Source: Muribaculaceae bacterium Isolate-037 (Harlan) (lineage in GTDB: Bacteria; Bacteroidota; Bacteroidia; Bacteroidales; Muribaculaceae). Taken from it: DNA of 64,000 nucleotides. The position numbers were made by a program, and so were the translations under genes. The stretch's first letter is position 1. Each line of letters opens with the position of its first letter. Location: the NCBI GenBank assembly GCA_003762615.1, contig RIAZ01000011.1, positions 1 to 64,000 of the forward strand, given 5' to 3'. This document shows positions 1-64,000 of the stretch, piece after piece. The notes under the pieces were generated by a model. The model saw only the letters and a program-made list of their open reading frames with translations, did not search any database and had not been told where the DNA came from.

Positions 1-269
1 TCGGTATAGTCCTGACCGGAAGTATAATGCTCTCAAATTCTGCATCAAATACCAAGCGAGAATACGAACAGCGCATCGGTCAGCTCGATAAGTGGTACGA
101 AGACAACGCCGACGCCATAGCCTTCGGGCAATTCTACCGTGAGAACTACCCCAAACAATACAGCCAATGGCACACCGGCCAGTGGCAGCAGGACATCGCC
201 TACCGCGACTCCCTCCGCCGCGCCCACTCCCTCGACCGCCTCCGCCGCCTCTACCAATCCGACGACTGA
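1..269 (+). CDS. C-terminal fragment of an unidentified protein (5' end outside window)
   Basis: The reading frame is open from base 3 and ends at the TGA at 267-269, so the 5' end lies to the left of the window. An internal ATG at 27 has no visible upstream signal and is unlikely to be the real start. The visible 89 residues are hydrophilic and rich in Tyr, Trp, Gln and Arg (for example QYSQWHTGQWQQD), with charged helical character at the end. I do not recognise the family. A strong hairpin terminator follows directly, so the gene ends its transcription unit and is separate from the defence island. The third codon position is GC-rich, unlike the AT-rich genes further right. Confidence 0.5.
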   Translation, partial: GIVLTGSIMLSNSASNTKREYEQRIGQLDKWYEDNADAIAFGQFYRENYPKQYSQWHTGQWQQDIAYRDSLRRAHSLDRLRRLYQSDD

Positions 270-276
270 CACCACC

Positions 277-322
277 AAAACTCTACACCAAGCAATTAAT
301 TCGCCTGATGTAGAGTTTTTTC
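277..322 (+). terminator. Rho-independent terminator
   Basis: AAAACTCTACA at 277-287 pairs with TGTAGAGTTTTT at 309-320, with a 21-nt loop and a T tract. It follows the stop codon at 269 by a few bases. The A-rich upstream arm means it could also work on the other strand. Confidence 0.75.
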
Positions 323-559
323 CATCTGCTTTTTCTGCAAATAGTAGCTCCAGTATCAGAAAAAATAGCTAACTTTGCATTTATAGCAACGACAAACATC
401 TGAAAATGGCCGAAACAAATTAAAATATTGGCAAAACACGCCACACAACCTCAACGCGTGGCGCTTTGCTTTGCAAAGAATCGTTCTAAACTCCCACGCA
501 GTCGTTGCAGGCTCGGTCAGCCCTCAGATAACTGCCCCCGGAGTTTTTTTGTTTAACGC
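323..559 (+). promoter_or_regulatory. Leader region of the dinD-methyltransferase operon
   Basis: This 237-bp gap precedes dinD. TAACTTTG at 370-377 matches the Bacteroidetes -7 box (TAnnTTTG), but I see no convincing -33 box. An inverted repeat pairs CGCCAC (439-444) with GTGGCG (458-463). Just before the gene, AAACTCC (488-494) can pair with GGAGTTT (540-546), followed by more T residues. This resembles a terminator or attenuator 14 bases upstream of the ATG at 560, with a 45-nt loop. The promoter is fairly likely; the attenuator is speculative. Confidence 0.4.
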
Positions 560-1390
560 ATGAAAGCAATCGAAATACAGGAACTGTTCAACAGTTTTGA
601 GGCCATAGCTATCGAATATGAAGGCGTGGAGTGTTGGAGCGCCCGCGAACTCGCTCCTGTAATGGGATATGTCCAGTGGCGCAACTTTCAGTCTATCATA
701 GAAAAGGCAAAAGAATCGGCTGAAAATGCCGGAGAATTGGTCTCGGATCATTTTGCCGACGTCAGCAAAACGATAGATATGCCTAAAGGTGCTAAACGTC
801 AGATAGATGACGTAATGCTGACCCGCTATGCCTGCTACCTTGTGGCGCAAAATGGCGACCCTCGAAAGCCTGAGATTGCTTTCGCACAGAATTACTTCGC
901 AGTCCAGACACGCCGTGCAGAGCTTGTTCATCAGCGTCTTCTTGACTACGAGCGCGTACAGGCTCGTGCGAAACTCGCAGAAACAGAGCATACACTCTCC
1001 GGCGTGCTGTATGAGAGAGGCGTTGACTCCAAAGGTTTTGCCATAATCAGAGCTAAAGGCGACCGTGCATTATTCGGTCTTGATACCGCCATGATGAAAC
1101 GCCGTGTAGGTGCGCCTGAAAAACGACCACTTGCCGATTTTCTCTCTACAATCGCGATAAAGGCCAAAGACCTTGCCGCTGAAATGACCTCGGTAAATGT
1201 TCAGCAGAAAGATCTTCGCGGGCAGATAGGTATAGAACGAGAGCATATCGACAACAACAGCGCAGTCCGCAATATGCTCCTCGACCGAGGCATACGCCCC
1301 GAATCGCTCCCGGCTGGCGAAGATGTGAAAAAAGTGGAACGCCGACTAAAAGCCGACGAGAAGAAAATCCTCCCCAAAAAGAAAAAGTAA
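560..1390 (+). CDS. dinD: DinD-like DNA-damage-inducible protein
   Basis: The 276 residues match the usual length of DinD (about 275 aa). The N-terminal half carries the Bro-N-like signature of the family: an early [22 protein letters not shown] stretch, then LAPVMGY.QWRNF and a [19 protein letters not shown] block near residues 92-110. The C-terminal half is a charged helical region ending in a Lys-rich tail. E. coli DinD is LexA-regulated and has been linked to RecA inhibition; whether this copy acts that way is not visible. It ends 9 bp before the methyltransferase and is probably co-transcribed with it. DinD-like genes often sit beside restriction-modification genes, which fits an island role. 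Confidence 0.85.
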
Positions 1391-1399
1391 CAGTATTGC

Positions 1400-4156
1400 A
1401 TGGCAAAGAAAACCAAATCATATTCTCAGGTACAGGCTACCGACAAACTGGAGCAGCTTGGTCAGCGCGGCACTTCGGCGTCGGAGTTCATTTATGACCT
1501 CCTGCGCATCTTCGCCGGATATGGCGACGGACAGATACGCCGTACCAAGGACGGCCCCGGCAATCTTGCTAAAGATGGCGAGACAGTCCTTATCAAGAAT
1601 CTTGTCGCTTATCGCGAAGCCGTTGTCAATATTCTCGACGGCGATTGCTCTAAGATGTACTATGTTATCAACGCCATGCGCGATGATGCGAAGATAGCCA
1701 AGCACTCCCCACGTCTCTACATCGTGAGCAACGGCGTTTTTGTTGTGGCATACGATCCCAAAGAAAATGACTGGTACGAGAACCGCATTGACCTTCTGTG
1801 GAAAGACTTTGAATTTTTCACACCGCTTGCCGGTATTGAAAAAATTCAGTTCACAGCGGAAGCCGAGGCCGACGTTAAGTCAGCCGAGTTGATGGCGAAG
1901 CTCTTTGATGATATTCGCCGCTACAATGATATCCGCGACCCTCAGACCGTTCATGCGCTCAACGTGTTTATGTCGCGTCTGCTTTTCTGTTTCTTTGCTG
2001 AGGATACCGGCCTTTTCCCCGAAGACAATCTCTTCACCAACACGCTCCGTACTCACACCAAAGAGGACGGCTCTGACCTCGCCGAGTTTATCGACCGTGC
2101 TTTCCTTGCTATGTCGACAAACGACCCCGCAGTGCTTTCTACTTTGCCGAAGCTCTACGAAGTATTTCCATACGTCAACGGCGGCCTGTTCCGCGACCGT
2201 TATCCCATCCCCGTGCTTTCTCGCCGTGCCCGCACCCTGATTCTCAACTGCGGTGAATACAACTGGCGCGAAATTAACCCAGACATATTCGGCTCGATGA
2301 TTCAGGCGGTCGTTACCCCGGAACATCGTGCAGGCCTCGGTATGCACTATACCTCGGTGCCGAATATCGAGAAAGTGATACGCCCGCTTTTCCTCGACAC
2401 GCTCGAAGAAGAATTTGAAGCTGCTTGCGCCGAGGCCCGCGAAAAGATGGCAAAGAAAGCAAACCACGACCGCGCATCTCAGCGGTTGCGCAATCTGCTA
2501 AACCGCCTGTCAAACATCAAATTCTTTGATCCTGCCTGCGGTAGCGGCAACTTCCTTATCATCACATATAAGCGACTGCGCGAGCTTGAAATCCGCATTT
2601 GGAAAGCGATGCGCGAAATTACCGGCATGGCCTTACTACCATTTCCAAACATCACTCTTACGCAGTTCTATGGCATCGAGCTCGACGAATACGCCGCCGA
2701 GACCGCCACGCTCTCCATGTGGCTTGCAGAACATCAGATGAACGTCAAGTTTAAGGAAGAACTCTTTGTCCTTCCCGAAACCTTGCCGTTAAAGCCATCC
2801 GGCCACATCGTATGCGGCAACGCCTGTCGCCTCGACTGGAACACCGTATGCCCCCACGCTCCCGAAGATGAAGTCTACATCATGGGCAATCCACCGTATC
2901 TTGGAAGTAAACTTCAAGATGCGATACAGAAAGATGATATGAAAGTAGCTCTTTCTGATGTGAAAGATAAAAAAGGCGTAGATTATATAGCTGCTTGGTT
3001 TTGGAAGGGCGCAAAATACATTAAAGAGTCAAAAGCAAAGTATGCTTTTGTTACAACGAATTCAATCAGTCAAGGCGAGCAAGTTGCAATGCTATGGAAG
3101 CCTATCTTTGACCTTGGACTTGAAATATTCTATGCAAGAACCTCTTTTAAGTGGAGTAACAATGCTAAATACAATGCGGCAGTAACTGTTGCTATCATTG
3201 GCGTTGGAAATAAAAACAATACTCAGAAACTCTTGTTTAATGAGCAAGAGAATAAAGCATATAAAGTTAAAAACATCAACCCTTATTTGTCTGCCTCTGA
3301 CAATGTAATTGTCGCTAAAACATATAATATACCCCAAGGGCTACCTAAAGCTGAATTTGGTTGCATGCCTTATGATAATGGACATTTGTTGTTGAGTGAA
3401 CCCGAAAAAGATTCTATGCTTGAAAATTATCCCGAAGTGAATATTTTTATCAAGCAAATTATAGGTTCACAGGAATTTCTGAACGACATTCATAGATATT
3501 GCCTTTGGATTGACGATGATAAACGAGATGAAGCAGAATCCATTCAACCCATCAAAGAGAGAATTGAAGCGACTGAATACTTTCGACTCAACGAAAGTAA
3601 AGATGGTGCGTCATTAGCCGAACGTCCTCATCAGTTTCGTGAACACTATGTTATAACAGATAACAGTAAGGATAAAGTTATTATTCCACGTGTTTCTTCT
3701 GAACGCAGACTATACATCCCTATTGGCTATCTTGACAAAAATGTGGTTATATCAGACTCTGCCTTCGCTATCTACGATGCCGAGAAGTGGCTGTTTGCAT
3801 TGTTGACTTCAAGGATGCACAATCTTTGGGTTCGTACAGTTGGTGGTAGACTAAAAACCGATTATAGATATTCAGCAACCCTCTGTTATAATACATTCCC
3901 ATTTCCAAAACTGACAACAGCTGAAAAAGAGGTACTGGAGCATCTTGCGCAGAACATCCTCAATATCCGCGACGAGAACTTCGACATGACACTTGGAGAA
4001 ATGTATAACCCGGAATCAATGCCTGAGGAACTGCGCGATGCTCACCATCAGCTCGACCTTGCCGTGGAGCGCATATACCGCCCCGAGCCGTTCACTTCTG
4101 ACGAAGAACGCCTCGAACATCTTTTCAAACTCTACGCCAAAATGACAAAGAAATGA
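1400..4156 (+). CDS. MmeI-like class I SAM-dependent N6-adenine DNA methyltransferase without a nuclease motif
   Basis: This 918-aa protein has the MmeI/type IIG-like layout: an N-terminal domain (about 1-160), a helical spacer (about 170-330), a methyltransferase core, a target-recognition domain (about 600-840) and a C-terminal helical domain. SAM-binding motif I FDPACGSGNF is at residues 376-385 and catalytic motif IV NPPY at 497-500, as expected for N6-adenine methylation. The N-terminus lacks the D...ExK nuclease signature of true MmeI enzymes, so cutting is presumably supplied by the GIY-YIG protein downstream. Bases 2890-3920, covering motif IV onward and the recognition domain, are clearly AT-richer than the flanks, as if exchanged. 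The last 4 bp (ATGA) overlap the next start, indicating translational coupling. It could also be called a generic Eco57I-type methylase. Confidence 0.85.
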   Translation: MAKKTKSYSQVQATDKLEQLGQRGTSASEFIYDLLRIFAGYGDGQIRRTKDGPGNLAKDGETVLIKNLVAYREAVVNILDGDCSKMYYVINAMRDDAKIAKHSPRLYIVSNGVFVVAYDPKENDWYENRIDLLWKDFEFFTPLAGIEKIQFTAEAEADVKSAELMAKLFDDIRRYNDIRDPQTVHALNVFMSRLLFCFFAEDTGLFPEDNLFTNTLRTHTKEDGSDLAEFIDRAFLAMSTNDPAVLSTLPKLYEVFPYVNGGLFRDRYPIPVLSRRARTLILNCGEYNWREINPDIFGSMIQAVVTPEHRAGLGMHYTSVPNIEKVIRPLFLDTLEEEFEAACAEAREKMAKKANHDRASQRLRNLLNRLSNIKFFDPACGSGNFLIITYKRLRELEIRIWKAMREITGMALLPFPNITLTQFYGIELDEYAAETATLSMWLAEHQMNVKFKEELFVLPETLPLKPSGHIVCGNACRLDWNTVCPHAPEDEVYIMGNPPYLGSKLQDAIQKDDMKVALSDVKDKKGVDYIAAWFWKGAKYIKESKAKYAFVTTNSISQGEQVAMLWKPIFDLGLEIFYARTSFKWSNNAKYNAAVTVAIIGVGNKNNTQKLLFNEQENKAYKVKNINPYLSASDNVIVAKTYNIPQGLPKAEFGCMPYDNGHLLLSEPEKDSMLENYPEVNIFIKQIIGSQEFLNDIHRYCLWIDDDKRDEAESIQPIKERIEATEYFRLNESKDGASLAERPHQFREHYVITDNSKDKVIIPRVSSERRLYIPIGYLDKNVVISDSAFAIYDAEKWLFALLTSRMHNLWVRTVGGRLKTDYRYSATLCYNTFPFPKLTTAEKEVLEHLAQNILNIRDENFDMTLGEMYNPESMPEELRDAHHQLDLAVERIYRPEPFTSDEERLEHLFKLYAKMTKK

Positions 4157-4893
4157 ATGAACTGGTAAAAAGCACATTATCCGGAGGAATTACTGCTGCC
4201 GCAAGTATTACTGGAGACCCAATCCTAACGGTAGCAGCATCTATTGCAGCTCCTGCAGCTTCATCTGTGGCTGTCGATTTTGCATCAAGAACGCTTAGTA
4301 AATGGCAATCTAATCGATTTATGAATGGATGCCGACTTATCGCTCAAAAAATAGGTGTGAATATCCACTGTGGCAAATCGTTAAGAGAGGATGGGGCTAT
4401 GTCTGCTATTGATGGAGAACAAGCTCAACAAGTTTTAGAGGGCATATTACAAAATATCGCCGACGAGTACGAAAAAAAGAAAATCGAGGCACATGCAAGT
4501 TTCTTTACAAATCTATGCTTTGATGAGCGTATTGTTTTTGAACAAGCGCTTTATCTGACACGAGTATTGAAGCAATTAAGTTATCGTCAACTTGTTCTTA
4601 TAGCCATTAGTCATGACGCTCCATTGCAAGCAGGAGGGTGGCTGTTCAAATTTAAAGATTCAGGAAATCCAATATTGAAAAACTATGCGGATTTATACAG
4701 CGAAATTCAACATTTAGAGCAAATGAGAATATTGGAAGACTCAAATAGAGGGGTTACTCTTGGAGGATCATCTGCACCTTTACGATTAAGTTTATTCGGG
4801 CAAACTATATATGATGAGATAGATCTTGAGTCTATTCCTGAAGCAGACAAACGTTTGGTATCTCAAATGATTTCAACTATCAACAATGCATAA
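4153..4893 (+). CDS. Unknown 246-aa protein embedded in the methylase-helicase operon
   Basis: I do not recognise a family. The first ~45 residues are Ala/Ser-rich and apolar (TAAASITGDPILTVAASIAAPAASS), giving one possible membrane-associating helix. The rest is helical and charged, with a DEYEKKKIEAHASFFTNLCFDERIVF region near residues 108-135. The gene starts inside the methyltransferase stop codon (ATGA) and its last 8 bp overlap the helicase start, so all three are likely translated together. It is much AT-richer than both neighbours, suggesting later insertion into an existing operon. A role as a sensor, toxin or regulator of the system is only inference. Confidence 0.7.
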   Translation: MNELVKSTLSGGITAAASITGDPILTVAASIAAPAASSVAVDFASRTLSKWQSNRFMNGCRLIAQKIGVNIHCGKSLREDGAMSAIDGEQAQQVLEGILQNIADEYEKKKIEAHASFFTNLCFDERIVFEQALYLTRVLKQLSYRQLVLIAISHDAPLQAGGWLFKFKDSGNPILKNYADLYSEIQHLEQMRILEDSNRGVTLGGSSAPLRLSLFGQTIYDEIDLESIPEADKRLVSQMISTINNA

Positions 4894-6862
4894 TCTCGTC
4901 GAAGTAGAATATGCCCGGACGGGCAAATCAAGCAATACCGATGCGCTCGGTATGCGTGAAATGCAAGCTATGGTTTACGCCCAGCGCCATCGTCAGCACT
5001 TGCTCGTCAAGGCGCCACCGGCATCGGGAAAAAGCCGTGCCATGATGTTTGTGGCTCTTGATAAACTCGCCAATCAGGGCGTGAAGAAAGTAATCGTGGC
5101 CGTTCCTCAGCAAAATATCGGTCGAAGTTTCAAGGACACCCCCTTGAAGAAGTTCGGATTTTTTGCAGACTGGAACGTTGCCCCTTATTGGAATCTTTGC
5201 CTTAATGCCGGAAGCGAGAACTCCAAGAAGTCGATTGTCCAAGAGTTTCTTGACCATCCCACTGCTACAAAACTCGTCTGCACCCATGCCACGCTCCTTA
5301 ACTCGCTCAACGGCATTGATGCGCGAAAACTCGACAATGTTTTCTTCGGCATCGACGAATTTCACCACGGCTCGGCTGACGAGGACAACCGTCTCGGCAC
5401 TCTCATTCGCCGACTTCTCAACGAAACATCGGCTCACATACTCGCCATGACCGGCTCATACTTCCGTGGCGACGCCGTTCCGGTTATGCGCCCTGAGGAT
5501 GAGGCAATGTTTCAGCCGACAATCAACTACAACTACTATCAGCAGCTGAACGGCTATAAATGGCTCAAAAGCCTTGGCATCGGCTACAGCTTCTTCCAAG
5601 GCAACTACCTTACAGCCATTCCCGATGTACTCGACACCCACAAGAAAACGCTTATCCATATTCCGCACCCCAACAGCAAGACAGGGGCGTTCATGAACAA
5701 GCACGACCAGGTGGCAGAGATTATCAAATATATCGGAGAGATTGTCGACCGGGATTATAACAATTATCTCTACAAAGTCAAGACTGCCGATGGTCGTATT
5801 CTTACCGTCGGCGACCTCGTCGAGGATAGCAAAGAGCAGCGCGATGCGTTACAGTCATATCTACAACGCATGAACAGCCGTGACTCGCTCGACATCCTCA
5901 TAGCCCTCGGCACAGCCAAGGAGGGCTTTGACTGGGAGTGGTGTGAACACTGTGTCACCATCGGCATACGCGCTTCGCTGACCGAAGTCGTTCAGATCAT
6001 CGGCCGATGCACGCGTGACTGCGAGGGTAAGACCCATGCGCAGTTTACAAACCTTATTCCATGCCCTGATGCAGCGCAAGACGATATTTCTATGGCGGTC
6101 AACGACTTCCTGAAAGCCATATCCGCTTCATTGCTTATGGAGCAGGTTATGGCCCCCAAATGGAACTTCAAGACCAAGGTCGATGATGAAGACAATCCCG
6201 AAAAGCCGAAAAAGCCGGGCGAAGATGACCATGTTATCGAGGTCAAAGACCTGCCGAAGCTCAACGAGAAAACCAAAGCCATCGTCGAAAACGATCTTGA
6301 CACTCTCGTTGCAACTACGCTCTCTGATAAAAATATCCGAGAGGCTATCATCGGCGAGGGTATGGCCGAAATGATTACCGAGGTTTACATTCCCAAGATT
6401 ATCCGCGACACATATCCCGACCTTAACGAGGAAGAAGTCGATGCGGTTGCAAAGCACACAATCCTGACCATCGCCACACAGGGCGAACAGGTTGTAGTCC
6501 CCGATGATTCCGGCAATAGGTTCATCAGGATTGCCAATAAGTTTGTCAACCTGAACGACCTTGATATCAACCTTATTGCCGAAATAAATCCTTTTCAGCG
6601 CGCATACGAGGTTGTCAGCAAATCGCTCACCCCGGAAGTGCTACGCACCATTCAATATGTTATCGAAGATAAGCGTTCGGAGAAGCTGAGTGATGAAGAG
6701 GCAATTTTGCTTTTCACAAAATATCTCCCCAAGTGGCGCGAGGAAAATCCGGGCAAAACAAAGCCGGAGATTACCGACGGCGACCCGCTGGCGCGCCGTA
6801 TAGCTATGGCTATCGAACATCTTCGTAAACTCAAACGCAATAAACTCGCACAGCAGCAATGA
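4886..6862 (+). CDS. SF2 DEAD/DEAH-type helicase of a restriction-like system
   Basis: The 658 residues carry the SF2 motifs in order: Walker A APPASGKS at 43-50, Walker B DEFH at 157-160, motif III-like AMTGS at 187-191, and motif VI QIIGRCTRD near 370-378. The C-terminal ~270 residues are acidic and helical and show no recognised nuclease. The enzyme is expected to translocate on DNA with ATP, as restriction or DNA-remodelling subunits do. It overlaps its upstream neighbour by 8 bp and its downstream GIY-YIG neighbour by 4 bp (ATGA). It lacks the PD-(D/E)xK domain of HsdR proteins, so it is more like a separate motor than a type I R subunit. Confidence 0.85.
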   Translation: MHNLVEVEYARTGKSSNTDALGMREMQAMVYAQRHRQHLLVKAPPASGKSRAMMFVALDKLANQGVKKVIVAVPQQNIGRSFKDTPLKKFGFFADWNVAPYWNLCLNAGSENSKKSIVQEFLDHPTATKLVCTHATLLNSLNGIDARKLDNVFFGIDEFHHGSADEDNRLGTLIRRLLNETSAHILAMTGSYFRGDAVPVMRPEDEAMFQPTINYNYYQQLNGYKWLKSLGIGYSFFQGNYLTAIPDVLDTHKKTLIHIPHPNSKTGAFMNKHDQVAEIIKYIGEIVDRDYNNYLYKVKTADGRILTVGDLVEDSKEQRDALQSYLQRMNSRDSLDILIALGTAKEGFDWEWCEHCVTIGIRASLTEVVQIIGRCTRDCEGKTHAQFTNLIPCPDAAQDDISMAVNDFLKAISASLLMEQVMAPKWNFKTKVDDEDNPEKPKKPGEDDHVIEVKDLPKLNEKTKAIVENDLDTLVATTLSDKNIREAIIGEGMAEMITEVYIPKIIRDTYPDLNEEEVDAVAKHTILTIATQGEQVVVPDDSGNRFIRIANKFVNLNDLDINLIAEINPFQRAYEVVSKSLTPEVLRTIQYVIEDKRSEKLSDEEAILLFTKYLPKWREENPGKTKPEITDGDPLARRIAMAIEHLRKLKRNKLAQQQ

Positions 6863-8058
6863 TCAACTGGGAAAAGGAACTCGAAGCGATATTTAACGAC
6901 CCTCTCTTGGCCGATGTTACCGCTCCACGAAAGCGGGCTACATCGAGCGACCGCCTGATTGCCGGATTCCAAGAGATACTTGCCTTCCACGAAGCCAATG
7001 GTCGACTTCCCGAAGATACGCCCGAAGAAGCCTCGCTATTCCATAAATGGACCGGGCTACTGAAAAGCGAGAAAAAGATTGAGCGTTGTCGCCCCTTTGA
7101 TGACCTCGGTATTCTTCCACAGTCGGTTCAGACTGTGGAAGAACCGCAAGCCGAATATCACCGCGAGCAGACTGAGGAAGAACAGCTTGAAGCTATCCTT
7201 AATGACCCATTGCTCGCTGATATTGAGGATGGTGCTGACCTCGGTTTGTTTGACGTGCCGGAATACATGCGCCAACGCCTTGAAGCGCGGAAAGAAGCCG
7301 AGTATATTGGCAAACGTCGCCCTTGCGAAGACTTCGACAAGTACACTGATGGCTTCAAGGAGATTCAGCAAGGGCTGAAATCCGGCAAATATAAGCTCGT
7401 GAAGTTTAGCGAGCCGAATCTGAAAGTCGGTCGCTACTTCGTCGAACAGGGTATCATTGGCTATCTTGCCGCTTTCGAGCAAGAGGCGAAGAATAATCTC
7501 AATCGAGTTGATGGCCGTACTCGCGTCATCTATGAAAACGGCTCTGAGGCCGACATCAAATTCCGTACAATCACTAAAAACCTTTCTGTCGACGGTTATA
7601 GCATTATGGATTGTTCGGAAATGTCGCCCGAAGATTTTGAGGAATGCTTCACACTCACCGATAAAGACGTTGAGAGTGGAACAATCTATGTACTTCGCTC
7701 TAAATCTTCTCGCCCCGAAATTGCAGCAATCAAAGACCTCTATAAAATCGGTTTTACCGTTACCTCTGTTGAGAGTCGTATTGCCAACGCCAAGAACGAG
7801 CCGACATATCTTTGTGCTGATGTCGAGGTTGTGGCTACATGGAAAGTCTACAATGTAAAATCTTCGACGTTCGAGGCTCTCATCCACAAACTCTTTGCGC
7901 TCGTCCAATTACAGGTAACTGTCGACGGCCACCGACCCAAAGAATGGTTTATCGTGCCGTTCAAAGTGATAGAGGAAGCTGTAACCGCAATCATATCTGG
8001 CAAGCCGATAGAATATAACCCGCAACTTCAACAAATAATATATCTATCTTGCACATGA
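6859..8058 (+). CDS. GIY-YIG nuclease (T5orf172/MUG113 type)
   Basis: The C-terminal ~110 of 399 residues form a GIY-YIG domain of the T5orf172 kind: GTIYVL at 274-279, YKIGFT at 295-300, Arg307, and a FEALIHKLF helix with candidate catalytic Glu339, ending in an EWF strand at 362-364. The N-terminal part has two copies of the motif LEAIxNDPLLAD, at residues 8-19 and 110-121, separated by charged linkers; these may be docking repeats. The likely job is DNA cleavage guided by the methyltransferase and driven by the helicase. The gene overlaps both neighbours by 4 bp. Nuclease activity is inferred from motifs only. Confidence 0.8.
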   Translation: MINWEKELEAIFNDPLLADVTAPRKRATSSDRLIAGFQEILAFHEANGRLPEDTPEEASLFHKWTGLLKSEKKIERCRPFDDLGILPQSVQTVEEPQAEYHREQTEEEQLEAILNDPLLADIEDGADLGLFDVPEYMRQRLEARKEAEYIGKRRPCEDFDKYTDGFKEIQQGLKSGKYKLVKFSEPNLKVGRYFVEQGIIGYLAAFEQEAKNNLNRVDGRTRVIYENGSEADIKFRTITKNLSVDGYSIMDCSEMSPEDFEECFTLTDKDVESGTIYVLRSKSSRPEIAAIKDLYKIGFTVTSVESRIANAKNEPTYLCADVEVVATWKVYNVKSSTFEALIHKLFALVQLQVTVDGHRPKEWFIVPFKVIEEAVTAIISGKPIEYNPQLQQIIYLSCT

Positions 8059-8864
8059 GAATATATCATTATACAAATATAGAAACATTGGCTCTTATTT
8101 TAAAGAATAGAACCATTAGATTCAATCGATTAGACCATGTTGATGACTTAGAAGAAGGTCGAGTTGAATGTTCAGGGATCAAACTTGGTCAGTATATTTT
8201 TGTTTCATGTTGGACCGAGGATTGGGAAGAAAGTATACCATTATGGCGTATGTATACAGAAAAAGGAACTGGTGTGAGAATTAGTTTGCCTAAGGAAATG
8301 TTTAAGACATATGCTTATAATGATGGCGATATTATCAGTGGGGTTACAATGGAAGGAAATGTACGTACTCTAATGTCACCAAAGATGTTTGGAATGAAAA
8401 ATATATTCATCTTACCATGTTTTAATGAGGGCGTATTCTACCGAAAGGTGCAGTATGTTCAAAATGTTAAAGAAGCTATGAAAGATGCTGTAAAAATCAA
8501 TACTGATGGTTCCATAAATTTCCAGTTGTCTAAGTGGGGGGCATTTAAAAATTCAAGATGGAAGTTTCAAAATGAAAGTAGATTTGTCCTAACTATCTAT
8601 CCAAAACCTGCTGAGATTTCTACTGGAGACGAATTATTCGCATTATGGCTTCGTTCGGCAATACAAAATGGAGTACCCAATACTATAGAATATTATGATC
8701 TAGAACTAGATGCAAATGCCATAAATTCTATGGAAATCACCCTTTGCCCAAATATGTCTGATGGCAATAAAATTTTAGTAGAAAGTTTGTGCTCGAGGTA
8801 TATTGATAACAAGAATATGATTCCAAAAGAGAGTGCCCTAAATAATTTTGTCAAATTAAAATAG
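8055..8864 (+). CDS. DUF2971 family protein
   Basis: The N-terminus (RIYHYTNIETLALILKNRTIRF, then FVSCWTEDWEESIPLWRMYTEKGTGVRI) is the typical start of DUF2971 proteins, whose members occur in defence and toxin contexts and have no settled biochemical role. ATG at 8055 is chosen because it overlaps the GIY-YIG stop as ATGA; a TTG two codons earlier is possible but less likely. The coding sequence is strikingly AT-rich compared with the upstream nuclease, which suggests separate acquisition, yet the tight overlap ties its translation to the operon. An effector or abortive-infection role is inference. Confidence 0.75.
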   Translation: MRIYHYTNIETLALILKNRTIRFNRLDHVDDLEEGRVECSGIKLGQYIFVSCWTEDWEESIPLWRMYTEKGTGVRISLPKEMFKTYAYNDGDIISGVTMEGNVRTLMSPKMFGMKNIFILPCFNEGVFYRKVQYVQNVKEAMKDAVKINTDGSINFQLSKWGAFKNSRWKFQNESRFVLTIYPKPAEISTGDELFALWLRSAIQNGVPNTIEYYDLELDANAINSMEITLCPNMSDGNKILVESLCSRYIDNKNMIPKESALNNFVKLK

Positions 8865-8872
8865 TGACAGTT

Positions 8873-9244
8873 ATGAAATTCTGGAATTATATAGGAGAGT
8901 TTTTGTTGTTTCGATGGCTATTTGACAAGCGTAACAGGAATAACAACATAGGCAACGCTCATAGTGTCGATGCAAGTCGCTACTCGGATTGGAGCTATGC
9001 AGAGGGGGATAACTTTAGCCCGGTTGATTATCTCCATACCGTCGGTCCCTCATATCGCGGAGCCGACATTTACGATGAAGAAGACGATGCGCTTGATGAT
9101 TATGACCCGACAGACAGTGATGATTACCAGTCCGATGGCTCCACCAAAACTTACGGCCATTACAGCGACTATGGCTATTCCCAGTCATACGATGATTTCC
9201 ACGAAGAGCAGGATAACTACGACATGATAGATGATGATTTTTAG
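8873..9244 (+). CDS. Small acidic protein of unknown function
   Basis: The 123 residues start with a short basic and apolar segment (KFWNYIGEFLLFRWLFDKRNRNNN) and continue into a very acidic Asp/Tyr/Ser-rich tail with many DYD and SDD clusters. ATG at 8873 is preferred over a GTG at 8864. It starts 8 bp after the DUF2971 stop and may be the last gene of the defence operon. The charge pattern could suit a DNA-mimic or membrane-tethered acidic tail, but I recognise no family and assign no function. Confidence 0.55.
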   Translation: MKFWNYIGEFLLFRWLFDKRNRNNNIGNAHSVDASRYSDWSYAEGDNFSPVDYLHTVGPSYRGADIYDEEDDALDDYDPTDSDDYQSDGSTKTYGHYSDYGYSQSYDDFHEEQDNYDMIDDDF

Positions 9245-9259
9245 AATGACTGATGTATC

Positions 9260-9364
9260 ATGGATAACGGGCAGATAATATTATTTCAGACGCAAGGAGG
9301 CGAGACGAAGATTGAGGTTCGGCTTGCCAATGAATCTGTGTGTGTTTCACCGTTGATTATTTAG
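9260..9364 (+). pseudogene. 5' remnant of a RhuM/virulence-protein family gene
   Basis: The first ~27 codons (MDNGQIILFQTQGGETKIEV followed by RLANESV) match the usual N-terminus of RhuM-family proteins, which normally run past 300 residues. After ESV the expected WLTQ.QMA.LF motif is missing and the frame ends at the TAG at 9362. Only about a tenth of the gene remains, directly before the Fic gene, so this is recombination debris or a deletion scar. RhuM genes are common next to restriction systems in Bacteroidales. Confidence 0.6.
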
Positions 9365-9403
9365 CATAAATTCAATCACCCGATTAATTAAATAGAGAAA
9401 GAT

Positions 9404-10384
9404 ATGCAAACGCCTCCTTTTATAGTGTCGCCATTGGCAATAAATCTCATTGCGGAAATTTCGGCTTTGTTGGAGCGGTATGCCATCGCGCTTGAAAACG
9501 AGGACGGATTGCGGCTGCGCAAAGCGAACCGTATCAAGACCATACACAGTTCTCTTGCTATTGAAGGCAATACGCTGTCAGAAGATGAAGTAGCGGATAT
9601 TATCAACGGCAAGAATGTCGTCGCCCCGATTCGGCAGATTCAAGAGGTGAGGAATGCAATAAAGGCGTATGAACTTTATGGCTCTCTAAATCCGTTCAAA
9701 GAGTCAGACTTGAAGAAAGCACACTCAGTTATGATGGAGGCGTTGACCGATGATGCCGGACGGTACCGCAACGCAGGCGTTGGCGTTTTCGGCGAAAAGG
9801 GTTTGGTACACATGGCTCCGAGTGCGTCGATGGTGCCTCAGCTTATGGGAAACCTGTTTGAATGGCTAAAAAGTTCCCAAGACCATCTGCTGATTCGGTC
9901 GTGCGTATTCCATTACGAATTTGAGTTCATACATCCGTTTAGCGATGGCAACGGACGCACCGGGAGACTTTGGCAATCGCTCATATTGGGCAGGCTGAAT
10001 CCCGTTTTTGAGCATCTGCCGGTAGAGAATATGGTTTTCTCCAATCAGCAACGATACTACGATGCTATTGCCGCATCTACTGCTGCCGGACAATCGGGGC
10101 CGTTCATTGATTTTATGCTGACAGAAATCCGTGACACACTGGAAAAGCATAAAACAACAGAGAAAGTTCCTAATAAAGTTCCTGACAAAGTTCCTAATAA
10201 ATCGGAGACCCATATCCTTGAATTATTGCTGAAATCGCCGCATATAACGGCAGCTGAAATTGCCTCAGAAATAGGGATTACCGACCGTGCAGTAAGAAAG
10301 ATTATAAGTGCCTTGAAAGGGAAAGGGCTTGTGGAGCGCGTCGGAAGTAACAAATCGGGCTATTGGAAAGTGAATCTCAAATGA
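9404..10384 (+). CDS. Fic/DOC family AMP-transferase with C-terminal winged helix
   Basis: The 326-aa protein has the full Fic motif HPFSDGNGRTGR at 177-188. Upstream is an inhibitory-helix motif SSLAIEGN at 49-56, so it looks like a class II, self-inhibited Fic enzyme. A linker carries the short repeat KVPNKVPDKVPNK near residue 249, followed by a winged-helix domain at the C-terminus (ITAAEIASEIGITDRAVRKII). Fic enzymes modify proteins, usually by AMPylation; the substrate is unknown. The wing suggests DNA binding or self-regulation. It sits between a RhuM remnant and an AlbA-type gene, a common island neighbourhood. Confidence 0.85.
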   Translation: MQTPPFIVSPLAINLIAEISALLERYAIALENEDGLRLRKANRIKTIHSSLAIEGNTLSEDEVADIINGKNVVAPIRQIQEVRNAIKAYELYGSLNPFKESDLKKAHSVMMEALTDDAGRYRNAGVGVFGEKGLVHMAPSASMVPQLMGNLFEWLKSSQDHLLIRSCVFHYEFEFIHPFSDGNGRTGRLWQSLILGRLNPVFEHLPVENMVFSNQQRYYDAIAASTAAGQSGPFIDFMLTEIRDTLEKHKTTEKVPNKVPDKVPNKSETHILELLLKSPHITAAEIASEIGITDRAVRKIISALKGKGLVERVGSNKSGYWKVNLK

Positions 10385-10399
10385 AGTTTCATATTGATT

Positions 10400-12067
10400 A
10401 TGAATGAGAATAATTTCATCGACATATTTCAATCGTTGATTTCGCATAAAGAAAGTGAGGTCGTGGAGTTCAAGAAGGCGGAGAACAGCTTTGACTTCGA
10501 TGACTTGGGCAAGTATTTCTCGGCGTTAAGCAACGAGGCGAATCTTCGTGGGCTTGATTTCGCATGGTTGATTTTTGGCTATGACGAGAAGAGGCATGAG
10601 ATTGTCGGCACATCGTATAAAAACGGAGAGAGTGCACTCAATAATCTCAAGCATGATTTCGCACAGCATACAACTGACGGCCAGACGTTCCGCGAGATTG
10701 TTCCGCTTGAAGTTGACGGCAAGCGTATCCTGATGTTCAAGATTCCGGCTTCTCCGCGAAACATCGTGATGAAATGGAAAGGAATCGCATTCGGTCGCGA
10801 CGGCGAGAGTCTGAAGCCGCTCAACCAATCAAAGATGGATGAAATTCGGCATCAGACACCGGAACCGGATTGGTCGGCAGAACTTGTACCAAATGCAACA
10901 ATCGACGACCTCGATGAAGTGGCTATTGCCAAAGCTCGCAAGATGTTCAAGAAAGTACACAGCCGCATACCTGCTGAGGAGGTCAACCGCTGGTCTACAG
11001 AAGAGTTCCTTAGCAAGTGTGAGCTGATGGTTGACGGCAAGCTCACACGCGCCGCAATCATTCTACTCGGCAAGATATTCTCTGACAGTAAACTGCGTCC
11101 TGCTGTCGCCGAAGTGACTTGGACTCTCCGTGACGAGAAGCAGGATGTGGTTGATTATGAGCATTTCTCCGTTCCATTTATCCTGACGGTCGATGAGATT
11201 CTTGCCAAGATACATAACCTGACGTTGCGTGAAATGCCCGGCGGAACGCTGTTCCCTGACACAATGAAACAGTACGACGACTATACCATTCGCGAGGCAT
11301 TACATAACTGCATAGCACACCAGGATTATACTCTGCGTCAAAGAATTAACTTCGTTGAAAATCCGGGCTTCCTGTATTATGCCAACGGTGGTTCATTCAT
11401 CCCCGGCACATTGGAAAACGCCTTGGCGACGAACGGTCCGCAGAGATTCTTCCGCAATGCCTGTCTGTGCAAGGCTATGGTTCATTTCAATATGATTGAC
11501 ACCGTGAGCCGAGGAATCAAGAAGATGTTTACAGAGCAGATGGAACGCCGTTTCCCGATGCCCGATTATGAGATTGACAACGAGAAGAAAGAAGTGGCCG
11601 TGCGCATCTATGGCAATGCCATCAATGAACGATATACCAAGCTTCTCAAAGATAACAATACCCTGACACTCCACGACTGCATTTCCCTCGATGCCATTCA
11701 GAAAGGACACCGTATAGATGAGGAGATAGCGCAAGACCTCATGAAACGCGGACTAATCGAAGGTGAGGCCCCCAACTATACTATCTCCCTCGGAGTGGCG
11801 AAAGCCTCCAAGCAGCTCCCCAGCTACACAAGAGTAAGAGGTTTGGAACGTGATAAGCTGAAGCAGATGATTCTACAATACATCCAGAACGCTGGCTCCG
11901 ACGGTGCCAAGCGTGATGCCATCCTCGAATATCTACAAGGCACGCTACCCAGCCGCAACACTTATGAACAGAATGAAACGCTTATATATCATTTACTATC
12001 AGAGTTGCGTAAAGCCGGATTAATAGAGGCTAATGGGAAGATTTGGTTGGCAAAAAATACACAGTAA
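10400..12067 (+). CDS. AlbA_2/Schlafen-type putative DNA-binding and ATP-binding regulator
   Basis: The N-terminal ~130 residues form an AlbA_2 (divergent AAA-4/Schlafen-like) domain: ESEVVEFKKA near residue 16, followed by FSALSNEAN and WLIFGYDE. A GHKL/HATPase-like region follows (REALHNCIAHQDY and a glycine-bearing FLYYANGGSFIPGTL). The C-terminal part is winged-helix-like. ATG at 10400 is chosen over an upstream TTG at 10394. It begins 15 bp after fic and may be co-transcribed. Relatives are annotated as transcriptional regulators or ATP-dependent helicase-like proteins; the exact function is unknown. Confidence 0.8.
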   Translation: MNENNFIDIFQSLISHKESEVVEFKKAENSFDFDDLGKYFSALSNEANLRGLDFAWLIFGYDEKRHEIVGTSYKNGESALNNLKHDFAQHTTDGQTFREIVPLEVDGKRILMFKIPASPRNIVMKWKGIAFGRDGESLKPLNQSKMDEIRHQTPEPDWSAELVPNATIDDLDEVAIAKARKMFKKVHSRIPAEEVNRWSTEEFLSKCELMVDGKLTRAAIILLGKIFSDSKLRPAVAEVTWTLRDEKQDVVDYEHFSVPFILTVDEILAKIHNLTLREMPGGTLFPDTMKQYDDYTIREALHNCIAHQDYTLRQRINFVENPGFLYYANGGSFIPGTLENALATNGPQRFFRNACLCKAMVHFNMIDTVSRGIKKMFTEQMERRFPMPDYEIDNEKKEVAVRIYGNAINERYTKLLKDNNTLTLHDCISLDAIQKGHRIDEEIAQDLMKRGLIEGEAPNYTISLGVAKASKQLPSYTRVRGLERDKLKQMILQYIQNAGSDGAKRDAILEYLQGTLPSRNTYEQNETLIYHLLSELRKAGLIEANGKIWLAKNTQ

Positions 12068-12070
12068 ACG

Positions 12071-12095
12071 AACAGTTTCAACAACTGTTTATTTT
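12071..12095 (+). terminator. Possible terminator after the AlbA_2 gene
   Basis: AACAGTT (12071-12077) pairs with AACTGTT (12083-12089), followed by TATTTT. The stem is short and AT-rich. Confidence 0.35.
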
Positions 12096-12121
12096 CTGTG
12101 TATTTTGGCGTATAGTCGATC

Positions 12122-12186
12122 ATCCGACCGAAATGATTCCTAATCCGACCGTTTTTAAGGCATCCGACCGATTTTTCGGTCGGATG
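12122..12186 (+). repeat. ATCCGACCG iterons and hairpin
   Basis: ATCCGACCG occurs in direct orientation at 12122-12130, 12143-12151 and 12162-12170, at intervals of 21 and 19 bp, about two helical turns. A fourth, inverted copy lies at 12176-12184. The last direct copy and the inverted copy form a perfect 11-bp stem with a TTTT loop (12161-12186). The insertion sequence has landed against the right arm of this hairpin. Confidence 0.7.
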
Positions 12187-12189
12187 ACC

Positions 12190-13399
12190 CAGGGCAGACG
12201 CATCTTAAATAAACTTAACGGCTATTGTCCAATTTAAATCGGTCTATATCCGTTGTTGAGATATGACGAACACCAATACCCCAATAGCATTCTTCTCTTC
12301 AGTGACAGATCCCAGAGTCCTTCGGACGCAAAAACACAGTCTTGAATCCATCCTGTTTATATCGCTTTGCGCAGTCATCTGCGGAGCTGAAGGCTGGAAT
12401 GAGATAGAGGACTACGGCAACGCCAAGATTGACTGGCTTGAGAAATTCCTCCACCTGCCTAACGGGATACCGTCGCACGACACTTTCAACCGGGTAATCA
12501 GCATGTTGGATCCCAAGGAATTGAACGGTTCCTTTGTCGCATGGACCAGGAGCATAGCAGAATTGACGGACGGCGAAGTGGTTGCCATAGACGGCAAATG
12601 TATGCGCGGGAGCAGCGATGACGGCACCGGCACATACACCCACCTTGTAAGCGCGTGGGCATCGGCCAACAACCTGTTGCTCGCGCAGGAAAAGGTCGCC
12701 GGAAAGAGCAACGAGATTACAGCCATACCCAGGCTGCTGCGCATCCTTGAGCTAAAGAACTGCATAGTCACGATCGATGCCATGGGCTGCCAGACGGAGA
12801 TTGCCAGGACAATAATAGAGCGCGGAGCCGATTATATCCTCGCTTTGAAGGGGAATCAGCCTGAAATGCTCGACCGTGTCAGCGGTTCTTTCACATATAT
12901 TAAGCCTTCATCGGATCACACCATGGAGGGCAAGGCTCATGGACGGGAGGAGACAAGAACCTGTTCGGTCATAACAAACCTCGACAACATTATCGACAAA
13001 GACAAATGGGCAGGTCTTAAAAGCATCGTGAAAATAGAATCCCGGACACGCGATGTGAAGTCAGGGCAGATCCATAAGGAGACCAGATATTACCTGTCGA
13101 GCCTTGAAGCTGACGCTCAATATATTAATCATTCGATAAGGACACACTGGAGCGTTGAGAATCAACTGCACTGGACATTGGATGTCGCTTTCGGCGATGA
13201 TGCCTCGCGTAAACAAAAGGATAATGCCGCTCAGAATTTTTCTCTGCTTAACCGCATTGGATTGAATATAATCAAGAACGCAAAGGTATCCTCGATGGGG
13301 GTAAAAGGCCATAGGAAGAGAGCCGGATGGGACAACGACTATCTACTTTATGCCTTAAAAAGTTTTGATTTTGTAAAAAATTAAGATGCGTCAGCCGTG
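12190..13399 (+). mobile_element. ISAs1-family insertion sequence, intact, 1210 bp
   Basis: The left end CAGGGCAGACGCATCTTAA and the right end (reading inward) CACGGCTGACGCATCTTAA are imperfect inverted repeats enclosing one transposase gene. Both flanks carry the identical 10-bp sequence TCGGATGACC (12180-12189 and 13400-13409). Size, terminal CAGGGC and duplication length fit the ISAs1 family. The exact duplication and open transposase suggest a recent insertion. Confidence 0.9.
12263..13384 (+). CDS. ISAs1-family DDE transposase
   Basis: The 373-aa protein has the N-terminal DUF4338/ISAs1 signature (DPRVLRTQKHSLESIL, then LPNGIPSHDTFNRV). The DDE-type catalytic triad is spread as VVAIDGK near residue 113, IVTIDAMGCQ near 172, and HWSVENQLHW near 297. 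Length is normal for the family and no frameshift is visible. It is the only gene of the 1210-bp element and ends 15 bp before the right end. Confidence 0.92.
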   Translation: MTNTNTPIAFFSSVTDPRVLRTQKHSLESILFISLCAVICGAEGWNEIEDYGNAKIDWLEKFLHLPNGIPSHDTFNRVISMLDPKELNGSFVAWTRSIAELTDGEVVAIDGKCMRGSSDDGTGTYTHLVSAWASANNLLLAQEKVAGKSNEITAIPRLLRILELKNCIVTIDAMGCQTEIARTIIERGADYILALKGNQPEMLDRVSGSFTYIKPSSDHTMEGKAHGREETRTCSVITNLDNIIDKDKWAGLKSIVKIESRTRDVKSGQIHKETRYYLSSLEADAQYINHSIRTHWSVENQLHWTLDVAFGDDASRKQKDNAAQNFSLLNRIGLNIIKNAKVSSMGVKGHRKRAGWDNDYLLYALKSFDFVKN

Positions 13400-13409
13400 T
13401 CGGATGACC
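13400..13409. repeat. Right copy of the IS target-site duplication
   Basis: TCGGATGACC repeats the ten bases at 12180-12189 exactly. The left copy overlaps the right arm of the 12161-12186 hairpin, so the target was inside that palindrome. Confidence 0.9.
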
Positions 13410-13410
13410 C

Positions 13411-13441
13411 TTGTCAGCTCGCAAGATTATCGCTAATTTTG
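13411..13441 (+). promoter_or_regulatory. Candidate Bacteroidetes promoter
   Basis: TTG at 13411-13413 and TAATTTTG at 13434-13441 (consensus TAnnTTTG) are 20 bp apart, a good spacing. Transcription would run right towards the HTH/integrase genes, but a terminator-like hairpin lies at 13660. Confidence 0.5.
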
Positions 13442-13620
13442 CAGACGAAAGCAGCAAGCCCGGTGTGGCTTAGAAATAGAGGCTGCGACAGCTTCTGACA
13501 ACACAAGAAAAGACGGTTCCGCCAAGTCAATAACTTACCAAAATCAGGCATGAACCATTTAAACTGCAACTCCTTGATAAACGCATAGTTGCCAACACTG
13601 CATCGGCAAATGACGTAATT

Positions 13621-13650
13621 GTCACAATCCGTCACAATCCGTCACAATCC
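13621..13650 (+). repeat. Three perfect tandem 10-bp repeats
   Basis: GTCACAATCC is repeated exactly three times with no spacing. The period equals about one helical turn, so identical sites lie on one DNA face. It is probably a binding site for a recombination or regulatory protein of the integrase module. A related 10-bp duplication, ATGGATTCT(A/G), follows at 13697-13716. Confidence 0.85.
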
Positions 13651-13659
13651 ATTAGTACA

Positions 13660-13683
13660 GCGTGCTTTACGGCACGCTTTTTT
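13660..13683 (+). terminator. Rho-independent terminator
   Basis: GCGTGC (13660-13665) pairs with GCACGC (13672-13677), with a 6-nt loop and a T tract. It would stop transcripts entering from the IS side. Confidence 0.65.
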
Positions 13684-13800
13684 CATGCCCTTACTGATGG
13701 ATTCTAATGGATTCTGACCCCTTTTTCGCCCATTTTTGTATCCCGGTTGTATCTCGCTCGCAGCCGGGAAAAATCCGTCAGCAAGGTGGTGGACAATCTT

Positions 13801-13840
13801 TACGCCATTTTACGCCACTTTACGGGATTTTACAGATTAT
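13801..13840 (+). repeat. Degenerate 10-bp tandem repeats upstream of the HTH gene
   Basis: Four successive decamers, TACGCCATTT, TACGCCACTT, TACGGGATTT and TACAGATTAT, share a TAC start and an exact 10-bp period. They end 25 bp before the HTH gene at 13866, a position suited to an operator. Confidence 0.65.
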
Positions 13841-13865
13841 CGGGCGAAATAAAGTAAAAACAGCC

Positions 13866-14768
13866 ATGAGCAGCAACATTGATTTGAAGAAAATTTGTGC
13901 TTTCTGCGGGCAGGAGTTCATAGCCCACAAAACCACAACAACATGTTGCTCTCACAGATGCTCAAGCTTACTATACAAACAAAAGAAGCGAGAAGCCAAA
14001 GTGAGAGAGCATGACGCAGTGACAGAAAAGGTCATTGCCGAGAAACCGATTGAGAAAATCAAGGACAAGCCCTATATCTCAATCACAGAAGCAGCATTAT
14101 TCATTGGAGTGAGTCGTCCTACGATTTATCTCTATCTCCGTAATGGTGAAATATCTGCTAAACGACTGGGATCAAAATATCTCATAGCAAGGGAAGACAT
14201 TGAAAACCTATTCAACAATCCTGACAAGTTTGAACCAATCAGGAATGAACGGAAAGCCATCACCGAGTTTTATACCACGAAAGAGATTCTGGAGAAATAC
14301 AGCATCTCAAATTCGGGACTTTACAAAATTGCCCAGACACAGAATTTCCCGAAGACAACAAGTCGAGGTAAAACTCTATGGAGTAAGTCTCATATCGACC
14401 GATATTTTGAGAAACGTAATCCATCACAGGAAATAACCGAATGGTACACGGTTGCTGAAATTCAAGAGAAATTTGGCATGTCCTTATCTGCCATTTACAC
14501 CCTCGTATCCAAAGAAGGAATCCCCAAGATAAAGGTTGGAATCGAAGCAAGGTACTCGAAAAAGCATTTCGATATTGCCAAGGGCATTGCGGAGCCTGAA
14601 CCTCCGGCTGAATACACGATAGCAGAGGCTATGGTAAAGTTTGGCATGACCAGAGACCAGCTCTATCACTATGTCAAGACCTATAAGATAACCCGTACCA
14701 AGAGAGGCAAGTTTACCTATCTCTCCCGCAAAGAACTGGATGATTTGCTTGCGCCACCTACGATTTAG
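13866..14768 (+). CDS. Zinc-finger and multi-HTH protein of an integrase module
   Basis: ATG at 13866 is preferred: the longer frame from 13707 adds 53 residues encoded by the repeat-rich leader. The 300-aa product starts with a Cys4-like finger (CAFCGQEF then CCSHRC). It then carries about four helix-turn-helix units of the MerR/excisionase type: SITEAALFIGVSRPTIYLYL, TTKEILEKYSISNSGLYKI, TVAEIQEKFGMSLSAIYTLV and TIAEAMVKFGMTRDQLYHYV. Such proteins typically sit next to tyrosine integrases in Bacteroidales elements and may guide excision or integration. The integrase begins 92 bp downstream. The phased repeats upstream may be its own operator. Confidence 0.8.
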   Translation: MSSNIDLKKICAFCGQEFIAHKTTTTCCSHRCSSLLYKQKKREAKVREHDAVTEKVIAEKPIEKIKDKPYISITEAALFIGVSRPTIYLYLRNGEISAKRLGSKYLIAREDIENLFNNPDKFEPIRNERKAITEFYTTKEILEKYSISNSGLYKIAQTQNFPKTTSRGKTLWSKSHIDRYFEKRNPSQEITEWYTVAEIQEKFGMSLSAIYTLVSKEGIPKIKVGIEARYSKKHFDIAKGIAEPEPPAEYTIAEAMVKFGMTRDQLYHYVKTYKITRTKRGKFTYLSRKELDDLLAPPTI

Positions 14769-14860
14769 CCGAATCCGGCTATAGTGGCGCGATGGTGGCT
14801 GATTCCACCATGCAAACACTACCGAACTTTGCGTCAAACTTTTAACTCTTTCAAGATACA

Positions 14861-15850
14861 ATGAATACCTGCACTAAAGTTTTCCTTCGTAAAAAGGAAA
14901 TATCGGGCGACCGCATATCGCTCTACCTCGACTTCTATCCCCCAATCCGAAATCCTCACACCAACAGGCTCAGCCGCCGTGAGGGTCTGGGAATATATCT
15001 CTACGGGCATCCGGCAAATGCCCGTGAACGAGAGTTCAACGCCTCCATGATGGAAAAGGCGGAGGCTATCCGTTGCCGTCGCTTCGAGCAGTTGCTCAAC
15101 GAGCAGTTCGGCTTCCTCGACAAAGAGAAACTCCGCATCGACTTTCTGGAATACTTCCGCAAGAAGTGTTTCAAGAAATACCAGAAGTGGAAGATTGTCT
15201 ATCAGCACTTCTATGATTTTTGCGAGGGTAAATGTACCGTCGGAGAAATCAATGAGGACTTCTGCAAGAAGTTTCAGGCGTACCTTCTTAAAGGTGGCCG
15301 TCGTGATGGTCGCAAGAGTAAGCTCGCCCATAACTCAATCGCCGGTTACTGGTCAACATTCCGCACTCTGCTCAAAGAGGCGTATCAGGAGAAACTCCTC
15401 CGAGAGAACATAAATGACTTCCTCGAAAAGATTGAGTGGAAGGATACTAAAATTGAGTTTCTCTCGCTCGACGAGGTTAAGAAACTCGCCGCGACTCCAT
15501 GCAAACATGAGGTGCTGCGTCGTGCGTCGCTGTTCTCTTGCATGACCGGACTCCGCATCAGCGACATTCAGCAACTCCGGTGGGAACATATCGTCAAGAC
15601 CGAAGACGGGTATGTTATGCGAATCCGCACGGAAAAGACCGATGAGGAAGCCACTCTCCCAATCAGCGAGGAAGCCCTCGCCTTTTGCGGTGAACGAGAA
15701 GAGGGACTTGTGTTCAAGACTCTCAAACGCTCAATGATAAACTACCCTCTCCGGGCGTGGATAAAGGAGGCTGGAATCAACCGCCGGATCACGTTCCACT
15801 GCTTCCGCCATACTTTATACTTCTCTAAAACTATGATTATAACTATCTAA
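14861..15850 (+). pseudogene. Tyrosine site-specific integrase truncated at the HxxR box
   Basis: The first ~318 residues look normal: an arm-binding N-terminus with a phage-integrase SAM-like domain, then the catalytic domain with TGLRISDIQ (Arg232) and FHCFRHT at 312-318. Directly after His-Thr the family sequence stops and an 11-residue unrelated, AT-rich tail runs to the TAA at 15848. The second His/Trp box and the catalytic Tyr, normally 50-70 residues further on, are missing, so the protein should be inactive. The break coincides with a sharp drop in GC content and looks like the insertion point of the next mobile element. A rearranged 3' end elsewhere in the genome would support this. 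Confidence 0.8.
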
Positions 15851-16613
15851 ATATCAACACAATTCAAACTTACATAAATTTACAACTAACACGAAGGTAA
15901 CATATTCGTCGAAAAAAATTAGCCTGATTTATAATTGAAAGACAGTTGCAAATATACTACTTTTACCTTTTCGTTGGAATTATTTTTTGCCTTCAAAGAA
16001 AAAAACAAGCCCAATTATCCGCTTCCCTCTTTTTTATACCCATTCAAAATCGTCTTTGCTTTCGACCTTGTTCAAAGATATACATGAACAGGTCAATAAA
16101 TATGTCAGTCAGTTCATGTATATATAGTACATGACTTCTGACTTGTTTTGTCTTTAGACCGAATCCGATTTCATTGTCATCGTAGAGACCCGTCTTTAAT
16201 CAAGTCAGAATATTAGTCAGTCAGTTCGTGTATATATAACACGACTTTCTGACTTGTTTCGTATAAGGTCTTTTTTCTTTTTTTGAAGGCCTCTTCTTTT
16301 TTTGTTCCACGTTGTGTTAATGATGTTCCATTTATAGAGCTTTCAGCATTTACGATTCCCACGAAAGTTTGTTTTCGTGTGCAAAGTTACGGAGAGAGAA
16401 CGTCCACCAAGAAGCGTTCCCTATCTTCAGCAAAATTTGACGGAAACTTTCCGCAATCACAGATTCCGGCATTTCATAAAATTTTATCCTTGATTTCTTG
16501 TCTATCGTCCTTTCACTCTCCGTCTGAAACGGCACATGAAAACAATCCTTTCAGGAGAAGTCGAAAGACCTTGAGTAAAGGGGAACAAGTTTAACAAATT
16601 AAAGTTTAAGAAT
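15851..16613. other. Non-coding left end of the second mobile element, with palindromic repeats and a leader
   Basis: No gene is supported here. The left part (to about 16300) is very AT-rich and contains a leftward TACCTTCG box (15892-15899 on the complement) and two related palindromes. The right part is the leader of the gene at 16614. Its parts are a leftward promoter (-7 box TAACTTTG as the complement of 16382-16389, with TTG as the complement of 16408-16410, 18 bp apart) and a hairpin with arms AAAATTT (16432-16438) and AAATTTT (16479-16485). A GGGGAAC stretch lies 30-40 bases before the ATG. Confidence 0.6.
16104..16261. repeat. Two copies of a ~45-bp palindromic repeat
   Basis: Copies at 16104-16148 and 16216-16259 share GTCAGTCAGTTC at the left and CTGACTTGTTT at the right around a TATATATA centre. 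Each can fold: CATGTA/TACATG in copy 1 becomes CGTGT/ACACG in copy 2, a compensatory change. Copy 2 is also enclosed by CAAGTCAGAA (16201-16210) and TTCTGACTTG (16247-16256), a perfect 10-bp inverted repeat. Next to the junction, these could be recombinase-binding sites of the element end. Confidence 0.7.
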
Positions 16614-17195
16614 ATGCCTAACTGGTGCTGCACAGCGTATGCGATAGAGGGCGACGCAAAGGAATTACAAAGCCTCTATGATTTGATGAACAAGCTACAG
16701 GAGTCAAAAGACCCTTCTGTTCCGAATGGATTTGGGACTACTTGGTTGGGATGTCTTGTTGATGCCCTTGGCGAAAAATGGGAAGATGTATCTTGCCGTG
16801 GAAGCTGGAACGATTTGGAGTTTGACGGCAGAGTGCTTACTTTCAATACAGAAACAGCATGGGCTCCATGCAATGAGACGCTCGATGTGGTATGTAGGAA
16901 ATATCCGGCATTAAACTATCTATATCGGTCGGAGGAACCAGGAATGGCTCTGTATTATACCAATGACGATGAAGGCAGATACTTTCCTGATAGATTTGTT
17001 GTCGAAGTGTGCATTTCAAAAAAGGAATACTACACCGAGTATTTTACAGATTTACAGAGTGTATATGAGTGGTTGGAGGAAATCTGCGATATGCAAGTCC
17101 AGTCAAAGCTGGATGTGGATGCGATTGTAGGACAATGGAGAAAAAAATATGCACATGCCCACTGCTATATCCACGAGTACAAAATTTCCGCTTGA
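16614..17195 (+). CDS. YubB/Api92-like ferredoxin-fold domain protein
   Basis: The 193-aa product starts MPNWCCTAYAIEGDAKEL, the typical opening of the YubB (Api92) ferredoxin-like family found on plasmids and phages. WAPC followed by E and a FVVEVCISKKEYYTEYF strand region later in the protein fit that family too. The role of these proteins is unknown; they are often part of anti-defence or plasmid maintenance regions. The gene stands alone between two long non-coding modules and is the first gene of the second element. Confidence 0.7.
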   Translation: MPNWCCTAYAIEGDAKELQSLYDLMNKLQESKDPSVPNGFGTTWLGCLVDALGEKWEDVSCRGSWNDLEFDGRVLTFNTETAWAPCNETLDVVCRKYPALNYLYRSEEPGMALYYTNDDEGRYFPDRFVVEVCISKKEYYTEYFTDLQSVYEWLEEICDMQVQSKLDVDAIVGQWRKKYAHAHCYIHEYKISA

Positions 17196-17636
17196 CCGAT
17201 TTTTCAAAGGCATAGATAAGGCTGAAAATTCCTAATTTATAATGCTGAAATCCGTATTGGCTTAATTCCGATACGGATTTTTAAAATTCAGTCTGCCGAC
17301 AGTTGCGCCCTGTTATAAGGTACAAGGATTTGTTCAAAACCTTTGCAAGTTATCCGGTTATAATCTTTTTTTCTTTTATAAGGCTTCCAGCAGCTTTTTC
17401 TCTGCGCCCTGTGGAGGATTCTATTTTTCTACGAAGGTAAATCGGCTTTCCCAATCATGTCAATGCCGACTGTAGTCGCGAGTGAACCGTAAAATCTTCC
17501 TCTTCTCCGTCGAGCGTATTTTTCGTATCAGCCTTGCAGGATTGCCCCAGCCTCCTTCTTTATTGCAGAAAAATAAATCCCAACGGTCGCAAACAGGCCG
17601 AATAAAGGGAAATAATAACAACCAAATAAAAAGACA
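17196..17636. promoter_or_regulatory. Non-coding leader module
   Basis: It contains CCTGTTATA and CCGGTTATA motifs near 17310-17365. A leftward -7 box TACCTTCG (complement of 17432-17439) has TTG 21 bp away. A hairpin has arms AAAAT (17491-17495) and ATTTT (17518-17522) around CTTCCTC...GAGCGT. A GGGAAATAA stretch precedes the ATG at 17637. The same order of parts recurs before most genes up to 40 kb. Just after the 17195 stop, a CCGTATTGG...CCGATACGG inverted repeat at 17251-17277 is followed by TTTTT and may be a terminator. Confidence 0.55.
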
Positions 17637-18113
17637 ATGGGCAAATACGATTTTATCAAGACAGGCAACCTGCTTTATTGGAATGACCCCGACAACGGCA
17701 TATCCAGTGGGGGCTACAAAGTTATTTCCGTTCCTGAAGAAGTGTATGAGGACAGCATCATTTTGATTGCAAGCGACCACTCTGAAGCGGAGGTACTGGC
17801 TTCCGAATTATCACCGATACCCCCGACAAGAAGCCATAAGGAGGAATTTCTGAAATGGAGAGAGAAACAAGAAGCGGACGGTACTGCGTTTTACAATAGG
17901 CTTTCAGAAGTTATTGCTACCGAGATTGATTTGGAAGTCGGCGACATGGTGGCGTTCACAAATGATTACGGCGTTGTATTCGGTCCGTATGAAATACTCG
18001 CTTTCGGCAAACCTTGGAACGGTGACAGATGTGTGTACCTTGACAGTGATGCCTATTGGTTTGCAGACCGTCCGAACCAACTCACACTGATGAGCAAGGG
18101 GACTTCAGAATAA
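17637..18113 (+). CDS. Hypothetical protein, 158 aa
   Basis: No family is recognised. The protein is acidic and globular, starting MGKYDFIKTGNLLYWNDPDN and containing a central helix (KEEFLKWREKQEADGTAFYNRLSE). A beta-rich C-terminal half follows (EVGDMVAFTNDYGVVFGPYEIL) that resembles a small SH3-like barrel. It stands alone with its own structured leader upstream and another non-coding module downstream. Codon use matches the surrounding accessory genes. Confidence 0.6.
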   Translation: MGKYDFIKTGNLLYWNDPDNGISSGGYKVISVPEEVYEDSIILIASDHSEAEVLASELSPIPPTRSHKEEFLKWREKQEADGTAFYNRLSEVIATEIDLEVGDMVAFTNDYGVVFGPYEILAFGKPWNGDRCVYLDSDAYWFADRPNQLTLMSKGTSE

Positions 18114-18503
18114 CAGACCTAAGCATAGACCATCCGCTACAATACGGGTGGTCTTATACCTCAAGACCATATCGGGCTATACCTTTTATAGTTCCGCTTC
18201 ATGCTTATCCTATTTTATCCATCCAATATCCCTGTATAAAGCCGGATCTGCTTGCCGTGACATCGCCACGGTTTGTTTTCCTGTGCAAAGTTACGGTGGA
18301 CGAACACCGTTCAAGTATCGCCGTGCTACCTCTGATGAAATTTGACGGAAACTTTCCGCAATCACAGATTCCGGCTTTTCATAAAATTTCATTCCCGGTT
18401 CCTTGCCCTCTGTTCTTGCCTCCCCCGTTTGAGCCGCACGTAAAACAAACCCTTACGGTGAAGTCAGAAGGCTTCAAAGGCAGGGAAATTAAATAATTGA
18501 AAT
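18114..18503. promoter_or_regulatory. Non-coding leader module, close copy of the 16.4-kb leader
   Basis: A leftward -7 box TAACTTTG (complement of 18286-18293) with TTG 18 bp away precedes a hairpin whose arms are TGAAATTT (18336-18343) and AAATTTCA (18384-18391). The block between and around the arms matches 16436-16484 in 48 of 49 bases. In the stem the 16.4-kb copy has A-T where this one has G-C, a compensatory change. TTATA motifs lie at 18150-18235, and GGGAAATTAAA precedes the ATG at 18504. Confidence 0.6.
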
Positions 18504-18932
18504 ATGAAAGTGATATGTACGAAATGCGGAGGTATGAATGTGGCGTGTGAAGCCATGATTAACCCCAATGACAAATCTTTCCGTAATTATACGGACGAAG
18601 CATTTATTTACGGATGGTGTGATGACTGCGGCAACGGTGTTGTCCTCTCTGATGTCGATGAAATCAAAGAGGATATTGACAAACTCTATGCAAATTTTTG
18701 TGCCGAGCATGGAACAGAGCCGCTTTATGCGATGTGTGAAATCGTGTGGAAAGATGAAAAATTTATTGAGCCGTCCCCTGTAACCGTAAAGTTGTCCTCA
18801 GATGCGGACGATGCCACTGATGAAAAGATATTCTTCTATTGCGATGGTATCGAAGACCTTAAATCTCTCGCTGTATTTGGAGTGGAAGATTTCGTCATTA
18901 CATCCTGCAACTATTTAACCAATGAATTATAA
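18504..18932 (+). CDS. Small zinc-ribbon-like protein
   Basis: The 142-aa protein has two CxxC pairs (CTKC at residues 5-8 and CDDC at 39-42), a plain zinc-ribbon arrangement. An acidic C-terminal part follows with no recognisable catalytic motif. Its stop overlaps the start of the next gene by 11 bp, so the two are likely translated together. Function unknown; such ribbons often bind nucleic acid or protein partners. Confidence 0.65.
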   Translation: MKVICTKCGGMNVACEAMINPNDKSFRNYTDEAFIYGWCDDCGNGVVLSDVDEIKEDIDKLYANFCAEHGTEPLYAMCEIVWKDEKFIEPSPVTVKLSSDADDATDEKIFFYCDGIEDLKSLAVFGVEDFVITSCNYLTNEL

Positions 18933-19632
18933 CAAGATGAATAAGTACAACTGGAAAGGCTATGATTTTATAGGGACAGTACCCGAATTTGCAGAAAAGT
19001 TCGGGTACTGCAAGACCCCTACTTTTGTCAATGCAGTAAAAAGAGTTCCACGGCACAAATACAACTGCATGGACGCAGTGGAGCAAAGAGCCTATGAGGA
19101 AAAGCGCAAACGTGCGAAGCGAGCCTACTGCATCTATATGAACGAAGAGATGACTGACAGCTACATCATCACGAAAGAGGAGTATATGGCAACAAACCTC
19201 CCAATAAAGGAGAAGCGTCACGAACCATTCTTGCTCTCGTATCGTAACAGGGTATTGCCATATAACTTCATCGGAAACAGCCATGATGAAATCCCTGTCA
19301 AATCCGCCATGGTGAAATACTCTGCCGAAGCTGTGAAATTCGCCGAACAACTTTTGCTTGCCGCAGGATATTTCAACGGAAGCGACCCTGTGGAAAAGCC
19401 ATCGGTAAAGGTAAACTACACTTCGCTATACCTGACTTATGCCAACGGCATCAGCATTACATTTGATTCCGAACGGAACCATGACGGAGTGGGCAACTGC
19501 CATCTGGAGGTTATAGACTTTAACGGAGAAAGGATTTACAACGGCTGGCGGAGATTAAGCAGCGTCGATGAAATCCTACACTATACCACCATAAACAAGG
19601 ACAGCAAAGACGCCTCTTGCTATTTGGGGTGA
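18922..19632 (+). CDS. Hypothetical protein, 236 aa
   Basis: No family is recognised. The start at 18922 overlaps the preceding gene by 11 bp; an alternative ATG at 18937 would remove the overlap. The N-terminal third is basic and helical (EQRAYEEKRKRAKRAY). The C-terminal third is beta-rich (VNYTSLYLTYANGISITFDSERN). A short GC-rich hairpin with GGCAGGGAAGCCCCTGCC at about 19642-19660 follows and may end transcription. Confidence 0.6.
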   Translation: MNYNKMNKYNWKGYDFIGTVPEFAEKFGYCKTPTFVNAVKRVPRHKYNCMDAVEQRAYEEKRKRAKRAYCIYMNEEMTDSYIITKEEYMATNLPIKEKRHEPFLLSYRNRVLPYNFIGNSHDEIPVKSAMVKYSAEAVKFAEQLLLAAGYFNGSDPVEKPSVKVNYTSLYLTYANGISITFDSERNHDGVGNCHLEVIDFNGERIYNGWRRLSSVDEILHYTTINKDSKDASCYLG

Positions 19633-20045
19633 CAATGACGGACAGGCAGGGAAGCCCCTGCCTGTTTTCTTAAATCATCCGTTGCCATTTCTCTTGTATT
19701 CCACGGAGTTCACCTGTGGTTATATCTACGATTTCCTGTTATAGCCATACATGACAGTCCATTTATATAGTCAACTCCGTCCTTTTCTATTTTGGATTTA
19801 TCAATTCCTGCTTGTCGGTCGGGGTTACAGAATATTACGGTGCAAAGGTAGAAGCCGCTGTCAGATCGTCAAGGTCTGGCACACGGTGTTTGTCACTGCA
19901 AGATGGAGACTCCGCTCTATCTTTCCCTCCAAAACCTTGCCTTGTCTGCCATGCGCCACCTTTACAGGCACTGTAATATTCAAAATCCCGACGCACAAGC
20001 GAAAAGGCAGGGATAAAAACCAATAACTTTAACACAGACAAAACC
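19633..20045. promoter_or_regulatory. Non-coding leader module
   Basis: A terminator-like hairpin lies just after 19632. TTATA motifs follow: GTGGTTATA, CCTGTTATA and CCATTTATA between about 19710 and 19775. A leftward promoter has -7 TACCTTTG (complement of 19843-19850) and TTG 19 bp away. A stem pairs AAGATGGAG (19900-19908) with CTCTATCTT (19915-19923), and GGGATAAA precedes the ATG at 20046. Confidence 0.55.
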
Positions 20046-20222
20046 ATGTATGAGACAGAAGAAACATCGGACATCATCGGCGCATACTGCACGCTTATAG
20101 AGGACTATCAAGGCATCTGTGACGGTCAGATTGTTGGAGATTACGGCACAGAGGTCGTAGTACGGCTTTCAAACGGCATAGAGATGGCAACCCATCGGGA
20201 CGAAGTGATTGTTTTCGATTGA
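20046..20222 (+). CDS. Small hypothetical protein, 58 aa
   Basis: An intact short frame starting MYETEETSDIIGAYCTLIED and ending VIVFD. It is acidic and beta-rich (GQIVGDYGTEVVVRLSNG), consistent with a mini SH3/OB-like barrel. Support comes from its position: it follows a full leader module with the usual purine-rich stretch and starts at the expected distance. No family recognised. Confidence 0.55.
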   Translation: MYETEETSDIIGAYCTLIEDYQGICDGQIVGDYGTEVVVRLSNGIEMATHRDEVIVFD

Positions 20223-21014
20223 CACGTGCCAATGTATGGATGCGGCAATCCGGGCAACATGCTCGGATTGTACCGTCCTGGTATTTCCTGTTATATTTCT
20301 TTTTTGAAGGCCTCCCTTTATATTCCACCAGATACGGTTACTGTAAGATTTCCTTTTTTATCTTACAATCCCTTTGTTAATGGCAGACTGTTTCGCCGAT
20401 GCAGTCAGTCCGTGCCCTCCTTGGAGACACGCCTGGAGCGTGCATTTCCTTTTTGGGCTTGCTCTTTCTGCTTTTGCCGGATTTATTCTGTCAGCGGTTA
20501 GCCGGATGCGGCAAAGACTGCGGCACTTCATCCGTCATCTTTCCAATCATCCATTATCCGTATGGACATCGACCATGGGCCAGCCATTCTTGAGAAGCGG
20601 TCAATACGTCCACGTACAGCCGCACTCACATACACAGCCACGAGGCGGTCTCTTTGCTGTCGGTACTGCGTCAAAATGAAAGGAACGTGCAATATTCGGT
20701 TTCCGAGTTTATGCGGAAGTCGCCATGACGTACAGCCAACCGGTAAAGTATGGTGTCGCCAAGTCACCACAACAGTGTTACGGCGAGTCATACACACTTA
20801 TTTTTCCTGATGCGAAGTTATGATCATGGCGGAGCTTTGGCTCCTACGGGACGGACATTGCCTTTGACCAACGGCTTTCAACAAATCTTCCTTTTTCTTT
20901 TCACAGGCTCAACAAAAAGAGTATTTGCCGAACCTTCCGCTGGTGCTACCCTATGCCCATGTCATCTTTTTGCATCGTAAAAATTAAATGTTTAACTCTT
21001 TAATACTTAAAGTT
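20223..21014. other. Long non-coding region ending in the ssb leader
   Basis: 792 bp without a convincing gene. CCTGTTATA and CCCTTTATA motifs lie near 20285-20325. The middle part (20340-20760) shows no feature I can name. From 20811 the leader signature appears: a leftward box TAACTTCG (complement of 20814-20821) and a hairpin with CAAAT/ATTTG outer arms (20882-20886 and 20922-20926) around CTTTTT/AAAAAG inner arms. An ATGTTTAACTC stretch lies close to the ssb start. Confidence 0.5.
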
Positions 21015-21413
21015 ATGGCAACTTCAACAAACAACACCAACTCTTTCAACCTCAGTGGCTTCGTAGCCGTCAACGCAAACATCCGCAACTTCGAGAAGAA
21101 CTCGGTTGCCCGTTTCCCCCTCTCCATCAGCCGCACGGAAACCAACGGTGACGAGACCACCCGCAAGTCGGCCCTTGTAAACTGCGAGTGCTGGCGCAAG
21201 TCCGAAGAGGCATCGACCTTCGAGCTTCTCAAGAAAGGCAAGCTCGTCCAGGTTTCAGGCTTCATCCGTCCGGAAGAATGGACATCGGAAGACGGAACCA
21301 AGCACAGCCGCATCGTCTTCGTCGCCACATCCGTCAGCGAACTGTCCACCGAAAAGAAAACCGATGGCAAAAAGCCGGCGAAAGGCAAGACTTCCAAGAA
21401 GAAGGCTGCGTGA
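21015..21413 (+). CDS. ssb: Single-stranded DNA-binding protein, short form
   Basis: The 132-aa protein has an OB-fold core: FNLSGFVAVNANIRNF, ALVNCECWRKSEEASTFELL, and GKLVQVSGFIRPEEWTSEDG. This is typical of the SSB copies on Bacteroidales conjugative elements. The C-terminus is Lys-rich (KKPAKGKTSKKKAA) and lacks the acidic DDIPF-type tail of chromosomal SSB, so it probably does not recruit the usual partners. It likely protects transferred single strands. A strong terminator follows 20 bp downstream, making it a single-gene unit. Confidence 0.85.
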   Translation: MATSTNNTNSFNLSGFVAVNANIRNFEKNSVARFPLSISRTETNGDETTRKSALVNCECWRKSEEASTFELLKKGKLVQVSGFIRPEEWTSEDGTKHSRIVFVATSVSELSTEKKTDGKKPAKGKTSKKKAA

Positions 21414-21433
21414 CGCTTCCAAACCTCTCTTCT

Positions 21434-21462
21434 CAAAAGACGGCTACGGCCGTCTTTTCTTT
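21434..21462 (+). terminator. Rho-independent terminator of ssb
   Basis: A perfect 10-bp stem, AAAAGACGGC (21434-21443) with GCCGTCTTTT (21448-21457), has a TACG loop and a T-rich tail. The A-rich 5' arm allows function in both directions. Confidence 0.9.
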
Positions 21463-21755
21463 TGCTCACCGGCTGCGGTCAAGCCCTTTATATATTCTGG
21501 CTGTCACCGGTTGTAAATCCCAATCACCAGTTATATCTCATTGTTCATCCGGCGGCCGGTCATCCGTTTTCTGCGGCGAATTTGGAGGTGGCAGGGCAAA
21601 CATCAAGGCACACTCCGTTCTGAAGGCCTTGCCTAATTCCCCTTATGGCCACCATCCCCTCAATGCCGCAAGAAAACAGGAATGGCCGATCCGCAAGCCG
21701 GGCTAAGGCAGGGAAAAGGTCATCCCACAAGTCTAACAGTTAAATTCAAAAGAAA
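21463..21755. promoter_or_regulatory. Non-coding leader module
   Basis: CCCTTTATA and CCAGTTATA motifs occur near 21485-21535. A long-range inverted repeat pairs GTTTTCTGCGGC (about 21567-21578) with GCCGCAAGAAAAC (about 21664-21676). GGCAGGGAAAAGG lies about 40 bases before the ATG at 21756. No leftward promoter as clear as in other modules; GCGAATTTGG near 21577 may be a degenerate one. Confidence 0.4.
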
Positions 21756-22004
21756 ATGGAAAAGAGCATCGAAAAAATCCCGACCTACGCATTGCCTTAT
21801 CTGGTGAATGGCGATGCAAGTAACCTGAACGCTGACGAGATTAAGCAGATTGACGACATCTGCCGCGAACAGGGCATCGAAGTCGTCGTCCCCATCACAG
21901 AAAGCGAAGAAGGAGGCGCAGAACCGTATTTCAGCAGCGTCCCTTTGTTCGGGCAGCCGACCGAAGTGGAGGATTGCATCATTATCTATAAAAATAATGA
22001 TTAG
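21756..22004 (+). CDS. Hypothetical protein, 82 aa
   Basis: A short acidic protein (MEKSIEKIPTYALPYLVNGD start; EPYFSSVPLFGQPTEVEDC near the end). The pattern TYALPYLVNGDAS and a C-terminal VEDCIIIY strand recall a small family common on Bacteroidales plasmids and transposons whose function is unknown. It heads a cluster of three short genes spaced by a few bases, sharing one leader. Confidence 0.6.
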   Translation: MEKSIEKIPTYALPYLVNGDASNLNADEIKQIDDICREQGIEVVVPITESEEGGAEPYFSSVPLFGQPTEVEDCIIIYKNND

Positions 22005-22008
22005 TGCC

Positions 22009-22278
22009 ATGAATACAGATGACCGCAACATCGTGTTCAGCAAAGCCACGCTGGATGAGATAAGGCAGGATGGGCAAACCGTCCTGTCAAGCAGTGACGG
22101 TGTTTCTATTCCGATGATATTCCGAAATCTTAGCGGTAAGAACTTTTCGAGAGCGGAATACCTGGACTACCTCAAACACGTGGCATACGGTGATATGGGT
22201 TTCGTTCCCGGCACAATCACGTTGTGGCATGGCGGGATTCTGACAGCGGAAGCTGTACTGGAGAAACCGGCATACTGA
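22009..22278 (+). CDS. Hypothetical protein, 89 aa
   Basis: Start at ATG 22009 is preferred; an ATG at 21997 would overlap the previous gene by 8 bp. The product (MNTDDRNIVFSKATLDEIRQ start) is a mixed alpha/beta small protein ending GGILTAEAVLEKPAY. No family recognised. It lies between two equally short genes and is probably co-transcribed with them. Confidence 0.5.
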   Translation: MNTDDRNIVFSKATLDEIRQDGQTVLSSSDGVSIPMIFRNLSGKNFSRAEYLDYLKHVAYGDMGFVPGTITLWHGGILTAEAVLEKPAY

Positions 22279-22304
22279 CAATCAAACCTCTAAAATTGTT
22301 GATT

Positions 22305-22472
22305 ATGGAAAAAGAAAAACTGACAGCCCATGACGAGGAACTGATAGAACTCGCATACTCCACGACCTACCGCAGCAGCATCCGCACGATGATACGGGAA
22401 GCTGATACAGAACGATGCCGTATAGTCCTACGGCACATCATGGAAGATGCCGATGTGGATTGGGAAGATTGA
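22305..22472 (+). CDS. Small acidic helical protein, 55 aa
   Basis: The frame starts MEKEKLTAHDEELIELAYST and ends DADVDWED. It is mostly helical with alternating charge and an acidic end. It is the third gene of the 21.75-22.47 kb cluster, 26 bp after its neighbour. A GACTGCTGACATCCGGCAGTCC inverted repeat (about 22486-22507) plus TTTT follows and may be a terminator. Confidence 0.5.
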   Translation: MEKEKLTAHDEELIELAYSTTYRSSIRTMIREADTERCRIVLRHIMEDADVDWED

Positions 22473-22567
22473 GCATGACAGAGGGACTGCTGACATCCGG
22501 CAGTCCTTTTCCATGCGAAATCCATTTATAGCAGACATGATGTCCTTGAACTTGCCTTTTATAAGGT

Positions 22568-23105
22568 TTCGTCAACGCTGGCGAGCCACTGGGACATCCG
22601 ACGCTGCCAGTCACGCTGACACCCTGCATTACGTTCAAGTCCGAGCGGCCTCCGGCACAGGGCGAGCGTGGGCCGGCAGAGTGTGTCATGCTTCCACACA
22701 CAGCCTGTCGGTGACACCCACGGTTCGCTCTTCACCCCGACTTACCCTCCACTCCGGGCTGTCGTGCCTGTGCTACGGCCAGTCCCGTGACCTTCGCCTG
22801 CTTACTCTTATAGCAATTTAGGAGCCTTTTATAATGACGCTTGTCCGACATGGCCGATACTCCCTTTATAATCTTTGGTAACGCTGGCGGATCGCAGGGA
22901 CACCCGATGCTGCCAGTCACGCCGACACCCTGTATTACGTTCAAGTCCGGGCGGTCTCCGTCACAGGGCGAGTGTGGGCCGGCAGAGTGTGTCATGCTTC
23001 CACACACAGCCTGTCAATGACACCCACAGTTCGCTCTTTGCCCCAACTTTACCTTCATTTCGGGATGCGTGCCTATGTTGCAGCAGGTCCCGCGATTTCC
23101 GCCGC
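22568..23105. repeat. Two ~240-bp direct repeats in a non-coding region
   Basis: Copy 1 (about 22568-22812) and copy 2 (about 22877-23105) align along most of their length with scattered, mostly transition-type changes. Shared internal hairpins include CTGGC...GCCAG at the left and GTGTGT...ACACAC around a CATGCTTCC loop. A leftward frame (MCGSMTHSAGP...) is open in both copies, but amino-acid changes dominate, arguing against coding. CCTTTTATA and CCCTTTATA motifs flank both copies. A structured RNA or a protein-binding array is likelier than a gene. Confidence 0.65.
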
Positions 23106-23385
23106 CACCCTTTATAAATACTCACCGCCATTTTTAGAAAATTCTTTTCTGTTCGGAACCGTCACTACCTGTGGTTATCGGCGCGAAGTTCGGCATCCGG
23201 GCTTATATGCCAAGGTTGTACGGAGTTTCTGCGAGATTTTACTGCCGTGCGGTAAAATCATCTTGAAAACCTTGTCCCTAAAGCCTCTTAGATGCCCCTG
23301 TGTTGCGCAGATAACCACCTTGCGGACGGCTCCTGAAGGAGCAGGAAGTAAGGGAAGAAATAAATCTTCAACATTAAGGTCAGAT
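23106..23385. promoter_or_regulatory. Leader of the methylase-helicase gene
   Basis: A degenerate leftward -7 box (complement of 23184-23191) has TTG 19 bp away (complement of 23211-23213). A hairpin pairs GATTTTAC (23235-23242) with GTAAAATC (23252-23259). The shared TCATCTTGAAAACCTTG block follows at 23258, then GGGAAGAAATAAA before the ATG at 23386. The whole unit aligns with the leader at 28.67-28.87 kb. Confidence 0.6.
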
Positions 23386-26300
23386 ATGAGATACAACAAG
23401 AAAAAGGCATTAGCCGACAATGTGAACGCCATTGAGACAGCGTTGGCGGTACACAGTCAGGGCAGACAAGCCACTGACAGCGAGAAAAAGACATTAGCCC
23501 TTTATTCGGGTTTCGGAGGTATCAAAGAGGTGCTGAACATCGGCACGGATAAACCCATGCCCGACGGCATGGCAGAGCCTATGATGCGGTTACAGGAACT
23601 CTTGCAGAAATTCGCAGACGGCAAGGAAGCGGAATATAAGGCATTGGTTGACGGAATAAAGGCATCCGTGCTGACTGCTTTTTACACTCCGCAATTCATC
23701 ATTGACACCGTGGCAGCGCAGATACACACCATCTTCAGCGACAACGGTATGCGGATGCGTTCTTTTCTTGAGCCAAGCGCAGGGATTGGTGGCTTTTTGA
23801 AAACAGCCATGCAGGGAGCAAACACATACGCTTTTGAGAAAGACCCCATGACAGGACTTATCCTGTCGCTTCTCAATGACAAGACAACTACCGTCACGGC
23901 AGGGTTTGAGACTATCGGGGAGCAAGACCTACAGGACAAGGGCTTTGATGTCATTGCCTCCAACATTCCGTTTGGCAATTTCCGTGTGTTCGATGCCGAC
24001 ATGTGGAAAAAGGGCGGCATATACGAGCAATCCACCAAGACCATACACAACTACTTTTTTATAAAGTCAATGGAACTGCTCAATGAGGGCGGCATACTTG
24101 CCTTTGTGACCTCAAGGGGCATAGCTGACACTCCGGGCAACAAATTTGTTCGTGAGTATCTTGTGAACCATGCCGACCTAATCACGGCATTACGGCTTCC
24201 CGACAATATCTTCATGGAAACAGGCGGCATCGAGGTAGGCACAGACCTGTTGGTATTCCAGAAGCACACAAGGAAAACAACCCTGTCACAGCGTGAGAGG
24301 CTGTTTGTTCAGACCGCCAAAGAAAACGGAGCGGACGGCATAGTAACGGAATATGCCAACAAACTTTTCGCACAGCCCAAGACCGCACTCGCCACTGACA
24401 GCCGTATCGCCATGAACCAGTTTGGGAAATATGTAAGGAAATACCAGTGGCAGGGCGAGGAAGCGATGATGCGGCAATACTTCTCCGCATTGCTCAAAAT
24501 GGATTTCGACCGTTTCTTCCATAAGAGCCTTTTCCTTAATGACGGACAGGACGCACAGGGGCAAATGTCGCTTTTTGACCTTTTCGGTGAGGAAATCACA
24601 CCGCAACCGAAAGACAGGGGCAAACGTGCATATACCGACAAAGTGGCATGGTGGATGAAAGACGGAGCAATGGTGATGTTTGAGGAACAGCTCGGCAACC
24701 TCAAGATGCGCAAGTCAAGCCGTTATGCTGATGTTGCGGTGGATTTTGTGCCTATGGCTGACATTGAAGCGGCGAAAGAAAGGGCAAATGACTATTTCCC
24801 CATCCGTGAAACCTATTTTGAACTGTCATACAAAGAGCGTGAGAAAGAACAGGAATACCCCGAATTGAGGGAACGTCTTAATGCGCTATATGACAAGTTC
24901 ACAGCCAAGTGGGGGCTGTTTCACGACAACGACAACAAGGAATTTATCATGCTTGACAGCCTCGGCATCGAGGTATTCACCATTGAAATGCAGTCGGGTG
25001 ACACCATCGGCAAGGCTGACATCATGCGTGAGCCTGTGGCATTCAAGAAGATAGATGCCATGACCGTGCTTTCCCCCATGGAAGCGTTGGCGACAAGCCT
25101 CAATTTTTACGGCAAGGTGGATATGCCGTTTATCGCCCGAAGCTCGGACAGAAGCGAGACGGATGCCATAAATGACCTAAAGGGCGAGATATTCTATAAC
25201 CCCATATCGGGAGAATGGGAGAACAAAGGGAAATTCATTGCCGGGAATGTGATTGCAAAACACAAGGAAATCATGTCATTGCTGCAGGAACTTGACGGAA
25301 ACGAAAAGGAGTATGCGGAAACCTCGCTGAAAGCATTGGAGGAAGCGACCCCCGAAGCAATCCCCTATGAGGAACTGGATATAAATATGGGTGAGCGTTG
25401 GATTGACTCAAGCCTGTATGCCGCTTTCGCAAAAGAACTTTTCAAGACCGATACAACGGTTATGTATTTCGATGTGAACGACACCTATGTTGTTTCCTTG
25501 CAGGGATATTCAGCTGTAGCCTATCACACCTATTCTGTCCGCAACTATAACGGTGAAGACTTGTTTGTCCATGCCCTGCAGGACACCGTGCCCGAAATCA
25601 CAAAAGAGGTGTACCGCAAAGGTGACAAGGTGCGTGTGCCGGACGAGGAAGCCATACAGGAAGCGGCTACCAAGATACAGGAAATCCGCAGCAAGTTCAA
25701 TGCATGGCTTGACAGCCAGCCCATAGAGGTGCGTGATAACCTTGTGAGAGCCTACAACGAGCGGTTTAACTGTTATGTCCGTCCGCATTATGACGGCTCG
25801 GCGCAGACATTCCCCGGTCTCTCGTTTGAACAGTTCCCTTACGATGACCTCTATTCCTCACAAAAGGATGCTATCTGGATGATTAAGCAGAACGGCGGCG
25901 GCATCTGCTGGCATGAGGTCGGTACAGGAAAGACCATGATAATGTGCGTAGCCGCATACGAAATGAAACGTCTCGGACTTGTTCGCAAGCCTATCATTAT
26001 AGGGTTGAAAGCCAACGTGCATGAAATAGCCGACACTTTCAGAAAGGCTTATCCGTCAGCGAAGATACTCTATCCGGGCAAAGAGGATTTCACTCCAGCC
26101 AACCGTAAAGAGGTGTTCTCAAAAATCCAAAACAATAACTGGGACTGCATCATTCTCACACACGACCAGTTTGCCAAGATACCGCAGTCAGATGAAACGA
26201 TGTTTGAGATATTTTCGGAAGAACTGCAGGATGTCGAGCGTAGCCTTGAGGTATTGGAGGAAAGCACCATGCGCTACCGAAGTGGCAGGATGCAGAGCGG

Positions 26301-28398
26301 ATTGGAGAAACGCCAACAGAACCTACAGGCGAAACTCGCCAACCTGCGCATGAGCATCAACAGCCGCAAGGATGATACGGTCGATTTCCACTCCATGGGA
26401 ATAGACCATATTTTCGTGGACGAGTGCCACATGTTCAAGAACTTAATGTTTCAGACACGCCACACGAGGGTTGCAGGCATCGGAAACACGAAAGGCTCAC
26501 AAAGGGCAGCGAACCTGCTTTTCGCAATTCGTGACATACAGAAGCGGACAGGGCACGATTTGGGTGCGACATTCCTGTCGGGTACTGTCGTAGTCAATGC
26601 CCTTACAGAGCTTTATGTGATGTTCAAGTATCTGCGTCCTGATGAACTGAAACGGCAGAGGATAAGCTGCTTTGACGCATGGGCGGCAATATTCACCAAG
26701 AAATGCGCCGACTACGAGCTGAACGTGACAGGAAACATCAAACGCAAAGAGCGTTTCCGCACCTACATCAAAGTGCCGGAACTCGCCGCTTTCCTGCGTG
26801 AGATAACGGACTACCGCACAGCCGACATGATTAACCTCGATGTGCCGGAGAAGAACGTGCGCTTCCTTTCCCATGCCCCGACCATGGCACAGGAAGAAAT
26901 GATAGGGCGTCTTGTATCATTCGCCAGTTCCGGAAATTGGACGGATCTGGGGCTTGACATTCCCGAACCGGACAATCTCGACAAGGCGAAAATGCTTATC
27001 GCTACCAACGTGGCAAGAAAAATGGCTCTTGACATGAGGCTGCTCGGCGACAAATTCCTTGACGATGAAAACAACAAGGCTTCCATCTGCGCAAGGACGG
27101 TCTATGACTACTATGTGCGCTCAAACGCAAACCGTGGCACACAGTTCGTTTTCAGCGACCTTTCCACCTACAAGCCTAATGAGTGGAACATCTATTGCGA
27201 CATAAAGGAGAAACTGATAATGCTCGGCATCCCTGCAGGTGAGATACAGTTTATCCAGTGCGCCACCACCGAGAGGGCGAGGAAACGGCTGTTTGACGAT
27301 ATGAACACAGGCAGGGTACGTGTGCTTTTCGGCTCTACATCCATGTTGGGTACAGGTGTAAACGCCCAGCAGAGGGCTGTTGCGGTGCATCACCTTGAGA
27401 TACCTTGGCGACCTGCCGACATGGAACAGCGCAACGGTCGGGCGGTACGCAAGGGCAACACCGTGAAGCTGTGGGGAAACAATACCGTGGATGTGGTAAT
27501 CTATGGTACAGAAAAGACACTTGATGCCTACAAGTTCAACCTCTTAAAGAACAAGCAAATGTTTATCAATCAGATAAACAATGGCACGATAGCCGTGCGC
27601 CGCATCGACGAGGACAGCATGGACGAGGACAACGGCATGAACTTTGCGGAGTTCGTGGCAATCCTTTCGGGAAATACCGACCTGCTGAACAAGGCGAAGC
27701 TCGACAATAAAATCATGCAGCTTGAAAAGGAGTTTGCCATATTCAAGAAAGAGCGCGGACGTGCGGAGCGCAAGATTGCGCAGAACGGACAGGACACGGA
27801 AAAAGCGGCATCCTTTATTCAGCGTATGGAAGATGACCTTGAGTATGTGGCATCATACAGCGGCGACAAAATCGCTTCCCTGCTCTCGACCGGCGAGGAC
27901 ACGGCGGAAAAGACAGGCCGTGAGCTTCACAGGATAGCAAAGGCATATCGGGGGAACGCCTATACCGTCATAGGCTCATACATGGGGCTTGACCTCTTGG
28001 TAAAGAGCGAGTACAACCTTGACGGCTCATTTGACCGCAACACTTTCTTTGTCGAGGGCAAAAGCGGTCTGAAATACCGTTACGGAATTTCCGGTGCATT
28101 GCCATTGGGCTTTGCAGACACGGCACTCTATCCGCAGACCACGCTTGACAAACTGCCCTCTATCATAAAGCAGCAGCGTGAGCGCATAGCCAAACTGGAA
28201 AGCGAGCTTCCCACATTACAGGCTATCGTCAGCCGCACATGGGGCAGACAGGATGAACTGACCGCACTCAAACAGGAATGTGACGAGTTGAAAAAGCGGA
28301 TTGACGAGAGTCTTAAGGACAACAGACCGGAACAGGAAGAGGCGGAAACAGACATGCCTCCGATACCCGGCAGAAGAGCGACTGATTACGCTGCCTGA
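23386..28398 (+). CDS. Giant N6-adenine DNA methylase fused to an SNF2-type helicase
   Basis: From ATG 23386 the product has 1670 residues. An open frame reaches further left to 22972, but that part covers repeats and the leader. The N-terminal methylase has motif I FLEPSAGIGGF (127-137) and a catalytic motif NIPF (193-196) in place of NPPY. The middle has a helicase with Walker A GTGKT (846-850), DECH (1012-1015) and motif VI RNGRAVRKG (1349-1357). The C-terminus is a long coiled-coil region. This architecture is typical of conjugative plasmids and transposons, where it may shield incoming DNA from restriction. It is the largest gene in the window and a single-gene unit with its own leader. 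Confidence 0.88.
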   Translation: MRYNKKKALADNVNAIETALAVHSQGRQATDSEKKTLALYSGFGGIKEVLNIGTDKPMPDGMAEPMMRLQELLQKFADGKEAEYKALVDGIKASVLTAFYTPQFIIDTVAAQIHTIFSDNGMRMRSFLEPSAGIGGFLKTAMQGANTYAFEKDPMTGLILSLLNDKTTTVTAGFETIGEQDLQDKGFDVIASNIPFGNFRVFDADMWKKGGIYEQSTKTIHNYFFIKSMELLNEGGILAFVTSRGIADTPGNKFVREYLVNHADLITALRLPDNIFMETGGIEVGTDLLVFQKHTRKTTLSQRERLFVQTAKENGADGIVTEYANKLFAQPKTALATDSRIAMNQFGKYVRKYQWQGEEAMMRQYFSALLKMDFDRFFHKSLFLNDGQDAQGQMSLFDLFGEEITPQPKDRGKRAYTDKVAWWMKDGAMVMFEEQLGNLKMRKSSRYADVAVDFVPMADIEAAKERANDYFPIRETYFELSYKEREKEQEYPELRERLNALYDKFTAKWGLFHDNDNKEFIMLDSLGIEVFTIEMQSGDTIGKADIMREPVAFKKIDAMTVLSPMEALATSLNFYGKVDMPFIARSSDRSETDAINDLKGEIFYNPISGEWENKGKFIAGNVIAKHKEIMSLLQELDGNEKEYAETSLKALEEATPEAIPYEELDINMGERWIDSSLYAAFAKELFKTDTTVMYFDVNDTYVVSLQGYSAVAYHTYSVRNYNGEDLFVHALQDTVPEITKEVYRKGDKVRVPDEEAIQEAATKIQEIRSKFNAWLDSQPIEVRDNLVRAYNERFNCYVRPHYDGSAQTFPGLSFEQFPYDDLYSSQKDAIWMIKQNGGGICWHEVGTGKTMIMCVAAYEMKRLGLVRKPIIIGLKANVHEIADTFRKAYPSAKILYPGKEDFTPANRKEVFSKIQNNNWDCIILTHDQFAKIPQSDETMFEIFSEELQDVERSLEVLEESTMRYRSGRMQSGLEKRQQNLQAKLANLRMSINSRKDDTVDFHSMGIDHIFVDECHMFKNLMFQTRHTRVAGIGNTKGSQRAANLLFAIRDIQKRTGHDLGATFLSGTVVVNALTELYVMFKYLRPDELKRQRISCFDAWAAIFTKKCADYELNVTGNIKRKERFRTYIKVPELAAFLREITDYRTADMINLDVPEKNVRFLSHAPTMAQEEMIGRLVSFASSGNWTDLGLDIPEPDNLDKAKMLIATNVARKMALDMRLLGDKFLDDENNKASICARTVYDYYVRSNANRGTQFVFSDLSTYKPNEWNIYCDIKEKLIMLGIPAGEIQFIQCATTERARKRLFDDMNTGRVRVLFGSTSMLGTGVNAQQRAVAVHHLEIPWRPADMEQRNGRAVRKGNTVKLWGNNTVDVVIYGTEKTLDAYKFNLLKNKQMFINQINNGTIAVRRIDEDSMDEDNGMNFAEFVAILSGNTDLLNKAKLDNKIMQLEKEFAIFKKERGRAERKIAQNGQDTEKAASFIQRMEDDLEYVASYSGDKIASLLSTGEDTAEKTGRELHRIAKAYRGNAYTVIGSYMGLDLLVKSEYNLDGSFDRNTFFVEGKSGLKYRYGISGALPLGFADTALYPQTTLDKLPSIIKQQRERIAKLESELPTLQAIVSRTWGRQDELTALKQECDELKKRIDESLKDNRPEQEEAETDMPPIPGRRATDYAA

Positions 28399-28873
28399 TT
28401 ACAATATAATTTCTGACCTTTCCCTCTGTTTGGTTGTGATAACCGGGCAGAGGGTTTCTTCTGTATAGAAAAAGATTGTCTCGGATGCTTCTCGGACTAT
28501 AACCGGCATACCTATTATACATATCAGATACCCTCTTATCCACTGTCCACCGGTCCCTTTTTTACATAGTGGGAACCACCTGATCCTACTTGCCTTTTGT
28601 ATGTAGAAGCACCTGTTATACTCATCTTTTTAGAGTATCTTTCCTTGAAAGCCGTCCGACCGTGGTTTACGGCGCGAAGTTCGGCATCCGGGAGCGATGT
28701 GCAAGGTCAGGCTTTGTTTCAGCGAGATTTTGCAGCATGGTGAAAAATCATCTTGAAAACCTTGCCTTTCGCCCCTTGACGATGCCATTGTTATGCGCAG
28801 ATAAACCTCTTGCGGAAGGCTTCGGAAGGAAGATTCCAAGATAGGGAAATAAAAATTAAAACAAAATTCAGCG
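28399..28873. promoter_or_regulatory. Non-coding leader module, homologous to the methylase leader
   Basis: Just after the stop, an ACCTTTCCCTCTG...CAGAGGGTTTCTTC inverted repeat (about 28416-28461) looks like a terminator. CCTATTATA and CCTGTTATA motifs follow at about 28511-28522 and 28612-28620. A leftward box (complement of 28675-28682) has TTG 19 bp away. A hairpin has GATTTT (28726-28731) and AAAATC (28744-28749), then the same TCATCTTGAAAACCTTG block, and GGGAAATAAAA before the ATG at 28874. Confidence 0.6.
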
Positions 28874-29068
28874 ATGCGAACAAAAAGAATGACAGCAGAA
28901 CAAGGCAGAAGATGTGGCATCAGCCGCTTCCCAAACTTCCATTGCACTGGCTCAATAAAGGGCATGAAGAAACTCTATTACGGAAATGATGCGCTTCTCG
29001 TAAGGTGTGGGCAGTATGTCTATAATGTGACAAGCGAGCCGTCAATATACAATCAAGCAACAATATAA
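28874..29068 (+). CDS. Small basic protein, 64 aa
   Basis: Starts MRTKRMTAEQGRRCGISRFP and ends VTSEPSIYNQATI. Basic and mixed, with a likely strand pair YGNDALLVRCGQYVYNV near the C-terminus. It lies 13 bp before the next gene and follows a complete leader module. No family recognised; similar tiny proteins are usual in Bacteroidales transfer elements. Confidence 0.55.
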   Translation: MRTKRMTAEQGRRCGISRFPNFHCTGSIKGMKKLYYGNDALLVRCGQYVYNVTSEPSIYNQATI

Positions 29069-29080
29069 TTTCATACGGAC

Positions 29081-29614
29081 ATGAAACAGATAATATGGAC
29101 AAGTGACTATCTTTTAGATGATAAAGCGAGAAAGGAATACGAGAACTCACAGCGTTACCTACTCGATGATGACGATTACAAAGTCAGCGATGCGGAATGG
29201 ACAGAGGTTACCAACGATAATCTGACGGACGAGCGCATGAACCTTGACAAACAGATAGAAGGTGTTGTCATAGCATTTGCCGACCTCGGTTTATGGAACG
29301 GCAGACGGCAAGGGTACAAGATACTCGGACATAACATCAACGGCATATTCAACGTGTCGGAAGATGAAAACGAATGGTATGGTGACGGCTTCAACATCCG
29401 TGGCAGCCTCTCACATCATGACGGCACCCATTATGTACTTTACCGTGTGGCGAAAGACATTGACGAGGCGGAACGTATAGGTGAAATGATTTACAACCGT
29501 GAAATAGACGAAGCCGGCTTCCGCAAAAAAACACGCTCGCTTTATCCGTATGTAGCGGAGATTTATGGGTGGAAAACAGGACGTTTCAGAAGGGCTTTTC
29601 AAAAAGCGGTGTGA
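29081..29614 (+). CDS. Hypothetical protein, 177 aa
   Basis: An acidic, Tyr/Trp-rich protein (MKQIIWTSDYLLDDKARKEY start). A central IEGVVIAFADLGLWNGRRQGYKILG stretch and an HDGTHYVLYRVAKDIDEAERIGEMIY part follow, and the end is basic. I do not recognise a family. It is probably co-transcribed with the 64-aa gene 13 bp upstream and is the last rightward gene before the leftward cargo block. Confidence 0.6.
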   Translation: MKQIIWTSDYLLDDKARKEYENSQRYLLDDDDYKVSDAEWTEVTNDNLTDERMNLDKQIEGVVIAFADLGLWNGRRQGYKILGHNINGIFNVSEDENEWYGDGFNIRGSLSHHDGTHYVLYRVAKDIDEAERIGEMIYNREIDEAGFRKKTRSLYPYVAEIYGWKTGRFRRAFQKAV

Positions 29615-30018
29615 CCGATGACACGCTGATTTCTCCATGAGGGGTTGTAAAAAATTCTTTATGGTGGAACGGCGTGCCGTCCTTTCCCTTTATATCTCCG
29701 TCTGCCATCCGACCTATTTATACGGAATATTCCCTTTTGTGACATAGGCTCCCCGCCCTGTAATAGCGGAATGTCTGTAAATTTCCAGCAAAACATCAGG
29801 AGCGAGGACCGAATGGCCGGCATCACGCTTCTTTCTTTTTTTGCAGGAAATCTTATCGGCAAACATGACACATGCCGTATGCTGACACAAACGGCAAGAG
29901 TCATTCTTCAGTTTGCCTGGCAGACCATCTTATTACCCACCCGTGCCTATGCCTTTCAAGTCGTCCATGCGGCCGATTCCTGTTTTTAGCCAACAGATTT
30001 CATGGTAAGAACTTGCCT
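29615..30018. other. Non-coding region between transfer-accessory genes and cargo
   Basis: CCTTTATA and CCTATTTATA motifs occur near 29688-29724. The right part (29780-30010) resembles a decayed leader: it ends AACTTGCCTTTAG close to the CAT stop but has no start codon or gene after it. It may be what remains of a leader whose gene was displaced when the leftward cargo block was inserted. Confidence 0.35.
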
Positions 30019-30645
30019 TTAGTCAATAGCCACCTTATTTATCTCGGTCTGCAGTATATCGAGGAATTTTGCGGCATGGGCACCGTCCATCTGAGTGTGG
30101 TGGAATTGGAAAGATAAAGTCAACTTTGTTTTGAACCAACTCTTACGGTATCGCCCCCATATCATAAACGGATTGTTGAAGATACCACTATACATCCCCA
30201 CGGCTCCGTCGATTGCATATTGGACCAATGCGGATGTGCCGATCACCATGCTGTCGGTTATATCATGATTCTCGCAAGTCTCCGCCACTTGTTGCGTCAG
30301 ACGGAGATAATTGGCATTGAATTTAGCCACATCCGGAGAATATGGAATGTCGCATGAACTTACTTCTCCGGTCTTGTTGGCAACAATGGTATTGACCGCT
30401 ATCGAATCATAGCGGACAAGTCTGTCGCCCACAGGAAGCATAAAGAACTCTTTTACCTGGCTTGCCGCTTTGCCGATACACCAGCAAAGCAGCATATTGA
30501 ATTTCAAACCGCTTCGTTTACTGATTTTTCGCAATTTGCTGACATCTATGGTACGAAACAATGTAACCATAGGCATTGGGGCTTTCATCCACATTTCAAA
30601 TGCGTATGCGCGGGTTGTCTCCGCAGGATTGACTTCTTGCATCAT
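30019..30645 (-). CDS. CatA-like chloramphenicol O-acetyltransferase family protein
   Basis: The 208 residues cover the CAT fold, slightly shorter than CatA (about 215-220 aa). The catalytic motif HHTQMDG is near residue 182, with the general-base His and the conserved Asp-Gly. Acetyl transfer from acetyl-CoA is expected; drug resistance is possible, but relatives of this branch exist without proven resistance. The strong leftward box TAACTTTG ends only about 11 bp before the annotated ATG (30645), so the mRNA leader would be very short, or a Met a few residues later is the true start. It is the last gene of the leftward cargo set. Confidence 0.8.
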   Translation of the reverse strand: MMQEVNPAETTRAYAFEMWMKAPMPMVTLFRTIDVSKLRKISKRSGLKFNMLLCWCIGKAASQVKEFFMLPVGDRLVRYDSIAVNTIVANKTGEVSSCDIPYSPDVAKFNANYLRLTQQVAETCENHDITDSMVIGTSALVQYAIDGAVGMYSGIFNNPFMIWGRYRKSWFKTKLTLSFQFHHTQMDGAHAAKFLDILQTEINKVAID

Positions 30646-30655
30646 TTTTTTGATG

Positions 30656-30663
30656 CAAAGTTA
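30656..30663 (-). promoter_or_regulatory. -7 box of the CAT promoter
   Basis: TAACTTTG on the complement matches TAnnTTTG and lies just upstream of the CAT start. No clear -33 TTTG is seen at the usual distance. Confidence 0.5.
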
Positions 30664-30701
30664 CGCTGACATTTTTGCATGGGATAGAAGAAAAGAGACA
30701 T

Positions 30702-31484
30702 TCACACAGGATGGGTGAACAAATCGGAATATGGCTCACAATGGTTCAATAGTGATTTGGGTGTGTAGCCACTCATAACCTTGAAGTCCCGGATAAAATG
30801 CGACTGGTCGGTAAAACCGCAGTGGTAAGCTATATAGGCATAATCCCGTGAACCGCATTGCAACATCCTGAGCGATTTTTGAAATCTGACAATCCGGGCA
30901 TATTCCTTCGGATTCATGCCCACCTGTTCACGAAACACACGTTCGTATTGTTTCTTGCTCAGACAAGCGTTGTCGGCAAGGATATTGATTGGAATGGCCG
31001 AGGTGTTCAATAGTTCCCTTATCGAATTGCCTATTCTTTGAATATTCAATGTCGGTTTTACTTTACCCAGCAGCCACCGTTCAAGGATGCCAAGGGATTC
31101 GTCACTACTTTGGCAATCGAATATCTTTGTGGCAATCTCGCTGAGCTGTCGGTTATCAATATCATATCCCGAAATCTCCCGGTTGTAAAAGGCAGATGGC
31201 GGTGTGTCTATGAACATCCCTATAGTATGCGGATAAAACACAGCCACAATCATGTCCAAATTTCCATCCGATTGAATATGTGACGGGAAATTCACTTGCC
31301 CACTTATAGTAAACCTGTTCTGGAGACTATTTAGTTCGGGAACATATAGTGGTGATTTGCGGTGGAATATAATCTGAGGACAACCAATGGGAAATGTCAG
31401 GACACTGAACGGCTCATCGTCCTCCAGCATCCAGTAATAACGTACATACGGGCGTAACTCTTGTTTCGGTTGGATAATCCTCAT
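30702..31484 (-). CDS. AraC-family transcriptional regulator
   Basis: The 260-aa protein ends with two HTH units of the AraC/XylS type: INILADNACLSKKQYERVFREQVGMNPKEYARIVRFQKSL, then DYAYIAYHCGFTDQSHFIRDFKVMSGYTPKSLL. The N-terminal part is a cupin-like sensing domain. It likely controls the neighbouring esterase or CAT gene. The stop lies 57 bp before the CAT start, and the esterase ends 36 bp upstream, so the three leftward genes may form one unit. The ligand is unknown. Confidence 0.88.
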   Translation of the reverse strand: MRIIQPKQELRPYVRYYWMLEDDEPFSVLTFPIGCPQIIFHRKSPLYVPELNSLQNRFTISGQVNFPSHIQSDGNLDMIVAVFYPHTIGMFIDTPPSAFYNREISGYDIDNRQLSEIATKIFDCQSSDESLGILERWLLGKVKPTLNIQRIGNSIRELLNTSAIPINILADNACLSKKQYERVFREQVGMNPKEYARIVRFQKSLRMLQCGSRDYAYIAYHCGFTDQSHFIRDFKVMSGYTPKSLLNHCEPYSDLFTHPV

Positions 31485-31519
31485 GACATACGTGTTTTGT
31501 ATGTGAATACTGTTTCCCT

Positions 31520-32542
31520 TTATTTTGCAGTCTGATCTGAATGTCTGGAGATGAACTCAACAGATTCTTTCACGGAACGGCAGAATGCCGTCGGCTGTCC
31601 GGCAACCGTTATAAACAGATGGACTGATCCGGGAATCAGAACATATTTCAGTTCCACCCCAAGTTGCGTCAGCCTGTCTGCGAAGCCTGCCCCTTGACAC
31701 CGGAGTATGTCTCGTTCAGCCGCCACAAGCAATGTTGGTGGCAGTTTGGCAAGAGCCGAATCAGCCGCTTCTGCAGGAGATACCAACGGATGGTGTGGTT
31801 CTGAGGTATAAGCATCGTTGAAAGCGTTCATTAGTTCACTGTCAAGTCCGAACCCTTTCCCGAATTGTTTCCATGATTCAGAGTCGTCTGCATAAGCTTT
31901 TGTGACAGGATAGAAGGTAATCAGACTGTTGAAAGTATTCTCGGGGAAACTCAGTGCCACGGCTATGGCAAGATTTCCGCCTGAACTGTCTCCACCAACA
32001 GAGATGCTGTCACATTTCCACTCCGTCATCTTGCTTTGAGCAAATTTTATGGCATCAATGCAATCGTTCAAACCTTCGGGAAAAGGATGCTCAGGCGCAA
32101 GCCTGTAATCTACGGCAAGCACAGCAATGCCCTTCTCAGCCATTGCTGCGCAATATCGGGAACAACTGTTTACACTGCCAATCACCCAACCGCCACCGTG
32201 GAAATAGACAAGTAGTGGTATCGTGTCGTTATCATAGCGATCGCTACGGAAGAATGTCAGGTTGTTGCCTATGTCAGTGCGGGTCACTCCAATGGGTAAT
32301 TCAGCTGCCAGGTTTCTTGCATTTCTTACGTTAAAAAGCAAGTCGTCATCGCCGGCAATCGCCTTGCGGATCGCTTCTGTCTGGTATTCCTGAAGTTTGT
32401 CCGGCATATTGGCAAGAAATGAATCGGCTTCAATACGTTCCGTATTCTTGTCGCAGTCGGTATTTGCGGAATATAGTGAGCATGCGCACCATATTACAAG
32501 TGCAACAATAAGCAACCTGTTGAATTTTGACATCAAAAACAT
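31520..32542 (-). CDS. Exported alpha/beta hydrolase (HSL-type esterase)
   Basis: The first ~26 residues are a signal sequence with a hydrophobic core (LLIVALVIWCACSLYS); the Cys near position 19-21 makes a lipoprotein possible. The esterase hallmarks are the oxyanion HGGGW (115-119) and the nucleophile box GDSSGG (184-189, Ser186), followed by a C-terminal PGSVHLF His. This is the hormone-sensitive-lipase family, which hydrolyses small esters. ATG at 32533 (MSKFNRLL) is an alternative start. Substrate unknown; location periplasm or outer membrane is inferred. Confidence 0.85.
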   Translation of the reverse strand: MFLMSKFNRLLIVALVIWCACSLYSANTDCDKNTERIEADSFLANMPDKLQEYQTEAIRKAIAGDDDLLFNVRNARNLAAELPIGVTRTDIGNNLTFFRSDRYDNDTIPLLVYFHGGGWVIGSVNSCSRYCAAMAEKGIAVLAVDYRLAPEHPFPEGLNDCIDAIKFAQSKMTEWKCDSISVGGDSSGGNLAIAVALSFPENTFNSLITFYPVTKAYADDSESWKQFGKGFGLDSELMNAFNDAYTSEPHHPLVSPAEAADSALAKLPPTLLVAAERDILRCQGAGFADRLTQLGVELKYVLIPGSVHLFITVAGQPTAFCRSVKESVEFISRHSDQTAK

Positions 32543-32590
32543 TGATCTAAATGGAATTATCTTTATAGAAAAAAGAGTCCTTTATGTTGT

Positions 32591-33250
32591 CTATACTTCT
32601 TTTGATATATATGGAGGATAATCGTCTTTTGATAATCTTTTTTCCAATGTTTTCGGATTGACATCCCAAAGTGTAGGAAGATACTCATATACAACTTTTC
32701 CTTCATTAAGATAAACACGGATTCTGGAATCAAAAGCTACAGGCTTATATTTATCCTCATCAATAGGATTATCCCTATACAGTAATTGGTTTTCCTGCCA
32801 ACAGAGTTCCTTTCCATCAAAGACGACATCAAATATACCACATACAACTGCATCCATCGTTTGGTTTTGAACTGTCGTGGAAACACAATGCATATACCCT
32901 GTTAATTGATTTGTACTTTTCCTCATTGCCAATTCATAACAAAACACACTTGTACCTGTATAGTCTTTAGCGATGGTAGTTCTCACACCGTTCTCATCTA
33001 AATTAAAAATCTGTTCATGGGTTATGGTAGTGAGATTAAACTTAAAGCCATTTACTGTTCTTTCCAGATTGGAAAACACCATTTGGTCGCTGTATATACC
33101 TTCCAAATTCCCATCTCCAAGTGTATAGACAACCTCATCAGTAGCCAATTTCTTGCCAATAAGGTGATTCTCTAAAAAGTGAATAATTTTATCTTTCATA
33201 TCTAAACAATTATTAGTCTTTCCAGTATTGGAATTGAATTTATTTTCCAT
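32591..33250 (-). CDS. Conserved hypothetical protein, 219 aa
   Basis: No named domain. The pattern HLIGKKLATDEVVYTLGDGNLEG, a middle DYTGTSVFCYELAMRKSTNQLTG, and the end LPTLWDVNPKTLEKRLSKDDYPP suggest a beta-rich, lipocalin-like or heme-nitrobindin-like barrel. The true start may be the Met at residue 18 (MKDKIIHFLENHLIGKK). It precedes the esterase by about 50 bp and follows the DUF3795 gene by 10 bp, so it belongs to the leftward cargo set. It is AT-richer than the transfer genes. Confidence 0.6.
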   Translation of the reverse strand: MENKFNSNTGKTNNCLDMKDKIIHFLENHLIGKKLATDEVVYTLGDGNLEGIYSDQMVFSNLERTVNGFKFNLTTITHEQIFNLDENGVRTTIAKDYTGTSVFCYELAMRKSTNQLTGYMHCVSTTVQNQTMDAVVCGIFDVVFDGKELCWQENQLLYRDNPIDEDKYKPVAFDSRIRVYLNEGKVVYEYLPTLWDVNPKTLEKRLSKDDYPPYISKEV

Positions 33251-33260
33251 ATATTCTACT

Positions 33261-33605
33261 TTACTGCTTTTTTATTGCATGACATTTGCGTAAGGTCATC
33301 TCATCGGCAAATGCCTGTTCACCACGTTCACGGATATAGTTGATACATGCAGGACGGTCTGACCCGAACAAGAGACCTAAAACATTTCCTATAGGATTGG
33401 AGAAGATCCTGCAATCTGTAACATCCTTATCGCACTCAGCACAGGTGTGAAAACCGCAGCCTTTGGCACATGTCCTGATTTTGCACCATGAAGTTTTCTC
33501 ATTAAGGTGGCAACCGGGGCATTGTTCCGTAAGATACTTACGACATGCGCCACAGTACAGCCCGCACGCAGCTATCAGTTGTTTGTTTGCTTCAATCTTT
33601 TTCAC
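33261..33605 (-). CDS. DUF3795 cysteine-rich protein
   Basis: The 114-aa product has the DUF3795 pattern: CGLYCGAC near residue 14, then CPGCHLNEKTSWCKIRTCAKGCGFHTCAECD. In all it has some 13 cysteines, which probably bind zinc or an iron-sulfur cluster. Function unknown. It is the first gene of the leftward set. A leftward TAACTTTG box at the complement of 33869-33876, about 265 bp upstream, could serve it. Confidence 0.8.
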   Translation of the reverse strand: MKKIEANKQLIAACGLYCGACRKYLTEQCPGCHLNEKTSWCKIRTCAKGCGFHTCAECDKDVTDCRIFSNPIGNVLGLLFGSDRPACINYIRERGEQAFADEMTLRKCHAIKKQ

Positions 33606-34263
33606 TACTATTCACATGTGCGCCCCATAGTCCAATAAGGCTGATTATTAAATGCAAAAGCGCGGACCGCAATACCACTTCTAATTTGGAGGTCGTAGGA
33701 AACCTTGCATACAGATGTAGTAATAGCAGCCCACGCTATAGCGTGAGAACCACCATGCCATCTTAGTATGCAATTTGAAAATTTCCTACGTTTCCAAATA
33801 CTTGATGAGCATAACGCTTCTTATCTTTTCGTATGTTTCGGACAAGAGTTGCCTCTATCCGGGTGCAAAGTTACTCATTTTTTGCGGCAATCTCTTATAA
33901 TTTAATGGCTTTCTGCGTTTGGGCTGTAAGATTTTGCCTCACATCGTATTCTCGCACTCCCCAAAATCCAGTTATATGAAATCAGAACACGCTATGTTCT
34001 GAAACACCTCTTCTATATTGTCTTTTTTGTGTTCGTTCGGTTGGCCGGCCTCAGATGATTGTTTTACCGCGAAGTTAAGTCCGTCCGGCAACCGTCAAGG
34101 CCATACCTGTCGGTGACTTCCGAAAATCTTCCTCCTGCGGAGCGTATTTTCGTGTCAGCCTTGCCTTTATGCCTGCCGTTAGCTTCGTGTTTGCAGTAAA
34201 AAATTCCTCTAAGTCCGGAACACACCGGAAGAAAGGGAAAAGTAAACTTAAAAAATATCAGTT
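33606..34263. other. Non-coding region: cargo promoter side and rightward leader module
   Basis: The left part has a 14-bp perfect palindrome CACGCTATAGCGTG (33732-33745) and a leftward box TAACTTTG (complement of 33869-33876). CAGAACA/TGTTCTG form a hairpin (33983-34001), and CCAGTTATA lies nearby. The right part is the leader of the gene at 34264. It has a leftward box TAACTTCG (complement of 34070-34077) with TTG 18 bp away. The clearest copy of the conserved hairpin follows: CGAAAAT (34121-34127) with ATTTTCG (34146-34152) around CTTCCTCC...GGAG. AAAGGGAAAAG precedes the ATG. Confidence 0.6.
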
Positions 34264-34536
34264 ATGGACAACAGACCCAACAAGGAACAGGAACTTGCAA
34301 AACAGGTGGAAATGGCTCTAAACTCCTTCAGCTTCAGCCCCAAACTGTTTGCAGCAGTTATCCCGACAATGCACCGCACGTTACAGCAGTCGCTTTGGCG
34401 GCTCATAAAGGAGTGCATTAAGGTTATCGCTGACGATAAGACAGGACACGATGACCGCAACATGGCGTCACATCTTGAAGCCAAGGAGATGCTTGAATAC
34501 TTAAACAAACATGGACGGCACATTCCGTTCGTATAA
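34264..34536 (+). CDS. Hypothetical helical protein, 90 aa
   Basis: A mostly helical protein (MDNRPNKEQELAKQVEMALN start; QQSLWRLIKECIKVIADDK centre). No family recognised. It is the first of five short rightward genes with small gaps (34264-36001) sharing one leader, a layout usual for plasmid and transposon accessory modules. Confidence 0.6.
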   Translation: MDNRPNKEQELAKQVEMALNSFSFSPKLFAAVIPTMHRTLQQSLWRLIKECIKVIADDKTGHDDRNMASHLEAKEMLEYLNKHGRHIPFV

Positions 34537-34542
34537 AATCTT

Positions 34543-34794
34543 ATGGATATGGAACAGACATTCTATCTACTTACAACCCTCATTGAAATGCAGGACAGCG
34601 TTTCTGACGGACACGCCCCATATCGTTCACTTGACGATGCGATGAAAGCATTTGAAGATGAAATCGCTGATTGCCAAGAAAACTTCAACGTGCAACACGG
34701 TAGCACTCTGATAGACCTGCCACGGTGCAAGGAATGGAGGACAGAGGACGGTTACGGCTATACGGTGACAGTCGAAGAAATGACACTGCTATGA
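34543..34794 (+). CDS. Hypothetical protein, 83 aa
   Basis: Acidic and helical in the first half (SLDDAMKAFEDEIADCQENF) with a short C-terminal strand (GYGYTVTVEEMTLL). Begins 6 bp after the previous stop; ATG at 34549 is an alternative. Its stop overlaps the next start as ATGA, so translation is coupled. No family recognised. Confidence 0.6.
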   Translation: MDMEQTFYLLTTLIEMQDSVSDGHAPYRSLDDAMKAFEDEIADCQENFNVQHGSTLIDLPRCKEWRTEDGYGYTVTVEEMTLL

Positions 34795-35186
34795 AAAAGC
34801 CAAAATACAACTACATCTACAGACTGATTGACCGGATAACCAAGTCCGGTCAATCAAATAATGACAGTTTTACCTATTACGGGCATCTTGTGGAACTGCA
34901 AAGCGGTACAAGAGGCTATGTTTCTGTGACACTGTACAAAACAGATGACAGATATGGTGGAGAACTCGCAGATTTCAGTTTCGACTATTGGACGCTTGAA
35001 CTGCATTTTATCAGCACAGTAGGAAAGGCTCTAACGGAAAGCATCATCTATGCTTTCAGACATTTTTATACTCCCCGGACTATTCGCATATCATACGATG
35101 AATACGAGTATGAGGACGAGGATACGACCTATGAGTATGACGAAACAGATTGGGACAAGCCGCCTGTAAAACGGTTCAACAAGTGA
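34791..35186 (+). CDS. Hypothetical protein with acidic C-terminal tail, 131 aa
   Basis: ATG 34791 overlaps the preceding stop by 4 bp, which fixes the start. The first 90 residues are mixed alpha/beta (KYNYIYRLIDRITKSGQSNN start). The end has an acidic, Tyr-rich stretch (YDEYEYEDEDTTYEYDETDW) with a basic last segment. It has no recognised family. The acidic tail recalls DNA-mimic or chaperone-like proteins but proves nothing. Confidence 0.6.
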   Translation: MKKPKYNYIYRLIDRITKSGQSNNDSFTYYGHLVELQSGTRGYVSVTLYKTDDRYGGELADFSFDYWTLELHFISTVGKALTESIIYAFRHFYTPRTIRISYDEYEYEDEDTTYEYDETDWDKPPVKRFNK

Positions 35187-35208
35187 TAACCATCAAACAA
35201 AAAGTATT

Positions 35209-35490
35209 ATGACATTCGATTACAACAAGGAACACAAGACATCCATGTCGCTGGTGCTTGAGAACGGTATTTCAGTAGAGGGCGAGTTTATCGACCTCAG
35301 AATAACAGTCGATACCCTGCCAAAAGGGAAGCAGTGGTATCAGATACGTCACAGTGACGATGATGGCTCAGAACCCGCATCGCTAAAAAGGGGGTGCGTG
35401 GTTGTAAACTTCTTCGGCACTTTCATCTGCGACCCGATAGACGAAATGAAAGACGGTGACGAACTGGAGATAACAGAATGGGGTTGGTAA
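35209..35490 (+). CDS. Hypothetical protein, 93 aa
   Basis: A beta-rich small protein (SLVLENGISVEGEFIDLRITV; KRGCVVVNFFGTFICD; GDELEITEWGW) consistent with a small barrel. Twenty-two bp separate it from the previous gene. No family recognised. Confidence 0.55.
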   Translation: MTFDYNKEHKTSMSLVLENGISVEGEFIDLRITVDTLPKGKQWYQIRHSDDDGSEPASLKRGCVVVNFFGTFICDPIDEMKDGDELEITEWGW

Positions 35491-35527
35491 ATGACCGCCC
35501 CTGTATATAACTTAAAATCATGGATAT

Positions 35528-36001
35528 ATGAAAGTAAAGAATTTTGCGACATTCGGGCTGTTTGTTGACGGCGAAATTATAGACAGCGGAAGCATACACG
35601 ATATGGAGAACGAGGCGACACGAAGAATCTTAAGCGGTCAGTCTGAAGCCGCCCACATATCTGTCTTTGACTTCGACGGCGACAAGGTTGTGGAGAAAGC
35701 ACCTGTCTTATCGCTCCGCAGAAACAATGACAATATCATCATCGCCAATATGTTGTTGCCCGACAATTCCGAAAACGTCAGGAAAAACCTCACGCTGATT
35801 GAGATAAAGGATATTGTCGATGAGATAATGGAGTGTGACTCTTTGGTTGACCGTACCGAGTTTGACACGGTACGGTGCAACATCGGCGGCGGTATGCTGT
35901 GGCTCTGTGACCTTGAGAAACTGCAACGGCATTTCGACATAAAGGGTGTTATCGCCGAAGGAGATAATATCGCCCTGCTTATCCGCAATTACCAACTTTG
36001 A
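35528..36001 (+). CDS. Hypothetical protein, 157 aa
   Basis: Starts MKVKNFATFGLFVDGEIIDS and has a helical middle (LTLIEIKDIVDEIMECDSLVDRTEF) and a beta-rich end. No family recognised. It is the last of the five-gene cluster; a TTTTTCCCTTTGCCTTCCCC...AGGCAAAGGGAGCC inverted repeat right after the stop (about 36004-36041) plus a T-rich tail looks like a terminator. Confidence 0.6.
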   Translation: MKVKNFATFGLFVDGEIIDSGSIHDMENEATRRILSGQSEAAHISVFDFDGDKVVEKAPVLSLRRNNDNIIIANMLLPDNSENVRKNLTLIEIKDIVDEIMECDSLVDRTEFDTVRCNIGGGMLWLCDLEKLQRHFDIKGVIAEGDNIALLIRNYQL

Positions 36002-36393
36002 CCTTTTTCCCTTTGCCTTCCCCACCGAGGCAAAGGGAGCCTGCTTTTTTATAACGCTGAAGCGCAACCCCTTTTTAATGCGTAACAGTCCATACCTGTT
36101 TTATCTTCCGGTTTTATCCGTCGTACCTGCCAGTTATAGTTCTCTGCCATGATTTCATACATACCGCCTTACCTCTACGGATTATTTCTGCAAAGGTAGC
36201 GGCAGGCTTTGTCAAACGGCAAATCCCGGACGGCAAGCCTTATGGGAAATCTTCCTCCATTTGCATGGAGCGTATTTCTCATCCTTGATTTGCCTTTTTG
36301 CCGCCATGCCCCTTTGCCGGCAGAAAAATCCCTCGCGGCAAGCCGGACAGCTTCCGAAAAAAGGGAAATGACAAAAATTAAACATATCATATT
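36002..36393. promoter_or_regulatory. Non-coding leader module with terminator
   Basis: A likely terminator (CCTTTGCCT with AGGCAAAGG, about 36010-36037) is followed by TTATA-type motifs to 36140. A leftward promoter has -7 TACCTTTG (complement of 36191-36198) with TTTG 21 bp away (complement of 36220-36223), the best match to consensus in the series. A hairpin pairs CTCCAT (36255-36260) with ATGGAG (36265-36270) inside GAAAT/ATTTC outer arms (36246-36250, 36274-36278). GGGAAATGAC precedes the ATG at 36394. Confidence 0.65.
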
Positions 36394-36966
36394 ATGGCAA
36401 AGGTAACTGATGAAAAAGTCAAGAGACAGCTGGAGAAAAAGACTACGTTCTTCCTTAAATACTTCCCCGTGCGCATAAAGAACGTGGGCGAGGACGCTGT
36501 GGAAGCACGCAAATTGGTCTGGGCGTTCAAGGATGCGGAAGACGGAGCATGTGAGAAAGTGGCACGAATGACTTCCGACTACATAAACAAGGAGTATGGA
36601 GGTAGAGCCAAAGACATCGTATTTGTCTGTGTTCCTGCAAGCACGCAGGAGCAGAACGAAAACCGCTACCGAAAGTTCTGTGAGAGGGTCAACGAAATGA
36701 CAGGCATCCGCAACGGCTTTCCGCACGTGAGAATATCGTGTGACAGACTTGCAGTGCATGAGCACCGCCACGACAAGACTGTCCGCATGGCTCAAGTGAT
36801 AGAGTTTGATGATGATTATTTCTACGGAAAGGATGTCGTGGTCATGGATGACATCATCACCACCGGCATGAGTTACGCATTGTTCGCCAACCAACTTGAA
36901 GTGTTCGGGGCAAACGTATTGGGCGGCATCTTCCTTGGACGCACACATTACCGATATGGGAAATAA
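36394..36966 (+). CDS. ComF-like phosphoribosyltransferase
   Basis: The 190-aa protein carries the PRPP-binding loop VVVMDDIITTGMSY near residues 148-161, typical of type I phosphoribosyltransferases. An upstream VFVCVPASTQEQNENRYRKF segment is like that of ComF/amidophosphoribosyltransferase relatives. The substrate is unknown. It overlaps the SLOG-domain gene by 11 bp, so the two are translated together and probably act on one nucleotide-related pathway. Its own structured leader precedes it. Confidence 0.8.
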   Translation: MAKVTDEKVKRQLEKKTTFFLKYFPVRIKNVGEDAVEARKLVWAFKDAEDGACEKVARMTSDYINKEYGGRAKDIVFVCVPASTQEQNENRYRKFCERVNEMTGIRNGFPHVRISCDRLAVHEHRHDKTVRMAQVIEFDDDYFYGKDVVVMDDIITTGMSYALFANQLEVFGANVLGGIFLGRTHYRYGK

Positions 36967-37471
36967 CATAAATCCAACTGCCATTAACAGGCGGTGTTCC
37001 GCAGCCTTTACGGGACACCGCTCATTTCCCCATGGAGGAACGGCAAACGTAAAGGCTGCCTTGACGGAGCTTATCAGAGATTGGCACGGAGAAGGTATCA
37101 CCAATTATATGTGCGGCATGGCATTGGGCTTCGACCTTATGGCGGCAGAATGTGTGCTGCAGGCAAAAGCGGATTTCAACGACATCACGCTTACAGCCGT
37201 TATACCATTCCGCGACCAGTGCGGGATGTGGAATTGGAGTGACCGCCAACGCTACCATGCCATTTTACAACAGGCGGATTTTCACATATTACTGAGCGAG
37301 GTGTATTACAAAGGCTGTTTGCTTGTGCGAAATGATTTCATGCTCAAACATGCGAGCCGTATTGTTGCCTACTATGACGGGCGACGTCGTGGTGGCACAT
37401 ACTATACCTGCAACAAGGCTGGAGTCATGAACATTCCTGTCCTTAACTTGTATGACCATTTGTCGGGATGA
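36956..37471 (+). CDS. SLOG/DUF1273 (YpsA-like) family protein
   Basis: From ATG 36956 the 171-aa product shows AAFTGHRSF near residue 16, CGMALGFDLMAAE near 53, and a C-terminal RIVAYYDGRRRGGTYYT box. This is the pattern of the YpsA-type SLOG Rossmann domain, which binds nucleotide or ADP-ribose-like ligands. It overlaps the phosphoribosyltransferase by 11 bp. SLOG proteins act as sensors or generators of nucleotide signals in conflict systems, so the pair could be a small defence or counter-defence unit. That is inference. Confidence 0.8.
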   Translation: MGNNINPTAINRRCSAAFTGHRSFPHGGTANVKAALTELIRDWHGEGITNYMCGMALGFDLMAAECVLQAKADFNDITLTAVIPFRDQCGMWNWSDRQRYHAILQQADFHILLSEVYYKGCLLVRNDFMLKHASRIVAYYDGRRRGGTYYTCNKAGVMNIPVLNLYDHLSG

Positions 37472-37902
37472 CACACTAAGGATTGTCCGTCCGTGGAGAG
37501 GGAATAAACCTCTTCACGGAAAGCGCAAGGCTGCCCTCTTATATCCCGGCCGGTCATGCAGGTCGTCTTAACCTGTTTTACCGCATTTACCTTGTTTACA
37601 ACCTCTCGGTGTTCTCCTGCTTATATCATTCACATTCTCTGGTCTTGCCCTGGTTCTTTCCCTTCGTCACCGGTTTGGTTTTATCAGATGCGAAGTTCGG
37701 CCGTCCCGCTTGATCCGGCGGCTTGAAGTGCATTTCTTGCAAAATCTTCCTCCAGTGGAGAGTATTTGGCAAGAAAAGCCGTCGTATGAAGCTGATAAGA
37801 CAGCCGTGTGTTGCATCTGTAAAACTCCAAAGCGGTTCCGGGAAAAAGGGACTGAAGAAAGGGGAAAATAAACATTCAATAATAACCCATAAATTCAAAA
37901 AA
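37472..37902. promoter_or_regulatory. Non-coding leader module of the parB-like gene
   Basis: A GTCCGTGGAGAGGGAAT...CTTCACGGA inverted repeat lies after the stop. TTATA motifs occur at about 37538 and 37620. A leftward-type box sits at the complement of 37691-37698, but no TTG is at the expected distance. The hairpin CTTGCAAAAT (37736-37745) with ATTTGGCAAG (37764-37773) encloses CTTCCTCC...GGAG. AAAGGGGAAAATAAAC precedes the ATG at 37903. Confidence 0.55.
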
Positions 37903-39615
37903 ATGGAAGCAACATTAAATCAGACAGCAGTAAAGGACATCACAATGGTTGCAATCTCTGCAATCCGTCCTAATGGTTTCAACCCACGCAAGCACTTTGA
38001 TGAAGTGAGTTTGAACGAACTCGCAGAAAGTATTCGTCAGCAAGGAATACTACAGCCTGTCACCGTGCGCCCCATAGCAGACAGCAACGACTATGAACTT
38101 GTGTTCGGTGAGCGCAGATACCGTGCTGCAACGATTGTCGGCATGCAGGAAATCCCTGCCATAATCAATGACCTTTCCGATGAAGAAGCCGAGGAAATCG
38201 CCATTACCGAGAACCTCCAGCGCAAAGATGTGACACCCATGGAAGAAGCCAATGCCTACCAACGGCTCATGGAAAGCGGACGGCACGACCTTTCTTCCCT
38301 TGCTGTGCAGTTCGGCAAGAGTGAGGCTTATATCCGTACAAGACTGAAATTCGCATCGCTTATTCCCGAAATCGCCGCCTTGTTGGAAACGGACGAAATC
38401 ACGGTCAGCGTGGCAAGCGAAATCTGCCGTTACGGTGAGGACATACAGCGTGAGGTGTACGAACAGCACCTGAAAGAAGATGTGACATATAGCAGTTGGC
38501 GAGGGCAGAAAGCCTCTGAAATCGCAAGGAGCATTGAACGGCAGTACACCGCAGACCTTGACCGTTATTCTTTTGACAAGACCCTGTGCCTGTCATGCCC
38601 CCACAACACAAACAACATGTCGCTTTTCTGTGAGGGTTGTGGAAAATGTGCAAATCGCACATGCCTTGCCGAAATGAACGCATCGTACCTTGTGGAAAAA
38701 ACCCTGCAGGTATTGGCGGAGAACCCCACCGCAACGCTCGGACATACCGACTATGACTACAACCTTATCGCTGTGGAGCGTCTTATGGCTATGGGACATG
38801 AGGTGGAGAGTGCCATGCCATACGGTACGGCTTATCCCCGACAGCCCGAAGCACCTGAAAAAGAGGACTACGACAACGAGGAAGCCTATGAAACGGCATG
38901 CAGTGATTACGAGCAGGAACAGAGCGACTATAGGGAAAGATGCGCTGAAATACACCGCCAAAGCGAGAACGGCGAAATATCGCTCTACGTGAAAATAGGA
39001 AGCAACAACATAACGCTGTGCTATGTAAAGAAGAACAACACCGCAGACGATACGACACAAGGACAGCCACTTTCTCCTGTGGAAAAGTTGGAGAAACAGG
39101 ACAAGCGAAACAAGGAAATCGCCCTTGAAAAGACTATCGAGGACACCAAGAAGCAAATCCTTAACATAGATGTGGCAGAAGCCAAGTTCGGAGCGGACGA
39201 GGACAGAATGGTTTATTTCTTTTTGCTGTCAAGCCTACGGAGAGAGAACTTTGCCCTGTTAGGTATATCCGAAGAACACTCCCCATACCTCAATGACGAG
39301 GACAAGATGAACATCATCGCCAATCTGACGGCAAAGACAAAGGCTGTTATCCGCAGGGATTATCTGATAGCGCAGTTCAAAGACGCATACAGGAACAATG
39401 CCACAGCAGACCTTATGCTTGACTTCGCACGTAAGCACATGCCGAATGAACTTGCTGAAATTGAGGACGGCTATAACCAAATCTATGAGAAGCGACACCA
39501 ACGCATTGAGGAAAGGAAAGCCGCTATCGTGGCTAAGGAAAAGCCAACGGACGAAAATGACGATGCAGCAGAGGCATCCTCCGAAGATGCGAAGCCGGAA
39601 GAAGCTGCGGCATAA
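37903..39615 (+). CDS. ParB/Srx-fold DNA-binding protein
   Basis: ATG 37903 gives 570 residues. The N-terminal ParB domain has SIRQQGILQPVTVRP and the nucleotide-binding GERRYRA (69-75), then an HTH region (LAVQFGKSEAYIRTRLKFASL). A Cys-rich patch follows (CLSCPHN...CEGCGKCANRTC) that likely binds zinc, then an acidic region and a Glu/Ala-rich end. No ParA partner is nearby, so it may regulate or process DNA of the element and not partition it. ParB proteins of this type are CTP-dependent, which the box allows. Confidence 0.85.
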   Translation: MEATLNQTAVKDITMVAISAIRPNGFNPRKHFDEVSLNELAESIRQQGILQPVTVRPIADSNDYELVFGERRYRAATIVGMQEIPAIINDLSDEEAEEIAITENLQRKDVTPMEEANAYQRLMESGRHDLSSLAVQFGKSEAYIRTRLKFASLIPEIAALLETDEITVSVASEICRYGEDIQREVYEQHLKEDVTYSSWRGQKASEIARSIERQYTADLDRYSFDKTLCLSCPHNTNNMSLFCEGCGKCANRTCLAEMNASYLVEKTLQVLAENPTATLGHTDYDYNLIAVERLMAMGHEVESAMPYGTAYPRQPEAPEKEDYDNEEAYETACSDYEQEQSDYRERCAEIHRQSENGEISLYVKIGSNNITLCYVKKNNTADDTTQGQPLSPVEKLEKQDKRNKEIALEKTIEDTKKQILNIDVAEAKFGADEDRMVYFFLLSSLRRENFALLGISEEHSPYLNDEDKMNIIANLTAKTKAVIRRDYLIAQFKDAYRNNATADLMLDFARKHMPNELAEIEDGYNQIYEKRHQRIEERKAAIVAKEKPTDENDDAAEASSEDAKPEEAAA

Positions 39616-40058
39616 TGAGCAACAGGCAGGGTGGAGAAATCCGTCCTGCCTGTATGCTTAACATACCGTCAGACAACAACGGGCGGCGACACTTCCTGTT
39701 ATACTAATTCTCGATTCATCCTCCAGTTATAAACTTTTATACTAATCCTTTTGGGCTTCCTCCATTTATACACGCTGGTGTTGTATCATATCAACCGTCC
39801 TGTCGGCTCTGTTTTTCTCTTGCAAAGTTACTGCGAGGTGAATTTGGCCCAAGTACCGCCATACTATCCAGACTTTATTTTGCGGAAGCCTTCCTCGATT
39901 TGTAGCCAAATCGGGTGTTCCATAAAATAAAGTCCGGATTTCTTGTGCATATTCTCCTGTCTTCGCAGTGATGGGCGCAAGTAAAAATCAAATCCCGACC
40001 GGACGGAACGAAGCTCCTGATGTGAGGGGAAATAAAAATTATTCATAAACACTTAAAC
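39616..40058. promoter_or_regulatory. Non-coding leader module with clear TTATA array
   Basis: A CAGGCAGG...CCTGCCTG inverted repeat (about 39624-39653) follows parB. Four TTATA motifs follow: CCTGTTATA (39695-39703), CCAGTTATA (39723-39731), ACTTTTATA (39733-39741) and CCATTTATA (39762-39770). A leftward promoter has -7 TAACTTTG (complement of 39823-39830) and TTG 19 bp away. Hairpins are GACTTTATTTT (39871-39881) with AAAATAAAGTC (39924-39934), and CGATTTG with CAAATCG inside. GGGGAAATAAAA precedes the ATG at 40059. Confidence 0.65.
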
Positions 40059-40436
40059 ATGAGCGTCTATATGGAAAAAGATTATGTGATGTCTGTTGCT
40101 GAAACGGCAAAGCAACAACTATTTGGCATGACCCGGACTTCTGTTCTTATGTCATGGGGCATAAGTGGTTTATATGCCACAGAGTTCAAGGACATGCCGG
40201 CATTGAAACTTAAAGTCAATGGAAGATTGTTCAAGGGGTTTGTAGTAATAGCCCTGAACGGAAGCGACTATTACGAGGTCTATCTCACAAATGATACCGA
40301 GACGAGACTTGTCAGCGATGAAGTCTGCTTTGACGAACTTGGAGAACTGATTGACCGCCATATCGAGCGTGGAGACAATCAAGAAGAATACGATAAGTTT
40401 TGTAACATCCAACTGATGAAGCTCGTGACGGGTTAA
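40059..40436 (+). CDS. Hypothetical protein, 125 aa
   Basis: Starts MSVYMEKDYVMSVAETAKQQ; a Met at residue 5 or 11 could also be used. The middle GRLFKGFVVIALNGSDYYEVYLTND is strand-rich and the end helical. No family recognised, although the layout recalls small plasmid proteins of unknown role. It is the last rightward gene before the leftward pair and has its own leader. Confidence 0.6.
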   Translation: MSVYMEKDYVMSVAETAKQQLFGMTRTSVLMSWGISGLYATEFKDMPALKLKVNGRLFKGFVVIALNGSDYYEVYLTNDTETRLVSDEVCFDELGELIDRHIERGDNQEEYDKFCNIQLMKLVTG

Positions 40437-40453
40437 TGGCTTATGACAAATAC

Positions 40454-40489
40454 AAGGCGGTGAGATGTCCGAGGATGTCCCACCGCCTT
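40454..40489. terminator. Bidirectional terminator-like hairpin
   Basis: AAGGCGGTG (40454-40462) pairs with CACCGCCTT (40481-40489). It lies between convergent genes ending at 40436 and 40533. There is no long T tract. Confidence 0.5.
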
Positions 40490-40532
40490 ATATGCTACAG
40501 ATTGATGATACCACTTATAAGAGCATTTTATA

Positions 40533-41840
40533 TCACTGTTTCTTTTGCGGATAATAAGATGCTAAATTCCAGTTTTTCCATAATAGTCCAAGCGGACACA
40601 ATTCAGCTTCACTTGCTCTTACCCATGGCGTATGAAGACATTTATCTTCTGTTGGGTTTAATCCTTCTTCAGGGTGCTCATTGAAACTTCGTACACACCA
40701 GGGATATAATGAACATTGAAAATTCCCATCATGGAGGATCTTGTATATTTGATGCACAGATTTCAAAACTTCCACATTCCAACCAGCTATCCCTTGTGGT
40801 TTAACGGTATAGTAATCTTTCTGCTTATTCTTCATCATGGGAGTACCTAAATCATTTACTATCTGAGTAAATAATCCACTGGTTGAAGCAGGTGAATCAG
40901 CAATAATATCTAATAAATATGATGGATTATGTTTTCGTAAATACAATGCTTTATCAATAACTGTATCAACCCATCCCTGATATGCTTCGTGTAATTCCGG
41001 ATGTTCAGGAACCCTATAATAGGATTTCAGTTTTTTTCTTGCCTCATTAGCAATACCTTCAAAAAAATCAAATAGTTTAATGTCTGTATTAACCTTGGCG
41101 TTTCCTAATTGAGAATATATATCTTGAGCCTTTTCTGGATTGTATTTTTTATCTCTAAACTGATACAGCATATCAACAAAAACGTGACCAGGATTAGAAA
41201 ACATCAATGAGCAATCAGCCAATGCTAATACATTTAATATCCTTTGCCCAAACTCAGGGAATATGGCACTTGCAACTTTTTCCGCTGAAGAATATGGAAA
41301 ATCATCAGATTCTTCATATTCTCTACAACAATGTCTTTCCATTATATAGGCAATGCTCTCTTTTATTGCCGATGCGCCAAAAGATATTATATCATCTTCA
41401 TTTGCTTGAATACAAACGGCCGGGATACTTGGTAAGTTTTGTTCTTTTCCGAATTTCAATTCAAAATTCTCTACAGAAACCCTTACATTGTCCAAGGTTT
41501 TTATATTGGTATCCCAGTCTCCCAATGTAACATCTTGAACCTGTTCATTAAGTCTGATATTATCTTTGTTATCATCATATATATACGGAACTTCAAAGGC
41601 TTGTTTACCTTTTGCATATATATCATTGACCACACTTTGAACATACTCTCCATAGGCGTAGCATGTGGTTAGTCCATAGGTGGTAGTTATATCTTGTAAA
41701 AAATGGATATATTCATGAAAGAAAAGAGAAAAGTCTCTTTCCGAAAGCTTGTTCAAATCAATTTCTCCATCAATCTTTAGATACATTTCAAAGAAAGCGG
41801 GTATATATTCACCTCTATTAGCTTTTTGTCTGTAATCCAT
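40533..41840 (-). CDS. Unknown 435-aa protein with HExxH motif
   Basis: The N-terminal part has FFHEYIHFLQDITTTYG, an HEYIH zinc-protease-type motif at residues 42-46. An ESIAYIMERH helix further along could provide the third ligand. No known metalloprotease family is evident; the rest is helical and acidic with a Cys/Trp-rich end. The gene is much AT-richer than its surroundings and seems to be foreign cargo. It lies downstream of, and in the same direction as, the recombinase-like gene. A defence or toxin role is a guess. Confidence 0.6.
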   Translation of the reverse strand: MDYRQKANRGEYIPAFFEMYLKIDGEIDLNKLSERDFSLFFHEYIHFLQDITTTYGLTTCYAYGEYVQSVVNDIYAKGKQAFEVPYIYDDNKDNIRLNEQVQDVTLGDWDTNIKTLDNVRVSVENFELKFGKEQNLPSIPAVCIQANEDDIISFGASAIKESIAYIMERHCCREYEESDDFPYSSAEKVASAIFPEFGQRILNVLALADCSLMFSNPGHVFVDMLYQFRDKKYNPEKAQDIYSQLGNAKVNTDIKLFDFFEGIANEARKKLKSYYRVPEHPELHEAYQGWVDTVIDKALYLRKHNPSYLLDIIADSPASTSGLFTQIVNDLGTPMMKNKQKDYYTVKPQGIAGWNVEVLKSVHQIYKILHDGNFQCSLYPWCVRSFNEHPEEGLNPTEDKCLHTPWVRASEAELCPLGLLWKNWNLASYYPQKKQ

Positions 41841-41880
41841 ATTTCCTTTTCTAAATTTTCATTCGAGATATATGACACAA

Positions 41881-41900
41881 CATTGTCCAGTATGACAATG
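41881..41900 (-). terminator. Small hairpin between the two leftward genes
   Basis: CATTGTC (41881-41887) pairs with GACAATG (41894-41900) with a 6-nt loop. It lies between the recombinase-like gene and the HExxH gene and could limit read-through, or act as an operator. Confidence 0.35.
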
Positions 41901-41909
41901 CTTCCCCTC

Positions 41910-42536
41910 TCAGTCCTCCTTCTTCTTTCGAGGGCCGAGTGGTCCTTTCCAGCGACCGCGATCAAGCTGCACATTGGCTTCGTTCAGGATGCGGAACACG
42001 CTGCTCCGACTACTAAATCCAGACTCCTTGAAAATTTCATCAATGGAGAATCCTTCGAGATACATGTTGACAATACGCTTGTTACGCTCGGCACGCCCCA
42101 TCGCTTTGTCGCTAATGCTCTCAATATGCTTCTTTATCCTGCTTATATGGTGCGAGGACTTACGGATAGCGTTTGCTTCCTGCGGCAGCAGGGCAATGGC
42201 GGTAAGCACGTCACTTGTCTGCGTTCCGGGAAAAAGCTCGTTGCCCGAATCAATCCTGTCACGGATGGACACCAGTCTGATGTTCTTCACCCGGCAGAAC
42301 TCCAGAAAGAAGACGAGCTGCCTCGCACCACGCAAAGCATTCGACAGTTTGGGTATGACAACAGTATCCCCGAACTGGACACGCCCCATAAGGCTGTCCC
42401 ACATTGTCCTTGCCTTGTCCGCAGACAACAGTTCCTCTCTTACAATCTCCACACAACCGAAGTCTTCCATCCATCCGCTGTCCGCAGAGAAGTCCTCGTA
42501 ACCGGGAGCCGTCATTATATATCCTATTTTTGCCAT
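41910..42536 (-). CDS. Serine-recombinase-like protein with atypical active site
   Basis: ATG 42536 gives 208 residues. The body matches the resolvase/invertase fold: GDTVVIPKLSNALRGARQLVFFLEFCRVKNIRLVSIRDRIDS corresponds to the recombinase DRLGRS and helix-E region. A C-terminal HTH follows (YLEGFSIDEIFKESGFSSRSSVFRIL). The usual nucleophile box (Y-A-R-V-S-T) is replaced by YIMTAPG, with no Ser at the expected place. It may be catalytically dead or use a different residue, and so might act as a DNA-binding regulator. A good leftward -7 box lies 27 bp upstream. Confidence 0.75.
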   Translation of the reverse strand: MAKIGYIMTAPGYEDFSADSGWMEDFGCVEIVREELLSADKARTMWDSLMGRVQFGDTVVIPKLSNALRGARQLVFFLEFCRVKNIRLVSIRDRIDSGNELFPGTQTSDVLTAIALLPQEANAIRKSSHHISRIKKHIESISDKAMGRAERNKRIVNMYLEGFSIDEIFKESGFSSRSSVFRILNEANVQLDRGRWKGPLGPRKKKED

Positions 42537-42933
42537 CGTGTATAAGAGTATGATTTTGTCTGCAAAGTTAGCTAAATAATCCGACAACTTATCAGACTCT
42601 TCCCAAAATCAGCCATTCTGACGCCATTTCTATGATTATTTATCGGATATAACTGCTAAACGTTATAAAGTTAGTCATATTCACAGATTATTATATGCTG
42701 TTAGCAACAGATTTTTCACAGCAAAAAATGAGTATGATTACACTCATTTACAGATTGTCTTTCAATGTCTTTCCTTTGCAACCCCAAAAGTTACAGCCAT
42801 TTGCAAAAATCGCATTTAGAGTATGATATTTCAATTTAATATAAATATAATTACGATTGTACTTATATCTCGAAATTATACTCTACTTTCGCAGCATCAA
42901 ACAATCGCTTGTGCGACAAAAACAGATATTGAT
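42537..42933. promoter_or_regulatory. Divergent promoter region
   Basis: Leftward: TAACTTTG (complement of 42563-42570) for the recombinase-like gene. Rightward: TACTTTCG at 42884-42891 with TTG at 42857-42859 (24 bp apart, somewhat long) for the mobilisation operon. The AT-rich middle shows a TTATAAAGTTAGTCAT stretch near 42662 and a CTGTTAGCAACAG hairpin (about 42698-42710). No gene seen; an open frame from 42823 spans the promoter and is not counted as coding. Confidence 0.5.
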
Positions 42934-43986
42934 ATGACTGATTATCCGTCAAAAAAGACAATGGCGCGGCAGATTGCCGCCTTGTTACCAATGTTCTTGC
43001 TGGGAATGTTGGTTTCCGCCTGCAACGGCAGTGATTCAGAAGCAAAAAGTTTTTCTGACGCCAATGCTGCGTTGGAAGATTACGAAGCCTTCCTGCGCTC
43101 TGTATCTAAACAGAAGACACTTTCAAACTCAGAGCTTGTATCTTCCGTTTTGGAATGGAAAGCTCTCGATGATTCAGTGACAGCTGCCATGTTCCGTGAC
43201 AGCGTACATACGAACCGTGCAGTTGTTGATTCGACATATTTTTCCCTGCGCGATTCCATTACCGATAAACTGACTTCGCTTGTTGACAGCCGTAAGCGGT
43301 CGTTTCAGGATTATCTTGACTTCTCGCTGGCCGTCAACAGACCGAGACTTGACTCGCTCTCAAACCAGTTGATGATGTCAGCACACAGATTCTATGCCTC
43401 GATGGATTCCGTCCCTGTTTTCAACATGGACAATGTTTCTACCATTCACAGGTATGAAGACATCCTCGATGATGCAACCCGCCGTGGGATTCATACAAAA
43501 CGAGACCTGTTCTTGTTCCTTCGGAATGAGGACAGAGCCTTCCGCTCTTTTCTCGTTCATCTGCCGACACTCGGTGGCATCCCTCTCGCCAAAGTCCGCG
43601 ACAGCTCGTCTGCCCTGATGAAAGAGATGGTCGAGTTGTGCCAAGGAGATAATCCGGCATTTACCACTTCCGAAGTTGTCATACTGCTTACGATGCGCAA
43701 TAACCGACGTCTGTTGCAGAATGCCCTGCAATGCGTGAACGACATCAACAACCGCAAAGTCAAGGGCGGAGATCAGGCGGCAGCCTATCTGTGGATGCTG
43801 TTACAGCCATGGATTTCATTTGACGGCTTCGCCCTCTCGCTTATGAGCGAAGCACAAATAGGCACACTGAAGATATTGGCAACAGAAACGCCAAAGTGCG
43901 TGGTCAAACTTGGGAAACCGCAGTTCCCCATTGATACGGATGAGCTTCCTTCGCTGCTCATCAAAACCACCATCACAAATCTCTGA
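42934..43986 (+). CDS. Lipoprotein at the head of the mobilisation operon
   Basis: ATG 42934 gives 350 residues; ATG 42961 is also possible. The N-terminus has a basic start, a hydrophobic core and a lipobox (LLGMLVSAC), so it is a lipoprotein. The rest is helical and charged (SLRDSITDKLTSLVDSRKRSFQ region), with no known domain. It is the first of a rightward set that ends with the relaxase and an OmpA-like protein. It may help build or anchor the transfer apparatus at the envelope; this is inference from position. Confidence 0.7.
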   Translation: MTDYPSKKTMARQIAALLPMFLLGMLVSACNGSDSEAKSFSDANAALEDYEAFLRSVSKQKTLSNSELVSSVLEWKALDDSVTAAMFRDSVHTNRAVVDSTYFSLRDSITDKLTSLVDSRKRSFQDYLDFSLAVNRPRLDSLSNQLMMSAHRFYASMDSVPVFNMDNVSTIHRYEDILDDATRRGIHTKRDLFLFLRNEDRAFRSFLVHLPTLGGIPLAKVRDSSSALMKEMVELCQGDNPAFTTSEVVILLTMRNNRRLLQNALQCVNDINNRKVKGGDQAAAYLWMLLQPWISFDGFALSLMSEAQIGTLKILATETPKCVVKLGKPQFPIDTDELPSLLIKTTITNL

Positions 43987-44006
43987 CACGAAAAACGAAT
44001 ACAATT

Positions 44007-44456
44007 ATGCTGAAACACAAAATTGAGAGATTCCTCACATACATCTCCATGCAGATGCCGTCACTGATGTCACGCGCGAACTATGCCGGTGCAGAAATCT
44101 TCGACGGTATGGCCATCCTTGAGTTCAAGTTACCGAAGCCCTGTAACATAAGCGACCTGCTTGACGAGTTCGACGACCAGATGGAACTGATTATCCTTTA
44201 CCATATCATTCCGTCTGAAGCAACAGTCATGGGACACCAGTGCTGTGCCTATTCCAATCCGTCATTCGATTATCTGTACAAGGTCAACGGTATCAGTGAT
44301 GACAATGGCATCTGCGATACCCTGTACGCCTCGCTTTATGATTCGCTTGAGAATTTCGGGCTTGACTTGCAGGCCGAGCTTAACGACCAGACGGCGAAAA
44401 GCAAGGTCGTCTTTGCCCGCAAGGAGGAAGATCTCCTGCGCGACTTCATGAAATAA
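44007..44456 (+). CDS. Hypothetical protein, 149 aa
   Basis: Starts MLKHKIERFLTYISMQMPSL; a mixed alpha/beta protein with an acidic helix-rich end (KSKVVFARKEEDLLRDFMK). No family recognised. It begins 20 bp after the lipoprotein gene and 18 bp before the next, so the three are probably on one transcript. Confidence 0.6.
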   Translation: MLKHKIERFLTYISMQMPSLMSRANYAGAEIFDGMAILEFKLPKPCNISDLLDEFDDQMELIILYHIIPSEATVMGHQCCAYSNPSFDYLYKVNGISDDNGICDTLYASLYDSLENFGLDLQAELNDQTAKSKVVFARKEEDLLRDFMK

Positions 44457-44474
44457 ACCAGAGCCACTTATAGG

Positions 44475-44828
44475 ATGAAAGAGACCGCATACAACAGAAT
44501 TGTCGAGATAATCCGTGCAAGGCGCACCTGGATAACCGTGCTTCATGCCGACAGGGAACGTAACATGATGGTTCAGGTAGGACGTGAACTTCGGGAAGTA
44601 CGTTGCCGTGTGCTTACACTTGTCGCCCTGCGTAAACACGGGCTGTATGAGCAAGGCCATGTGTGGGACATTCCGGAGTACAATCTTGAAAAGGCAGTGC
44701 GCTCACTCAAACGCGGTTCTCGTTTCAAGGAGCGGTGGAACAAAGAAACAATAAGTCCTGATGACATTGAAGAGATTATAAACCGTGCATCCTATGGATT
44801 CATCCGGCTCGAACTTTCCGATTTATAA
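44475..44828 (+). CDS. Hypothetical basic helical protein, 117 aa
   Basis: Starts MKETAYNRIVEIIRARRTWI and contains a basic helix (QVGRELREVRCRVLTLVALRKHG). This resembles a small DNA-binding or relaxosome accessory protein, but no HTH family is recognised. Part of the mobilisation operon by spacing. Confidence 0.55.
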   Translation: MKETAYNRIVEIIRARRTWITVLHADRERNMMVQVGRELREVRCRVLTLVALRKHGLYEQGHVWDIPEYNLEKAVRSLKRGSRFKERWNKETISPDDIEEIINRASYGFIRLELSDL

Positions 44829-44851
44829 CTAACAACTCAAATAACACAACC

Positions 44852-45466
44852 ATGCTGATAAAGATTCTCTATTCACTGATGTTTCCGACATTCCTTGTCG
44901 TACCGTTCCTGTATAAAAACAAACGGCCTGCCATGCTCGTCTTCTACCGTAACATGGCGATGAGTTTCGCTTTCAGGAAAGTGTACACCAAAATGTTGCT
45001 GCTTTTTCTGCTGGCATTCCATTTCTATCACCTGACGATTTTCCAGAACCATTATGACCTCATCCCGTCATCGGTGCTGTGCTTTGCGATGTTCTCCCAC
45101 AGTCTCTGTGAAAGATTTATCTACTTCCTTCAGGATTGCCGTGTCCTGTGGGTCGGCATGGTTCTCTCCTTGACGTGCCTCTTCATTCCGCACTTCATGC
45201 CTCTTGGCTTCTCCATCGGTGTACTGCTCTGCGGAACAGTATTCTATCCGTCCCGTCTGCTCAGAGACTTAATGCTCCTGACGGAATGTGCGTACCGCCC
45301 GGATTGCTACGAAGACCTGCTGGAGCTTTCCGAATTATATTTCCGTTGGGATGAATCAGGAAACTCTATGTTGCAGGAATCCGAGCGAGAACGGAAGCAT
45401 GTGTTTAACGAAGAGATAGAGGATGCAGAGTTTGAAGAGATCGGACATGAACAGGACGAAGTGTAA
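44852..45466 (+). CDS. Membrane protein of the mobilisation operon, 204 aa
   Basis: Predicted membrane segments by eye: an N-terminal one (IKILYSLMFPTFLVVPFLY), one near residues 49-67 (MLLLFLLAFHFYHLTIF), one near 74-95, and another near 98-130 (VLWVGMVLSLTCLFIPHF and following). An acidic cytoplasmic tail (EEIEDAEFEEIGHEQDEV) ends it. No family recognised. It could anchor the relaxosome at the membrane. The last codons lie 17 bp before the next start. Confidence 0.65.
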   Translation: MLIKILYSLMFPTFLVVPFLYKNKRPAMLVFYRNMAMSFAFRKVYTKMLLLFLLAFHFYHLTIFQNHYDLIPSSVLCFAMFSHSLCERFIYFLQDCRVLWVGMVLSLTCLFIPHFMPLGFSIGVLLCGTVFYPSRLLRDLMLLTECAYRPDCYEDLLELSELYFRWDESGNSMLQESERERKHVFNEEIEDAEFEEIGHEQDEV

Positions 45467-45482
45467 TCATAAACCAGACAAT

Positions 45483-46349
45483 ATGAAATCAGAAGATACT
45501 TTTAGTCTCACGACAAATATGGCCCTGCTCCGCAGCCTTCAGGAAGACAGGCCTGCTGATGGCGGACGGCTGTCACGTTACAGTGCGTTTGTCTATTTGT
45601 TGGAACGTGCGAACAAAGAGCCGAGCACAGCAATATCCTTCGGACAGGAATTTCATCTTTCCGTTGGCCAGCTTGTGACTTCATATAGCGAGCTTGCTGT
45701 CGTTTGGGGATGGTCACGCGACAACGTGCGCAATTTCTTTCTTGAGATGACCAAGACTGGGGCCATTTCGGTTGAACGCCGGGGGAAGGCGACGGTCATA
45801 TCCATTCCCGTATGCATGTCCGGCACTCCGACACTTACACGGCTTCCGTCCCGTGAAGAACGTGACCGTCTGCGTTTCATCTTCGGCACGATGTCCATCG
45901 AGGAACTGGCGGACATGTTCGACTCTGTGATTTCAAAGACCGAACATGATGTCGAGAAGTTGGATGCGGACGACCCGCACGACATTAAAATCGGACGACG
46001 GCTGCACCGGTTGGTCAATCATCTTGTGTTGCATCCTTCCGGTTTCTTTCCAAAAGACGACCGTGTGGCGGATGCCTTGCGTTGTCTGTTCATTGATGAT
46101 TGCGATTCCGATTTTGCAAGGTTCTTCACCTTGCTTACTATCGGTGGACTCAAACTGATAGATGACCGCTGCGACAACACGGAGTTCCCGCCGTCGTTAC
46201 CGGACACTACGATGCAACGGCTCGCTGCGGTCCTCGAATATTATTCTCCTTTTATAAGGCACGGTGTCCTCACCAATCCGACCGTCTTTGGCTATCAGGG
46301 ACGGGCTGCGCCCGAAACAGGAACCGATACGACTCCGCATACGGGATAA
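45483..46349 (+). CDS. Winged-helix-like DNA-binding protein of the mobilisation operon
   Basis: ATG 45483 is chosen because it follows the preceding stop by 16 bp; the frame is open from 45423. The N-terminal third has an SYSELAVVWGWSRDNVRNFFLEMTKTGAISVERRGKATVISI stretch typical of a winged helix. The rest is helical with a D-rich centre. It lies directly before the hairpin-rich oriT candidate and the relaxase, so it may be a relaxosome or operon-control protein. The last ~30 residues sit over repeats. Confidence 0.65.
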   Translation: MKSEDTFSLTTNMALLRSLQEDRPADGGRLSRYSAFVYLLERANKEPSTAISFGQEFHLSVGQLVTSYSELAVVWGWSRDNVRNFFLEMTKTGAISVERRGKATVISIPVCMSGTPTLTRLPSREERDRLRFIFGTMSIEELADMFDSVISKTEHDVEKLDADDPHDIKIGRRLHRLVNHLVLHPSGFFPKDDRVADALRCLFIDDCDSDFARFFTLLTIGGLKLIDDRCDNTEFPPSLPDTTMQRLAAVLEYYSPFIRHGVLTNPTVFGYQGRAAPETGTDTTPHTG

Positions 46350-46577
46350 CACGGCGGCTTGCCGCCTCATTATCGGACGGGCTACGCCCAAAAAGGCCGC
46401 TTTGCGGCTGTTGGGAAGCATAATACCCCGGATTTTCAGCAGAAAACCGGGACAGACCGCCAAAAGCGGCAGCAAGCTGTGAAGTTATGGAAGAATTTTC
46501 TTCGCAAAATTCAAAAAAAATGAAGTCGGATGGCTCCCAAAAAGCCTTCGGAAAATCAAAAAAACGACGAAAAAATC
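46350..46577. other. Candidate origin of transfer (oriT) with five hairpins
   Basis: Five compact inverted repeats lie in a row: GGCGGC/GCCGCC (46353-46366), GGGC/GCCC (46379-46389), GCCGC/GCGGC (46396-46408), CCCGGATTTTC/GAAAACCGGG (46437-46461) and CCGC/GCGG (46467-46479). They sit between the winged-helix gene and the relaxase gene. MobV-type relaxases usually nick close upstream of their own gene, which fits. The exact nick site is not visible. Confidence 0.6.
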
Positions 46578-48053
46578 ATGGCAAATTCACAAAAACAAGT
46601 CATGGATCTCAAGGTTGCAAAGGGCTTCACCGAAGCTCAAAGCGATGAGCATAAACGTAACTGGGACGATAAAAAATGGGGCCGGGCATCGGGATATGGA
46701 GCCTACGACCGCACACGCGACGGCCTGAATTTTGAAATCGTGAAGGGAAAAATCGTTCCTCTTGATAAGACAAAATCCATCCCTGAACGCATCCGTGAGA
46801 TACTGTCGGCGCGTGGAATCAAAGACCCTAACGAGGGATTGCCGGAGCCGAAATTCCGCACGGTGGTGAACTTTATTTTCGGTGGTTCACGAGCAAGGAT
46901 GCACGAGTTAGCTTTCGGAACTCAGACTGTAAATCTGAATAAGGATGCCGACAATTCCCATATAAAACGCTGTCCGGACATTGAGAAATGGGCACTGGAT
47001 GTGTATCGTTTTGTCGCCGACAAATGGGGCGAAGAGAACATTGCCGGATTTGTCGTGCATCTCGATGAGACGAACCCACATTGCCATTGCACCCTGCTTC
47101 CGATAAGGGATGGACGCTTCGCTTTCAAGAAAATATTCGGAGGGAAAGACTTGTACGACTACAAGGACTATATGCGGTCGCTCCACGATGAATTTGCCAA
47201 AGTGAATGAGAAATGGGGATTGGTGCGAGGATCCGACATAACTAAGACCGGGGCAAGAAATATCCCTCCGTATGAATACAGACGACTGTTGAGCAGGGAA
47301 TGTGCAGACCTTGAGACGCAAATCGAATCGGACAAATCGTTGCTGCAACAGTTGAAACTTGAAGTATCTCATGCTGAAAGAAGGGTAAAAGGACTGACCA
47401 CAATGATAGCCAATCTGGAGAACCGCAAAGCAGAACTGGAGCAGGAAATGGTACAGCTCTCTACCGATTTGCAAGCCGGAAAAGGAAATGCTGACGAGTT
47501 GCAAAAGAACATTGACAGGCTTAGCAAGGACTATGAGAAAGTGCTGGATTCCCTTACGGACAAGCGTCAGAAACTGACCGAGGCAAGTCGGAAATTATCT
47601 GAATACCGGGAGCTGGAGGAAGAATCCAAAGAGAAAGCCAACGAATACCGGCAACAGGCAGAGGACTACAAGAAAGATGTCCGAGAGGCATCCGGTGACC
47701 TTGCCCAACAGGTTCGTTTTCGCATTGCGGATGCTTTCGTGAATAATGTCATTGACAGCCTTAAAAGCACTTTGCCAACGCTCGGCGATGCAGGTTCAGT
47801 ATTTAACAACACGCTGCTTGGAGACCTTGCGGAACGTGGAGAGGAGATTCTAAAATGCGCCGGACTGTTGTTCGCCGGATATGTTGATGGTGCCACAACT
47901 TTTGCCGAGGGACACGGTGGCGGAGGAGGCGGAAGCGACCTGCCCTGGGGACGGAAAGATGACGAGGACGACCTTCTTTGGGCACGGCGTTGTCTCTTCC
48001 GTGCGGCAAAAATGATGCGTCCGTCAGGCGGAAAATCTGTAAAACGTAAATGA
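46578..48053 (+). CDS. MobV/Pre-family relaxase
   Basis: ATG 46578 gives 491 residues; an ATG 48 bp upstream (46530) would add 16. The relaxase motif HLDETNPHCH (161-170) matches the HxDExNPHxH signature of MobV/Pre proteins, which nick oriT and lead the strand. The N-terminal region (KWGRASGYGAYDRTRDGLNFEIV) fits the same family. A long coiled coil follows (about 240-390), then a Gly-rich stretch and a basic end. It directly follows the oriT candidate and precedes the OmpA-like gene. Confidence 0.9.
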   Translation: MANSQKQVMDLKVAKGFTEAQSDEHKRNWDDKKWGRASGYGAYDRTRDGLNFEIVKGKIVPLDKTKSIPERIREILSARGIKDPNEGLPEPKFRTVVNFIFGGSRARMHELAFGTQTVNLNKDADNSHIKRCPDIEKWALDVYRFVADKWGEENIAGFVVHLDETNPHCHCTLLPIRDGRFAFKKIFGGKDLYDYKDYMRSLHDEFAKVNEKWGLVRGSDITKTGARNIPPYEYRRLLSRECADLETQIESDKSLLQQLKLEVSHAERRVKGLTTMIANLENRKAELEQEMVQLSTDLQAGKGNADELQKNIDRLSKDYEKVLDSLTDKRQKLTEASRKLSEYRELEEESKEKANEYRQQAEDYKKDVREASGDLAQQVRFRIADAFVNNVIDSLKSTLPTLGDAGSVFNNTLLGDLAERGEEILKCAGLLFAGYVDGATTFAEGHGGGGGGSDLPWGRKDDEDDLLWARRCLFRAAKMMRPSGGKSVKRK

Positions 48054-48081
48054 TATAACACTAATTCAAATAATTCAAACG

Positions 48082-49506
48082 ATGAAGAAAATCTTATTTT
48101 CAATGCTTGTGACCTTTGTGGCACTGCTTGACGCGAATGCCCATGCGGTCAGCCATGCGGAGATGAAATTGAAGGAAATCGAAGCCGCACAAAAGGAAAT
48201 TACGCTCCGCAAAAAGCCGAAATATCTCTCCGGTGCAATCATTCCTTCATGGACAGACAACTGGTTTATAAGCGTCTCGGGAGGCGCATCATCCTTTATC
48301 GGTTCGCCGTTGGGGTGCGATGATCTGTTCGGACGCATCAAACCTGCCTTACAAATATCATTAGGCAAATGGCATACACCATCGGTGGGAAACCGTCTCG
48401 TATTTCAAGGCTTCGAGTGGAAAAGCGGGGCTTTGACGAACCAACAATACCGTCATTATCATGCCGACCTCCTTGTGAACCTGATGCCGTCGATAGCTAA
48501 GGGTGATAAGGAATGTCGGTGGGATATTATTCCCTTTGTCGGTGTCGGATTGATTGACAACCGTGATGCCGGGCGCAATCCTTTCGCTTTCAATTATGGT
48601 GTCCAAGGGCGTTTTCGCATTGCCGATGGACTGCATATCACCGCTGAAATCGGTGACGCGACCACGTTCAAGGATGCCGACGGTCTTGGTTCTGCACGAG
48701 AAATCGGAGACCACCTACTGACGCTTTCGGCTGGTGTCTCATGGACTTTCGGAAAGAACCGTGGATGGAAAAAGGTCATTGACGCACGGCCTTATGTCAT
48801 CCTCAATGAGCGACTGAAGGCTGCAGCATACGAACAAGAAAAAGAGAATGAAAGGCTTGCCAAAGAGAATGAAGCAAAAGCCAGGCTGATTGCCGAACTC
48901 CGAAAGATTCTTGAAATCGAGGGACTGCTTGACAAATATGCCGGATGTTTTGAACGTGTCGATGACCACGGTAATACCTCGGCAGGAGGCTATACCATGA
49001 ACGACTACAACGGGCTTAACTCACTTAGAAAACGCCTCCGTGATGGCAAAAACGGCAGTCCCGAAAAGGATAACCGGTCAGAAAATGCAGTGTCCGGGGA
49101 AAGCAACGGAAGCAAGGCAGAAGTCGGCAGTGACGGGAACAATAACAGTTATGCGGATGATGTCATTAACGGCAATGCCGCACTCGGTGCACCCATATAT
49201 TTCTTCTTTGAACTCGGCACCGACAATCTTGTAGAGGAATCACAACTGGTGAACATCGACGAGATTGCACGTATCGCTAAGAAATACAACCTTAGAATTG
49301 AAATTACAGGTTCGGCCGACAAAGCTACTGGTACGGAAATGATCAATTCAAATCTCGGTTCTCAAAGAGCCACCTTTATCGCCGGATGCCTGAAAGAACG
49401 AGGCATTCTGGAGAACAATATCAAGAAAATCTCAAGGGGCGGTATTGATGATTATACACCGGGAAAAGCAAACAGAAACACCATCGTCAGACTTTTCTTG
49501 CCATAA
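48082..49506 (+). CDS. OmpA-like outer-membrane protein
   Basis: The 474-aa product has a signal peptide (MKKILFSMLVTFVALLDANA), an N-terminal beta-rich region that looks like an OmpA-type barrel, and a coiled-coil linker near residues 245-290. The C-terminal OmpA peptidoglycan-binding domain is near 370-474, with ELGTDNLVEESQLVNIDEIARI and GKANRNTIVRLFL. It likely links the outer membrane to the cell wall during mating. It starts 28 bp after the relaxase; a terminator follows at 49547. Confidence 0.82.
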   Translation: MKKILFSMLVTFVALLDANAHAVSHAEMKLKEIEAAQKEITLRKKPKYLSGAIIPSWTDNWFISVSGGASSFIGSPLGCDDLFGRIKPALQISLGKWHTPSVGNRLVFQGFEWKSGALTNQQYRHYHADLLVNLMPSIAKGDKECRWDIIPFVGVGLIDNRDAGRNPFAFNYGVQGRFRIADGLHITAEIGDATTFKDADGLGSAREIGDHLLTLSAGVSWTFGKNRGWKKVIDARPYVILNERLKAAAYEQEKENERLAKENEAKARLIAELRKILEIEGLLDKYAGCFERVDDHGNTSAGGYTMNDYNGLNSLRKRLRDGKNGSPEKDNRSENAVSGESNGSKAEVGSDGNNNSYADDVINGNAALGAPIYFFFELGTDNLVEESQLVNIDEIARIAKKYNLRIEITGSADKATGTEMINSNLGSQRATFIAGCLKERGILENNIKKISRGGIDDYTPGKANRNTIVRLFLP

Positions 49507-49546
49507 TAGACGAGCACTAAGAAGCTAACTTTTTCATTTTTTTGCA

Positions 49547-49580
49547 GGCAGTCCCGACCGTGAGGTTAGGGCTGTCTTTT
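49547..49580 (+). terminator. Terminator of the mobilisation operon
   Basis: GGCAGTCCCGACC (49547-49559) pairs with GGTTAGGGCTGTC (49564-49576) with a small mismatch, followed by TTTT. Confidence 0.65.
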
Positions 49581-50158
49581 GCATAAACAGACATACAAAA
49601 AATGACTATTAAGAGAACGTCGAGGTACAAATATTTGCGCTTAAAACGCCTGATTTTACAAAAAAAATGAGTTTAGATACTACTATGTCTTGTGGTCGTT
49701 TCAATAAACAAAGGCGGCTTTACACTTGAAAAATCATCAAAATTTCAAAGGTTAAATCATCCTGTTCCCTGTCGTCAGGAAATAATAGAATCAATCTGAG
49801 TTTACGGTCAAAACGATACATGTCCATCGAATTTTGGAAAGAGACATAGGATTTATATTGATGTTCGGTTTTAGGAAATTAAAGTAAGGGAAAAAGTATG
49901 CGGACAACCTGAAATAACCTAATATATGCCGATTTGAGCATTGCGAAGAGGCTTGGTTGCTTCTATTGGGTGTAAAGGTAATAGTCTTTTCTATCTGCAA
50001 AAGATTTATGTCGTTTCGGACAATTTCGAGGCGTTTTTTATTCAGCTCGCATCCGAGCACATGAAAAATAAATTGAAAATAATCCGCTAAAAACTTGTGT
50101 ATGTGCGGATTATTTTGTATCTTTAATATGGCAAATACTAACTTGGAAATAACAGAAT
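49581..50158. other. Non-coding region before the small membrane-protein gene
   Basis: AT-rich with no supported gene. Near the right end, TTG at 50095-50097 and TATCTTTA at 50118-50125 are 20 bp apart and form a plausible Bacteroidetes promoter for the 52-aa gene at 50159. The rest shows no repeats that I can name. Confidence 0.45.
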
Positions 50159-50317
50159 ATGGAAATAATACTTCTACTATTGGTCGGATGGTGGCTGTCG
50201 GGAGTCCTGGGCTTCCGTGAGCGTAAGAAGCCACGACGCAAACGTAAGCGTTCATTCTGGAAACCGGACATGGACGAATATGACTGGGAAGAGTTCAACA
50301 AGAGGAATGGACGCTGA
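50159..50317 (+). CDS. Small membrane protein, 52 aa
   Basis: The frame starts MEIILLLLVGWWLSGVLGFRE, one transmembrane segment, then a strongly basic stretch (RKKPRRKRKRSFWK) and an acidic end. It is preceded by a promoter-like pair and ends before the convergent ArdC gene. The layout (short TM, basic cytosolic tail) is typical of small anchor or regulatory peptides. Family unknown. Confidence 0.6.
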   Translation: MEIILLLLVGWWLSGVLGFRERKKPRRKRKRSFWKPDMDEYDWEEFNKRNGR

Positions 50318-50395
50318 CACTTCCATGACTGCATAAAAAACAACCCGCCTAAGACAGGTGTCCCGGCGGATTGCGAAAGGTTTTACCGTGTTTAA

Positions 50396-51625
50396 TCAGC
50401 GGCTGCGGTGAGTCCTTTGGAACGGCACTTCCTCGTCCTCACGCATCATGTCGAAAGGTGTATCCTCTATATGAACGACCTCTGTCGTGTTGCCGTCATT
50501 GTCGATGTCATAGACATCGGGGTATTCGGTCGTATGTCCGGGAGTGGCTTGGTAGCTGTCTATCTGTCCTTGAACAATGTCGATGCGGTGGTTTATCATG
50601 GATGTGGCACGACGTACATCTTGCAGGGTTGTCTTGATAAACTCGGGGGATTCTTTGAGGCTGTCGAGCCATGACTTGAGGTATGCTGCTGATTCATCCT
50701 TGACATTCTTCACGATGCCGTAGCGCGAAGCTACAAGGGCACTGCCCAGTTCGGCCACAAGTTCCTCACGGGCATAATCATCCGAACCGAATGTCGTTGG
50801 CTTCAGCCTGTTGAGACGGTTCTCGGAACCGGTCGAATGTGTCATTTCGTGAAACGCCGTTCCATAGAACGCCTCCCCGTTGATGAACTGCGATTTCTCT
50901 GGCAGAACTATCTCATCCTTTGATATGGAATAGTATGCCTGGTCCTGATGTGTCGGCTTAATGGGACACAGCCACAGCCCACGTTTGATTATCTCATCCA
51001 TGGCAGGAAAAGAGAATTTCTCACCATCAAGGGATGCCGGTCTGGTGATCTGGTTCTGTGCTTCCAACTTGGCATACAGTTCAGGACGGGCCTCTTTCAG
51101 ATTGGTCTGGTCCACGTTGAACACATTATATACGTTCAGCTTCGGATAGACATTATACTGCTTTTTCTCTTCCTCGGAGAGTCTTTTGTAATCCTCGTAT
51201 TTGATTTTCTCCTTGGTCTCGCGGTTCACTACCGTAAAACTGGTGAGGAATATCGGGAATGACTTCTCTCCCTTGTTGACTGTGACGGCCGGGAGTTTCT
51301 CTCCGTTACCATCCACCAGCGGCTTGCGGCTGCCGTCCTTCCCAACGGAGTAATTCATTCCGGTTACACGGTTGAAGGTACAGAACACAGGAAGCTGGTA
51401 GTTGTTCTTCTCACACAGGAGCATGAGCATCACGGCGTTCATACCGTTATACTCCCTCCCGTTCAGGTTCTTGGGCCATTTCAGGCTGCCCTCGGTAAAC
51501 CAAGGTTTCTGCCAGTCTGACTGGAGATTTTTTATTTTCTCCACCATGAGGTCTGCGAACCTGTCAAGGGCGCGGTCTTCGGCACTGCGTCCGTCACCGT
51601 TGTCGTTGTATTTCCTGTATGCCAT
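50396..51625 (-). CDS. ardC: ArdC-family antirestriction metalloprotein
   Basis: ATG 51625 gives 409 residues; the longer open frame (to 51724) overlaps the upstream gene. The N-terminal ArdC ssDNA-binding domain has WPKNLNGREYNGMNAVML and FCTFNRVTGMNY. The C-terminal half is a zincin-like domain with AFHEMTHSTG (HEMTH) and a downstream REELVAELGSALVA Glu helix. ArdC proteins of this kind protect incoming single-stranded DNA against restriction during conjugation. The start lies inside the previous stop region, so translation is coupled to the OB-fold gene. Last gene of the leftward transfer operon. Confidence 0.88.
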   Translation of the reverse strand: MAYRKYNDNGDGRSAEDRALDRFADLMVEKIKNLQSDWQKPWFTEGSLKWPKNLNGREYNGMNAVMLMLLCEKNNYQLPVFCTFNRVTGMNYSVGKDGSRKPLVDGNGEKLPAVTVNKGEKSFPIFLTSFTVVNRETKEKIKYEDYKRLSEEEKKQYNVYPKLNVYNVFNVDQTNLKEARPELYAKLEAQNQITRPASLDGEKFSFPAMDEIIKRGLWLCPIKPTHQDQAYYSISKDEIVLPEKSQFINGEAFYGTAFHEMTHSTGSENRLNRLKPTTFGSDDYAREELVAELGSALVASRYGIVKNVKDESAAYLKSWLDSLKESPEFIKTTLQDVRRATSMINHRIDIVQGQIDSYQATPGHTTEYPDVYDIDNDGNTTEVVHIEDTPFDMMREDEEVPFQRTHRSR

Positions 51626-51626
51626 A

Positions 51627-52265
51627 TCAGATCGGTGGGTTTTCGTTGTCCTTTGTCTGTGGGAATGGCTGGCGTTCCCACGGTTTGACCTCTTCCAGAC
51701 GGCAGTCAAGGTCAATACGGCCATTGTATGCCGATACTGTCAGCTTACCGGTGGCATGTATCTTCGCCTTGGCTTCGAGAAACGCTTCTTTGACATAATC
51801 GAACTTGATGAAGCGTACCCATGTGAACTGCAGAGCATCCCCGGACTTTTCTGTGGAATATGCCGAGAACGACACATATTTTCCACCTTTCTTGTCGGTT
51901 TTCTCATCAACTCCCTTGCCGACAGTCCCCTTGAACTCCATTGTGCCCTCAATGGCATCCTTGGACGATTCGGGGCTGAGATTCACCGTGTCTGCATGGA
52001 AATTGAAATAGAGGTTGTCGCCGGTCTTTCGGAAGGTCAGTGTTCCAGTCGCCTCTATACGTGTTCCTGCTGCGAGGGAAGGCAACTCCGATTCGTCCCC
52101 GTCCTTACTTACGGATATGGACAGTTCCTTACCCGGCATATTGTTACGCGAACCTGGTACAGAGAGTTTAACAAGGAAACCGATGAATTTTTTACCGTCT
52201 CCAGACACACGGATTGTTGCCGGTTTGCTGATGATGCCGTTGATTGTTGCTTGTACTTTAATCAT
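51627..52265 (-). CDS. Double OB-fold ssDNA-binding-like protein
   Basis: The 212-aa protein has two similar beta-barrel halves. The first is MIKVQATINGIISKPATIRVSGDGKKFIGFLV and the second GTMEFKGTVGKGVDEKTDKKGGKYVSFSAYS followed by KIHATGKLTVSAYNGRIDLDC. Both read as OB-folds without an acidic SSB tail. It likely works with ArdC, whose start codon overlaps its stop region, on transferred single strands. It begins 24 bp after the hydrolase stop. Confidence 0.7.
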   Translation of the reverse strand: MIKVQATINGIISKPATIRVSGDGKKFIGFLVKLSVPGSRNNMPGKELSISVSKDGDESELPSLAAGTRIEATGTLTFRKTGDNLYFNFHADTVNLSPESSKDAIEGTMEFKGTVGKGVDEKTDKKGGKYVSFSAYSTEKSGDALQFTWVRFIKFDYVKEAFLEAKAKIHATGKLTVSAYNGRIDLDCRLEEVKPWERQPFPQTKDNENPPI

Positions 52266-52289
52266 ACTGTTTTGTTTTAATGTGAGTGA

Positions 52290-53858
52290 TTATTTGATTG
52301 AAATATTCTCTGATTGTGACTGCTGCGATATTCCCTGACGGTAATCCTGCGACAACTGGGCGTTGAGCGCGATATTACCGATGATACCGGAAATACGTTC
52401 TTTCTTTTCGTCGGCGGTCAGGGTACTGTCCGACAGGACGAGGTTCATACGGTTCATGTCTGACGAAGACAGCTGTGCCGTGAAACGGTTTGTACCGGTA
52501 TCTACGGACAGTAACGGAGTCTCGCCTTCCTTGACCTGAAGCGTACATTCCCTCATTCCCTGCACAAGCGGTGTAAGGTCTATGCGCTTGTCAAGGGCGG
52601 CGGCTGTTGCTGCAGCCATCTTCTCTTCTTCTGTCTTGCTATCTATCTGCACGGCCAATGCCATGAGGGAAGTGAACAGCGTCATAGCCATCTCCATGAC
52701 CGGATCCTGTCCAAATCCGCCCATACCGATACCGCTGTCTTCGGATGACAGGAGTTTCTTCATCCATTCTTCCGGGGATAACGAGGTGTCTATTGCCGGG
52801 CTGTTAGGGTTCTGGCTTTTGTATTTCGCCAACAGGTTCTGACCGTCGTGCATGGCGGTGAGACGGATATTTCCTTTTTCGGCTATCTCCGCAAGATAAG
52901 CGGCGGGATCCATGTCCCTGGTAGTACCGTCCGCTGCAATCTGCTTCACACCTAAATGCAGGTGCGGTCCAGTGGTCCGGGTTCCAGTATTTCCGGAAAC
53001 GCCTATCTGCTGTCCGGCATTTACTGTATCGCCGACCTTGACAGAAAATGAATTAAGGTGCAGGTAGCTGACCTGTACCTTGGCTCCGCCTTCACGAGTA
53101 TATTCTACGGTGACCGACTTTCCACCAGCTGTGTTGGCGTTTTCATTCACCGCTACAACCTTGCCGTTCTTTTCCGTCGCCAGCACAGCTTCATTGTTGC
53201 ATTGTATATCCATCCCCTTGTGCATCTGCTTTTTGGAAGTATCTGTCGGATCTGAACGCATACCGAAAGGCGATGTAACGAACAGGAACTCTTCTCGTTT
53301 CAACGGGAAAGAATAATCATGTTCCGCACTGTTGTTATTGCCGGACTGCAACTGTGGGATTCCTTGCCCCGGTTTCAGCCCTTTGGCGTTCATCTCTTCC
53401 ATTACCATACGGTCATATCGCTGAAGGTCGTTACGCTCGATAATGGATATAAGCGCGGGCGCATATTTCCCGGCTGTAGCATATCCGGCTTTATCAAGCC
53501 CCTGTGCCCATCCTTTGTAATCGTCCGCATCAAGTTTGAAACAGGATGCGTACCGGGAGTTCTCCTTCAAAAATCTGGAATGATGGGCATAGGAATCGCC
53601 CACACTGTCGTAGCTGCAGAATTTCTCATTCGGTTTGTCATCGGAGTAGAGACCGTATTTGCCACCGTTGGCTATCCATGACTGCGTGGCCTTGATGCCG
53701 AAATGGTTGTTCTCGTTCTGTGCGAGACGGCTCTGGCCGCTTGCACTCTCAAGGATGCCCTGAGCAAGCGTTACCGAAGCCGGTATGCCGTACAGACGCA
53801 TCTGCTCCATCGCAAATTCCGCATATCTTTCTGCGTATGCCTGATTCTTTCCTGCCAT
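52290..53858 (-). CDS. Cell-wall hydrolase with glucosaminidase and M23 peptidase domains
   Basis: The 522-aa protein begins with a FlgJ-like glucosaminidase domain (MEQMRLYGIPASVTLAQGILESASGQSRLAQNENNHFGIKA, later KYGLYSDDKPNEKFCSYDS). It then has an M23 peptidase domain with HKGMDIQC (first zinc ligands) and PHLHLGV (HxH). It would open peptidoglycan for the transfer channel. No signal peptide is visible, so export may depend on the transfer machine. The C-terminal part is helical. It lies between the large ArdC-like and OB-fold genes. Confidence 0.85.
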   Translation of the reverse strand: MAGKNQAYAERYAEFAMEQMRLYGIPASVTLAQGILESASGQSRLAQNENNHFGIKATQSWIANGGKYGLYSDDKPNEKFCSYDSVGDSYAHHSRFLKENSRYASCFKLDADDYKGWAQGLDKAGYATAGKYAPALISIIERNDLQRYDRMVMEEMNAKGLKPGQGIPQLQSGNNNSAEHDYSFPLKREEFLFVTSPFGMRSDPTDTSKKQMHKGMDIQCNNEAVLATEKNGKVVAVNENANTAGGKSVTVEYTREGGAKVQVSYLHLNSFSVKVGDTVNAGQQIGVSGNTGTRTTGPHLHLGVKQIAADGTTRDMDPAAYLAEIAEKGNIRLTAMHDGQNLLAKYKSQNPNSPAIDTSLSPEEWMKKLLSSEDSGIGMGGFGQDPVMEMAMTLFTSLMALAVQIDSKTEEEKMAAATAAALDKRIDLTPLVQGMRECTLQVKEGETPLLSVDTGTNRFTAQLSSSDMNRMNLVLSDSTLTADEKKERISGIIGNIALNAQLSQDYRQGISQQSQSENISIK

Positions 53859-53861
53859 AGC

Positions 53862-56552
53862 CTACATTCTTATTCCTGTGTGACGTTCCATATTTTCCGC
53901 TGCGCTAACTGCATTTTGAGGAAGTGACATACCGGCTTTTCTGTCAGCAGAAATGTTTTCAACAGCATCGCAAATGGCTACCCTTGCTCCTGACCGCACG
54001 AGTCTCGGCAGATAGACATCCAGCATATCTGTCGGGAATGACACTTTCACGGCATGGACATCTTCCTTTTGGTTTCCGAATTCGATTTTTTCAAGTCCCA
54101 ATGTCTTTTCCATACTTGGCACATCATCCTGATAAGCCTCATAATTGCCGCCGTGACGGAACAGCAGGATGACATCGGGATGCTTTTCTTTCAACTCTTC
54201 ATATTGCTGGAGTTCGGGACGCACTGCCGCCACATCAGGACGGACAACGGCAGCGTCCTCTTCCTGCTGCTTTTCTACGGTTTGTTCCTCCGTTTTCTGC
54301 ATCAGCAGGTCAGAGAACAACGTAGCGGCGAGACAGGTCTTGTATTGGGCCACATCTTCTGCCACCCACATCCGTTGCCATTGTTGCTTGCTCACTTCGC
54401 GCGGTTGCACCTTGTCGATGCCATCGATTACGGGGACACACAGTATCTTGTCGTCCTTGCTCTTGAACACGTTCACGCGCTTGATGCGCAGCGGGTCGAT
54501 ACCGTCCGGCATGGCACCGAACAGGTCAACCTTCAGGTTGGGTTCAGCCTGTGCGAGAGCATAGTATTTCTGAGCCAGTTCGTTGCGTACCGCACCTGCA
54601 GCCACACGGTCATCCTGCTTGACGGTGGAAAAGAAACGGTTGATGTCATTCTTGTCCGGACGGATGCTGAACGACGGCTCGTTTTCAGGCTTGAGGTACA
54701 ATGCCCATCCGCCCGTGTCGTCACGGAGCATCTGGATTCGCTCGAACTGCACTTCCGTAGCGCGGCTGACTGCCTCGCTGACATCAAAAGCGGAAACATT
54801 TCTTATCTCCCTTCCGTCCAGTCTGGCCGAATACACCTGCTTGTCTGCAAAATAGGAATCATCAGGATGGTAGCGCAACTGCCCGTCCTTATTATAGAAC
54901 CTAACGTATGAGGCACCCTGAGCCATCAACGCAGCCGCTATCTTCTCTTTATTAAATCCGGGAATCGTATGCGATACTACTCTCGCACCGGCTTCTTTGC
55001 GCTCATCGGCTGTCATCACCTCGTCGGGTGACATCCAGTAGTTGCGGCGGTCACCGTTGGGCATCACGACATCGCCTCCTGAACGGGCGGAAGTGGGAAG
55101 TACCACATCGGCAATCCCCGTGTTCTTGTCGAGTACCACCACGAACTCACGGCTGCGCTTGTCCGGAACGGCATTAATGTCGTCAGCTATAACATGCGCA
55201 CCTTTTTCCTCCCATTCCTGCGGTAGCCATTCGCTGCAAAGGCGATGGATACATGCAGCAGAACCGGCAGCCTGTGTATAGGCTATATTGACAAGCTCCG
55301 GGTCGTCATGCTTCAGACGTGCATTGGTGAGTGAGTCCTGTGTCAGCGTGTCGTAATGTCCAAGTCCGTCAAAGCGGGCCAGGAACTCACGCTTGTCATC
55401 CTGTCCTCCCGGGAAATTACGGTCATTGATTTCCATACCTCCCTTGCGGAGAATGTCCTGCAATACCAGCGCATCCGCAACTGATACCTGCGGCCGTCCC
55501 TCTTCCTGTTCCCTGAGTTCCTCCGTCTGCTGCTTGTTGCGCTCGTGGGCCGATTCCATGCGTTCTCCCTTTTCAGCCTTGCGGATGACATCAAGGGCAT
55601 TGTTCACATCGCTCTCCACAGCGTCTATCAGGCAGGGATTCTCCTTCAGTTCCTCTGTCCAGTATTCCACCATGCCACGACTTTCAGGTGACAGTTTCGC
55701 CGGCAGACCGAACTCCGCCATCTTCAGACCGGAGGCTATCTCGGCGATAAGACGCTCATAGCGCAAGGCATCACCTGACGGTGCTTTGCCGCCGTTCATC
55801 ACCATGCCTTCCCTCGACATACGCTCACGGTGGCCGGTGGCACTCACCACCTGACGCACCAGTTCCTGCACATAATCCATGTAATTGCCGAAATGCTTCT
55901 GATCGGGAATATAGACGGCATCCTTGCCAGTGTCGTATGCCGCCGTTCCCGTGGTCGATTTCCTTATTGGTACAAGGTTCTGCGAAATCTGCTCACGAAA
56001 CCTGTTGACTGCGGAACGTGTCTGGCGTTCCTCCGCAAGGATGTTGCCTCGGTCGGTTCGTCCGCCGAACTGCTGTCGCAACTTCTCGAACTCCTTTTCA
56101 TCCACATGGGGAAGAGTGGTCTGCTCCACATTGAAAAGTGTGTGTATCTCACGTTTTCTTACTGCCTTGTACTGTTCCTGTTGCACAGGAGGAAGGCTGC
56201 GGTAGTCGTCACGGGATATAATGTCTCTCTCGTCGTGCTTGTTGACGTATGAGTCCCACCGGTACCAGTTCATCGGTACGGAGCGTTCGTCCTTGAGGAC
56301 GGATTCGCCACGTTTCCTTGCTTCCGAAAACGTAGTGTACAAGGCGGTGGAATATCCATGGCTGTCAGCGTCGAGCATCAGCGTGAGGCTGTTGAACGGG
56401 CTGAGTGCAGCCCCTTTGGGATAGATTCTCGGAGAGAGGCGTCCCGACACGTTCAGCCAGTATCCTTCCGTAGATGCCCCGTTGAGAGCGTTTGACAGCA
56501 GCTCCACCTGTCTGGCGGCCGCCGTCTGTTCCTGTGGTGTCTTTTCTTTCAT
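53862..56552 (-). CDS. Large ArdC-like protein with degenerate zincin site and C-terminal MutS-I-like domain
   Basis: The 896-aa protein starts like ArdC (GYWLNVSGRLSPRIYPKGAALSPFNSL, then a DSYVNKHDERDIISRDDYRSLPPVQQEQY block as in ArdC proteins). The metal site is replaced: the helix reads YVQELVRQVVSATGHRERM where HExxH would be expected, so it is probably not a protease. The middle is of unknown type. The end (YEELKEKHPDVILLFRHGGNYEAYQDDV and following, near 780-860) resembles MutS domain I. Possible roles are binding of mismatched or transferred DNA. It starts 22 bp after the 621-aa gene and stops 3 bp before the hydrolase. Confidence 0.7.
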   Translation of the reverse strand: MKEKTPQEQTAAARQVELLSNALNGASTEGYWLNVSGRLSPRIYPKGAALSPFNSLTLMLDADSHGYSTALYTTFSEARKRGESVLKDERSVPMNWYRWDSYVNKHDERDIISRDDYRSLPPVQQEQYKAVRKREIHTLFNVEQTTLPHVDEKEFEKLRQQFGGRTDRGNILAEERQTRSAVNRFREQISQNLVPIRKSTTGTAAYDTGKDAVYIPDQKHFGNYMDYVQELVRQVVSATGHRERMSREGMVMNGGKAPSGDALRYERLIAEIASGLKMAEFGLPAKLSPESRGMVEYWTEELKENPCLIDAVESDVNNALDVIRKAEKGERMESAHERNKQQTEELREQEEGRPQVSVADALVLQDILRKGGMEINDRNFPGGQDDKREFLARFDGLGHYDTLTQDSLTNARLKHDDPELVNIAYTQAAGSAACIHRLCSEWLPQEWEEKGAHVIADDINAVPDKRSREFVVVLDKNTGIADVVLPTSARSGGDVVMPNGDRRNYWMSPDEVMTADERKEAGARVVSHTIPGFNKEKIAAALMAQGASYVRFYNKDGQLRYHPDDSYFADKQVYSARLDGREIRNVSAFDVSEAVSRATEVQFERIQMLRDDTGGWALYLKPENEPSFSIRPDKNDINRFFSTVKQDDRVAAGAVRNELAQKYYALAQAEPNLKVDLFGAMPDGIDPLRIKRVNVFKSKDDKILCVPVIDGIDKVQPREVSKQQWQRMWVAEDVAQYKTCLAATLFSDLLMQKTEEQTVEKQQEEDAAVVRPDVAAVRPELQQYEELKEKHPDVILLFRHGGNYEAYQDDVPSMEKTLGLEKIEFGNQKEDVHAVKVSFPTDMLDVYLPRLVRSGARVAICDAVENISADRKAGMSLPQNAVSAAENMERHTGIRM

Positions 56553-56574
56553 TGCTATATATTGATGTATTGGT

Positions 56575-58440
56575 TTATCTGAGGATTATGCCGCGTTCCT
56601 GCTGCCGTTCCTGTTCGATTTCCAGACTGCGGTAATTGTCTTCCGCCATCGCCTTCATGCGGTCGTGACGGGCAAGCACCGCATTGGCAAGCGTATTCAA
56701 AGGCAATGCTCCGGCGGCGTATGCCTGTGCCGCATTTTCGGGCAGCATCACCGAGCAAGGCACGTTGTCAATGGTGGCTATCAGCGTGTTGCCCCGTATG
56801 ACAGCACCGGATATGCGTGGATTCAGTTCTTCATCGTCATACTGCCTGTAGCGGACGGTCGGACTGTGTCCGTCCTGTTCACGCTCTATCGCCTCATGTC
56901 CGATTTTGTTTACAAGGTTGGCACCACCCATACCTATCAGCACCATCTTCAGAAGAGGATTCCTGACGAACATTCCTACAAGGATGGAAGCCAGAGGCAT
57001 CATTCCGCTTTTGAGGTTTAAGGAGGTGGTCTTGCCGGTGAACAGTCCAACAAGCATATCCGGCAGCATGGCTATTACATAAGGGAGGTTACGTCCGATG
57101 TCACCGATGCCGTCCAGCCCGACCGACCTGAGAAGATTCACCCAGCCGTCGTTATTGTCTTGTGCCTGTGTCTCCTTTTCCCTTTCTTCACCGTTGTCCT
57201 CAATTTCTTGAGTGTTATCGTTTGTCGTTTCCTGTCCACGTGATTCAGTTTTTTCTTCTGTTGCGGGACTTTCCTGTTGCGCTTTCTGTGCCTGCTCCCT
57301 GTCATGCTGCGTTTTCCAGTCAAGGTATGCCTGTTCCTGACCTGGAGCGATGACAGACGGCACGTTGGCGAAGTTCTTTCCACAATCTGCCGTCTGAGGT
57401 TTGCCAAGAGTTATCGGAGAGAACTTGAAAGGCACAAGTCCTTTTCCCTGATTCAAAAAAGGATTCTGCAAATTGCCGAGGTTCCAGTCCATTTCCCATG
57501 CCGGCTTTTCTTTCAGAATGGGCATCTTTTTGGACAGAGTGCCGTTGACTGACTGGATATAGTTGCTCTCGTATGTCTTGATGCGCAAACTTTCCTTGCG
57601 TATATCCGAGAGTGTATTGCCATTACCGAACAGTCCCGTGCTGACACATTGGTCAACCGTCAATCCCTGTTTCTGCTGTTTCTTGTCAAGTACGGACTCA
57701 AGTCCTGAGAACACAACTTCCGCACCGGCAAGTCTGGCAAGCGAGCCCCATGAGTACACGCCGCCAAAAGCCACCACGTCCGCTGCGAAACTCACACCCT
57801 TAGCCGTGCCTTTTTCCGCTTTCGACGGTTTGTATATGGCTTCGCCACGTTCCTCTATCTCACGTTGCAACGGTGACTTCATCATTTCCTGTGGCAATCC
57901 GAAAAGGCTGCCGGCCGCCCCCTTGCGGATGATATAGTCGAAAGATCCTTTGGGCATCTGCTCACGCACCATACGGTCAACCATCATCTGCTCGATACGG
58001 TGATCGACATAGGCGAGTGCCAGGTCTGAACCGATTTTTGCGGAAAGTTCGTCATAACGCTTGCGTCCCACTTCGGCCACCACCGCATTGCGCCATTCCC
58101 CGGCAAGACGCTGGAGGTCGGCTACGAAATCCTTGTTGCCGAGTATGCTCTCCTTGCACATCCCCACGTAGTCCTCCGCGGTCTTGGAACATTCCTTGCC
58201 GGTAAGCCGTAGGTACTGCATGGTATCATCGGGACCCGGTATGCCTGCGGAAGAGGATGATTGTGCAAGCGACCGCATGATGCCGGCAAATGAAGTGGAA
58301 TAGTCCGCTATCTCTTTTGCCTGTGCCGTCTGCAATGCCGATTTCTCCCGGTTCATGACCGGCACGAAGTGTGCGTTGAAATAGCTGCTAAGGCAGTATT
58401 CCACCTCTGACAGCCTTTTTGTATTTTTCGGTTGCGCCAT
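56575..58440 (-). CDS. Large putative membrane protein of the transfer operon, 621 aa
   Basis: No named family. The N-terminal half is helical and charged. A Gln/Glu-rich linker (EQAQKAQQESPATEEKTESR and following) separates it from a part with hydrophobic helices (VIAMLPDMLVGLFTG; MPLASILVGMFVRNPLLKMVLIGMGGANLV) near 450-520. The start overlaps the preceding stop by 1 bp (TAATG), showing coupling. Likely an inner-membrane component of the mating apparatus, by position. Confidence 0.65.
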   Translation of the reverse strand: MAQPKNTKRLSEVEYCLSSYFNAHFVPVMNREKSALQTAQAKEIADYSTSFAGIMRSLAQSSSSAGIPGPDDTMQYLRLTGKECSKTAEDYVGMCKESILGNKDFVADLQRLAGEWRNAVVAEVGRKRYDELSAKIGSDLALAYVDHRIEQMMVDRMVREQMPKGSFDYIIRKGAAGSLFGLPQEMMKSPLQREIEERGEAIYKPSKAEKGTAKGVSFAADVVAFGGVYSWGSLARLAGAEVVFSGLESVLDKKQQKQGLTVDQCVSTGLFGNGNTLSDIRKESLRIKTYESNYIQSVNGTLSKKMPILKEKPAWEMDWNLGNLQNPFLNQGKGLVPFKFSPITLGKPQTADCGKNFANVPSVIAPGQEQAYLDWKTQHDREQAQKAQQESPATEEKTESRGQETTNDNTQEIEDNGEEREKETQAQDNNDGWVNLLRSVGLDGIGDIGRNLPYVIAMLPDMLVGLFTGKTTSLNLKSGMMPLASILVGMFVRNPLLKMVLIGMGGANLVNKIGHEAIEREQDGHSPTVRYRQYDDEELNPRISGAVIRGNTLIATIDNVPCSVMLPENAAQAYAAGALPLNTLANAVLARHDRMKAMAEDNYRSLEIEQERQQERGIILR

Positions 58441-58772
58441 TATGATATGTTCAGTTGTTTCAATAAATTTTCTTTTGTCTGCTCGATGGCATTGTGATAC
58501 ACCTCCATCTGTTTGGGATAATACTCCTCAAGCATCCTCTCTTTGTCTATCCGGTCAAGCAGGAACTGTATCGCACATTCACGCTCTATCTCCACGGCCG
58601 CCTCACCGTCTTCCGAACCGTTGAACCAGGCTTTCGTCCACCAGCGTATGCCGGACCTGTCAGGATAGACAGTCACCAGCCGCTGGATGTCGAAGCTCCG
58701 CACGTCGATGTCAAGGTCGGCAAGCGGGTCTATGATTCCGGCGGTGGCGACGGCTTCGTCATAGCTTTTTTT
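58440..58772 (-). CDS. C-terminal part of the M23-like protein, in a shifted frame
   Basis: The frame is open from a TAA at 58773-58775 to the stop at 58440-58442 and has no ATG at all. It reads SYDEAVATAGIIDPLADLDIDV directly after the A9 run, then RSFDIQRLVTVYPDRSGIRWWTKAWF, a continuous and well-formed sequence of about 110 residues. It must therefore continue the upstream gene through a -1 shift (or one extra A) at 58766-58774, or start at a rare GTG at 58703. Whether this is a sequencing error, a mutation or programmed slippage cannot be told here. Confidence 0.6.
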   Translation of the reverse strand, partial: KKSYDEAVATAGIIDPLADLDIDVRSFDIQRLVTVYPDRSGIRWWTKAWFNGSEDGEAAVEIERECAIQFLLDRIDKERMLEEYYPKQMEVYHNAIEQTKENLLKQLNIS

Positions 58773-59554
58773 TTACTCGCTTCATCCATGACCGACAGGA
58801 ATATCCTGTGCCGAAGGGCGAGATAGTTGAGAAAATCCCCGATAAGCAGGTTCTGCACTTTGGCGGCGATAGGCACCGACCGTTCAGACAGTCCGAGCGG
58901 ATTGGCCATCGACGGTATGGCGTCATAGAAATAGCTCCGTGCCGCCGACAGGGAGAAGATGTTGCGCAGGGACTGTTCTGTCTTGTCGGGAACGACGTAC
59001 AGACCTCCGGCCACCTCCATCAGGTATTCGGGATAGAACCTTGCCATCAGGCCCTCGATCTCTTCCATGTTCTCGTCATAATCCGTCGGGATGTCCATAT
59101 CGAGGGTCTCGAAGTCGGGCATGCCGCTTTCCGTGCCGGACATCTTCATGTTACCGAAAAGCATTTTCAAAAACTCTACGGGGTCTATCTCCGCTCCGTC
59201 ATACTTCACCTCCAGATGAAGAGTGTTACCGCTGATGGAAAGGATGCTTCCGGCTTTGACACGTTTGCCGAAAGCAACCATAGCGTTGCGTATGCCGCCG
59301 TAGGTCACATCGTATTTCCCGTAACGGGCCGTCTGGTATAGACCGTGTACCCTGTCCGTGCCGATGGCGGTAACGATGCCGTCCGCCACCGCACGCAGCA
59401 CATAGCGGTCTGCGGCGAGGTCTATGCCGTGGTTGAAACTCCCGTCCTCCTGTTTTCCATAAGTCCGGGTCAGCACCACTTCTTCTTTCTTGTCATTGAA
59501 CGGCATACAGTAGCCGCTCTCTGACTGCAGGTTCATTTCCTGTGTATATTCCAT
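58730..59554 (-). CDS. M23-like peptidase-fold protein of the transfer operon, frame-disrupted at its end
   Basis: The 274-aa product has an M23-type core: FNHGIDLAADRYVLRAVADG near residues 40-60 (H and D as zinc ligands), later GSILSISGNTLHLEVKYDG. It lacks a clear signal peptide. After SVMDEASKKK, encoded partly by nine A residues, the frame gives AMTKPSPPPES and stops. The next frame continues with a coherent sequence (58440-58772). The full protein would be about 380 residues. Probable role: cell-wall remodelling or a structural part of the channel. Confidence 0.7.
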   Translation of the reverse strand: MEYTQEMNLQSESGYCMPFNDKKEEVVLTRTYGKQEDGSFNHGIDLAADRYVLRAVADGIVTAIGTDRVHGLYQTARYGKYDVTYGGIRNAMVAFGKRVKAGSILSISGNTLHLEVKYDGAEIDPVEFLKMLFGNMKMSGTESGMPDFETLDMDIPTDYDENMEEIEGLMARFYPEYLMEVAGGLYVVPDKTEQSLRNIFSLSAARSYFYDAIPSMANPLGLSERSVPIAAKVQNLLIGDFLNYLALRHRIFLSVMDEASKKKAMTKPSPPPES

Positions 59555-59605
59555 ATCCTTTTTATATGTTTACCTGTTGTCTTGTCAAACTTGTTCGGGT
59601 ACGGT

Positions 59606-60232
59606 TCATCTGTGCCGTCCTCCCGGTTGTCGGTTCTCTGCCTGCGGGTTCTCCTGCACCTGTGCCACATGGGAATTATTGCCGATAAGCATCATGGCGA
59701 GCAGTGCGCCGCCAATCTTGCCGAGCCAGCCGAACCGTCCGAATATCATCAGTCCGGCGGCAAGCAGTCCGACGATGCTCAGTCCGGACACGTTGCCTTT
59801 CCCTATGTTGGAGAAGAAATTGCCGAACATATCGGCACCGTTGCCCCCACATACGTTCTTCAGGAAATCGGAGATGCCTCCGAATGTGCTGTTGGCCTGT
59901 TGCACGGTACCGCTCAGACCGGACACGGATTCCTTTACATCCCGTACCGTTTCCTGCACGCTATCGACGGTCTTGCTTGTGGTGTCCACCACTGCATCCA
60001 CATTGTCGCTTCCTATCGCTATGTCGGCGACCGTCCTCACCACCGGCTTGTCATTGACAAGTGCCTCCCAGCCGAGATAGCCCACACCGGCTCCGACCGT
60101 GGCGGTTTTCACGGCGCGACCTGCGCCCACAAGGGTGCGCTGGGGATGGATGACGGCTCCGCCAAGGCTTCTTGTCGCCGGGTTGTTGAAGATGTATTTG
60201 CCACCTTTGAATATTGTTGCCCATTTGCCCAT
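59606..60232 (-). CDS. Membrane protein of the transfer operon, 208 aa
   Basis: Starts MGKWATIFKGGKYIFNNPAT. A Val/Ser/Thr-rich helical middle follows (DAVVDTTSKTVDSVQETVRDVKESV), and the hydrophobic stretches VSGLSIVGLLAAGLMIFGRF and LGKIGGALLAMMLIG near 160-190 are likely transmembrane. A hydrophilic, Gln/Arg-rich end closes it. No family recognised; probably an inner-membrane part of the transfer apparatus. It starts 13 bp after the radical SAM gene. Confidence 0.6.
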   Translation of the reverse strand: MGKWATIFKGGKYIFNNPATRSLGGAVIHPQRTLVGAGRAVKTATVGAGVGYLGWEALVNDKPVVRTVADIAIGSDNVDAVVDTTSKTVDSVQETVRDVKESVSGLSGTVQQANSTFGGISDFLKNVCGGNGADMFGNFFSNIGKGNVSGLSIVGLLAAGLMIFGRFGWLGKIGGALLAMMLIGNNSHVAQVQENPQAENRQPGGRHR

Positions 60233-60244
60233 ATCTGTTGTATT

Positions 60245-61171
60245 TTAGAGTGTTATCGTATTATCCGTTTGAAAATAAGCCTCGCACCTGAATCCTTTCC
60301 GTGGTGAGAAGTCTCTGAAACTGCATGACTTGAAAAGCATCGGCTTGTTGACGTATTGCGCGAGATCCTTCGCATACTGCGAGGGCTGTGTTCTGTTGTC
60401 GAAGTCACGATACGGCATCACATAAGGCTTGATGCCCAGTTCCCGGCACCGCTCGATGCGGTATAAGTCCTGCTCCATGGTCGAGTTGTAGCCGACGAGG
60501 ATGTAGCACATGATCTTCCACGGCTTTATGTATCGAGTTACTTCTGTGATTTTTTTGGTCAGGTCTATCTGCGGCAAGTCCCATGCGATATGTATGGACT
60601 TGTAAAGACGGAGCCTGTTGAGCCAGTATGCCTGTTCCTCGTCCATGATGCGCACATCAACACCGTGGAGATTGACTTTTTGCCCTGCCTTCAGCAGATA
60701 GTCGATAGCAGATCGCCATTCCGGATTGGCGAAAAAATTGTTGTCAAGCACCTCGATATGCATTCCGTTGGGGTTCAGCTGCACTGGTTCCACGGGGTGT
60801 ATGCCGCCCTCCTTGTCATGAACCAAGCAGAACGGACAATGACGGATGCAGCCGCGAGAGAATAACTGTATGGAATAGTCGTATTGCGGATAGAGGGAAT
60901 AATCCATCAGGGATGATACTTCAATTTCCGGAGCCAGCTGGCTCTTTATGTCGTACCCGGTGCCGCCCTTGATAACCTCACAGGTCCAGGGACTGTTCTC
61001 GTCCGGCGAGAATGTGAATATCTTTGATTTGTAAATACGGTCATAGCCGTTTCCGAACATCGCGTCTGCCCATTCGACAATGTCACCTTTTGATTTGTGC
61101 CATGCCGATAGTTTCATCAGTGCGAAATTCGGGAAGTGGTGTCCGTCAACGTCTATCAGTCCAATCTTCAT
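60245..61171 (-). CDS. Radical SAM protein with CxxxxCxxC-type cluster motif
   Basis: The 308-aa protein has SRGCIRHCPFC, a Cys-rich radical-SAM cluster motif, near residue 108. The order (MKIGLIDVDGHHFPNFALMKLSAWHK start, then KGGTGYDI) is like B12-binding-domain/radical SAM proteins. It would bind a 4Fe-4S cluster and cleave SAM. Its target is unknown, and its place inside a conjugation operon is unusual. Neighbour spacing (13 bp and 27 bp) shows it is co-transcribed with transfer genes. Alternative: a tRNA or protein-modifying enzyme carried as cargo. Confidence 0.78.
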   Translation of the reverse strand: MKIGLIDVDGHHFPNFALMKLSAWHKSKGDIVEWADAMFGNGYDRIYKSKIFTFSPDENSPWTCEVIKGGTGYDIKSQLAPEIEVSSLMDYSLYPQYDYSIQLFSRGCIRHCPFCLVHDKEGGIHPVEPVQLNPNGMHIEVLDNNFFANPEWRSAIDYLLKAGQKVNLHGVDVRIMDEEQAYWLNRLRLYKSIHIAWDLPQIDLTKKITEVTRYIKPWKIMCYILVGYNSTMEQDLYRIERCRELGIKPYVMPYRDFDNRTQPSQYAKDLAQYVNKPMLFKSCSFRDFSPRKGFRCEAYFQTDNTITL

Positions 61172-61197
61172 AAGCCTTGTTACAAGTTGTTCATGTT

Positions 61198-61884
61198 TTA
61201 TTTTCCGGGTCTTATCTTACTGTTACTCCGCCAGCGCGAGAAGGCTTCGTCCGTAATTTTCCATTTGTCCACATCGTAACTCTTTGCCCTGCAGTCTATC
61301 TCCCGCCACACATCAGACAGGGAGGTGTATTTGACGGCAAGCGTGAGCCGGCGCAGGTTGCGGTTCATCAGATGGAGTTTCGGGCGTATGCCGAATACAA
61401 TCTCAATGCGCTCCTTCTCCGTCATTTTCACGTTAGAGAGGCATACCTGCCGGATGTCGTTCACGATGTCCACGCTGCCGAGTATCAGTTCCCGGTATAT
61501 ACCGCTCCGGCGAGGTGTGAGTGCCACGGCAAGCGCGTTTTCAGGAGATTTCTCCAACTGGCGGCTCAATGCGCCCATGTTCTCTGTTAGTTTCCCGATT
61601 TCGTGGTAGAAACCGTATATCTGTGCCGCATAGCTGATTACCGAGCGAAACGAGTCGAGATAGTCGTTAAACTGCCGCTGGAAGTCGGTCGTGGCTTCCA
61701 CTTCCTCCTTCGTCCATATATGCCCGGTAGTCTGCAGCAACATTACTTTCTCCTGTGACTTGAGCTGCTTCTCTGCCTTGTCGGTATATAGGACAATCAT
61801 TCCGGACAATACAGGGTCTGTCTGTGCGTGACCCTTGCAGATGCCGAAAACCAATATCAATATGATCAGTACCGTCCTTATCAT
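61198..61884 (-). CDS. Secreted transfer protein, 228 aa (paralogue of the next gene)
   Basis: A signal peptide (MIRTVLIILILVFGICKGHA) leads a helical protein. Its end (LTLAVKYTSLSDVWREIDCRAKSY) matches the end of the next gene (LYLSIRYYTLTDVWNNVSAGMMDRD) in order and spacing, so the two are paralogues. The gene precedes the radical SAM gene by 26 bp. Such pairs are usual in Bacteroidales transfer operons; their role is unknown but likely periplasmic. Confidence 0.65.
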   Translation of the reverse strand: MIRTVLIILILVFGICKGHAQTDPVLSGMIVLYTDKAEKQLKSQEKVMLLQTTGHIWTKEEVEATTDFQRQFNDYLDSFRSVISYAAQIYGFYHEIGKLTENMGALSRQLEKSPENALAVALTPRRSGIYRELILGSVDIVNDIRQVCLSNVKMTEKERIEIVFGIRPKLHLMNRNLRRLTLAVKYTSLSDVWREIDCRAKSYDVDKWKITDEAFSRWRSNSKIRPGK

Positions 61885-61894
61885 GCCGTCTCCT

Positions 61895-62587
61895 TTATTT
61901 TAATGTTCTTGCTGCCCGTTTCCACCGGCCGAAGGCATCACCGGCAATACTGCCGATGTCTCTGTCCATCATTCCTGCACTGACGTTGTTCCACACATCG
62001 GTAAGCGTATAGTACCGTATGCTCAGGTACAGCCTGTTGAGCTTTTTATAAAATGTGCCGAGTTTGTCGGACAATGCCCACAACGTCTGCGAGCGTTCCG
62101 CACCGGTGAGCATATTTGTCTTTCCTCCCGTGGCGATGGCCTCCTTCAAGAGTGTATAGACAGAGATAAGCTCTGTCGCCGTTTCCAGATAGAGGTTGTT
62201 CATTGACATGGTAGCGACAATGCCCTGCGGATTGGAACCGATGGCTTTCTTGAGCTTGCCCAGGGTGATGAAGATACGCACACCGTCTTCATACAGTGTG
62301 GCGGACGCTTTCAGTGAAGAGGCAAAACCGGAAACGGTCTGCAGGTAGCCGGAGTATTTCTTTTCCCATTCGTGCATCTTGGTGAACTCGGCGGCTATGG
62401 TGTTCTGCAGAACCGCTGTCCGGGTCTGTGCATCGGTCTGGTCTTTCACCTGTCCGTTGATGGCCTCGTTACCCTCGGCGAGGGCAAGCCATTCCAACGG
62501 ATTGGACACGACAACCTGCGCCCTCGCTGACACAGCGGCGAAGACGGCAAGTACAACTGTCAGTATTTTAGCGGTTCGTAATCTCAT
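61895..62587 (-). CDS. Secreted transfer protein, about 230 aa
   Basis: ATG 62587 gives a signal sequence (MRLRTAKILTVVLAVFAAVSARAQ); earlier Met codons at 62596 and 62614 exist but put extra residues before the core. The rest is helical (WEKKYSGYLQTVSGFASSLK and following). It is paralogous to its downstream neighbour, 10 bp away. Its start overlaps the upstream gene by 20 bp. Likely periplasmic; exact function unknown. Confidence 0.65.
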   Translation of the reverse strand: MRLRTAKILTVVLAVFAAVSARAQVVVSNPLEWLALAEGNEAINGQVKDQTDAQTRTAVLQNTIAAEFTKMHEWEKKYSGYLQTVSGFASSLKASATLYEDGVRIFITLGKLKKAIGSNPQGIVATMSMNNLYLETATELISVYTLLKEAIATGGKTNMLTGAERSQTLWALSDKLGTFYKKLNRLYLSIRYYTLTDVWNNVSAGMMDRDIGSIAGDAFGRWKRAARTLK

Positions 62588-63068
62588 ATATTCCATTTCG
62601 TTTGCGGTTTGCACTTACACGTTCACGTATAAAGGGGACAAGATTGCTGCTCTTGTCCATGCCCACCATGTCAAGGCGGGGTGTGGAACGGTCGCCGGAA
62701 TAGATATGTATGGTTTTCAGTCCGAACAACTGCTGTAAGAAGCTGCTCTCTTCCCGGAAATCGACCACACGGTAGAGTTCCATGAAGTCACGAGTGCGCT
62801 GGAACACGCCATGCTCATAGATGAATTGTTCGTCTGTGATGACAAACCTCATGCTCCGCAGATAAAGGAAGCGGTATATGAGGCAGAGGGCGATTGCCAG
62901 CGATGCCCACAACAGGATGTTACCCATGAACATGCCGTCAATTCCGGCCACGGCAAGCCCGGCTATGCAGACGATGGTAATAATCAGGTCATTGGCGAAA
63001 TATTGCCTGATTCGGGGACGGAACACCAATGTCCCGAAACTGTATGATGGTTGTGTCTGTGTTTTCAT
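62568..63068 (-). CDS. PH-domain (bPH_2-type) membrane protein
   Basis: The 166-aa protein has two transmembrane segments (NDLIITIVCIAGLAVAGIDG and GNILLWASLAIALCLIYRFLYL). A PH-like segment follows: RSMRFVITDEQFIYEHGVFQRTRDFMELYRVVDFREESSFLQQLFGLKTIHIYSGD, as in the bPH_2/DUF304 family. The start overlaps the previous stop as ATGA. Likely an inner-membrane accessory of the transfer operon; role unknown. Confidence 0.75.
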   Translation of the reverse strand: MKTQTQPSYSFGTLVFRPRIRQYFANDLIITIVCIAGLAVAGIDGMFMGNILLWASLAIALCLIYRFLYLRSMRFVITDEQFIYEHGVFQRTRDFMELYRVVDFREESSFLQQLFGLKTIHIYSGDRSTPRLDMVGMDKSSNLVPFIRERVSANRKRNGIYEITNR

Positions 63069-64000
63069 CGTCTCATCCCTTTTGTTTGCGTTTCCTCATT
63101 GTTCATGGGCTTGTCAAGCAGCTGGTCGTTCCAGTCCTTATACCTTTCGTCGCAAGGCTCATATCCGATTCCGCGCCTGTCGATTCCCAGCCTTTCACAA
63201 ATGTCTTTGAAGTCAAACGGTTCCATCGACAGCTCGTGACGTTTGACGCCTTTGGTCATGTCGGTAACAACAAGACGCTCCTTGTCCGGCGACAGGTGGG
63301 AGGTGAACACCCTTCCTTCTTTTTGCAGGGCGAAGTTGACTGCGAACATACGTCCGGCACGGTCCCGGTCGAAACAGAGGTGGTGGATGGCCTCGGGCGT
63401 ATGCTCGATCATCGACGAGAACTGCTTTTTTGTCGGAGAGCCGCCGGTGGACACATACACGGCGTTGGAAAGGTCATGAAAGCCCACGTTCCCCGGCTCG
63501 TTCATCTTCAGTTGGTAAAAGGCCATCGCATCAAACGCACTCTCGAACCAATAGACATCCTTCGCTTTGTCAATGGGTCGGGTGAAGCCCATGTCGCTGC
63601 GGTTGTTTTCCAGACGGGCTATCCAGAGACCTTCTGCGGCATTGCTGCCTGCGGCCATACCTTTATAGGCGGTCTTGCCATCGGCATTGGGGCGGCTGCG
63701 CTCTTCCAGTCCCACGATGTCCTTGCCCGGCCATGCGGCAAGCGACAGCGGGAATGACAGGTTGGTGTATGTCTTGCCGCCACGTTCCCTTGTGGCAAGG
63801 AAGAAATGGTCGGAGAAGGCCCGCTGGGTCTGGAGGCTGATACCTCTGTTCTGGAAATAGGGATAGAAACGTTTCTGCGATTCCCAGTCGCCATTGATAA
63901 AGCCCTGTGTCTCGTATTCGTAGATGTCAAAAGACCGTGTCTCGCGCTGCCGCCCGAAATCTCGTGGCACACGGTCGTTCACGGGATTGTTCAGGAGGCG
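63065..64000 (-). CDS. DUF3991/Toprim primase-like protein (start outside window)
   Basis: The frame is open to the right edge, so the true start lies beyond 64000. About 310 residues are visible. The Toprim part has VYWFESAFDAMAF (Glu) near residue 141 and HLCFDRDRAGR (DxD) near 201, as in Toprim_2 primases, and the preceding region fits DUF3991. Such proteins are carried by conjugative elements and are thought to prime or process the transferred strand. The stop overlaps the next start (ATGA). Confidence 0.8.
   Translation of the reverse strand, partial: RLLNNPVNDRVPRDFGRQRETRSFDIYEYETQGFINGDWESQKRFYPYFQNRGISLQTQRAFSDHFFLATRERGGKTYTNLSFPLSLAAWPGKDIVGLEERSRPNADGKTAYKGMAAGSNAAEGLWIARLENNRSDMGFTRPIDKAKDVYWFESAFDAMAFYQLKMNEPGNVGFHDLSNAVYVSTGGSPTKKQFSSMIEHTPEAIHHLCFDRDRAGRMFAVNFALQKEGRVFTSHLSPDKERLVVTDMTKGVKRHELSMEPFDFKDICERLGIDRRGIGYEPCDERYKDWNDQLLDKPMNNEETQTKGMRR

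What the first reader, a model, noticed from the sequence alone, without database searches (positions are those of the whole stretch)
16382..39852. About ten leftward promoters placed before rightward genes
On the complement, TAnnTTyG boxes occur at 16382, 17432, 18286, 19843, 20814, 23184, 28675, 34070, 36191, 37691 and 39823. Most have a TTG box 18-21 bp upstream in the right direction. The 23184, 28675 and 37691 boxes are degenerate (GAACTTCG), and 37691 has no partner TTG. Each lies roughly 150-250 bp before a rightward gene and points away from it, into the TTATA array and the 3' end of the previous gene. Every module would thus make an antisense or separate small RNA. This repeated layout over more than 20 kb looks like a coordinated control system that I have not seen described.
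Basis: partly seen in the sequence, partly recalled or inferred. Interest (0 to 1): 0.78.

Follow-up and report, generated by a model that had tools for sequence, protein, structure and literature searches.

The report
Hairpin promoters on transferred single-stranded DNA
The backward-pointing promoters sit in one arm of long DNA hairpins that would turn them round toward the gene while the mobile element is single-stranded, so they most likely switch on genes as a gut-bacterium element enters a new cell.

Summary
In detail: all 11 boxes are present, 9 have a TTG partner, and a 12th module lies at 21577. On folded single-stranded minus-strand DNA, RNA polymerase would copy the gene-side arm and run rightward into the gene. 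This is the layout of a single-strand promoter (Frpo/ssi of plasmid F), here with Bacteroidota boxes and no significant sequence similarity to the F and R64 regions tested.

Support: folding energies, covariation (97 compensated cells against 37 expected), strand-specific recurrence in relatives, SSB, ParB and methylase genes behind the modules, and modules upstream of the relaxase in 20 of 22 loci.

Weak points: no transcript data; nick and transferred strand inferred; 51 further modules lie 32-111 kb on the other side of a relaxase; the wobble test is borderline in the non-redundant set; the -7 box is clearly unpaired in only 7 of 12 modules. In double-stranded DNA the boxes may still fire leftward. 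The TTATA array is real but unexplained. Novelty: new variant of a known kind.

The parts
16353..16563 (-). module 1, class B hairpin (strand named is the one thought to fold); box 16382-16389, outer stem 16353-16382 / 16532-16563
   Evidence: z -3.4
17403..17591 (-). module 2, class A hairpin; box 17432-17439, largely paired in the predicted fold
   Evidence: z -3.3; R1 E 2e-31
18261..18460 (-). module 3, class B hairpin; box 18286-18293; the minimum-energy fold with flanks did not show the full hairpin
   Evidence: z -2.6
19813..19997 (-). module 4, hairpin; box 19843-19850, largely paired in the predicted fold; no class A tip
   Evidence: z -4.7; R1 E 6e-16
20785..20998 (-). module 5, hairpin before ssb; box 20813-20820; no TTG partner
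   Evidence: z -3.0; R1 E 0.0018
21548..21706 (-). module 6, not in the finding: hairpin with degenerate box 21577-21584 (CGAATTTG) before the DUF6926 gene; bounds approximate
   Evidence: score 66.8, third of 660 relaxed sites; not found by R1
23155..23333 (-). module 7, hairpin before the methylase-helicase gene; box 23184-23191; no class A tip
   Evidence: (z -4.5)
28649..28822 (-). module 8, hairpin; box 28675-28682; no class A tip
   Evidence: (z -3.3)
34045..34218 (-). module 9, class A hairpin; box 34070-34077, largely paired in the predicted fold; only module with strict rightward boxes before the gene
   Evidence: (z -3.9)
36164..36346 (-). module 10, class A hairpin; box 36191-36198, largely paired in the predicted fold
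   Evidence: (z -5.1)
37663..37842 (-). module 11, class A hairpin before parB; box 37691-37698; no TTG partner
   Evidence: z -6.7; R1 E 9e-37
39795..40006 (-). module 12, class B hairpin; box 39823-39830
   Evidence: z -8.0
16614..17195 (+). gene 1, DUF1281_C-like, just below the Pfam cut-off
17637..18113 (+). gene 2, unknown
18504..19632 (+). genes behind module 3 (CGGC-like below cut-off; unknown)
21015..21413 (+). single-stranded DNA-binding protein; likely start 21015 (the 20988 ATG lies in the stem)
21756..22004 (+). DUF6926 protein
23386..28398 (+). N-6 DNA methylase / helicase, 1670 aa
34264..36001 (+). small genes incl. LPD28 protein 35209-35490
36394..37471 (+). phosphoribosyltransferase-like (below cut-off) and YspA/SLOG family (PF06908) genes
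37903..39615 (+). ParB-type protein (ParB_N, HTH_ParB)
40059..40436 (+). gene 12, unknown
46413..46451 (-). putative oriT: core GGGAAGCATAATACCCC 46413-46429 and adjacent hairpin; putative nick on the minus strand between the complements of 46419 and 46418
   Evidence: nick inferred
46530..48053 (+). MobV-family relaxase

Best explanation
Each module is a single-strand DNA promoter. Shown by sequence: twelve intergenic hairpins of about 160-215 nt, about 180-240 bp before a rightward gene; an outer stem of about 25 bp that reaches the Bacteroidota -7 box; the box itself a weakly paired spot (mostly or wholly open in 7 of 12, partly or largely paired in the rest); the -33 TTG, where present, 18-21 bp further toward the tip and in paired stem. 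Inferred: during conjugation the minus strand enters the recipient 5' end first from an oriT near 46.4 kb. Each module folds; its 3' arm is the non-template strand with the boxes; the recipient's RNA polymerase starts in the outer stem and copies the 5' arm and then the single-stranded gene, rightward. SSB, ParB-like, methylase and other establishment proteins are thus made before the second strand. Once the DNA is double-stranded the hairpin is gone and the same box faces away, so the genes fall silent. Some of the RNAs may also prime second-strand synthesis, as known for Frpo.
For: Energies below dinucleotide shuffles in 11 of 11 modules tested (z -2.6 to -8.0, mean -4.4; 52 control windows mean -0.31, 8 of them below -2). 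Stem at the box: 11 of 11 z 2.7-6.6, 1 of 35 other strict boxes as high, ordinary promoters 30656 and 33866 about -1. Both-strand scan, parameters set after seeing the modules: the 11 are within the top 12 of 177 sites. Relatives: 78 plus against 2 minus hits in 37 loci, plus hits in 31 of 37 (67 against 0 at the stricter cut); 67 control loci 17 against 11 (6 against 3). Covariation, 32 modules: 85.1% paired against 69.5 +/- 1.1, 97 compensated cells against 37.3 +/- 5.3, slid controls much lower. Box less paired than its flank (mean 0.38-0.62 at the 6 core positions, against 0.84), TTG paired 0.90. TTG partner at the fixed offset in 33 of 50. No strict rightward box before 11 of 12 genes. 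SSB, ParB, N6-methylase and a DUF1281-like gene, kinds also found in F or R64 leading regions. Same-strand modules within 30 kb upstream of MobV in 20 of 22 loci: 56 upstream, 7 downstream, 0 on the other strand among listed rows. Putative oriT with a hairpin 8 nt before the putative nick read on the minus strand.
Against: No RNA data. RNAalifold found no consensus structure on the plus strand of A3, and with DNA parameters the minus-strand consensus of one subfamily lacks the long stem. In one search the number of further pair types is no higher than in shuffles (291 of 500 reach it). The -7 box is not a general bubble: of 50 modules 16 have 4 or more of 6 core bases unpaired, 16 have 2-3, 18 have 0-1; in 19 of 50 a 5-mer of the box has its complement nearby in the right arm. 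The plus-strand fold is more stable in 4 of 11 modules. The wobble asymmetry favouring the minus strand is 36 against 7 in 50 modules but 22 against 7, P 0.055, in 43 non-redundant ones. The nick is unproven; a second conserved hairpin lies on the other side of the core; and in the MobV prototype pMV158 the transferred strand is the coding strand of mobM (PMC5863519), which would give the opposite strand here. ArdC lies on the minus strand right of the relaxase. 51 same-strand modules lie 32-111 kb downstream of a MobV, not leading in a simple sense. The two MobV loci without upstream modules are G331:C68 and G344:C67, the latter with only 5 kb of contig. 22 of 108 model hits have no scorable box. 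The F yardstick was inconclusive.
Confidence: 0.72

Rival explanations
1. One reading: ordinary double-strand promoters that make leftward antisense or small RNAs from each module; the hairpin is incidental.
For: Boxes and spacing fit a Bacteroidota promoter (consensus recalled); a strand-specific TTATA array lies downstream of them.
Against: Does not explain the complementarity of upstream to downstream sequence or its covariation. A leftward RNA would lack the right arm.
Confidence: 0.13
2. Single-strand initiation sites for complementary-strand synthesis: the folded strand is read mainly to make a primer RNA, or to recruit a primase at the conserved tip, not to express genes.
For: In mobilizable elements L153, L155, L165 and L169 a module lies upstream of mob genes with a convergent helix-turn-helix gene next to it (gene names by eye). 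Frpo is known for both roles (title of Masai and Arai 1997, seen in reference lists).
Against: In the window each of 12 hairpins is tied to its own gene at about 180-240 bp, more than one circle should need for priming.
Confidence: 0.2
3. Structured RNA leaders (riboswitch- or attenuator-like) in rightward transcripts that start further left.
For: Hairpins lie in the 5' region of genes; the plus-strand fold is about as stable, and more so in 4 of 11.
Against: No Rfam match; mismatches lean to those tolerated on the minus strand; the minus-strand consensus fold is better in both subfamilies tested; the conserved box would have no role.
Confidence: 0.05
4. Recombination hairpins (attC-like cassette boundaries), the genes being cassettes.
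For: One module per gene or operon; module sets differ between elements; some modules in small elements lie beside an integrase (by eye).
Against: A conserved box with a TTG at fixed offset and a fixed distance to the gene start are not expected of recombination sites. No excised or shuffled cassette was looked for.
Confidence: 0.03

Closest known systems
Frpo / ssi single-strand promoters of enterobacterial conjugative plasmids (F, ColIb-P9)
   Same: Hairpin before leading genes, promoter boxes reconstituted in the stem, active while the DNA is single-stranded; leading genes read from the transferred strand (PMC9849209, PMC11541004, passages). Shared gene kinds: SSB, ParB, methylase, DUF1281.
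   Different: Here the boxes are Bacteroidota -33/-7, class A has a new conserved tip, and there are 12 copies in one element; no significant similarity to the F or R64 ssb upstream regions (best E 0.057). 'Bacteroid' does not occur in the main text of PMC11541004.
EGeRS1 sequences of pLS20-family plasmids (Bacillus)
   Same: Repeated 400-600 bp sequences with inverted repeats, one before each establishment operon, without a strong sigma-A promoter in the one tested (PMC8708921, passages).
   Different: Its authors think single-strand promoters highly unlikely there: no promoter in the fold, and an argument from the nicked strand that I saw only in part. Here the boxes are in the fold.
ICEs of gut Bacteroidales, including the T6SS-bearing GA1/GA2 kinds
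   Same: One relative carries a DUF5458 gene (recalled as a T6SS protein), then ssb, parA, parB and traK/M/N, with three modules.
   Different: GA1/GA2 papers were seen only as a search listing; I do not know whether they describe these sequences.

Membership tests
Single-strand DNA promoter (Frpo/ssi type) | long imperfect hairpin before leading-type genes | tested here: met
   hairpin; genes
Single-strand DNA promoter (Frpo/ssi type) | host RNA polymerase promoter boxes inside the hairpin, oriented from tip to base on the folded strand | tested here: met
   box consensus recalled, papers seen as a listing only
Single-strand DNA promoter (Frpo/ssi type) | lies in the leading region; transferred strand is the template of the gene | tested here: inconclusive
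   upstream of MobV in 20 of 22 loci, oriT geometry; nick not proven, pMV158 precedent opposite, far modules
Single-strand DNA promoter (Frpo/ssi type) | sequence homology to Frpo | tested here: not met
   ssb upstream regions of F and R64 against the 12 modules, best E 0.057; so it may work like Frpo but is not claimed as a homologue
Single-strand DNA promoter (Frpo/ssi type) | RNA synthesis from the single strand; expression only in new recipients | not testable with these tools
   needs bench work
Bacteroidota housekeeping promoter, leftward | TAnnTTyG with TTG 18-21 bp upstream | tested here: met
   strict box in 8 of 12, TTG in 10 of 12, both in 7 of 12
Bacteroidota housekeeping promoter, leftward | leftward RNA made | not testable with these tools
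   needs RNA-seq
Known RNA family (Rfam) | match above gathering score | tested here: not met
   0 matches in the window

The most novel reading that the evidence does not exclude
Bacteroidales mobile elements of several kinds (ICEs, conjugative plasmids, small mobilizable elements) share a modular single-strand start signal, in class A with a new tip recognised by a common host factor. It is a promoter whose direction depends on strandedness: into the gene while the DNA is single-stranded, away from it once double-stranded, so the same box first drives and then opposes each establishment gene. In the smallest elements it serves as the origin of second-strand synthesis.
Probability: 0.3. Interest if true: 0.88.

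Novelty: new variant of a known kind. Interest (0 to 1): 0.78.

Why it matters
The single-strand promoters in the papers I read passages of were found by similarity to Frpo or by -35/-10 consensus; these would escape both. If right, this explains how gut Bacteroidales elements express establishment genes on entry, gives a computable marker for such regions in a dominant human gut order, and points to many unstudied candidate establishment or anti-defence genes behind the modules. Twelve copies in one element with covarying stems also form a natural experiment on what a single-strand promoter needs.

Tried and rejected
Rfam search of the window: no family match. RNAalifold on the plus-strand alignment A3: no structure; minus strand of two subfamilies better. 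The first alignment of the 11 window modules (A1) was out of register at the boxes and was not used. Search for a pMV158-like nick sequence GTGTGTTA: 0 in the window. NCBIfam on relaxase- and tra-side proteins: most without a family, so the transfer genes of the window are named only in part. F plasmid as a geometric control: a long hairpin before ssb but no sigma70 pair on its minus strand by my scan.

One search corrected the first. For the second, held only loci that I had picked because they had modules; one search takes all 22 MobV loci of E below 1e-90 in genomes searched with R1. The third was wrong: the three partial-match loci that I folded (L167-L169) have long hairpins. Confidence went from 0.75 to 0.72 for this.

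Rows dropped: L060 and one L066 hit were left out of the 50-module counts as doubtful. In one search, 22 of 108 hits without a scorable box and those below the score or identity cut were left out. In one search, five MobV hits in G336 and G337 were left out because these genomes were not searched with R1; rows were listed only to about E 1.5e-5; some loci are near-identical copies (for example G331:C18 and G340:C55), and a far module may count for two relaxases.
Full report
What was checked. The window is from Palleniella muris NM73_A23: a locus of that strain encodes the window's ParB at 100%. They are not chance: 8 strict leftward boxes fall 190-240 bp before the 12 genes where 0.40 are expected (bins set after seeing the data).

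What the boxes sit in. On the plus strand, the 25-30 bases left of each box are complementary to a stretch 120-159 bases to the right (88 in module 21577), just before the gene. A stem test that compares each site with 40 shuffles of its own right flank gives z 2.7-6.6 for 11 of 11 modules; of 35 other strict boxes in the window one reaches this, and two ordinary promoters of leftward genes (30656, 33866) give about -1. A scan of both strands, with parameters set after seeing the modules, ranks the 11 within the top 12 of 177 sites; the twelfth is the other arm of one of them. Minus-strand folding energies are below dinucleotide shuffles in 11 of 11 (module 21577 was not in that test). Module 18286 shows the hairpin in the stem test but not in the minimum-energy fold with flanks.

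State of the boxes. In the predicted minus-strand folds the outer flank of the box is paired (mean probability 0.84 over 50 modules), the box core less so (0.38-0.62), and the TTG partner is paired (0.90, n 33). Six of 12 window modules have the whole 6-base core open and one more has 5 of 6; one has 3 of 6 and four (17432, 19843, 34070, 36191) are largely paired, partly by a slipped match. Over 50 modules 16 have 4 or more core bases open, 16 have 2-3 and 18 have 0-1. So the box is a weak spot, not always a bubble; Frpo is described as a fold that reconstitutes its boxes (PMC9849209).

Relatives. A protein search with the ParB behind module 37691 gave 37 further loci that I took as carriers of related elements, in Bacteroides, Parabacteroides, Phocaeicola, Mediterranea, Muribaculaceae, Prevotella, Leyella and others (L042-L078). 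The scan finds 78 modules on the strand of parB and 2 on the other, with plus hits in 31 of 37 loci (67 and 0 at the stricter cut); 67 control loci give 17 and 11 (6 and 3). Many loci are near copies: 89 modules with the window's reduce to 52, of which 50 were kept. In their first 12 stem positions 464 of 600 pairs are Watson-Crick against 343 +/- 8 shuffled. On an alignment of 32 modules the named structure has 85.1% of cells paired against 69.5 +/- 1.1 and 97 compensated cells against 37.3 +/- 5.3; slid versions are far lower, but the number of further pair types is not above shuffles. The structure was derived from these sequences, which favours it over the slid versions. A covariance model (R1) finds 76 places in 45 chosen sources; in the loci oriented by parB 62 of 63 rows are on its strand, and 7 control loci give none. 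Over 295 genomes of the order 35 match, the window's own among them, in 29 of 184 genera; over 296 genomes of the phylum 8 match: the window's own, one of the same order, five of a single genus of the same class and one of the same phylum only. Twenty distant places were folded; most show one long hairpin, and 15 have a scorable box. A Bacteroides uniformis plasmid with tra genes has its best scan hit before a DUF2958 / N-6 methylase pair, though R1 finds it only at E 0.048.

Two classes. Class A has a tip of consensus AAAATCTTCCTC - loop - GAGCGTATTT in 29 of 32 aligned modules, with covarying pairs around an unpaired part; 19843, 23184 and 28675 lack it. Class B (for example 16382, 18286, 39823) has another tip, seen by eye, and is not covered by R1.

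Which strand folds. Only on the minus strand is the box on the non-template side of a promoter that leads out of the hairpin into the gene. Mismatches lean to A.C on the plus strand, that is G.T on the minus strand: 36 against 7 in 50 modules, shuffles 52 against 28; in 43 non-redundant modules it is 22 against 7, P 0.055. Consensus folds of two subfamilies are better on the minus strand, but with DNA parameters one of them lacks the long stem, and the plus strand of the whole alignment gave none. In single folds the minus strand is more stable in 7 of 11. I take this as suggestive.

Where they lie. The genes behind the modules include SSB, a ParB-like protein, a methylase-helicase and a weak DUF1281 match. 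F and R64 leading regions hold SSB, ParB, methylase and antirestriction genes, and R64 a DUF1281 gene; F ParB and the window's ParB are 27% identical over 184 aligned positions, E 7e-13. The relaxase is MobV at 46530. Upstream of MobV a core GGGnAGCnTAATACCCC with an adjacent hairpin is present in 18 of 18 aligned rows (21 sequences less 3 near-duplicates; a few rows are still alike, and L200 departs from the core). Read on the minus strand this hairpin lies 8 nt before a putative nick, the spacing described for pMV158 (PMC5863519, passages); this gives minus as the transferred strand and the module region as leading. Against it: another hairpin lies on the other side of the core in most rows, and in pMV158 the transferred strand is the coding strand of the relaxase gene, which would argue the reverse. 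Of 22 MobV loci in genomes searched with R1, 20 have same-strand modules within 30 kb upstream: 56 upstream, 7 downstream, none on the other strand among listed rows. A further 51 same-strand modules, with parB in many elements, lie 32-111 kb downstream; I cannot explain these by simple early entry.

Mechanism. Shown: hairpin, boxes, covariation, strand bias, position relative to the relaxase. Inferred: transfer of the minus strand, folding in the recipient, start of transcription in the outer stem, silence after second-strand synthesis. In four small mobilizable elements (L153, L155, L165, L169; gene names by eye) a module lies upstream of mob genes with a convergent helix-turn-helix gene next to it; there a primer RNA is more likely than gene expression.

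Literature. PMC11541004 and PMC9849209 (passages) describe Frpo; the former searched by BLAST with five known sequences and by -35/-10 and UP-element consensus, and 'Bacteroid' does not occur in its main text. Searches listed no paper whose title or abstract start describes single-strand promoters in Bacteroidota; the library lacks most subscription papers, so this is weak evidence of absence. PMC8708921 (passages) describes EGeRS1, a comparable repeated sequence in Bacillus plasmids whose authors think single-strand promoters highly unlikely.

Verdict. Best reading: an array of single-strand promoters of Bacteroidota type, like Frpo in action, not shown to be its homologue.

Noticed in passing
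window 15900-39800, left of the modules: Strand-specific array of CNNTTATA words, 69 against 5 in equal lengths of downstream sequence over 50 modules; function unknown.
   Followed up: partly
window 22574-22761 and 22880-23067: Direct repeat of 188 nt, 87% identical, in apparently non-coding DNA before module 23184.
   Followed up: no
window 29660-33900: Block of leftward genes (acetyltransferase-, AraC- and esterase-like, by eye), with ordinary leftward boxes at 30656 and 33866, apparently inserted between two module units.
   Followed up: no
window 50396-58440, minus strand: ArdC, peptidoglycan-hydrolase and ArdC-N/MutS-like genes on the opposite strand, right of the relaxase; no minus-strand hairpin there among the top 24 rows of the relaxed scan.
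   Followed up: partly
window 46413-46451: Conserved core plus hairpin upstream of MobV relaxase genes in 18 of 18 aligned rows: putative oriT.
   Followed up: partly
L153, L155, L165, L169: Modules in small mobilizable elements, upstream of mob genes, with a convergent helix-turn-helix gene next to them (by eye).
   Followed up: partly
window 49929-49956: Sub-threshold match to abiF RNA (31.3 bits, gathering score 37).
   Followed up: no
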